Source: Prevotella sp.
GTDB lineage: Bacteria > Bacteroidota > Bacteroidia > Bacteroidales > Bacteroidaceae
Assembly (NCBI GenBank): GCA_017524385.1
Contig: JAFWSS010000103.1
Span: forward strand, 1-33,433
Reading direction: 5' to 3'
Length of the DNA stretch: 33,433 nucleotides
The translations under genes and the position numbers were made by a program. Each line of letters starts with the position of its first letter. The first letter of the stretch is position 1. Positions 1 through 33,433 of this stretch are shown one piece after another. The notes below the pieces were generated by a model, which ran no database searches, was not told where the DNA came from, and saw only the letters and a list, made by a program, of their open reading frames with translations.

Positions 1-244
1 CCTGCCTGTACTCTGGCCACCCCTTCGGGGTTCGTTCAACATCAAACCAAGATATAACAAATCAAGTATGAAGTGAAAAATCCTCGCAAATGGAGGTGTT
101 TTGATGGAATCATCATTTGATTATCCATACATTTTTTAAATGAAGCTACTGTAAGTAATTGAATGCCAATATAACCGAACTTCCGAAACTTAAGTAAACA
201 GTTTTAAGTTTAGGCGTGAAAAGCATAACGTGTTTTGGTCTTAG

Positions 245-340
245 GCCGCAACCTACGGAGAACGGGAAATGAAACGGAGAACAGACCATGAAGCATCACT
301 ATCGCGATAACGATGATTGAAGTTGAAGTGCAGGTGGTGG
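245..340. repeat. 96-bp direct repeat, copy 1
   Basis: The block starting GCCGCAACCTACGGAG and ending CAGGTGGTGG recurs 112 bp downstream at 357-452 with a single mismatch (T at 300 against C at 412). Near-identity indicates a recent local duplication. The 112-bp period is not a multiple of three, so the duplication shifts any frame running through it. Confidence 0.95.
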
Positions 341-356
341 CCAGGGCAGCGGCAAA

Positions 357-452
357 GCCGCAACCTACGGAGAACGGGAAATGAAACGGAGAACAGACCA
401 TGAAGCATCACCATCGCGATAACGATGATTGAAGTTGAAGTGCAGGTGGTGG
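357..452. repeat. 96-bp direct repeat, copy 2
   Basis: Second copy of the block at 245-340, identical except for one base. The 16 bp between the copies (341-356) are unrelated to the sequence following copy 2. Confidence 0.95.
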
Positions 453-985
453 CAGAGAAACTGGGTGTGCACCGTTCTTTGTAGGCATCGGCTTTGCCGT
501 TGCCGAGCACAAAGGCACAGCCGAGCATCAAGGGCACACCAATCAATGCCTTTTGTTTGTTTTGTCGGCTTTTTTGAATAAGTGTTTAAAAAATTGTGTA
601 AGATGATCACGGCAGAGCAATGCAAGCAAATGAACCTTATGGCGTTGGAAATATGTGGAAACAAGAATGGATGATATGAGTTATTTACTCTTCCCATGTT
701 TTTGGTATGAATATATGAGAGGTCATTATGGAGAATGATGAAAAAAATGATATATAGTGACGATAAAAAAATGAAATGGGATGAATAATAAAGAACACGC
801 GCTCGGCTCTGCCGCTTGGCTCGTCCAAGAATTAACCAAAAATTCTGACGCACAGCCGCTCGGCGACGAAGGAGACGCTTGACAAAGCAAGAATTTATGA
901 TTAATTATATGGTAATTATATGTTAAAATATTACCAAGTTATTTTTTCACTTTTACATAAAACACCACATTTTAGTTTTTGACTT

Positions 986-1798
986 ATGGCATACAATTAC
1001 AGGAAAATCAATTATGAAGTGATGACAGACACGGCAAATTGCTATGACACCATCCCGGAACTGATGGAGGCGGTGGAACATTCCATCGACAACCAGTTTA
1101 TGATAGAGGAAGAGGACAACATCGACCAACCTGTTCCTGACACGGTCGACACCAGATATGTCGTGTCGGGCAAACGTAGTTTCGAGGCGGCGAAAGGCTA
1201 CAAAGGGAAGAAAGTGGCCGTTCTGAATTTTGCCAACAACCATTTCGTAGGCGGTGCGCCCTACACAGCCGGTGCCCAGGAGGAGTCGCTCTGTCGGTGT
1301 TCCACCTTGTTGCCGTGCCTTCAGGCGATGAGAAAGCCGTTCTATAATAAACATATCGCGATGCATCGTGCGCATGAAATGGATTTCATGGGCAATGACG
1401 ACCTTATCTACACGCCGGATGTCATCGTGTTCAAGACAGATGAGCGCACAGACCCGGTGTATCCTCAGATGATGAGACGTGATGAGTGGTATCGTGTCAA
1501 TGTCATCACATGTGCTGCTCCAGAGTTGAGGAGGGTAGGGATGCTCCCGGGCAACTACGAGGAGGCGATTCGTTCACGCATCAAGAAGATACTCGACATC
1601 GCAGCAAGGGAAGGCAACGAGGTGGTGATTCTCGGTGCTTGGGGCTGTGGCGCCTTCAAGAACCCTGTTGACATCGTGGCGGGAACATTCGCAGAACTCT
1701 TGAAAAACTACGATTTCGAAGTGGTGGAATTCGCGCTGGCTATGAATGGCGATGTGAGTGGTTCTGCTTTCGCCCAGGCCCTTGGTCTAAAGAGTTGA
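986..1798 (+). CDS. TIGR02452/DUF2263 family protein (PARG-like macrodomain)
   Basis: A 270-residue cytoplasmic protein with no signal peptide or membrane segment. It matches the microbial poly(ADP-ribose) glycohydrolase-like family (TIGR02452, DUF2263). The N-terminal helical part is followed by VLNFANN (79-85), a GGAPYTAGAQEE loop (89-100) corresponding to the family's GGG-x(6-8)-QEE ADP-ribose-binding/catalytic signature, then SLCRCSTL (101-108) and the late LGAWGCGAFKNP motif (217-228). Family knowledge suggests hydrolysis of ADP-ribose linkages; the substrate here is unknown. The third Gly of the GGG motif is Ala, a small change; the two Glu residues are kept. Length is normal for the family. 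The ATG at 986 is the first in-frame start and has no clear Shine-Dalgarno sequence, as is usual in this phylum. The gene appears monocistronic and is followed by an intergenic repeat. Confidence 0.88.
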   Translation: MAYNYRKINYEVMTDTANCYDTIPELMEAVEHSIDNQFMIEEEDNIDQPVPDTVDTRYVVSGKRSFEAAKGYKGKKVAVLNFANNHFVGGAPYTAGAQEESLCRCSTLLPCLQAMRKPFYNKHIAMHRAHEMDFMGNDDLIYTPDVIVFKTDERTDPVYPQMMRRDEWYRVNVITCAAPELRRVGMLPGNYEEAIRSRIKKILDIAAREGNEVVILGAWGCGAFKNPVDIVAGTFAELLKNYDFEVVEFALAMNGDVSGSAFAQALGLKS

Positions 1799-2187
1799 GG
1801 AGGAAGGGATTTTGACCACGTTGGTGTGAAAAGGGGCTATGGAGTAAGGGGATTTGGGGTCTTTGGTGTAAATGGTCTATGGAGTAGAGGAAGAAGGGAG
1901 GATGCGTCACGGGCTCATTGGAAGGCTGAAGGCCTGAGGTGATCACAGGAAGGGGTGAAGCCCCAAACCATGGGAGATTTTATCCAACCTTTATTTTTTT
2001 CGTCCAAAAGGATTCTGTTTTCGATTTTTTTTACTAATTTTGTCCTGTCAGTCGGAGCTTTATTAACTTTGAAAAGCGCCACCAAGGTCAAATAGAACTT
2101 CCGATTTGGCATTGCGTAGAGTAACTTGTTGTTATTCAGCAATTTGTTAATATAGTCCAATCAAGGTGGTGCATATTTGTGAAAATC
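1799..2187. other. Intergenic region with repeat copy A and possible gene remnant
   Basis: Between the macrodomain gene and the small membrane protein gene. It contains repeat copy A (1874-1949), a GGGGT-GAA-GCCCC hairpin at 1952-1964, and an AT-rich segment (about 1968-2160) whose minus strand reads as a protein-like but startless stretch (see findings). A weak promoter-like pair lies at 2143-2146 (TTTG) and 2172-2179 (CATATTTG, one mismatch to TAnnTTTG) just before the next gene, with a rather long 25-bp spacer. Confidence 0.5.
1874..1949. repeat. Dispersed intergenic repeat, copy A
   Basis: It begins GGTCTATGGAGTAGAGGA and ends at CACAGG. It aligns over its whole length with 2701-2777, which sits in the same position relative to the next gene. 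Identity by eye is roughly 75 percent, with conserved blocks GTAGAGGA, GGAGGA, TCATTGGAAG and CACAGG. Both copies lie 3' of a gene on the same strand. No coding potential is evident. Confidence 0.8.
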
Positions 2188-2697
2188 ATGAACAATTACA
2201 ACCAGTCGGGATACGGCTCCAACCAATCAGAAGAGACAGTGATAGGCGGGTATCGTGAGAATGCTACCCTCGTGGTGAGCAATAATGCAAAATACTTCTT
2301 GGGATCCATTTCAAAATGGGTTAAATTCCTGGCTATCTTGGGGATTATAACATACGTCCTCCTCATCATCGCAGGATTAGTGATTATGGCATTTGGTGGC
2401 TTTGCGGCTTCTAATCTTGATTTAGGTTTTGGTGATTTTAATGGTATTATAGGTGTTTTTGGAGGCTTGTTATATATCATTATTGGAGCAATTTGTATGT
2501 ACCCTGTAATAAAAATGCTCAACTACGCCAACAAGATGAAAACCGCTATCAGGTCAAACAGGCAAGATATCTATGAAGAAGCACTCCGTAATTTTAATTC
2601 AGCCGTGAAGTTCTGGGGCATACTCGCCATCATTGCTCTGGTAATATACGGTTTGGTCTTCATCTTAGGCGTGATTGGGGCTATCGTTTCATATTAA
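2188..2697 (+). CDS. Small multi-pass membrane protein (DUF5362-like)
   Basis: A 169-residue protein: a polar, Asn/Gln/Gly-rich N-terminus of about 40 residues, then three clear hydrophobic segments (about 45-70, 92-114 and 142-167 from this start). A cytoplasmic-looking charged stretch (KMLNYANKMKTAIRSNRQD) separates the second and third. The pattern of an N-terminal tail, a KWVKFLAILG-like first helix and a LNYANKM helix-linker resembles the DUF5362 family of Bacteroidetes inner-membrane proteins of unknown function; this is by recollection of the pattern and is tentative. The open frame extends to a GTG at 2179, but that GTG overlaps a promoter-like CATATTTG, so the ATG at 2188 is preferred. 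It appears to be a single-gene unit, flanked on both sides by the same repeat family. Confidence 0.75.
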   Translation: MNNYNQSGYGSNQSEETVIGGYRENATLVVSNNAKYFLGSISKWVKFLAILGIITYVLLIIAGLVIMAFGGFAASNLDLGFGDFNGIIGVFGGLLYIIIGAICMYPVIKMLNYANKMKTAIRSNRQDIYEEALRNFNSAVKFWGILAIIALVIYGLVFILGVIGAIVSY

Positions 2698-2700
2698 ATC

Positions 2701-2777
2701 GGTCTACGGCGTAGAGGAGGAAAGGAGGACGCGCCATCTGCATCATTGGAAGCCCGAAGGGCTGGGACGACCACAGG
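2701..2777. repeat. Dispersed intergenic repeat, copy B
   Basis: It starts three bases after the stop codon of the small membrane protein gene. It aligns with copy A at 1874-1949: the GTAGAGGA, GGAGGA, TCATTGGAAG and CACAGG blocks are all kept. A perfect small palindrome AGCCC-GAA-GGGCT lies inside at 2751-2763; copy A has the degenerate equivalent AGGCT-GAA-GGCCT. Confidence 0.8.
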
Positions 2778-2824
2778 CAGGTGGTGGAGCGAAGCGTAAC
2801 CCCTGCTTGACGATGAAATGAAAT

Positions 2825-2902
2825 CAACAACCCCGAAGGGGTGGCAGAGCAACGATATGACGAGTATGAAGTTGTCATTCTGCCACCCCTTCGGGGTTGT
2901 TG
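2825..2902. repeat. 24-bp perfect inverted repeat with 30-bp spacer
   Basis: Arms 2825-2848 and 2879-2902 are perfect reverse complements over 24 bp. Each arm contains its own smaller palindrome, ACCCCGAAGGGGT or its complement ACCCCTTCGGGGT. The second form transcribes into a C(UUCG)G tetraloop hairpin. The right-hand core recurs at 16-32. The structure follows the gene ending at 2697 but has no downstream T-run, so it is not an obvious intrinsic terminator. Confidence 0.9.
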
Positions 2903-3180
2903 CCCCCCTATGCTTTTTGAAGCGTGAAAAAAGGAACACGAATTACCATGTAATTATTCATAAATTTTGACTGCTCCGCGGTCTTAGGCATAAAGGTGTG
3001 TCAGCAGCGGCGTGAATGTTGTGAACTGGGGAGGGTTTACAATGGTGGATGAGCATAGCGGAGATGCCATGTTGTGAATACAGCGGACTGTTTTGCGACA
3101 AATATGGAAGGGGGTGGGGGAGAATGTCGCATAAAACGCGGTATGTCGCATGCTTTGGGGAAAGAAAACACAAAAAAACA

Positions 3181-3210
3181 TTGGTGACGGTCGGATCCGC
3201 CATATCTTTG
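3181..3210 (+). promoter_or_regulatory. Bacteroidetes-type promoter
   Basis: TTG at 3181-3183, a 19-bp spacer and TATCTTTG at 3203-3210 match the Bacteroidetes -33/-7 pattern (TTG ... TAnnTTTG). Transcription would start near 3217 and read into the duplicated leader and the 37-codon mini-ORF at 3295. There is no larger gene downstream for it to serve before the separate promoter at 3750. Confidence 0.55.
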
Positions 3211-3223
3211 CATCAGAAAAAAC

Positions 3224-3256
3224 AAAGCCGGGTTCGCCTGGCAAGACAAATGAGAT
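3224..3256. repeat. Leader repeat, copy 1 core
   Basis: The 33-bp core (AAAGCCGGGTTCGCCTGGC followed by ACAAATGAGAT) matches 3379-3411 at 29 of 33 positions. Similarity resumes 71 bp downstream at an ATTATGA...TTTC...TTTGA stretch; the equivalent stretch lies 69 bp downstream of copy 2. The whole unit is about 155 bp long and tandemly duplicated. Confidence 0.8.
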
Positions 3257-3294
3257 TAGAAACAGAAAAGTGTAACATTTAAAAATCAAGGATT

Positions 3295-3408
3295 ATGAAT
3301 TTCATGTTTGATTTGATCATGACAATGTTCTATCATAGTAGGCCCCAAGACTTCTATGCCCCTTCATTAGAGAAAGATAAAGTCAGGTTCGCCTGGCTAT
3401 ACAAATGA
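3295..3408 (+). CDS. Possible 37-aa peptide (mini-ORF)
   Basis: An ATG at 3295 preceded by AAGGA (spacing 4-5 nt) opens a 37-codon frame beginning MNFMFDLIMTMFYH and ending KVRFAWLYK, with a TGA inside the second leader repeat. The N-terminal half is hydrophobic and the C-terminal half charged and aromatic. The promoter at 3181-3210 would place it about 80 nt into a transcript. The matching position of the second repeat starts a 12-codon frame (MIFVFEWIPRLI, 3448-3486) with a similar M-x-F-x-F-[DE]-x-I start. No family is recognised. It could be a leader peptide, a small membrane peptide or chance. Confidence 0.25.
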   Translation: MNFMFDLIMTMFYHSRPQDFYAPSLEKDKVRFAWLYK

Positions 3409-3411
3409 GAT
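3379..3411. repeat. Leader repeat, copy 2 core
   Basis: Second copy of the 3224-3256 core, 155 bp downstream, with four substitutions. It overlaps the end of the 37-codon mini-ORF, whose stop codon is the TGA in ACAAATGAGAT. No promoter-like TAnnTTTG precedes this copy. Confidence 0.8.
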
Positions 3412-3557
3412 GATAACTTGCTAAATGACAATTATATATAAAACATTATGATTTTCGTATTTGAATGGATCCCAAGATTGATTTAAGTAGAACATCCTGG
3501 CGGGTGCAAGACCTGCCCGGATAATTTCTAGGGAAGTTTCGGCTTTGGGTTCTATGA

Positions 3558-3616
3558 GCAAGTGGAGGTCTTAGTAGCAAGAAGGAGGTCTTAGTTGCAA
3601 GTAGGAGGATTTCTGG
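3558..3616. repeat. ~20-bp tandem repeat, three degenerate units
   Basis: Three units beginning GCAAG: 3558-3576 (GCAAGTGGAGGTCTTAGTA), 3577-3596 (GCAAGAAGGAGGTCTTAGTT) and 3597-3616 (GCAAGTAGGAGGATTTCTGG). The first two are nearly identical and the third has drifted in its second half. No associated gene. Confidence 0.8.
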
Positions 3617-3749
3617 GGCACTCTGGTGTTAGTGCGGGCACATGCCTCGCAGGTGTGGCCCACCGTACAATTCTGGCATATTTTCCTGTAAAAAAAACGG
3701 GAAAAATGATAAAATCGTTACAGTTGAAAACGAAAAAAGGTTGATTTTG

Positions 3750-3779
3750 TTTGTTTAATAGGATTTTTTACTATTTTTG
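3750..3779 (+). promoter_or_regulatory. Promoter of the BspA-like/giant-protein operon
   Basis: TTTG at 3750-3753, an 18-bp spacer and TATTTTTG at 3772-3779 fit the Bacteroidetes promoter consensus. The predicted start near 3786 gives an untranslated leader of about 147 nt before the ATG at 3933. No other convincing promoter was seen between here and 25626, so it is the best candidate to drive all four genes. Confidence 0.6.
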
Positions 3780-3932
3780 CATTATCTTAGGTGCATTCCA
3801 CGCGCTTTTGACTTTTGTTCAATTCGTTGGGAGCGCCCTTGGCAGGGATGAAGCCCTTTTTTCAGACATCATCAGACATTAAAAACACCAATTAATACAT
3901 AACCAGAAGGCGGAAGCCTCAAATCGCAAACG

Positions 3933-5093
3933 ATGAGAATGAGAATACGATTACACACTATTGGCATGTTGTTGTGCCTGTTGTGCTTTTGCACCCAGGC
4001 CACGGCACAGGATTTTGAGTACGAAGATGAAAACCAGACCATCATCGAAGGTCTGACGGAGGTGGGACGCGCCCAGAGGTCGCTCACCATCCCCGCCAAT
4101 GTGACGACGGTGCGCAATGGTGCGTTATGGGGCAATTACGTCTTGGAAGAGCTGCATGTCGAAGGCGACACAGACTTCGAGCCTGCCGACGCTGGTGAAA
4201 CGGGCACCTTGTGGGACGTCAAGGGCACCTTGAAAAGAATCGACATGGGCAGTGCCATGTCGGTAGATCATATGAAGACACTCCTGTTGAGTTATGGCGA
4301 GCGTGATGAGAACGACCTGTTGGGAACCATAGAAATCGGCGCCCTTTCCGACTCCGTCTACTGGGGTGGCGACAACGAACACCCCATCAACAACGTGCTG
4401 ACAAAGGAGGTGAGCGTCATCCTGCCAGCCGCCATCGTCGGCAACCAGGTTTTCGGCAAAGCCAAGGTCTATGGTCGTTTCGACCACACCAACGAGTTGA
4501 CCACCTTCTGCGGCAATGCCACGTTCCAGGACGTGGACGACGGTTCCAACTGGCTCTTCTACATCCCCACCGAATTGCGGCCAGCCGACAAGCAGGTGTA
4601 CATCAAGCGCGTCTGGGTGCTCAAGGCCGGCTGCGGGGTGCTCGTCCACAAGGCGGAGAACTCCGCACCTTATGTCGACGTGCTGCGAGTGAATGCCGAC
4701 GAGGTGGGCTATGCCGGCATGGAGGAAGACTACGGCAACAACATGCTGGTGGGCGTGACAGAGCCGACGCTGATAGGCGAGACATCGGGCGCCAACGATG
4801 AATACACCAACATGATCCTCTACCAAGGGACGTTCCGCCGCACGTCGGGCGGCACCCTGGGCGCCAACCGCGCCTATCTCCGGGTGCTGACCTCCGAACT
4901 TGGCAACCTGGGTTCAGACGCCAACCTGTCGCTCACCTACGAGGATGACATTCCCGATGCCATCCAGACCGTCCCCGGCGTGCAACGGAGCGGAAAGGAA
5001 ACATGGTTCTCCATCGATGGCCGCCGGCTTCCCGGCCGTCCCACCCAGCCAGGCCTCCACCTCCACGGAGGGAAGGCCGTTGTCGTCCAATAA
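3933..5093 (+). CDS. Secreted BspA-like protein with Prevotella-type C-terminal tail
   Basis: A 386-residue exported protein. Residues 1-26 form a signal peptide (basic MRMRIRLH, hydrophobic LLCLLCFC, cleavage after TQATA-Q). Residues about 38-80 (GLTEVGRAQRSLTIPANVTTVRNGALWGNYVLEELHVEG) read as one or two BspA-type leucine-rich repeat (LRR_5) units. The middle (about 100-330) has no family I recognise and looks beta-rich. The last 30 residues (WFSIDGRRLPGRP ... GLHLHGGKAVVVQ) match the short tail that ends both giant proteins downstream, a pattern common in exported Prevotella proteins and resembling the end of type IX sorting domains. It is the first gene of the operon; the next start lies 8 bp after its stop. 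BspA-like proteins often mediate adhesion, but that role is inferred here. Confidence 0.75.
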   Translation: MRMRIRLHTIGMLLCLLCFCTQATAQDFEYEDENQTIIEGLTEVGRAQRSLTIPANVTTVRNGALWGNYVLEELHVEGDTDFEPADAGETGTLWDVKGTLKRIDMGSAMSVDHMKTLLLSYGERDENDLLGTIEIGALSDSVYWGGDNEHPINNVLTKEVSVILPAAIVGNQVFGKAKVYGRFDHTNELTTFCGNATFQDVDDGSNWLFYIPTELRPADKQVYIKRVWVLKAGCGVLVHKAENSAPYVDVLRVNADEVGYAGMEEDYGNNMLVGVTEPTLIGETSGANDEYTNMILYQGTFRRTSGGTLGANRAYLRVLTSELGNLGSDANLSLTYEDDIPDAIQTVPGVQRSGKETWFSIDGRRLPGRPTQPGLHLHGGKAVVVQ

Positions 5094-5101
5094 CAATCTC
5101 C

Positions 5102-5314
5102 ATGCCGATGAAAACGAAAAAGAGATATGAGCGTCCGCAGGCCGAAGTAGTCTGTATTTCGCCGTTTATGAACTCCTACGACCCGGAAGGAGAGTCCGGG
5201 CTGGTGGGCTACAACTCAGACTCAAAACTCGACGCCTCCTTTGGAGAGAGCAACACGTCAAGCTGGGACGATGCCGAGCCAGGCGCCGCCAGCAAGTCCC
5301 TGTGGGACGAATGA
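5102..5314 (+). CDS. 70-aa conserved-type small protein in giant-protein operon
   Basis: A small gene 8 bp after the BspA-like gene and 62 bp before the first giant gene, same strand. The product (MPMKTKKRYERPQAEVVCIS ... SKSLWDE) has no signal peptide. It has a basic first ten residues, a short RPQAEVVCIS beta-like stretch and then an acidic, Ser/Gly/Asp-rich low-complexity tail. The K-K-[RY]-x-x-P-x-x-E-V-V-x-I opening recalls small uncharacterised Bacteroidales proteins of the form KKYEKPxxxVVxI, often found near exported-protein genes; their function is not known to me. The open frame extends upstream to 5003, but that part overlaps the preceding gene in another frame, so ATG 5102 (or 5108) is chosen. 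Tight spacing suggests translational coupling. Confidence 0.65.
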   Translation: MPMKTKKRYERPQAEVVCISPFMNSYDPEGESGLVGYNSDSKLDASFGESNTSSWDDAEPGAASKSLWDE

Positions 5315-5376
5315 CCAGCCTTTAACCTTGGATCCCACCTCCCATATATTCTAAGAAAAAACAAAACCACAAGCAT

Positions 5377-8300
5377 ATGAAAAGACGAATCCTACGTTTT
5401 TCACCCCCGCGGGCCTTGGTCATCATCATTTTGATGTCCTTCCTGCCAGGTTTTTCGACCGCCCTTCATGCCGACGACATGAAGAAGTCGAAATACTATA
5501 CCATGACGAGTTACACCGACCATTTGAACTTCTCGGTGCTTCTCACCGACCTTAGCTTCAAAAACACGTGGGCGAAGGATGGCTACATCAAGGCCGTCTC
5601 CGGTAGTCAGACATACAAATTGGTGACAGTGTATACCAAGGAAATGTCAAGTGACAACAACGAGAACTACAACGTCTTCGCCAACAACGAGTTGCAAGGT
5701 GGCATCGCCTACCTCTCCAATGCCAGTGGAGGCGCCAAGATGCTGAGCTACTCCAATGAGCAATTCTGGGTGTGGAAAGGTTCGGACAACGACCTCACCT
5801 ATGCCAAGATCGACTACTACTATCCACCAGAGTTGGCCAACAAGACATGGACTTTCTACTACCACTACCAGCACAACAACGGCAGTTGGTATGACATGAA
5901 GCTCGGCTCCGCCTATTGCAGTCCCACCATGGGGCTGAAAGGCTTCGATGCCAACGACTTCACCATCGAGCGCACCGATGTGCGCAAGATGGTCGTGACG
6001 CTTCCCGCCCTTCCCGACGACGTGCCGGTGGCCTTGAAAGAAAACCGCAAGCACGTAGGCAAGTATGCCTTCACCTTCACCTATCACCTTTACGATGGCG
6101 GTACGAAGTTGCAGAAAGAGTCTTACGACTGCGAGACGATGACGGAGAAGACCTACAATGTCGACATCCCCCTGGAGGCCGCCAATTTCAAGAGCGTAGA
6201 CATCAGCGCCGACATCCAGGACGCCCTCTATTGCATCGGGAGTGACTCCTATTTCTGGAACAACAACTCCAATGTCACGAAGAGCAACTTCTTCCCCTCC
6301 GTGCCACAACCGGAAAACCTCAATGCGGAATACCTGCAGTTTGACCGCAAGGTCGACCTGGCCTGGCAGGCCTTCCACGACTACGGCAGCGGATACCAAT
6401 ACATCGAGGCCACCGTGCCCTACGTCTACCGCCTGGAGACCGACCGCAACGGCCAGAAGTTATCGGGCGAGAGCTGGAGGCAGGTCACCACACGTCCCAA
6501 CATCGGGACGACGCAGGAGCAGGCCATCGCCGACAACAGCGTGGACCCCAACAAATATTACAAATACCTCATCCTCAACGTCCCCAGGGCATGGGCAGGA
6601 GAGGGTGTCATCAACGACAGAGAGCTTGAAAGTCCCTCCGAGAGCATCATCGACATGCTGGGGCACGCGGAGTCGAACATCGTCGACACCCATCCCACCA
6701 TGGACATCTACGGTCTGGAGCAGGACCTCAGCGTGGAAGACAAGGTGGTGCTCAACTGGCAATACTCCCGTGTGCCGGTGAGTGCCAAGACCGTGAGGTT
6801 CCAACTGCTGAGACGGCTCGCGGGTACGAGCAACTGGGGCGAACTCGCCACCGTACAGGGTGACGCCAACCCCGCCTCTGGCAGCAAGTTGTCGTACTCC
6901 GACAACACCATCGCCAACAACAGGGTGAGATACGACTACAAGGTGCAGCTCTCCATCAACGACAACGCCAACCTCTTCGAGAGCGACGCCATCACCGCCG
7001 GCGTCATCGCCGGTTCCACCGTCACCGCCCTCGACGCCACCAAGGGGCAGCATACCGACCTCGTGCGCGTCTCGTGGAAGGTGAAGCAGGTGGGGACAGC
7101 CAACACCAACTTCGAGCTTTACCGCCGCTATGTGAACAGCGGTGGCGAGTTCATGAAAATCCACGCCGTCAGCGGCACCGACGCCAGCTACACCTATGAG
7201 GACAACACCGCCCAACCCGGCTACTACTACGAATACAAGATAGAGGCTTACGCCGGCGACAAGGACTCCTACGACGACACCTCCTACCAGAACGCGCTCA
7301 CCGCCGTCGGCTTCTGCCAGTCGACAGGCGTCATCTCCGGACGCGTCACCTTCGGTTCGGCAGGCTCGTCGGTGGAAGGCGTGCGCCTCACACTCCGCGG
7401 CAGCGACACCGGCGAGGGAGGCGACATGCAGCAGTTCTCACAGCGTGTGAACGGTGCCTCCACGGGCATCCAGTGGGTGGCCGACTCGGCGGAGGTGGCC
7501 AAGCTCTTCTGTGAAAAAGACTACACCGTGCAACTGTTTGTCAGGCCTGACGAGAACCTTTCCGAAGGCGCCGTCATCGCCGAGATACCCGATTTCGGCC
7601 GCCTGCGTCTGGGCAGCAAGGTTGATGATGGATACAAGCTCTATGTGGAGAAATTCTCCGACCCTTCCATGACGGAAATGACATTCACCGATTTTTGGAG
7701 GACGGAAGGGGTCATCATCGATGTGCGAGCCGAGGAAAAAGGTGAGCCAAATTACTATTGCGACCTCTATGACACCTATGTCTATACTACTGAAGAAGAA
7801 GTCCAAGCCAAGCGTGATGAAATAAGGGCAAGATTGGATAGCATCTCAAACAACAGCCGTCATAATGGCGCTTGGATTCCCGACATCTATGGGAAAACTG
7901 ACTATTACATGTCCTTGATTCACATCATCCAGCCCCTTGAAGAACCCATATCGCTGAAAACAATGACGTGGAAGGGCAAGACGTTTGACTCAGGACTCAC
8001 CATTCCTTCCAATGTCTATTCTTTGGTAACACTGCAAAACAGTGAAGGTGCAGCAGTGGTTTCCGTTGGAGACAGCACGGCAGCCGTCGTATTGCAGTCT
8101 CCCCTTTCGACAAAAGACTATACCTCAATCGTCGGCGGAGAACTCGACCCCAAATATCATATTTATGAAAACAGGTGTCTCTATACGGTCGACGGGGTGA
8201 ACGTTGCCGCCTTGATGGCTTTTTACTCAAATACGCCAGTTCGTACATATTGCTTCCCCACCACGGGTACTGCATTCGACTATTCCACCAACCATATGAT

Positions 8301-11300
8301 CAATCATTTCTCCGTGGGTGGAGCAACCGGCATGGAAGACGCCGAGGCCTTCCACGGCAACCTCTGCGAGGTGCGTGTCTGGGACCACGTCCTCACCGAC
8401 AAGGAGCGTGCGAACACCAACGACCGCATCCTCAGCGGCAACGAGACAGGCTTGAAACTCTACTGGCCCATGAGCGAGGGCATCGACCGCCTGGTGGTAG
8501 ACGCCTCACTCTCCAACGACGTGCTCAACGGCCGTCATGGAACGGTGGGCGCCAACATCAAGTCCTCGACCATCGTTCCGTCGGACAACATCCTCTCGCG
8601 TTACGCCGTCACCAACAACAACGGCGAGTACACCCTGAGAGGCATACCGTTCATCGGTTCGGGAAGCACCTACACCATCACCCCGACGAAGAGCATCCAT
8701 GTCTTCTCGCCCACCTCTCGCAACGGCTTCGTCAGCGGTGGAAGCATGACGCTCAACAACTACGACTTCACCGACCAGTCGTCGTTCACCGTCCGTGGCA
8801 AGGTGACCTACATGGATACCAACATCCCCGCCGACAGCATCATGTTCAAGGTCGACGGCACCATCGCGCAGAAAGGCAACAAGCAAGTGATGACCGACGC
8901 GAACGGCTTGTATGAACTCAGCGTGCCCATCGGCAGCCACAGCATCGAGGCATACAAGGAGGGCCATGTGTTCAGCCGCTTCCCCTCCGACGGTGTCGCA
9001 TACGCCTTCTTCCAGGATGAGACCATCAACTTCTTCGACTCCACGCTCGTCAATGTCACCGGGCGCATCAACGGCGGTTTCACCGACAAGGATGCACCAC
9101 TCGGCTTCCGCAAGAGTGTCAACCGCCTTGGCAAGGCCACGCTGAAACTCAGCCTGGGCAAGGAGTCGCAAGCCTCGTTCAACTACATCATCGACAAGGA
9201 CGGAAACGGGGAGTTCGGCACGAACCCCATCCCCGTGAAGAGCGCCACCGACAACATCCACAGCACGGCCTACCGTGCCGGCGGCTCTCTCGACGACACC
9301 TATTACATATATATCCATACCGACTCCCTCACCGGAGAATTCTCAGCCATGCTGCCACCATTGAAATACGTGGTCAACAGCATCACCTTCGATGGCGGCA
9401 ACGACTACGACAACGAGCCGGTGTTCAAGGACAACCTGCCCGTCATCGACGCCACCAACACCATCAAGGAGCAGATGAAGTGCGACTCCTTGGAGGAAGC
9501 GAACGCCAACCAGCAATACTACTACTATTCGGCCAAACTCATCCGGCAGTTGCGCACCACGCCCACCATCACCGTCACCCAGAACGACATGGAGAACGGT
9601 GCGTTTGGCGAGCGCAGCATTTCAGTGCGCGACGACATCACATGCGAGCCGGAGAACGTGCCGGTGCTCAACATCACCGAGACGGGCTACGAATACCTCT
9701 ATGGCCACCCCATCTTCCAGCAAGGCAAGCCCTATGAGTTCACCATCCGTGTCAGCGAGCAATACAAGAACCTTGACTCGGAGGAGATGCACAAGGAAGT
9801 GCCGCAAGACGCCGTCGTCAGCATCACCAACGAGGCCAGCACCACGGCAGCCACCATCGTGGCACAAGTGTCGCAGTTGGACGGCAAGGAACTGCAGCCG
9901 GGAGACGTCTTCGACGTGGACAACATCGACGTGTTGTCCGACGAGGAAGGCAAGGTGGGCTATGGATGGGTTGCCGGCTTCCCCAACCCGGCTCCCGGGT
10001 ATATCCGCAACCTCACCATCAGCGTCAACGTCGACGGGCGAACCACCATGTGGCATGCCCCCGACTCTCACACCGACGCCCTCGATATGGTGGTGACGGG
10101 TGGCCTCACTACGGGAAACAACTTCGTCACCGGAGCCCCCGACCAGGTCGACATGATCCTCAGGCGCCCGCCGGGCAGCACCGCTTATGCCCAATGGAGC
10201 AACGACTCGGTGCATGTCAGGACGAAGACCACCACCACCACGTCGTCTTACTCCTTTGGCGGCGGGACAAACATCACCTTGACCCCGACGATAGAGTATG
10301 AAGTGTTGGAGGCAACCGTCTTCAAGAAGAACAAGAACCGTTTCATCGCCTTTGACAACCAGGAGCGTCGCAACAACGCCTACGACGACATCGAAGTGGA
10401 GAAGCAGCAGAACTCCTATTCGGTGTCCACCACGATGAAGACGCCTTCCGGGAGCAAATACGTGCAAAACAACGGCGACACCTATATCGGCCGGGCTTCC
10501 AACCTCTTGTTTGGCAAGGGACGATTCGTGGGACTCATCAAGCAGGCCGACGGCTCCTACAAGCTGGGCGACAAGTCAAGCATTTGCACCAGCTTGTCGT
10601 TCAAGACCACCTTCGTGCTGCCCCAGCAGTATGTTATCGAAACGCTCATACCCAACTGGAAGGCCATCATCAAAAACCACCTGCACTGGGTGCCGGAATA
10701 CAGCGATGCATATTGCAAGGAAGTGGAAGGAGAGGTCAGATACTACACACGCCTGAAGGAGGGTGACTATGGCTATGGAAGCGCCAACAGCGACGAAAGC
10801 GTGTGGAGCCCTGAACAGCACCAGGCCGCCGGCGGTCATCCTTCCTATCTCATTGTAGACGGCACGCACAGCAAAGCCGAGGAATTCACCGACTCCATAG
10901 AGTGGGCCAACCAGCAAATCAGCGCCTGGGAGCAGACCATTCGCAACAACGAGAAGGACAAGCTCAAGGCGTTCAACGACGAAGGCACTTACAAGATTGG
11001 CAACTTCAGCATCGCCTCCGGGACGATGGTCAGCCAGTCCACCAAGGAGACGATAGTCAAAACCGAGGACCTGGAGCATACCAAGACCTCGTGGAACATC
11101 TCCAGTGACACGAAGTTGGGCGCGACATTCAACGACATCGGCGTAGTCGGCATATTCAACTATGTCAATTCCGGTAACACCGAGACCGTGCTGACGGAAA
11201 GCATCACGCAGACCCGCGGCACTACATGGCAGATCAGTGACGCCTCGCCCTTCTCGGCCTTGTCCGTGGATGTCTACACGTCGCCTTCGGGATGGGGACC

Positions 11301-14300
11301 CATCTTCCGCACGAGAGGCGGACAGACATGCAATCCGTATGAAGGAGCCACCTACACGAAGTATTACATGAAGGGTGAGGAGCTCGACAAGGCCACCATG
11401 CGCGTGGAGAATCCCAAGCTCAGCGTCGTGGGAGCCGCCGAAATCTCCGATGTCCCCACCGGCACGAAGGCGATGTTCGTATTGGAATTGACCAACGATA
11501 GTGAGACCAACACCACCGTCAACTATGTGTTGGAAGTGCAGGAAGGCTCCAATCCCGACGGCGCCATCCTCACCATGGACGGCCAGCCCATCGGCAATGG
11601 CAAGACGGGGCGCACCGTGCGCCTTGCCGGTGGCGAGAGCATACACAAGAACCTTTATGTGGAGCAGTCATCCACCGGCATCGTCGACTACGAGAACATA
11701 CGCCTGGTGCTGCGCTCGGAGAGCGACGTGAGCACACAGAGCCCCCCCGTGGTGCTAAAGGTGCATTTCGTGCCCTCCTCAGCCACCGTGGCCATCAGCG
11801 TGGACAACACGGTGCTGAACATGAAATCCTTTGAATTGAACAGGGGTGTCATCGTCACCGTCTCCAACCTGAACAGGCAAGACCCGGGACTCAAGGGAAT
11901 GCGCATACAATACCGCAAGAAGGGTCTCGACACATGGTCGTTGGCCAAGGAATGGAAGGTGAACCCGGGAGAAGGCGAGACAAGGTTGCCCGATGGCAAG
12001 TTCTTCACCGAGAAGGTCAGCTTCCTCGACGACGGCGTGTATGAGTTGCGCGGGCAGACCTTCGGCTACTATGGTTCGGAAGGCTCCACCGAGGTGACCT
12101 ATGCCACAGACATCATCGAGGTGACACAGGACCTGCGAGGACCGAAGATCCTCGGCATCCCCTATCCCGAATGGGGACTGTTGACGTATGACATCCGCAA
12201 CCAGATGCATGTGCGTTTCAATGAGACCATCAACACCAACGCGATGAGCAAGTCGGAAAACTTCCGCATCGTGGGCAATATCAACAACGCCGTCACCGAC
12301 GCCAAGGTGCCCGACGTGGCATTGCAGCTCAACGGCGACGAAATCACCACACAGTCCACTTACCAGACGGGGAGCAACGACCTCGCCGTCGAAGGCTGGA
12401 TCTACCGTCAATCAGATGGCACCATCGTCAGTATTGGTACTGAGGACAACATGCTCGAACTATACACCAGGGAGGACGGCAAGATCACGGCACGAATAGG
12501 TGAGCGGGATCACATCTTCGAGTCGGATGCCATACTGCCTCCCAACATCTGGAACTACATCGCCATGAGCCTGCAGCTTGACCCGGAAAACCAAGGCAGG
12601 AGCCTCATCAGCGCCATCTACGTCAATGCCGACATGGAAACCCCGGCCTACATCGTGAAAGACCATCCCGTCGTGGTGTCGCCGGGAGAAGGAAAGCTGC
12701 AAGTCGGCGGCAATGGCATGAAAGGCATGATGCGCGACCTCGCCATCTGGAACTCCAAGAAGTCTGTCCTGCAGATGTATCAGGAGCGCAACGAGTTGAA
12801 AGCCAACTACACTCCGGGTCTCATCGGCTACTGGCGCATGGACGAAGGTCACGGCACGACCCTTGTCGACAGGATACGTTCGTGCAACATGGTCATGCCG
12901 ACGGAGAGTTGGTATATCAACAACAAGAACCTCGCTACCCATCTCGATGGCTCGGATTGCATGAAAATCGACGTGTCCACCTTCATGCCAAGATCGACAG
13001 ACAACTTCGCCGTGGAATTGTGGTTCCGTTCCGAAAGGAATGATGATTATGAGGAATTGCTGGATCTTGCCAATGGCATGTCTGTGAGGCTCCAAAATGG
13101 CTGCATGATGTTGTGCAAAACAATTCTGTCCGATGTGGGAGTCATGTCTGAAGGATTGGAATTGACCAATGTCGATTACAAGGACAACCAATGGCACCAC
13201 TTCGCATTGAACGTGCGCCGTGGAGCCAACGCCATCTTCTATGTTGACGGACAAGCTGTCAAGACGATCCCTGAAAGCGAGATTCCCGTGCCTAATTCGC
13301 AATATTTCAGCATAGGAGACAGATTCAAAGGCGACATCGACGAGATACGCATCTGGAATGCCGCGCTGACGGGCAACCTCATCGCCGACCGTCGTTACGA
13401 GCGTCTTGACAACTCCTATGGAGGACTGATCGGATACTTCCCCATGGAGAGGATCCATCGCAATGAGAGTGGGAATGTGACCACCAGCTACACGATGGAA
13501 AACCTCGGAGACACCACTATCGTCAGACTGGAAATCGTCAATGCCAACAAATTCTCCCAAGCCACCAACGCACCGGCATTGCTGCCAGGGTCGCAAAGGT
13601 TGACCTTGGATGAAAACGAGTTCTACTACGTTGCTTCAGACGAAGAGATTTACTTCTCGTTCCCCGACAACATGCTGCCACGCATGGACGGCAATGAGTT
13701 CACCGTCACCGTTTCCAACATCAAGGACCTCCACGGCAACAACTCCGAGCTTGTAGAATGGAAGGTCAAGGCCGACTTCGCCCTCTTGGGATGGGACGAT
13801 GAAGGCATCAAGGATATCGTTTACGACAGGTCGAAACCCATGGAAATAAACGAAACATTGTTCAACATGTCCTCAAAATCCCAACCTTACGAGATATTGA
13901 ACCTGCCGACATGGCTTACCGTCCGCGATGCAGTAGGGACATGCTCCAACAATTATTTTAACACCATCAAGTTCACACTGCTCCCATCGGCTCCCATTGG
14001 CACACACACTCTCTTCATCTACGTATCCGACGCCAATGGCATCAAGCGCAGCATTTGCCGGAGAATCACTGTGATAGGAGACGAGCCCGACTGGGTGGTC
14101 ACTCCATCACTGTATGAGGGCAGCATGGCCATGGTGGGACAGCTTTATGTCGCCGACAAGATCTGCGAGAACCCCCGTTCCAAGATTGCCGCCTTCGACG
14201 ACCTCGGCACCTGCCGTGGAGTCGCCCATCCGGAGTACATGGGCACACGCGACGCCTACTACCTGAACATGTATGTCTACGGCAACTCCTCGTCAGACTA

Positions 14301-15498
14301 TAACAGTCTCACTTTCAAGATGTATGATGCTTCCACCGGCATCACCTATCCGATGGTGCATGTCACGTTGCCCGACGGAACGGACACCGACACGCTGGCT
14401 TTCGCCTCAGATGCCTTGCATGGCACTTACGACAACCCCGTCGTCTTCAGGGCCGCCGAGGAAGTGCAGCAGATGGTGCAACTGCCACGCGAATGGTCTT
14501 GGAAGTCCATCTATGTGCAGCCACAGTCCACGGCCATCGCCGATGTGCTGCCCAAGGAACCGAACATCTTGAAGCAATTCAAGAACATCAAGGGGCAGTT
14601 TGAGTTCTCTTCCGTCGACAAGGATGGAAACATCGTCGGCGAGGTGACCGACATCCTGCCAGGGAAGATGTACAAGGTGCAGATGGCCAGTTCGCTCGAC
14701 TTCATCGTCATAGGCACACCCATCGACGTGACCACTCATCCACAGACCATGCACCATGGGTACAACTGGATCGGCACCATCTCCACCGAGGTGATGTCGC
14801 CCGCAGAAGCCTTCGCCGACCTCAAGCCTGAGAAGAACGACATGGTGAAGAACCGTTCCCAGGTTGCCATGTACAAAGGCGACGGCATCTGGGAAGGCAC
14901 GTTGCAAAGCATCGTCCCGGGTGAGGGCTACATCTACCTTTCCAATGCCGCGGCAGACAAGACCTTCCGCTACCCGAAACTGGGAACGCAGACAACATTG
15001 CTCGGTATGGAGGCTCCGAGAAGAGCCCCCGCCGTGTATTACATTCCCGTCGCCCCATACGCCTTCCCCGACAACATGAACGTGATTGCCGTGGTGCAGC
15101 GCGACGGGCAAAGGCTTTACGATGCCGAGGTGGCCGCTTTCGTCAACGGCGAGTGCCGCGGAGCCATACGGGCCAACGAGGGAAGCGAGTATTACTTCCT
15201 CACCGTCATGGGGTCTTCGAGAGACGACCAAGGCCGTGTGGTGGAGCTGCGCGTCTTCGCCGACGGCACGGAATACACCGTCGACCGCAACAACACGTTC
15301 GTCAACGACAACGTCCTTGGCGACCTCGACAATCCCTATGTGCTCGACCTCGACGAGGCCACCGGCGTGAAGGTCCTCTACAGCGGCGACGACCTCGACG
15401 ACGAGGGCTGGTACACCGTGCAAGGCTACAAATTGAAGAAACGACCCACGATGCAAGGCGTGTACATCCACAAGGGTGTCAAGGTCGTGATAAAATAA
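5377..15498 (+). CDS. Giant exported LamG/carboxypeptidase-regulatory-like protein 1
   Basis: 3373 residues. Signal peptide 1-32 (hydrophobic ALVIIILMSFLPGF, cleavage near HA|DDMKK). Beta-rich N-terminal region with fibronectin-III-like stretches to about 640; carboxypeptidase-regulatory-like fold 650-730; a LamG/concanavalin-like domain ending near 1060 (EVRVWDHVLTDKE 999-1011, LYWPMSEG); regulatory-like repeats at about 1084-1230 (VRGKVTYMDTNIPADSI); a long region with conserved TMKTPSGSKY, NNGDTYIGR and GWGPIFRTRGGQT motifs (1590-2010); paired LamG domains at about 2314-2495 and 2518-2692 (GLIGYWRMDEGHG, DEIRIWNAALT); an Ig-like stretch 2735-2900; two copies of an AxF-x-x-x-G-x-CRG module (about 2930 and 3265) around a WSWKSIYV/GYNWIG segment; and the shared C-terminal tail 3342-3373. 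No enzyme motif was seen. Likely a surface adhesin or glycan-binding protein (inference). ATG 5377 gives the signal peptide directly. Tandem paralogue follows. Confidence 0.85.
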   Translation: MKRRILRFSPPRALVIIILMSFLPGFSTALHADDMKKSKYYTMTSYTDHLNFSVLLTDLSFKNTWAKDGYIKAVSGSQTYKLVTVYTKEMSSDNNENYNVFANNELQGGIAYLSNASGGAKMLSYSNEQFWVWKGSDNDLTYAKIDYYYPPELANKTWTFYYHYQHNNGSWYDMKLGSAYCSPTMGLKGFDANDFTIERTDVRKMVVTLPALPDDVPVALKENRKHVGKYAFTFTYHLYDGGTKLQKESYDCETMTEKTYNVDIPLEAANFKSVDISADIQDALYCIGSDSYFWNNNSNVTKSNFFPSVPQPENLNAEYLQFDRKVDLAWQAFHDYGSGYQYIEATVPYVYRLETDRNGQKLSGESWRQVTTRPNIGTTQEQAIADNSVDPNKYYKYLILNVPRAWAGEGVINDRELESPSESIIDMLGHAESNIVDTHPTMDIYGLEQDLSVEDKVVLNWQYSRVPVSAKTVRFQLLRRLAGTSNWGELATVQGDANPASGSKLSYSDNTIANNRVRYDYKVQLSINDNANLFESDAITAGVIAGSTVTALDATKGQHTDLVRVSWKVKQVGTANTNFELYRRYVNSGGEFMKIHAVSGTDASYTYEDNTAQPGYYYEYKIEAYAGDKDSYDDTSYQNALTAVGFCQSTGVISGRVTFGSAGSSVEGVRLTLRGSDTGEGGDMQQFSQRVNGASTGIQWVADSAEVAKLFCEKDYTVQLFVRPDENLSEGAVIAEIPDFGRLRLGSKVDDGYKLYVEKFSDPSMTEMTFTDFWRTEGVIIDVRAEEKGEPNYYCDLYDTYVYTTEEEVQAKRDEIRARLDSISNNSRHNGAWIPDIYGKTDYYMSLIHIIQPLEEPISLKTMTWKGKTFDSGLTIPSNVYSLVTLQNSEGAAVVSVGDSTAAVVLQSPLSTKDYTSIVGGELDPKYHIYENRCLYTVDGVNVAALMAFYSNTPVRTYCFPTTGTAFDYSTNHMINHFSVGGATGMEDAEAFHGNLCEVRVWDHVLTDKERANTNDRILSGNETGLKLYWPMSEGIDRLVVDASLSNDVLNGRHGTVGANIKSSTIVPSDNILSRYAVTNNNGEYTLRGIPFIGSGSTYTITPTKSIHVFSPTSRNGFVSGGSMTLNNYDFTDQSSFTVRGKVTYMDTNIPADSIMFKVDGTIAQKGNKQVMTDANGLYELSVPIGSHSIEAYKEGHVFSRFPSDGVAYAFFQDETINFFDSTLVNVTGRINGGFTDKDAPLGFRKSVNRLGKATLKLSLGKESQASFNYIIDKDGNGEFGTNPIPVKSATDNIHSTAYRAGGSLDDTYYIYIHTDSLTGEFSAMLPPLKYVVNSITFDGGNDYDNEPVFKDNLPVIDATNTIKEQMKCDSLEEANANQQYYYYSAKLIRQLRTTPTITVTQNDMENGAFGERSISVRDDITCEPENVPVLNITETGYEYLYGHPIFQQGKPYEFTIRVSEQYKNLDSEEMHKEVPQDAVVSITNEASTTAATIVAQVSQLDGKELQPGDVFDVDNIDVLSDEEGKVGYGWVAGFPNPAPGYIRNLTISVNVDGRTTMWHAPDSHTDALDMVVTGGLTTGNNFVTGAPDQVDMILRRPPGSTAYAQWSNDSVHVRTKTTTTTSSYSFGGGTNITLTPTIEYEVLEATVFKKNKNRFIAFDNQERRNNAYDDIEVEKQQNSYSVSTTMKTPSGSKYVQNNGDTYIGRASNLLFGKGRFVGLIKQADGSYKLGDKSSICTSLSFKTTFVLPQQYVIETLIPNWKAIIKNHLHWVPEYSDAYCKEVEGEVRYYTRLKEGDYGYGSANSDESVWSPEQHQAAGGHPSYLIVDGTHSKAEEFTDSIEWANQQISAWEQTIRNNEKDKLKAFNDEGTYKIGNFSIASGTMVSQSTKETIVKTEDLEHTKTSWNISSDTKLGATFNDIGVVGIFNYVNSGNTETVLTESITQTRGTTWQISDASPFSALSVDVYTSPSGWGPIFRTRGGQTCNPYEGATYTKYYMKGEELDKATMRVENPKLSVVGAAEISDVPTGTKAMFVLELTNDSETNTTVNYVLEVQEGSNPDGAILTMDGQPIGNGKTGRTVRLAGGESIHKNLYVEQSSTGIVDYENIRLVLRSESDVSTQSPPVVLKVHFVPSSATVAISVDNTVLNMKSFELNRGVIVTVSNLNRQDPGLKGMRIQYRKKGLDTWSLAKEWKVNPGEGETRLPDGKFFTEKVSFLDDGVYELRGQTFGYYGSEGSTEVTYATDIIEVTQDLRGPKILGIPYPEWGLLTYDIRNQMHVRFNETINTNAMSKSENFRIVGNINNAVTDAKVPDVALQLNGDEITTQSTYQTGSNDLAVEGWIYRQSDGTIVSIGTEDNMLELYTREDGKITARIGERDHIFESDAILPPNIWNYIAMSLQLDPENQGRSLISAIYVNADMETPAYIVKDHPVVVSPGEGKLQVGGNGMKGMMRDLAIWNSKKSVLQMYQERNELKANYTPGLIGYWRMDEGHGTTLVDRIRSCNMVMPTESWYINNKNLATHLDGSDCMKIDVSTFMPRSTDNFAVELWFRSERNDDYEELLDLANGMSVRLQNGCMMLCKTILSDVGVMSEGLELTNVDYKDNQWHHFALNVRRGANAIFYVDGQAVKTIPESEIPVPNSQYFSIGDRFKGDIDEIRIWNAALTGNLIADRRYERLDNSYGGLIGYFPMERIHRNESGNVTTSYTMENLGDTTIVRLEIVNANKFSQATNAPALLPGSQRLTLDENEFYYVASDEEIYFSFPDNMLPRMDGNEFTVTVSNIKDLHGNNSELVEWKVKADFALLGWDDEGIKDIVYDRSKPMEINETLFNMSSKSQPYEILNLPTWLTVRDAVGTCSNNYFNTIKFTLLPSAPIGTHTLFIYVSDANGIKRSICRRITVIGDEPDWVVTPSLYEGSMAMVGQLYVADKICENPRSKIAAFDDLGTCRGVAHPEYMGTRDAYYLNMYVYGNSSSDYNSLTFKMYDASTGITYPMVHVTLPDGTDTDTLAFASDALHGTYDNPVVFRAAEEVQQMVQLPREWSWKSIYVQPQSTAIADVLPKEPNILKQFKNIKGQFEFSSVDKDGNIVGEVTDILPGKMYKVQMASSLDFIVIGTPIDVTTHPQTMHHGYNWIGTISTEVMSPAEAFADLKPEKNDMVKNRSQVAMYKGDGIWEGTLQSIVPGEGYIYLSNAAADKTFRYPKLGTQTTLLGMEAPRRAPAVYYIPVAPYAFPDNMNVIAVVQRDGQRLYDAEVAAFVNGECRGAIRANEGSEYYFLTVMGSSRDDQGRVVELRVFADGTEYTVDRNNTFVNDNVLGDLDNPYVLDLDEATGVKVLYSGDDLDDEGWYTVQGYKLKKRPTMQGVYIHKGVKVVIK

Positions 15499-15528
15499 TT
15501 GCTCCATAACATTCAACATGCTTCGATT

Positions 15529-18500
15529 ATGAAAATCAACATGACATACCAAGTGAGAATGGCAGCCCTATGCTTGTTGCTCGCGCTGACGGCAGTACCG
15601 TTGCACGTGCGTGCCGACGACATGAAGGAATCCAAGAACTTCTGGATGAACAAGCATTCCAACTACATGACGTTCACCGTCCTCGTCACCGACCTGCATG
15701 CCAAGAACACCTGGGCCAAGGATGGCTACATAAAAGCCTATGACAACCAGAACCGGTCGGGAACGCCCATCACCCTGCTGCGCGTCTACACCAAGGACAT
15801 GGGCAATGACGAGGAACCCCTCTGGGAGGTGTTCGCCAAGAACATGGTCAGGGGGTCGAAGGCTTTCATGCAGAACACCATCCCCATGGGCGACGCCGAC
15901 CCCCAGGGGACGTTGAGAATGGACGAGACGACCTTCTATGTCAACAAGGGCAGCGGCGCCAACGACACCTACGCCATCATCGACTACTATTACTCGCCCG
16001 AACTGGCGGGGAAGACGTGGTATTTCTATTATGAATACGAGCACAACTCCAGCGGTAGCAAGGTGATGAGCCTCGGCTCGGCCTACTGCTCGGAAACGGT
16101 GGGCTGCTCACATTTCGACACGATGGGCTACGAGCTCAAGCGCATCAACATGAACACCATCGAAATGAAGCTTCCCGCCATGCCCGACGACATCGACCAG
16201 AAGCTTCAGGATGTGCGCAAGCATGTGGGGCACTACGACCTTTCCATCAGCTACACCCTCTTCGACGGCACCGTCAAGACACAGGCGGCGGCCTTCGACT
16301 GCCAGACGCTCTCGCCCACGACGGCCAACATCACCATACCCTCCGAAGCCCGCAACTTCAAGACCATAGACATCACGGTCGACGTGCGTGAAGCCTTGGA
16401 GGCCGATGGAGGTGCCTGCTTCTGGGACGAGCGGAAGACATGGGACCTGAAGAACGCCTTTCCCCACGACCCTCAGCCCAGCAAGCTGGGAGCCGACTTC
16501 CTGCAGTTTGACAACAAGGTGGACCTCACTTGGAACGCCTTCACATTCGTGGAGGGTCTCGAATACATCAAGGCCGCTTATCCCTACGTCTACAGGATAG
16601 AGACCGACCAGTATGGCACTCCCAAGTCGGGACAGACATGGACCAAGCGCGACCAGCTGTCGACCGTCGGCGAGACGCAGCACAGGAGCTACACCGACCA
16701 GAACGTGGCCGCCGATGGGAAATACTACAAATACCTGGTGATGAACGTGCCGAAAGAATGGGAGAACAAGGACGGGCTCAGCGCCCAAAGCCTGCAAAGT
16801 CCTTCGGAGGAGACCATCAATTCCTTGGGACATGCCTTCTCCAATGTCGTCTCGGCCGGAGCCCATGTCAGTATCTACAACTTGAAGCAGGATGTCGCCG
16901 TCAAGGACAAGGTGAGGCTCACGTGGGAGTATTCCCGCGTGCCGGGCAATTCCAGCACCGCCTCGTTCGAGGTGTGGCGATGCATCACCGGCACGTCCAA
17001 CTGGGAAACCTACGCCACGGGCATCATGGGCGAGTCGAACCCCAAGGCGGGCTACACCCTGGCCTTTGTCGATGCCGACCTGCCCAGCAAAGAGATGACT
17101 TTCGACTACAAGGTGGTGCTCAAGCTCAACGGCGGGAAAGACCAGTTTGAAAGCAACGTCGTGACAGCAGGACTGCTCACCGGCACCACCGTCACCGAGC
17201 TCACCGCCACCAAGGGCACGCACGACAAGGTGGTGCGTGTGGCATGGAAGGCCAACCAGGTGGGTACGTCGAACAGCACCTTCGAGCTCTCACGCCGCTA
17301 TGCCGGCACCAACGACGAGTTCCTCACCATCTACAACACCAGCGGCACCAGCGACAGCTACACCTACGAGGACAACTCTGTGCAGCCGGGACGTTACTAT
17401 GAGTATCAGGTGAAGGCCTTCTCTGGAGACAAGGAGCGCCATGAGGACAACAACTTCCAGAACATGCTTTTCGACACCGGCTTCTGCCAGGCGAGGGGCG
17501 TCATCACCGGGCGCGTCACCTTCGGCACCAGCGACACCGCCGTGGACGGCGTGCGGCTCACGCTCCGCTCCAGCGAAGAAGGGTCGGACAACCAAGTGGG
17601 CAGTTACTCGCAACGCATCAACGGTGTTTCCACCGGCATCACATGGGACGCCGACTCCGCCGAGTTGGCCAAGGTCTTCGGCAATGACAAGGATTACACC
17701 CTCCAGCTGTTCCTGCGTCCTGACTCCAGCCTGAGACAGGGGGCCGTCATCGGCGAAATCCCCGGATATGGCAGAATCAAGACCGGCAGCTACGCCGACG
17801 GGAAATACGACATCCTCATGGAGGAACGCACGGAATACGAGGACACGTACACCTTCAATGTTGTGAACCATTGGCGCCACGTGCTGTATTGGGCGGACTC
17901 AGGCCGACAAACCGGCACCTTGGATGGAGAGTCATGCTACAGCAGGAATGAAATGGAGCAGGTGGTCAAGCCATGGCTTGAAGAAGGTTATGTGCGTCTC
18001 GGCAGGGAAAACACGCACAACATATATGGCAGCGGGGCTTTCATCGGCCTTTACGTGAAGAAAGAGACACTCTCCCAGCCCGTCGTGGTGGGAAAAAGCG
18101 TCCATAAGACCAGTCTTTACCAATCCAACGTCAGCGTCCCGGCCAACGTGTTCTCGCTCTTGTCGCTGCAGTCGAGGAAAGGTGTCGTGGGCATCAGTTC
18201 CAACGACAGCTTTTCCGATGCCTTCACCCTGATGTCCGAGGATGAGAAAACCGAGGAGTTTGGCACCGACTTGCCTGGCTATCAGGTCGTCGGCGATTTC
18301 CTGGTGTCATTCGATGGCTCCTACAGCACCTACTTTGACACCTATCCCCAAGTCATACAGAACAACAGCGAAGGTTCGGGGATACATCACACGACTCCGT
18401 TCCATCATGCGATGACCCCATTCTCGCTTGGCGGCACCGTCGGCATGGAAGACACCGAGGCCTTCATAGGCAACGTCACCGAGGTGCGTGTGTGGGACCA

Positions 18501-21500
18501 TGTGCTCACCGACAAGGAACATGCCTCCAACGACGACCGCATGCTGGGTGGCCGCGAGACGGGACTCCTCCTCTACTGGCCCATGGACGAGGGCATCGAC
18601 CGACTGGTTTACGACGCTTCCTATGCCAGCGACCAGCCCAACGGGCGACACGCCGTTGTGGGAGCCAACATCAGCGTGTCGACCATCGTGCCTTCCGACA
18701 ACCAACTCTCACGCTATGCCCTGACCACCACCAGCGGTGAATACACGTTGAGAGGCATCCCCTTCATCGGTTCGGGAAGCACCTACACCCTCACCCCGGC
18801 AAAGAGCATCCATGTGTTTGCGCCCACTTCGAGAAACGGTTTCATCAGCGCCTCCAACCTGACGCTCAACAATTACAACTTCTCCGACGAGTCATCGTTC
18901 ATCGTCCGGGGCAAGGTGACCTATCTCAACACCAACATCCCCGTCGACAGCATCACCTTCAAGGTGGACGGTGTGATAGCAGAGTCGAAGAAAGGCTCCG
19001 TCATGACCGACTCGAAAGGCGAGTATGAGATCAGCGTGCCGATAGGAAGCCACACCATAGAAGCCTACAGGGAAGGACACAAGATCAACACCTTCCCGGT
19101 GGATGGCACGACGTATGACTTCAGGCAGTCGGAGGTGGTGGACTTCACCGACTCCACCTTGGTCAATGTCACCGGCCGCATCAATGGCGGCTTCTCCGAC
19201 ATGGACGCCCCGCTGGGCTTCCACAAGAGCACCAACCGACTGGGCAAGGCTGTGGTGACGCTGAGCATCGGTCGTGAGGCGATGAGTTCGTTCAACTATG
19301 TTGTCGACTCCCATGGCGACGGGCGCTTCGGCACCCAGCCGATTCCCGTGGCCAGCGCCACCGACAGCATCAAGAGTGTTGCCGTTCGCGCTGGAGGCGC
19401 CCAGGACGAGACACGGTTCATCCACATCACCACCGACCCTCAGACAGGCGAGTTCTCCGCTATGCTGCCCCCCTTGAAATACAAGGTGGAGCGCATCACC
19501 TTTGAGAGCGGCAAGGACTATGATGAAGAGCCTGTGTTCAAGCAGAACCTGCCCATCATCGACGCCACCAACACCACGCTGACCGGTATGAAGCAAGACT
19601 CGTTGGTACTGGATACGAAGGAGGTGAAGCGTTATCCCTATGTCGCCAAATTTGTCAGGCAGTTGCGCTCCGTTCCGAGTATCGATGTGTCACAGAGCGA
19701 CATGAGCCATGGAGGATTCGGAGCCACGGGCATAGAAGTGGCCCTCGAAAACGGCTCAAAGGAGAATGTGCCTGTGATGAGAGACGAGGAAGGGGGACCG
19801 ACCTACCTTTACGGCCATCCCATCGTCGTGCAGAAAGATTCCTACACGTTTGACATCCATGTGGCGGAGAAATACAAGAACCTCGACACCGAGGAGACTT
19901 TCGAAGAGGTGCCCGAGGATGCCGTTGTCAGCATCATGAACAACGCCAGCCTCTCCACCCTGGTCATCGGCAAGGAGTGCGTCGTAGAAGGCAAGACCAT
20001 GACGACCGGCCAGGTGTATGACGTGCCCAACATCCAAGTGAAGCCCGACAAGGACGGAATGGTGAGGTACACCTGGACGGCAGGTTGGCCCAACCTTGCC
20101 GAAGGCTTCCTGCGCAACCTGAGCATTGGAGTGAAAGTGGACGGCCGCACAACGATGTGGAAGGCCCCCAACTCCACCACCGACGCCCTCGACCTCGTCG
20201 TGCTGGGCGGCATACCCACCGGCTCGAATTTCATCACAAGGGCTCCCGACCATGTGGACATGGTATTGCGAAGACCCCCGGGGAACACCTCCTCCGCCAC
20301 GATGGTCACCGACACCGTATACAACTATTACCATATGGAAAGTTCCTATGACGGCAATGGCGTTTTTGGTGGAGCGTATGTCAACCTGCTCCCCACCTTC
20401 AAGGTGGCTTCAGGACCCATCGCTTTCCTCATAGGCACCACGATGCGTCCGTATGCGGAGGAGACCTTCAAGGCTACTGCTTACAATGAGAATGACGAGA
20501 AGGAGGACTCCACATATACCTACACGGTAAGCACGACGATGAAGACACCGTCGGGAAACCGCTACACCCAGAACAACGGCGACACCTACATCGGACGAGG
20601 TACGAACATCCTCTTCAGCAAGGGAATGACCGTGGGACTCTTCCGCCAGGCCGACGGCTCCTACCAACTCGACACCAAGGAGTCGGTATGCTTCTCCAAC
20701 GAGTTCACCACCACTTTCGCATATCCGCAACAGTATATCGAAGAGGTGCAGATTCCCAATTGGAGAAGCAAGGCAGAAAGCCTGTTGACCGAAGTGGAAG
20801 GCGACCTCAGCCAGGATGCGGTATGCCCCATCGTCCCGGGAAAGGTGATGTACTACACCAATTTGAAGAAAGGCGACCCAAGGCGTGGCACACGCAACAT
20901 CGACCCTTGCTGGACGGATGCCGAGCGTGAAGCGGCAAACAGATACCCGTCCTACCGCATGGTGTCGGGACTGCCTGAAGACGTGACCGAGGTCACAGAC
21001 AGCATACAGTGGTGCAACAACCAAATCGATGTCTGGAAGCAGCGCATCGCCGACAACGAAAGGGAGAAACTCGAAGTCTTCGAACAAGACTCTTGCTTCA
21101 TCAGCAACTACAGCATCGCCGGCGGAACATCTGTGAGCCAAACCGTCAAGAACAGCGCCTTGGTAGATTTCGACAGCCATACGGACAAGAAGTCATACAC
21201 CGTCTCGCTGGAATTGCACCCGATGGGCAACATGTGGAACAATGCCGGAGGATACACCATCCTCGGATGGAACTGGAAATGGGGCTCCGCGGCGACAACC
21301 ACCACAAGCCGGACGGAATGCTCACAGTTCAGTTGGACGCTCAGCGACTCAGAACCCACGTCGGCCCTGTCGGTGAATGTCTATAAGTCGAACCAGGGCT
21401 GGGGACCCATCTTCCGTACCATGGGAGGACAGACCAGCAACCCATACGAGGGAGCCACCTATACCAAATACTTCAGAGAGGGCACCGAACTCGACAAGGC

Positions 21501-24500
21501 CACCATGCGCGTGGAGAATCCCGTGCTCACCGTAGATGGCGCCAACACCGTCAGCGACGTGCCCACGGGAGGAAAGGCGAAGTTCATACTGAGCATGACC
21601 AACGACAACGACGTGAACGTGTCGGCCACCTATGTGCTCGACGTGCTGGAGAACAGCAACCCCAATGGCGCCATACTGACCATCGACGGAGCCATCCTTT
21701 CGAAAGGCAGTGGTGGAAGGGAGATCAAGTTCCAGTCGGGTGAGACCATCAAGAAGACACTCTATGTGGAGCAAAGCAGCAGAGACATCATCGACTATGA
21801 GAACATAGGGCTCGTGTTGCGCTCAAAGAATACGTATTCCACCACGAGCACCCCCGTTTACCTCAACGTGCATTTCGTGCCGGCATCCGCGCTCGTGGAG
21901 ATGAGCGTGGACCACACGGTCCTGAACAAGGAATTGTTTAAGAAAAACAAGGGCTTCATCGTCACCTTGACCAATCTCGACAGGCAGGACAAGGGGCTCA
22001 AGGGCGTGCGCATACAGTATCGTAGAAAGGGCTTGGACGCATGGATCCTCGCCAAGGAGTGGAAGGTTGCTCCTGATGCCGGTGAGGACGGCATACCAGA
22101 GGGGGAGAACTTCTCGTGGCCAGTCTCCATGACCGACGACGGCATCTATGAAATGAGGACTCAAACCTGGGGGAATTACGGCCCCGACGAGGTAACCTAC
22201 GAGACCGGCATCGTGGAGGTCACCCAGGACCTGAACGGGCCGCAAATACTCGGCCAGCCTTATCCCGACAATGGCGCACTGTCGTATGTCATGCGCAACG
22301 ACATGCATATCCGTTTCAACGAGGACATCAACAGCAATGCTTTGAGCAAGTCGGACAACTTCCGCATCGATGGCAACCTGAACAATGTCGTGAACACCAA
22401 GACCCGTGACGACGTGGCCTTGCAGCTCAATGGTGAAGCCTTCTCCACGCAGGCGACATTCGATATGAATGAAAACCACTTGGCTTTGGAGGCATGGTTC
22501 TATCGCCAGCAGGATGGCACCATTGTCAGCATAGGAACGGAAAACAATGAATTCGCACTCATGACCCATGACGGTGGAAAACTGGCCGTGCGTGTCGGGT
22601 CCAACGACAACGTAGTAGAACTGAATGGAAACCTGCCGGCGAACATCTGGAATTTCATCGCCATCAGCATCGACCGTGAGGAAGGAGAGGCAACGGGATT
22701 GTTCAATGGCCTTTTCATCAACGCGGGCATCGACTACCCGTACTTCTTTGCCTCGAATGTACCCGTACCAGCCATGAGTGGAACAGGAAAACTCCATGTC
22801 GGAGGAGACGGCATGGTGGGAAGGATGCACGACCTGGCCATCTGGAACATCCAGAAGTCGGTGAATGACCTTTACGTGGCCAACATGGAAACGAAGTCCA
22901 GTTTCACTCCCGGCCTCATGGGCCATTGGAAAATGGATGAAGGACACGGCACGACCGTCGTGGACCGCGTTCGTTCGCGTGACATGGTGTTGCCGGCAGA
23001 GAGTTGGTATATCAACAACCGCAACCTTGCAGCCCACCTGGAAAACGGCGAACCACTCCAAATCGACATCGCAGCGTTCGCACCCCGCAACACAGACAAC
23101 TACTCATTGGAGTTCTGGTTCCGTGGCAATAATGTCGAATCCAACAAGAAAGCCACCTTGCTGCAAGTCGACAACAGACTCAGGCTGGGCTATGACAACG
23201 GCGTGATGGTTCTCACCACATACGAAGACCCGGGGATGGGCGAAGTGAACAGCAAGCCGATAAGTACGTTCCTTCTGTCAGAAACCAACTACAACGACAA
23301 CCAATGGCATCACCTGGCACTCAATGTGAGAAGGGGCACCAGCGCCATCGCTTACATTGACGGCAAGGATGTCAAGACCATGCCTGAAGACCAAGTGCCG
23401 CCCATCAGCGGCAGCAGGCTGCTTGTCGGAGGAGGCTTCACTGGCGACATCGACGAGGTGAGAGTGTGGAATGCGGTGCTCACAGGAGAAATGATTGCCG
23501 CACGGCAATACGAGCGCCTCGACAGCACCTACGCCGGACTGATAGGCTACTTCCCCATGGAGAGCATCCATAGGGACGAGAATGGCACTGTCGTCACGGA
23601 ATTCTCCACGGAGAACTTCGGCGACAACTCCCAGCACGACAACCTCAGGGTGGTGAATGGCGAACTGTTAAGCCAGGCCGCCAGCTCACCTGCGCTGCTT
23701 CCGGGTTCGCGCCTCATGCGCCTGAAAGACACTGAATTCGACTTCTCTGTCTCAGACCGTGAGATCTACATCTCCTTCCGTGATGAAATGCTTCCAAAAA
23801 TGGACGGCAACGAGTTCACCGTGACCATCAGCAACATCAAGGACAGCCATGGCAACATCTCCGACCCCATCGTGTGGAAGTTCGATGCCGAATTCGCCAT
23901 CATCGAATGGGGCAGCCCGTCGGCCACTTTCATCAAGGACCGTACGGAAACCAAGGTCATCGAGCTCCAACTCTACAAATTCAACACCGGTTCTGAGGAC
24001 TATGAGATACAGAACCTGCCCACATGGATCACGACAGAGTCGAAAATCGGCTCCATGTCGGAAAATGTAGAAAACCTCGTTTTCACCATCCTGCCATCGG
24101 CGCCCATGGGCACGCACACCGTCTATCTCTACGTGAGCGACAAACTGGGCATCACAAGGACCACGAAGCTGGAGAGCATCGTGACGGGCGACGACCCGAA
24201 CTGGAATGTCGATCCCAACCTTTACGAGAGCAACATGATCGTCATCGGCCAGCTCTACACGGGTGACAAGGTGTGCGAGTATGAACGCTCCTACATCGCC
24301 GCCTTCGACCACTTGGGCCAATGCCGAGGCGTGGCTCATCCGCAGTATGTGGAATCGCGCGACGCCTACTATCTGAACATGAACATCTACGGTGCCTCGA
24401 GCACGGAAATCAGCACGGGCAAGCGCAGGCTCACCTTCAAGATGTATGATGCGGAGAAGGGCATCATCTGCCCGCTCGTGCAAATCACCATGCCCGACGG

Positions 24501-25626
24501 CACGGTGGCCGACACCTTGGGCTACTCCCACGAGTCGCTCTATGGCACCTACGACCAGCCGGTGCTCTTCAAGGCGAAGGATGCCGTGGAGCAGTTGGCC
24601 AAGTTGGAGCGTGGTTGGAACTGGAAGTCGATCTATGTCCAGACGCCAAGCACCGCCATCGCCGATGTGATGCCCAAGGAGATTTCCAACGTCAACAACA
24701 TCCAATATGTGAAGAGCCATGAATCCTTGGCCACGACGAAGGGCGGTGCCTTCTATGGCGAGTTGACAGACCTCCACCCGGGAGAGATGTACAAGATACA
24801 GGTCAAGAAAGACATGACCTTGAACATCGTCGGCTCGCCCATCGACGTGGCTACCACGTCGCAGACGATACACAACGGCTACAACTGGATTGGCACGCTC
24901 TCCTCTGAGGTGATGTCGCCCGCAGTGGCCTTCGCCGACCTCAAGCCTGAGAAGAACGACATGGTGAAGAACCGTACGGGCTTCAGCATGTACAGGGGCG
25001 ACGGCGTTTGGGAAGGTGTGTTGCAGAGCATCATCCCGGGCGAGGGATACGTCTACCAATCCATGGCGAAGGGTGACAAGACCTTCCACTATCCCAAGTT
25101 GGGAACACAGTCGGCTCACAGTCCGGCATACCATGCACCAGAGGCGCCGCACCGGTCGCCGGCCGTGCATTACCTGCCCGTCGACCCCTATGCCTTCCCC
25201 GACAACATGAACGTGGTGGCCGTGGTGGTGTGCGACGGCCAGCGCATAGCCGATGCCGAGGTGGCGGCGTTTGTCGACGGTGAGTGCCGCGGGGCCATCC
25301 GAGCCAACGAGGGTAGCGAATACTACTTCCTCACCATCATGGGCTCGTCAAGAGACGATTTGGACCATGTGGTGGAACTGCGCGTCTTCGCCGACGGCAC
25401 AGAGTATGTCGTTGACCGCAAGAACACGTTTGTCAACGACAATGTCCTGGGCGACCTTGACAACCCCTACGTGCTCGACCTCGATGAGGCCTCCGGCATC
25501 AAGGCGGTCTATGCCGACGACCTCGACGACGACGGTTGGTACACCCTGCAGGGTGTCAAGCTGCCGCACAAGCCACGCTTCAGCGGCGTCTACATCCACC
25601 ATGGCGAGAAAGTGGTGGTGAAATAA
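15529..25626 (+). CDS. Giant exported LamG/carboxypeptidase-regulatory-like protein 2
   Basis: About 3365 residues, a full-length paralogue of the preceding gene, collinear throughout and similar in every domain. Start chosen at ATG 15529 (MKINMTYQVRMAALCLLLAL), 30 bp after the upstream stop; the frame opens at a TTG at 15499 directly after that stop, but the signal peptide needs only the ATG. Cleavage near VRA|DDMKE gives the same mature DDMK start as its partner. Regulatory-like domain about 656-730, LamG 1 ending near 1060 (EVRVWDHVLTDKE), regulatory-like 1123-1190, conserved-motif region about 1585-1990, LamG pair 2297-2470 and 2508-2680, Ig-like stretch, two A-x-F-x-x-x-G-x-CRG modules and the tail GWYTLQGVKL ... 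GVYIHHGEKVVVK. It differs from protein 1 mainly in two cassettes (see findings). The last gene of the operon, ended by the terminator at 25642. Function inferred as surface binding. Confidence 0.85.
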   Translation: MKINMTYQVRMAALCLLLALTAVPLHVRADDMKESKNFWMNKHSNYMTFTVLVTDLHAKNTWAKDGYIKAYDNQNRSGTPITLLRVYTKDMGNDEEPLWEVFAKNMVRGSKAFMQNTIPMGDADPQGTLRMDETTFYVNKGSGANDTYAIIDYYYSPELAGKTWYFYYEYEHNSSGSKVMSLGSAYCSETVGCSHFDTMGYELKRINMNTIEMKLPAMPDDIDQKLQDVRKHVGHYDLSISYTLFDGTVKTQAAAFDCQTLSPTTANITIPSEARNFKTIDITVDVREALEADGGACFWDERKTWDLKNAFPHDPQPSKLGADFLQFDNKVDLTWNAFTFVEGLEYIKAAYPYVYRIETDQYGTPKSGQTWTKRDQLSTVGETQHRSYTDQNVAADGKYYKYLVMNVPKEWENKDGLSAQSLQSPSEETINSLGHAFSNVVSAGAHVSIYNLKQDVAVKDKVRLTWEYSRVPGNSSTASFEVWRCITGTSNWETYATGIMGESNPKAGYTLAFVDADLPSKEMTFDYKVVLKLNGGKDQFESNVVTAGLLTGTTVTELTATKGTHDKVVRVAWKANQVGTSNSTFELSRRYAGTNDEFLTIYNTSGTSDSYTYEDNSVQPGRYYEYQVKAFSGDKERHEDNNFQNMLFDTGFCQARGVITGRVTFGTSDTAVDGVRLTLRSSEEGSDNQVGSYSQRINGVSTGITWDADSAELAKVFGNDKDYTLQLFLRPDSSLRQGAVIGEIPGYGRIKTGSYADGKYDILMEERTEYEDTYTFNVVNHWRHVLYWADSGRQTGTLDGESCYSRNEMEQVVKPWLEEGYVRLGRENTHNIYGSGAFIGLYVKKETLSQPVVVGKSVHKTSLYQSNVSVPANVFSLLSLQSRKGVVGISSNDSFSDAFTLMSEDEKTEEFGTDLPGYQVVGDFLVSFDGSYSTYFDTYPQVIQNNSEGSGIHHTTPFHHAMTPFSLGGTVGMEDTEAFIGNVTEVRVWDHVLTDKEHASNDDRMLGGRETGLLLYWPMDEGIDRLVYDASYASDQPNGRHAVVGANISVSTIVPSDNQLSRYALTTTSGEYTLRGIPFIGSGSTYTLTPAKSIHVFAPTSRNGFISASNLTLNNYNFSDESSFIVRGKVTYLNTNIPVDSITFKVDGVIAESKKGSVMTDSKGEYEISVPIGSHTIEAYREGHKINTFPVDGTTYDFRQSEVVDFTDSTLVNVTGRINGGFSDMDAPLGFHKSTNRLGKAVVTLSIGREAMSSFNYVVDSHGDGRFGTQPIPVASATDSIKSVAVRAGGAQDETRFIHITTDPQTGEFSAMLPPLKYKVERITFESGKDYDEEPVFKQNLPIIDATNTTLTGMKQDSLVLDTKEVKRYPYVAKFVRQLRSVPSIDVSQSDMSHGGFGATGIEVALENGSKENVPVMRDEEGGPTYLYGHPIVVQKDSYTFDIHVAEKYKNLDTEETFEEVPEDAVVSIMNNASLSTLVIGKECVVEGKTMTTGQVYDVPNIQVKPDKDGMVRYTWTAGWPNLAEGFLRNLSIGVKVDGRTTMWKAPNSTTDALDLVVLGGIPTGSNFITRAPDHVDMVLRRPPGNTSSATMVTDTVYNYYHMESSYDGNGVFGGAYVNLLPTFKVASGPIAFLIGTTMRPYAEETFKATAYNENDEKEDSTYTYTVSTTMKTPSGNRYTQNNGDTYIGRGTNILFSKGMTVGLFRQADGSYQLDTKESVCFSNEFTTTFAYPQQYIEEVQIPNWRSKAESLLTEVEGDLSQDAVCPIVPGKVMYYTNLKKGDPRRGTRNIDPCWTDAEREAANRYPSYRMVSGLPEDVTEVTDSIQWCNNQIDVWKQRIADNEREKLEVFEQDSCFISNYSIAGGTSVSQTVKNSALVDFDSHTDKKSYTVSLELHPMGNMWNNAGGYTILGWNWKWGSAATTTTSRTECSQFSWTLSDSEPTSALSVNVYKSNQGWGPIFRTMGGQTSNPYEGATYTKYFREGTELDKATMRVENPVLTVDGANTVSDVPTGGKAKFILSMTNDNDVNVSATYVLDVLENSNPNGAILTIDGAILSKGSGGREIKFQSGETIKKTLYVEQSSRDIIDYENIGLVLRSKNTYSTTSTPVYLNVHFVPASALVEMSVDHTVLNKELFKKNKGFIVTLTNLDRQDKGLKGVRIQYRRKGLDAWILAKEWKVAPDAGEDGIPEGENFSWPVSMTDDGIYEMRTQTWGNYGPDEVTYETGIVEVTQDLNGPQILGQPYPDNGALSYVMRNDMHIRFNEDINSNALSKSDNFRIDGNLNNVVNTKTRDDVALQLNGEAFSTQATFDMNENHLALEAWFYRQQDGTIVSIGTENNEFALMTHDGGKLAVRVGSNDNVVELNGNLPANIWNFIAISIDREEGEATGLFNGLFINAGIDYPYFFASNVPVPAMSGTGKLHVGGDGMVGRMHDLAIWNIQKSVNDLYVANMETKSSFTPGLMGHWKMDEGHGTTVVDRVRSRDMVLPAESWYINNRNLAAHLENGEPLQIDIAAFAPRNTDNYSLEFWFRGNNVESNKKATLLQVDNRLRLGYDNGVMVLTTYEDPGMGEVNSKPISTFLLSETNYNDNQWHHLALNVRRGTSAIAYIDGKDVKTMPEDQVPPISGSRLLVGGGFTGDIDEVRVWNAVLTGEMIAARQYERLDSTYAGLIGYFPMESIHRDENGTVVTEFSTENFGDNSQHDNLRVVNGELLSQAASSPALLPGSRLMRLKDTEFDFSVSDREIYISFRDEMLPKMDGNEFTVTISNIKDSHGNISDPIVWKFDAEFAIIEWGSPSATFIKDRTETKVIELQLYKFNTGSEDYEIQNLPTWITTESKIGSMSENVENLVFTILPSAPMGTHTVYLYVSDKLGITRTTKLESIVTGDDPNWNVDPNLYESNMIVIGQLYTGDKVCEYERSYIAAFDHLGQCRGVAHPQYVESRDAYYLNMNIYGASSTEISTGKRRLTFKMYDAEKGIICPLVQITMPDGTVADTLGYSHESLYGTYDQPVLFKAKDAVEQLAKLERGWNWKSIYVQTPSTAIADVMPKEISNVNNIQYVKSHESLATTKGGAFYGELTDLHPGEMYKIQVKKDMTLNIVGSPIDVATTSQTIHNGYNWIGTLSSEVMSPAVAFADLKPEKNDMVKNRTGFSMYRGDGVWEGVLQSIIPGEGYVYQSMAKGDKTFHYPKLGTQSAHSPAYHAPEAPHRSPAVHYLPVDPYAFPDNMNVVAVVVCDGQRIADAEVAAFVDGECRGAIRANEGSEYYFLTIMGSSRDDLDHVVELRVFADGTEYVVDRKNTFVNDNVLGDLDNPYVLDLDEASGIKAVYADDLDDDGWYTLQGVKLPHKPRFSGVYIHHGEKVVVK

Positions 25627-25641
25627 GCAAGGAAACCATTG

Positions 25642-25680
25642 AAAAAATGCCTGAAAGCGTGAAGCTTTCAGGCATTTTTT
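25642..25680. terminator. Bidirectional intrinsic terminator
   Basis: A perfect 17-bp stem (25642-25658 pairing with 25664-25680) with a 5-nt loop GTGAA. The arms begin with A6 and end with T6, so the hairpin has a 3' U-run on both strands. It lies 16 bp after the stop of giant gene 2 and downstream of the convergent kinase gene, and can end both transcripts. Confidence 0.93.
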
Positions 25681-25681
25681 A

Positions 25682-25735
25682 GTGGACCATGGGGACGGTT
25701 CTCGTGGACCATGGGGACGGTTCTCGTGATCCATG
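25682..25735. repeat. 22-bp tandem repeat (GTGGACCATGGGGACGGTT...)
   Basis: Two perfect 22-bp units (25682-25703, 25704-25725), each GTGGACCATGGGGACGGTT plus CTC, followed by a partial unit GTGATCCATG. GGACC-ATGGGGACGGTTCTC-type sequences are familiar as dispersed short repeats in many gut bacteria, sometimes near RAYT/IS200-like transposases; none is present here. They lie directly after the terminator. Confidence 0.9.
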
Positions 25736-25842
25736 CAATTATTCAAACAATCTTCAAATTTTCCCTAAAATTTGCAACGTTGTCAATCTTTGGCCACTGT
25801 GTCTTTTCAACAAATGTGTCATTTGAGGTATCTTGGCTCGCC

Positions 25843-26727
25843 CTATTGCTTTTGTTGCGAAATCAGAATGGTGAGGATGAAGCCTGCATGACATCCCGAC
25901 AAAGGCTTTTCTGCAAGGTCGAGCATGCCACCTTGCTGTATCATCATGCGGCGACTGAGAGAAAGGCCGATACCGCTTCCGCCATGCTTGGTGGTAAAGA
26001 ATGGAACAAAGAGCGACTGTCGGTTTTCAGCAGGGATGGGCAGGCCGTCATTGCCAATGTGAAGCATCAATTGCTGGCTGTTCGACGGTTCCTCTATTTG
26101 TTGTATAACCATTCTTTTGGCTTTTGCTTCCGCTGCATTCTTTGCCAGGTTCATCAGCACTTGCCGCAACATCCCAGCATCTGCACGGACGTTCATGTCT
26201 GTGTGAATGTCAACTTCCCAAGTCAGTCCCGGGTAGGCTTTACAGACATCATCAAACATTGGACGAAGAGGTAAATTCGCCAATACAGGTTTCTCCAGTT
26301 CCGACATCTTGCGGTAATTCACCACGAAGTTGTTCAGATGGCGGCTGGTGTCGAAGATAGCCTGAATGCCTGGTTCAAGAGGAGAACCTTTCACGTCGTC
26401 GCGGTCAAGGAGGGATTGACTGATGCTGGTGATGGGAGCTGTGGCATTCATTATCTCATGGGTCAGCACCCGGGTAAGCCGTTCCCATGATTCCACCTCA
26501 TTCAGATTCACTTGCTGACGTATGGTTTCTCCCAACTTGTTCAGTGTTTCTTGCATGGCCCGTTCCCCTGGCAAAAGGCCATCGAGAGGAAGACGGAAGG
26601 TGAAATCGTGATTGCGGATGGCCTCTTGCATGAGGTAGGCGCGCAACCGCAACTTCCGCTGGTGATACACATGCCATGCAAAACATACCATTATGATGAT
26701 GCCTGTTATGATATAGATTACAATCAT
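25843..26727 (-). CDS. Membrane sensor histidine kinase
   Basis: A 294-residue kinase from ATG 26727 (the frame opens three codons earlier at a TTG, 26736). One N-terminal membrane segment (about 1-20, IVIYIITGIIIMVCFAW) with essentially no periplasmic sensor domain, then a linker helix, a dimerisation/phosphoacceptor segment LTHEIMNATAPITS with the His at about 90, N box NLAKNAAEA (193-201), G1 NDGLPIP (226-232), F-box-like FVPFFTTK (240-247) and G2 GGSGIGLSLSR (249-259). All ATPase boxes are intact. It autophosphorylates and should pass phosphate to the regulator encoded 73-83 bp upstream on the same strand. The lack of a periplasmic domain suggests sensing within the membrane or cytoplasm. 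With the regulator it lies divergent to a TolC-HlyD-permease operon, its likely target. Confidence 0.93.
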   Translation of the reverse strand: MIVIYIITGIIIMVCFAWHVYHQRKLRLRAYLMQEAIRNHDFTFRLPLDGLLPGERAMQETLNKLGETIRQQVNLNEVESWERLTRVLTHEIMNATAPITSISQSLLDRDDVKGSPLEPGIQAIFDTSRHLNNFVVNYRKMSELEKPVLANLPLRPMFDDVCKAYPGLTWEVDIHTDMNVRADAGMLRQVLMNLAKNAAEAKAKRMVIQQIEEPSNSQQLMLHIGNDGLPIPAENRQSLFVPFFTTKHGGSGIGLSLSRRMMIQQGGMLDLAEKPLSGCHAGFILTILISQQKQ

Positions 26728-26776
26728 TATCTTCAATTTTTATCTTCGCTGATTTTTGTCGCGACTCGGCAGAGTT

Positions 26777-26811
26777 CAATTTTCAATTTTCAATTTTCAA
26801 TCTTCAATCTT
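26777..26811. repeat. 7-bp tandem repeat between regulator and kinase genes
   Basis: Five contiguous heptamers: CAATTTT three times, then CAATCTT twice. On the coding (minus) strand this reads AAGATTG AAGATTG AAAATTG AAAATTG AAAATTG. The first unit overlaps the last bases of the regulator's TAA stop. A similar TTGAAGAT lies at the start of the kinase frame. AAAATTG arrays of this kind are known as intergenic filler in Bacteroidetes. Confidence 0.9.
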
Positions 26812-27334
26812 ATAGTCTTTTCATCTTGTTATAGAGGGTTTGGCGCGTTATGCCCAACATCTCCGCGGCGCGGCTCAGGTTGCCGTGGCAGTGGTCGATG
26901 GCACGCCGTATATGCTGTGCTTCCATCTCGTCGAGGGTGACAATCTCGTTCTGCATGTCGAGCACGTCTTTCAGTTTGCGCACCAACTCATCATTGTCCC
27001 AAGGTTTGGCGATGAAGTCCGAGGCACCATTTTTCAGTCCCTTCACAGCCAGACAGACGTCGGCGTATGCGGTCAGCAATACGACAGGAGTCTGGGGATG
27101 GTGTTTGCGGATGGTGCGCAGCCAGAACAGTCCCTCGCTGCCACTGTTCACTCCAAGTGTGAAGTTCATGTCAAGCAAGATGATGTCTACGGGTTGTTGG
27201 GCCATTAGTTTCAGTATGTCATCGGGTTTGGTGGTGGTCAGTATCTGCTCAAACGTGGAGTCGAGCAAATAGCGCATGGCGGTCAGCACAGCGGCGTTGT
27301 CGTCAGCGATTAAAATGGTTCCATACTTTTTCAT
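26810..27334 (-). CDS. Response regulator, REC + Fis-type HTH (RegA/PrrA-like)
   Basis: A 174-residue regulator. Receiver domain 1-125: acidic pair D11-D12, phosphoacceptor D55 (IILLDMNF), T88 (VVLLTAY) and K110 (DFIAKPW) are all present. A short linker leads to a Fis/NtrC-type helix-turn-helix (about 136-174: AQHIRRAIDHCHGNLSRAAEMLGITRQTLYNKMKRL). There is no AAA+ sigma-54 activator domain, so this is the compact RegA/PrrA/ActR architecture, not the longer NtrC form common beside such transporter operons in Bacteroidetes. The first gene of a minus-strand pair with the kinase. The start is ATG 27334; a TACCTTCG (one mismatch to TAnnTTTG) lies 6 bp upstream, so the transcript may be nearly leaderless. 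It shares a 142-bp divergent region with the TolC gene. Confidence 0.93.
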   Translation of the reverse strand: MKKYGTILIADDNAAVLTAMRYLLDSTFEQILTTTKPDDILKLMAQQPVDIILLDMNFTLGVNSGSEGLFWLRTIRKHHPQTPVVLLTAYADVCLAVKGLKNGASDFIAKPWDNDELVRKLKDVLDMQNEIVTLDEMEAQHIRRAIDHCHGNLSRAAEMLGITRQTLYNKMKRL

Positions 27335-27422
27335 GGGTGCGAAGGTACAAACAAACCGTCAAAGAATCATACGGCAAGGTGTATAATTTTTAGACAATCA
27401 GCTTTCCACCGCCCGAAAAAGA

Positions 27423-27453
27423 TTGCGGGTTCCTCGGAAGGACTGTATCTTTG
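27423..27453 (+). promoter_or_regulatory. Promoter of the TolC-HlyD-permease operon
   Basis: TTG at 27423-27425, a 20-bp spacer and TATCTTTG at 27446-27453 match the Bacteroidetes promoter consensus. Transcription would begin near 27460, about 17 nt before the ATG at 27477. This rules out an upstream start of the TolC frame (open back to 27423). The divergent region 27335-27476 is where the adjacent response regulator would be expected to bind. Confidence 0.65.
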
Positions 27454-27476
27454 CAGTGTACAAAAAGAAAAATGGT

Positions 27477-28817
27477 ATGAGAATGATCCTATTTGCCATC
27501 CTGGCGTTTTATGCTGCACAAACGGAGGCTCAGCCCCGTTGGACGGTGATGCAGTGCATGCAGTATGCCGTGGAGCACAACCATGAGGTGAGACGGGCAG
27601 AATTGGAACTCGACAACTACAAGGTGGCCCAAGCCAGTGCTGCCGGACGCTTTCTTCCTGCCGTGGACGCCAGCATCGGCGCTCAGTATAACTTCGGAAG
27701 GGCGATTGACCCGGAGACCAATGGCTATACCGATGTAAGCACCTTTTATAATGGCTATTCCGTACAGGTATCGTTGCCGGTGTTTGATGGATTCAACCGT
27801 CTGCATGCGCTGAAGGCAGCCAAGGCAAGCGTGTTGATGGGGCATCAGGCATTGAGGCAGCAGCAGGACCAGATTGCGTTGAATGTGCTGCAAGCCTACG
27901 TCAATGTGGTGTATGATGAGGGTATGGTAAGGATGGCTCAGGAGAAACTGCAGGAAACCGAGTTGCTGTTGCGGCAGACACGCCTGTTGGAAGAGGTGGG
28001 CCGCAAGAGTGCCGCCGATGTGGCATTGGTGGAGTCGCAGCATGCCGAGGCCGACTATGAGGTGACCCGTCAGCAGAACCTCCTTGCAGCCGCCTTGCTG
28101 GAACTGAAAAAAGAGATGGCTTATCCGTTGTCGGACATCCTTTCCGTTGTCTCGCCTCTCGATGATGCCAAATCCAAATCTTATCAATTAGGGATTTCTG
28201 ATTACCATCGACAGGATGCCATGCAGCCTTTTTGTTCTCCATTGCACCCTGCCTTGCAGCAAGCGCAATATCAGGTGGAAACATCCAAACATGAGTGGAG
28301 CCAGGCCCGTGCCTCCCTTTTCCCTACTCTCTCACTAAGCGCGGGTCTGAGCACCACTTATTACAAGACTTTGCATGCACAGACGGCCTCATCCTTTGGA
28401 AAGCAATTCAGCAACAACATGGGCGAGTATGTGGGAGTCACGCTGAGCATACCGATTTTCAACCGCATGCAGACGGTGACAAACATCCGCAAGGCGAAAA
28501 ACAATTACCAGATGGCATGCGAGGCTTACGAGCAGCAGCATGCCGAACTGGAAAAATTGAGTTGCGAGGCATGGCTCGACTGGCGGGGGTATCTCAAACA
28601 GACGGCACAAATGGAGAAAAAGGTGGAGGCCGACTCGCTGGCTTATCAACTGACATACCACCAGTATGGGGAGGGGCTGAGCACCGCCATCGACCTGCAC
28701 ACCACCTTGGCACAACTGCTGCATTCCAAGGCTACGCTGTTGCAGTGCCGTCTGATGGCCATGGTCAAGGAACAGTTGGTAAGATACTATCAAGGAATGA
28801 CGATATGGACAGAGTAA
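27477..28817 (+). CDS. TolC-family outer-membrane efflux protein
   Basis: 446 residues from ATG 27477 (MRMILFAILAFYAAQTEAQ signal peptide, about 1-18). Two outer-membrane-efflux-protein repeats: about 20-200 (WTVMQCMQYAVEHNHEVRRAELELDNYKVAQASAAGRFLPAVDASIG; FNGYSVQVSLPVFDGFNRLHALKAAKAS type beta-hairpin/helix pattern) and about 255-446 (HPALQQAQYQVETSKHEWSQARASLFPTLSLSAG ... VGVTLSIPIFNRMQTVTNIRKAK). Length is normal. It forms the trimeric channel of a tripartite pump, spanning the outer membrane and periplasm. It overlaps the adaptor gene by 13 nt, showing co-translation. The frame remains open upstream to 27423, but that part lies in the promoter. Confidence 0.93.
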   Translation: MRMILFAILAFYAAQTEAQPRWTVMQCMQYAVEHNHEVRRAELELDNYKVAQASAAGRFLPAVDASIGAQYNFGRAIDPETNGYTDVSTFYNGYSVQVSLPVFDGFNRLHALKAAKASVLMGHQALRQQQDQIALNVLQAYVNVVYDEGMVRMAQEKLQETELLLRQTRLLEEVGRKSAADVALVESQHAEADYEVTRQQNLLAAALLELKKEMAYPLSDILSVVSPLDDAKSKSYQLGISDYHRQDAMQPFCSPLHPALQQAQYQVETSKHEWSQARASLFPTLSLSAGLSTTYYKTLHAQTASSFGKQFSNNMGEYVGVTLSIPIFNRMQTVTNIRKAKNNYQMACEAYEQQHAELEKLSCEAWLDWRGYLKQTAQMEKKVEADSLAYQLTYHQYGEGLSTAIDLHTTLAQLLHSKATLLQCRLMAMVKEQLVRYYQGMTIWTE

Positions 28818-30058
28818 TTGAAAAAAAGAAGGGTTTCCATCTGAAAAAGCATGGACCGTATGTTGCTGGTGGATGCCTGTTGTTGGCCATGCTGGGATGG
28901 GTGGTTCTCGGCAATCACGCCTCTACACTGAGAGTGGGCCAAGACGAGTTGACCATCTGTGAGGTGAAGAGCGCTGAGTTCAAGGACTATGTGCGCACCA
29001 ATGGTCAGGTGCTGCCCATCCAGGTGGTGCAGATATCTCCCGAGGAGGGTGGCATCGTGATGGAGAAAGTCGTCGACGAAGGTTCGATGGTGCACAAGGG
29101 CGATGTCATCGTGCGCCTGAGCAACTCCAACCTCGACTTGCAAATACTGAATGCGGAGTCGGAGTTGGCGGAGAAGCAAAACCTGCTGCGCAACACACAG
29201 GTGGCCATGCAGCAAGACAGGCTCAACAACCTGACAGAACAGGCGCAGTTGGATATGGACACGCACCGCAAACAGCGTACTTTCGAGCAAAACAAGCGTC
29301 TCTATGATGCGAAAATGATCAACCGTGAGGCTTACGTGCAGTCGCAAGAGGACTATCAGCTGTCGGCACAAAAACGCTCGTTGGTGGGCCGTCGGCTGAA
29401 ACAAGACAGCCTCTACCGGAGCGTACAGATGGACCAGATGGAGGATAATCTGCAAAACATGCGCCGGAATGTCATGCTGGTGAGGAAGCGCAAAAACAAA
29501 CTTGAGGTGAGGGCCCCGGCCACCGGCGAACTGGGACTGCTCGACGTGGAACTGGGTCAGAGCATCCAACCTGGACAGAAGATTGGTCAGTTGAACGACC
29601 TCTCTGACTACAAGGTGCAGGCACAGATAGACGAGCACTATATCGACCGCGTCCGCCAGGGACTGACAGCCAACTTCACCCGTGGAGACAAGAAATACCA
29701 ACTTCAGGTGCGCAAGGTCTATCCCGAGGTGCGTGAGGGGAAGTTCCGCTGCGACTTCGTCTTCAATGGCGAGCGGCCCGAGAACATCCGCACCGGCCAG
29801 ACCTATTACATTGACCTGGAACTGGGCCAGCCCGAACAAGCCATCCTCATCCCTCGCGGCACATTTTTTCAGACCACAGGAGGCCAGTGGATTTTCGTGC
29901 TCGATAAGAGCGGAACCAAGGCTTATCGCCGCAACATACGTGTAGGCCGCCAAAATCCGCAGTACTACGAAGTGCTCGAAGGACTGGAGCCTGGAGAGCG
30001 CGTTGTCACCAGCGGCTACGAGGCATTCAAAGACAATGAAGTTTTGGTAATCAAGTAG
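28805..30058 (+). CDS. HlyD/MacA-type periplasmic adaptor (membrane fusion protein)
   Basis: 417 residues from ATG 28805. Short cytoplasmic N-terminus, membrane anchor about 18-36 (PYVAGGCLLLAMLGWVVLG), first barrel-sandwich half about 71-105 (ISPEEGGIVMEKVVDEGSMVHKGDVIVRL), a long coiled-coil hairpin about 108-230 rich in Gln/Leu/Arg, second sandwich half 233-266 (LEVRAPATGELGLLDVELGQSIQPGQKIGQL), beta-barrel (VQAQIDEHYIDRV onward) and a membrane-proximal C-terminal domain (AYRRNIRVGRQNPQYYEVLEGLEPGERVVTSG). It links the inner-membrane permease to the TolC-like channel. The start overlaps the TolC stop by 13 nt, and the permease gene follows after 12 bp. The open frame extends back to 28295 but that part lies out of frame inside the TolC gene. 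Confidence 0.93.
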   Translation: MDRVIEKKKGFHLKKHGPYVAGGCLLLAMLGWVVLGNHASTLRVGQDELTICEVKSAEFKDYVRTNGQVLPIQVVQISPEEGGIVMEKVVDEGSMVHKGDVIVRLSNSNLDLQILNAESELAEKQNLLRNTQVAMQQDRLNNLTEQAQLDMDTHRKQRTFEQNKRLYDAKMINREAYVQSQEDYQLSAQKRSLVGRRLKQDSLYRSVQMDQMEDNLQNMRRNVMLVRKRKNKLEVRAPATGELGLLDVELGQSIQPGQKIGQLNDLSDYKVQAQIDEHYIDRVRQGLTANFTRGDKKYQLQVRKVYPEVREGKFRCDFVFNGERPENIRTGQTYYIDLELGQPEQAILIPRGTFFQTTGGQWIFVLDKSGTKAYRRNIRVGRQNPQYYEVLEGLEPGERVVTSGYEAFKDNEVLVIK

Positions 30059-30070
30059 TACAATATCAAT

Positions 30071-32470
30071 ATGAATAGTTATTTGAAGTTTCTTAGCCGT
30101 CACAGGCTGTTTACCTTTATCAATATCGTTGGGCTGTGCCTGTCGATGGCTTTCCTCCTGTTGTTAGGCGACCTCATCTATCGTCAGACGACGGTGGAGA
30201 ACTACCAGACACGAGCAGACCGCACATTCGTATTGGGCAATGAGATGTGCATGATGTCAAACTTCCGCGTAGGCGAGCGGCTGAAAGACCGCTTCCCAGA
30301 GGTGGAGGACTGGTGCTCCATTGCCGGCTACAATATGACGTTTAGCATTGGAGGACAGAAGGCAGACACCAAAGTGCTTGTTGCAGGGGCCAATTTCTTC
30401 ACATTCTTCGACTATCGGCTTCTGACAGGCGACCGCAGCAAGGTGCTCAGCGCGCCCAACCAGATAGTGGTGAGCAAGTCGTTTGCGCAGCGCTATTGGC
30501 CTGATGAAAGTCCTATTGGGAAAGAGATGGTGTTGGGAGACGATGGTACGTTCTTAGGAGAAACAAACAACGAGAAAGGCTATGTCACCTACACCATCAG
30601 CGGCATAATGGATGACTTCGACCGCTCCATTATTCCCAACGGATACGAATGCATCTTCAACGTGGAGAATCTGCGCCACTTCCACTATTCGGCATACAGT
30701 GAGCAGATGAATAATGCCAGTTGTTGTATATTGTTCTTGATGGAACGTGAGGGCTGTGACCTGCGGAGCAAAATCAGCGCCATGCGCGACTATCTGAAGA
30801 CTTTCTTCTGGATCTATCAGATGGAGGCCGCAAAGGAACTGACACTCACTCCGCTGTCCACGCTCTATTACGATGCCATGGAGTGTTCGTTAGGACCAGA
30901 AGACATCAATCACGGCAGTAGGGAGATGGCCCGCCTTTATGTAGTTGTTGCCCTGTTGGTGCTGGTGTTCGCCATCTTCAACTATGTGAACCTGAGCGTG
31001 TCGCTCACCACGGAGCGTTCGAAGGAGATGGCCACTCGACGGCTCCTTGGCTCTTCGCGACTACAGGTCTTTGCAAAGCTCGTCGGCGAGAGCATGGGCT
31101 TCACTGCTGTAGCCTTCGTGCTGGCCTACCTGTTGGCAATGGCACTGCAAGACAAAGCGACAGAGATGGCTGATTGCCGCTTGGACTTGTTGAAGGACAC
31201 AGGCGTCACGGCATGCATCGGTTTCATTGCCTTCATCGCCCTGGCGGGTCTGCTTGCCGGTTTCGTACCCGCCTCGGTGCTCAGCGGCTACCAGCCTATC
31301 GACATCGTGCGAGGCACGTTCCGCCGCCGCGTGCGTCAGCGTTGGAGCCATGTGCTGATGGTGCTGCAGGCCGTCTTTGCCATTGTCATGCTTACCATCA
31401 CGCTGTTGCTTGGCAGCAGCATCTATGAGCGAATGAACCGCCCGTTGGGTTACGACACCGAAAACATCCTCGAGACTTGGGACATCGTCAGCCTCAATGA
31501 AAGCCAGCGGCAGACATTCCGCAGCAAATTGCTTGCATTGCCAGAGGTGGAAGCAGTTGGCTTCGGCTATGGCACACCCCTTGAGGAATTGGAGAACATG
31601 ACAGTTTCTGCCGATGGCGGAACCGTGGTCAGCCAGCGGCTGCTGATGGGCGACAGTTGTTTCTATAATATTCTCAACATCCACCCTGATAGGACCTACA
31701 CAGATAATGGCGTGGGTGTCAACCACCAACTGCTACGACAGTTCGGAAAGCACGATGACGAAAGGAAAATAGTAACAGCAGACGGAAAGGTAAACCTTGA
31801 AGTGGGAGCTGTCTATCCAGATATGGTTTACCAGAACGTGATGCGTGAGGAGGAGCATCCTACGCCGTTTTTAATCTTCAATGTAGATGAATTCCACGAC
31901 AACACAGACGACTATGTAAACAGAAGGTATGGAAAGCCCCGTGAGGGACTTGTAAAATACCATGGCGAGCGTAAAAAGGTGGAGGAGGCCATCAAACAGC
32001 AGATAAGTTCAGTTACAGGTCATAATGCAGAAGATGTCCACTCGCTCAGTCAGCGTCATCAGGAATGGTATGAGGATTACGAACGGTTCCTCAGTGTGCT
32101 GATGGTCTTCACCATCGTAGCCTTGCTGATAGCCGTACTCGGCCTGATGGCCATGAACAGTTATTTCGTGGGTCAACGTCGGCGCGAGATAGCCATCCGT
32201 CGTGTCTTTGGTGCTGAAATAAGCAGCATCACGCTGCGCCTGCTCCTTACTGTTGTCATCCAATCACTTGTTGCCATGGTTATCGCCATCCCCCTTTCTT
32301 GTTGGCTGGCTCCGATGGTGAGCAGCATATCTGGTCTTGCCATCCGTATGGAGTTGATGCCATTGCTGTTCTCCATCGTCATCGTTCTCGCGGTCAATCT
32401 GCTGACAGCTGCTTTCCAAAGCTGGCATGCAGCCAACGAAAATCCCGTCAACAGCATCAAAAACGAGTAA
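30071..32470 (+). CDS. MacB/FtsX-type ABC transporter permease
   Basis: 799 residues, inner membrane. Eight predicted membrane segments in the 1+3, 1+3 pattern of Bacteroidetes FtsX permeases: about 13-36, 288-310, 340-362, 378-400, 426-448, 672-695, 724-747 and 763-785. Large extracytoplasmic (MacB_PCD-like) domains lie at about 37-285 and 449-670. The FtsX signatures are NLSVSLTTERSKEMATRRLLGSSR (after TM2) and FVGQRRREIAIRRVFGAE (after TM6). There is no Walker motif, so it needs a separate ATP-binding subunit, which is not encoded next to it. Last gene of the TolC-adaptor-permease operon. Likely role: mechanotransmission-type export of peptides, lipids or drugs (family-level inference). 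Confidence 0.92.
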   Translation: MNSYLKFLSRHRLFTFINIVGLCLSMAFLLLLGDLIYRQTTVENYQTRADRTFVLGNEMCMMSNFRVGERLKDRFPEVEDWCSIAGYNMTFSIGGQKADTKVLVAGANFFTFFDYRLLTGDRSKVLSAPNQIVVSKSFAQRYWPDESPIGKEMVLGDDGTFLGETNNEKGYVTYTISGIMDDFDRSIIPNGYECIFNVENLRHFHYSAYSEQMNNASCCILFLMEREGCDLRSKISAMRDYLKTFFWIYQMEAAKELTLTPLSTLYYDAMECSLGPEDINHGSREMARLYVVVALLVLVFAIFNYVNLSVSLTTERSKEMATRRLLGSSRLQVFAKLVGESMGFTAVAFVLAYLLAMALQDKATEMADCRLDLLKDTGVTACIGFIAFIALAGLLAGFVPASVLSGYQPIDIVRGTFRRRVRQRWSHVLMVLQAVFAIVMLTITLLLGSSIYERMNRPLGYDTENILETWDIVSLNESQRQTFRSKLLALPEVEAVGFGYGTPLEELENMTVSADGGTVVSQRLLMGDSCFYNILNIHPDRTYTDNGVGVNHQLLRQFGKHDDERKIVTADGKVNLEVGAVYPDMVYQNVMREEEHPTPFLIFNVDEFHDNTDDYVNRRYGKPREGLVKYHGERKKVEEAIKQQISSVTGHNAEDVHSLSQRHQEWYEDYERFLSVLMVFTIVALLIAVLGLMAMNSYFVGQRRREIAIRRVFGAEISSITLRLLLTVVIQSLVAMVIAIPLSCWLAPMVSSISGLAIRMELMPLLFSIVIVLAVNLLTAAFQSWHAANENPVNSIKNE

Positions 32471-32487
32471 GCCTATCTCCTTTTGGG

Positions 32488-32608
32488 TAGATTTCGCCCG
32501 AAATAGGCACAAAACGGGCGAAATCTATCTATTTTGTGGTAGATTTCGCCCGAAATAGACATAAATCGGGCGAAATCTATCTGTTTTTGGGTAGATTTCG
32601 CCCGAAAT
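32488..32608. repeat. 52-bp tandem repeat of hairpins (2.3 units)
   Basis: Units start at 32488, 32540 and 32592, exactly 52 bp apart; the third is partial (to about 32608). Units 1 and 2 each contain a perfect 13-bp inverted repeat TAGATTTCGCCCG / CGGGCGAAATCTA (32488-32500 with 32515-32527; 32540-32552 with 32567-32579) around a 14-nt loop (AAATAGGCACAAAA, AAATAGACATAAAT), followed by a T-rich stretch (ATCTATTTTG, ATCTGTTTTTGG). The block starts 17 bp after the permease stop and ends just before the next promoter. It may end transcription or act upstream of the ATPase gene. Confidence 0.93.
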
Positions 32609-32633
32609 GTTTTCCAGTATCAATAGATAATTG

Positions 32634-32641
32634 TATTTTTG
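32634..32641 (+). promoter_or_regulatory. -7 element of the ATPase gene promoter
   Basis: TATTTTTG at 32634-32641 fits TAnnTTTG. A TTTT at 32610-32613 about 20 bp upstream could be a weak -33 element. The expected start near 32648 leaves about a 20-nt leader before ATG 32668. The -33 region abuts the partial third hairpin repeat. Confidence 0.5.
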
Positions 32642-32667
32642 CACTGCATTTTAACCAAACAGTGAAA

Positions 32668-33433
32668 ATGGAAAACATCATCGGAAGAGAAGCAGAGATA
32701 AAGAGACTATCGACAGCTGTAAATAGTCCCAGACCAGAGTTTGTGGCTCTTTACGGTCGAAGGCGTGTTGGCAAGACTTTCTTGATCAACCAGATGTTTA
32801 AGAACCAGTACGCATTCAAGATGACGGGGGTCATCGAAGGCTCGCTGAAAGATCAATTTACAGCCTTTGCCGATGCCATGACTGATTACGGCTTCGATAT
32901 GCCAGAACGCCCCAAAGACTGGATGCAGGCTTTTATCATGCTGAAAAACGCATTAAAGACCAAAATGAGCACTTATGAACGATGTGTTATCTTCATCGAC
33001 GAACTTCCTGCCATGGATGCGGAAGGATCGAATGTGGCTGGTGCTATTGGTTATTTTTGGAACAATTGGGCCTGCCTGTATGACAATATTGTATTCATTA
33101 TCTGTGGAAGTGCCACAAGTTGGATGATTTCCAACGTCATCGATAGCAAAGGTGGATTGCACGACCGTATTACCATTGAAATGCCCATTCATCCATTCAC
33201 ACTCAAGGAGACAGAAGCATATCTCGAAGACCGGCATTTCGTATGGAATCGTCAGATGACACTGCAAGCCTATATGGTCTTTGGTGGCATACCTTATTAT
33301 TTGAGTCTGCTTGATCAAGGCGAGAGTCTAGTGCAAAATGTGGATCGCCTGTTCTTTAGTTATGACACTCAGATGCGCCGCGAGTTCCGCAGGCTTTTCA
33401 ATACCCTCTACAAGAAGCCCGACAAATACATAG
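32668..33433 (+). CDS. AAA family ATPase of the archaeal-ATPase/DUF234 type, 3'-truncated by the window
   Basis: Starts at ATG 32668 (MENIIGREAEIKRL) and is still open at the last base (255 codons seen). Walker A GRRRVGKT (30-37), Walker B CVIFIDELP (106-114; D111, E112) and a sensor-1-like IICGSATSWM (144-153), followed by the VFGGIPYYLSLLD motif typical of this family. These ATPases are usually 450-490 residues with a C-terminal DUF234 domain, which would lie beyond the window. Bacteroidetes carry many copies; the function is unknown, with proposed roles in defence or mobile-element biology unproven. It has its own promoter and is probably unrelated to the transporter operon: its motifs are not those of an ABC ATPase (no LSGGQ signature). 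Confidence 0.88.
   Translation, partial: MENIIGREAEIKRLSTAVNSPRPEFVALYGRRRVGKTFLINQMFKNQYAFKMTGVIEGSLKDQFTAFADAMTDYGFDMPERPKDWMQAFIMLKNALKTKMSTYERCVIFIDELPAMDAEGSNVAGAIGYFWNNWACLYDNIVFIICGSATSWMISNVIDSKGGLHDRITIEMPIHPFTLKETEAYLEDRHFVWNRQMTLQAYMVFGGIPYYLSLLDQGESLVQNVDRLFFSYDTQMRREFRRLFNTLYKKPDKYI

Follow-up and report, generated by a model that had tools for sequence, protein, structure and literature searches.

According to a published account (PMC10202324), the giant T9SS surface adhesin SprB bears a type B signal and depends on SprF, and TfsA and TfsB of Tannerella forsythia are S-layer proteins exported by the T9SS. In Flavobacterium johnsoniae the SprB gene belongs to the sprC-sprD-sprB-sprF operon, in which, as the same source has it, the giant adhesin is co-transcribed with helper genes. 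A second point of comparison is offered by the short-CTD cargo of Prevotella intermedia, for which PMC11969387 describes signals of 40-55 aa from the cleavage site, with Ile at +2 and the motifs B, D and E.

The window analysed here is a stretch of 33,433 nucleotides that constitutes one whole contig (C107) of a gut Prevotella assembly (G000, referred to below as its own genome; 5.05 Mb, 272 contigs, estimated contamination 6.56%). It contains a row of four genes on the forward strand, a cluster of 22 kb, which encode P0001 (3933..5093; 386 aa), a 70-aa acidic peptide (P0002; 5102..5314) and two giant proteins of 3373 aa (giant 1; 5377..15498) and 3365 aa from its ATG (giant 2; 15529..25626). 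Like the SprB operon this locus would combine giant T9SS adhesins with co-transcribed companion genes. In contrast to the type B signal reported for SprB (PMC10202324), the signals of its proteins resemble the short type A-like ones, and no SprF/PorP-type partner gene occurs among the Pfam matches of the scanned portion of the window ORFs. Their length and motif order are the same as in the P. intermedia cargo, and giant 2 and P0001 also have its Ile following the presumed cleavage site; unlike this operon, that cargo is presented in the available part of PMC11969387 with no mention of a companion peptide. With moderate confidence, we read the four genes as a single unit of transcription that encodes a T9SS surface-protein system, comprising three putatively exported cargo proteins and a cargo-linked peptide.

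Organization of the operon and its C-terminal signals

The initial annotation had described four same-strand genes separated by 8, 62 and 30 bp, a single promoter in front, a strong terminator behind and two giants collinear over their full length, all of which is borne out by the ORFs, the pattern and folding scans and the alignment. The last of the gaps is measured to the ATG at 15529; the giant 2 frame itself opens with a TTG at 15499, adjoining the giant 1 stop at 15498, which would give a protein of 3375 aa, and in a close relative (L058) the counterpart frame begins with an ATG immediately after the preceding stop. A scan of the whole window for the Bacteroidota-type promoter pattern TTTG-N-TAnnTTTG recovered four matches against 0.45 expected in shuffles, two of them overlapping ahead of P0001 (3746/3750..3779, forward strand) and none inside the operon. 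Behind giant 2, an intrinsic terminator at 25636..25685 (forward strand) has a folding energy of -29.9 kcal/mol (z -9.35), equalled by 0 of 200 shuffles; this hairpin is absent from the list returned by a simple terminator scan of the window.

Several features flank this unit. Behind the terminator, at 25683-25727, a 23-bp sequence, possibly a mobile repeat, is present twice in perfect tandem with one base in common; four more copies of it, with 2 mismatches, are found on contigs C5 and C61. Further on, a histidine-kinase-like ORF with a HATPase_c domain and a receiver-Fis-HTH response regulator (25843-27334, reverse strand) are divergent from an efflux cluster (27423-32470, forward strand; OEP, HlyD, FtsX/MacB-like). 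Upstream, 986-1798 encodes a protein with a microbial-type poly(ADP-ribose) glycohydrolase domain (PF10021).

The two giants are 52% identical across 3381 aligned columns. The initial annotation had noted that LamG and carboxypeptidase-regulatory-like modules occur in exported Bacteroidetes proteins. LamG is confirmed in both giants, with scores above the curated Pfam cut-off, whereas CarboxypepD_reg remains below it (16.5 and 28.8 bits vs 32.3), so that we speak only of a CarboxypepD_reg-like module. Weak fn3 and Big_5 matches are additionally seen in giant 2. The core of the giants (about residues 1400-2280 of giant 2), which includes S/T-rich segments, yielded weak, scattered Pfam matches, none convincing, and searches of solved structures with giant 1 alone and with a core profile matched no relative.

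As to the designation of P0001 as BspA-like, the protein itself has no Pfam match, but in its family 8 of 18 members match the BspA-type repeat LRR_5 (best E 4.6e-4). At the 17 other loci of the family, full-length identity to P0001 is 38-48%, apart from 73% at L058. With the BspA-type LRR surface proteins the family would share a short LRR cap, without the long LRR array of the latter, and this is followed by a conserved second domain and a short T9SS-like C-terminal signal. By eye, the tails of 3 of the 18 deviate from the signal, with a dockerin-like end in L177 and early ends in L188 and L194.

An alignment of 37 C-termini, made up of the three large operon proteins and 34 others pre-selected by pattern, places a short T9SS C-terminal signal at the ends of P0001, giant 1 and giant 2, with the consensus TGI...YxLxGxxV...KGxYIxNGKKVVxK and two invariant glycines. 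Counted by eye, the signal stretch spans 43 aa in giant 2 and 44 aa in both giant 1 and P0001, and by eye comparison with PMC11969387 all three display the B, D and E motifs within the 40-55 aa of short-CTD cargo. The presumed +2 residue is Ile in giant 2 and P0001 and Val in giant 1. Of the three tails, that of P0001 departs most from the type, being 29% identical to the first alignment row and ending in Q. The four operon proteins have no NCBIfam match at E up to 0.1, and hence none to the T9SS type A domain model, and the Pfam T9SS tail families are not matched either. Hydrophobic N-termini are apparent on P0001 and both giants, as judged by eye. The SprA/Sov translocon is represented in the same genome by a TIGR04189 SprA match on contig C60. 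Given the three short C-terminal signals and this translocon gene, a T9SS surface-protein operon, probably with an adhesive role, is the most likely identity of the locus; P0001 itself looks like cargo rather than an assembly factor. As SprA/Sov is present in 143 of 150 same-genus genomes, the presence of the T9SS is useless as a contrast between genomes and was dropped as such.

Conservation of the P0001-peptide-giant cassette

Searches of 150 same-genus genomes with the giant 2 core, scoring at most 4 candidates per genome, recovered relatives of the giants in 51 of them. These separate into a close group at 46% identity and up, found in 13 of the 150 genomes (12 plus G171, counted from a 66% fragment at a contig end), and a multicopy and diverse wider family at 37% and down, many members of which have 3200-4000 aa; the gap between the two was adopted as a boundary after inspection. 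At least two further giants are encoded in the genome of the window itself, on contigs C62 and C132. Named genomes were scanned as well, with 181 confirmed places; the best 80 were retained and make up 76 loci, many of which belong, by their record titles, to ruminant-gut Prevotella and relatives. The tandem arrangement recurs at L058/L155 and L157/L164 (each on one contig), L156 and L159. In L164 (1-3861) and L159 (2-2992), the trio of P0001, peptide and giant genes is preceded by the end of another giant, which is situated about 2 kb upstream from giant 1.

Full-length P0001 (E below 1e-100, at most 13 candidates scored per genome) occurs in 8 of the 150 genomes, namely G000, G094, G101, G116, G151, G171, G172 and G176, all of which fall within the 13 genomes with close giants (Fisher p 2.4e-10); the next-best match, at E 1.5e-31, covers the C-terminal half only. 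The peptide gene follows P0001 in all eight, and a giant comes next in six (split in G116). An additional gene is inserted in G176, and in G101 the P0001 and peptide genes adjoin on one contig with the giant on another.

The cassette formed by a P0001-family gene, a peptide and a giant is kept at 19 of 32 close giants that stand first in their row and have upstream DNA, close being defined here as at least 38% by blastp. This set derives from 51 close-giant ORFs, 40 of them with more than 700 bp in front, after removal by eye of eight that either follow another giant in the same row or are the 3' portion of a split one (L155, L156, L157, and the second giants of L058, L159, L179, L194 and the window). 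It includes near-duplicates (L178/L181, L188/L194, L171/L190 and L172/L173/L182), one 3' part of a giant (L171, whose first part has 352 bp in front) and the two loci with another giant about 2 kb upstream (L159 and L164). L189, at 42% in the named-genome scan, lies just below the blastp line and is placed in the wider family, lacking the cassette; its inclusion would make the count 19 of 33. In 17 of the 19 cassettes the peptide lies within 400 bp of the giant; the giant is split into two ORFs in L178, and an 854-aa gene is inserted in L181. Of the 13 giants that miss the cassette, three have a peptide behind them instead. Such peptide genes directly behind a close giant are seen in L171, L190, L170 and L067, and in L066 and L067 the next gene, of 458 or 474 aa, encodes a lipoprotein-like N-terminus. 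L161, whose short upstream region places it outside the 32, shows the end of a P0001 gene and a 28-aa peptide remnant when translated by eye. The P0001 profile (A5) was built from upstream genes picked by position and matches in this count by construction, because it was made from these same genes; the evidence is the full-length identity of 38-48%.

Among 35 wider-family giants of the named-genome set none has the cassette, no peptide lying within 400 bp in front, and two show a weak P0001 match. This absence is not general across the wide family, since at least four such loci of an earlier set (L083, L095, L098 and L102) have a peptide directly ahead of the giant. In a first census by regular expression, a peptide-like ORF was seen at 24 of 61 loci, a figure that includes at least one antisense false match (L098, 102-332). 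Because the cassette-bearing loci are scattered over the close-giant clade of a FastTree tree, the cassette suggests an old unit with losses.

None of the gaps in the 18 trios contains the promoter pattern, a strict promoter is found within 350 bp ahead of P0001 in six of them, and in six the P0001 stop and the peptide start overlap by 4 bp. The idea of a co-expressed surface system advanced in the initial annotation is thus strengthened by the promoter-free gaps, by these overlaps and by the T9SS signals on the three large proteins. In the neighborhood comparison that it proposed, the BspA-like gene and the peptide stay with close relatives of the giants: given 19 cassettes at 32 close giants and the restriction of P0001 to close-giant genomes in all eight instances, the objection that homologues mostly lack the small genes fails for the close subfamily. 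The fact that the close giants come with P0001 and the peptide suggests a joint function of the three.

The peptide family and its association with T9SS cargo genes

The dN/dS of the peptide gene between the window and L058 is 0.12, the lowest of the four operon genes (P0001 0.27 and giant 1 0.22, both against L058; giant 2 0.20 against L155 on the same contig), pointing to purifying selection; on the strength of this value it is most likely a real protein-coding gene. In 52 aligned peptides the Y and P of a YxxP motif near the N-terminus are invariant, the family pattern being KKxYxxP with a W near the C-terminus, and in a set of 66 the median length is 61 aa and the median pI 4.46, with a Trp within the last 20 residues in 59. 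The trio-linked peptides have a second motif of their own. No signal peptide is visible by eye in P0002, which is probably cytosolic. No Pfam or NCBIfam model covers the family, and the three matches of its profile to solved structures (E 0.19 to 1.3) were taken as chance. It is multicopy, with 16 matches at E up to 1 in the genome of the window, 32 in G103, 31 in G034 and none in G045 or G042.

Peptides in the vicinity of giants were the source of the first peptide profile. A neighbor census was then based on 67 peptides in 60 regions, chosen around the better of 91 matches (E up to 1) in G000, G034, G103 and G148; most genomes sampled in the analysis as a whole are draft assemblies. An upstream gene was found for 66 of the peptides, on the same strand in 61, and 44 of these 66 upstream neighbors end in the strict short signal. 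The same ending is seen in 1 of 66 downstream neighbors (eight of which are cut at the region edge, so that their signals could be missed) and, among other complete genes with at least 200 aa, in 0 of 96. The strict pattern was drawn up once examples had been inspected; about nine further non-matching upstream tails are signal-like by eye. Three of the 44 cases come from L244 (contig C128 of G000), where three consecutive family peptide genes share a single cargo gene in front of them, with a fourth 2.4 kb beyond. In the complete genome G148, a signal match immediately precedes 9 of 10 peptide matches with E up to 0.06, where random sets gave a mean of 0.036 and a maximum of 3 in 20000; this test is partly circular because the C-terminal profile (A6) includes six G148 C-termini found beside peptides. 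Two weaker peptide matches in this genome are not behind a signal, and only 9 of its 81 signal matches are followed by a peptide.

Order-wide, peptide matches at E up to 0.01 occur in 9 of 197 genomes, G000 included. In G256, from another family, 7 of 7 given loci out of 25 peptide matches lie behind cargo, and it is the sole exception among the eight other genomes with matches, all outside the genus, as the strict cargo test fails in G346 (0 of 5 loci), G204 (0 of 6) and five single-match genomes (0 of 5). Four of these 16 upstream tails (L293, L315, L296 and L297) are nevertheless T9SS-like by eye. Given the multicopy nature of the family and its location behind other T9SS cargo genes, the peptide seems tied to T9SS cargo rather than to the giants alone, and here most directly to P0001. 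The earlier suggestion that the small genes serve the giants accordingly survives as companionship with the close giants, and not as existence for their sake: the pair stands apart from the giant in G101, is missing from the wider family in the named set, and peptides follow other cargo.

Since cargo genes may cluster by chance or through common regulation, the operon might be an ordinary cluster of several T9SS cargo genes with an unrelated small gene carried along, as the lack of the cassette at the 35 wider giants and the pair separated from its giant in G101 would allow. We regard this as unlikely, given that the gene order is retained at 38-48% P0001 identity, that P0001 is confined to close-giant genomes, that the peptide gene overlaps the P0001 stop in a third of the trios, and that the association with signal-bearing genes is both strong and upstream-only.

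The conserved YxxP raises a different question, namely whether the peptide could be a RiPP-like precursor that bears a lasso-type leader, undergoes modification by a PqqD-like domain enzyme and is located in a cargo operon only incidentally. Lasso leaders carry YxxP, and 5 of the 52 peptides, P0002 not among them, weakly match the lasso-peptide precursor model lasso_cyano (NCBIfam NF033528; best E 0.068); the G204 peptides are leader-like by eye, and on contig C252 of G000 (L327) a 256-aa PqqD-match protein (2256-3026) is encoded about 0.5 kb from a YxxP-like peptide (3485-3670, reverse strand), possibly a RiPP-like pair in its own right. In contrast to lasso precursors, P0002 is without modification genes beside it, neither PqqD nor any other appearing among the Pfam matches of the 17 window ORF entries scanned; the tails of the peptides are acidic with Trp and not core-like, G045 has PqqD yet no peptide match, and the genes associate with cargo. 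Such a precursor role is therefore quite improbable. A linkage of PqqD with the peptides was separately considered and rejected, as PqqD presence does not track peptide copy number in 12 genomes compared. Four PqqD matches occur in G000, and only the contig of L327 also holds a peptide match.

Proposed action and biological significance

The LamG modules and large size of the giants suggest that, together with chains of Ig/fn3-like domains, they probably act as long adhesive fibers, though LamG by itself is no proof of adhesion. That they instead form a structural surface layer in the manner of TfsA and TfsB, as two paralogous giants in tandem, paired in several assemblies, might invite, is very unlikely for proteins of about 3370 aa with LamG modules and multicopy, diverse wider-family relatives, TfsA and TfsB being far smaller.

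In the mechanism favored here, P0001 and the two giants would be exported by Sec, whereupon their short C-terminal signals would be recognized and SprA/Sov would convey the cargo to the cell surface for anchoring, with the giants as long adhesive fibers and P0001 as a co-displayed partner. The peptide would be translated from its gene immediately following that of P0001. Peptides of this family, which occur with some of the T9SS cargo genes, would most likely act on the cargo before export or on its expression. It is conceivable, and offered only tentatively, that they represent a new class of T9SS accessory factors, cytosolic peptides that pilot, hold or regulate their own cargo, with the trio subfamily dedicated to the P0001/giant system. 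If so, each peptide would be encoded behind its own cargo gene, and the version with the second motif would be specific to this surface system.

The T9SS exports many surface proteins of the Bacteroidota, with 80 cargo proteins predicted in P. intermedia (PMC11969387) and 81 signal matches in G148. Neither the peptide family nor any peptide partner of T9SS cargo is described in the titles and abstract openings of the literature searched, a scope outside which most subscription papers and bioRxiv fall. The unannotated, multicopy peptides directly behind some cargo genes are thus a concrete candidate for such a partner that can be tested by knock-out, and the conserved P0001-peptide-giant cassette delimits a surface system that, among the genomes sampled, belongs chiefly to Prevotella-type assemblies from the ruminant gut.
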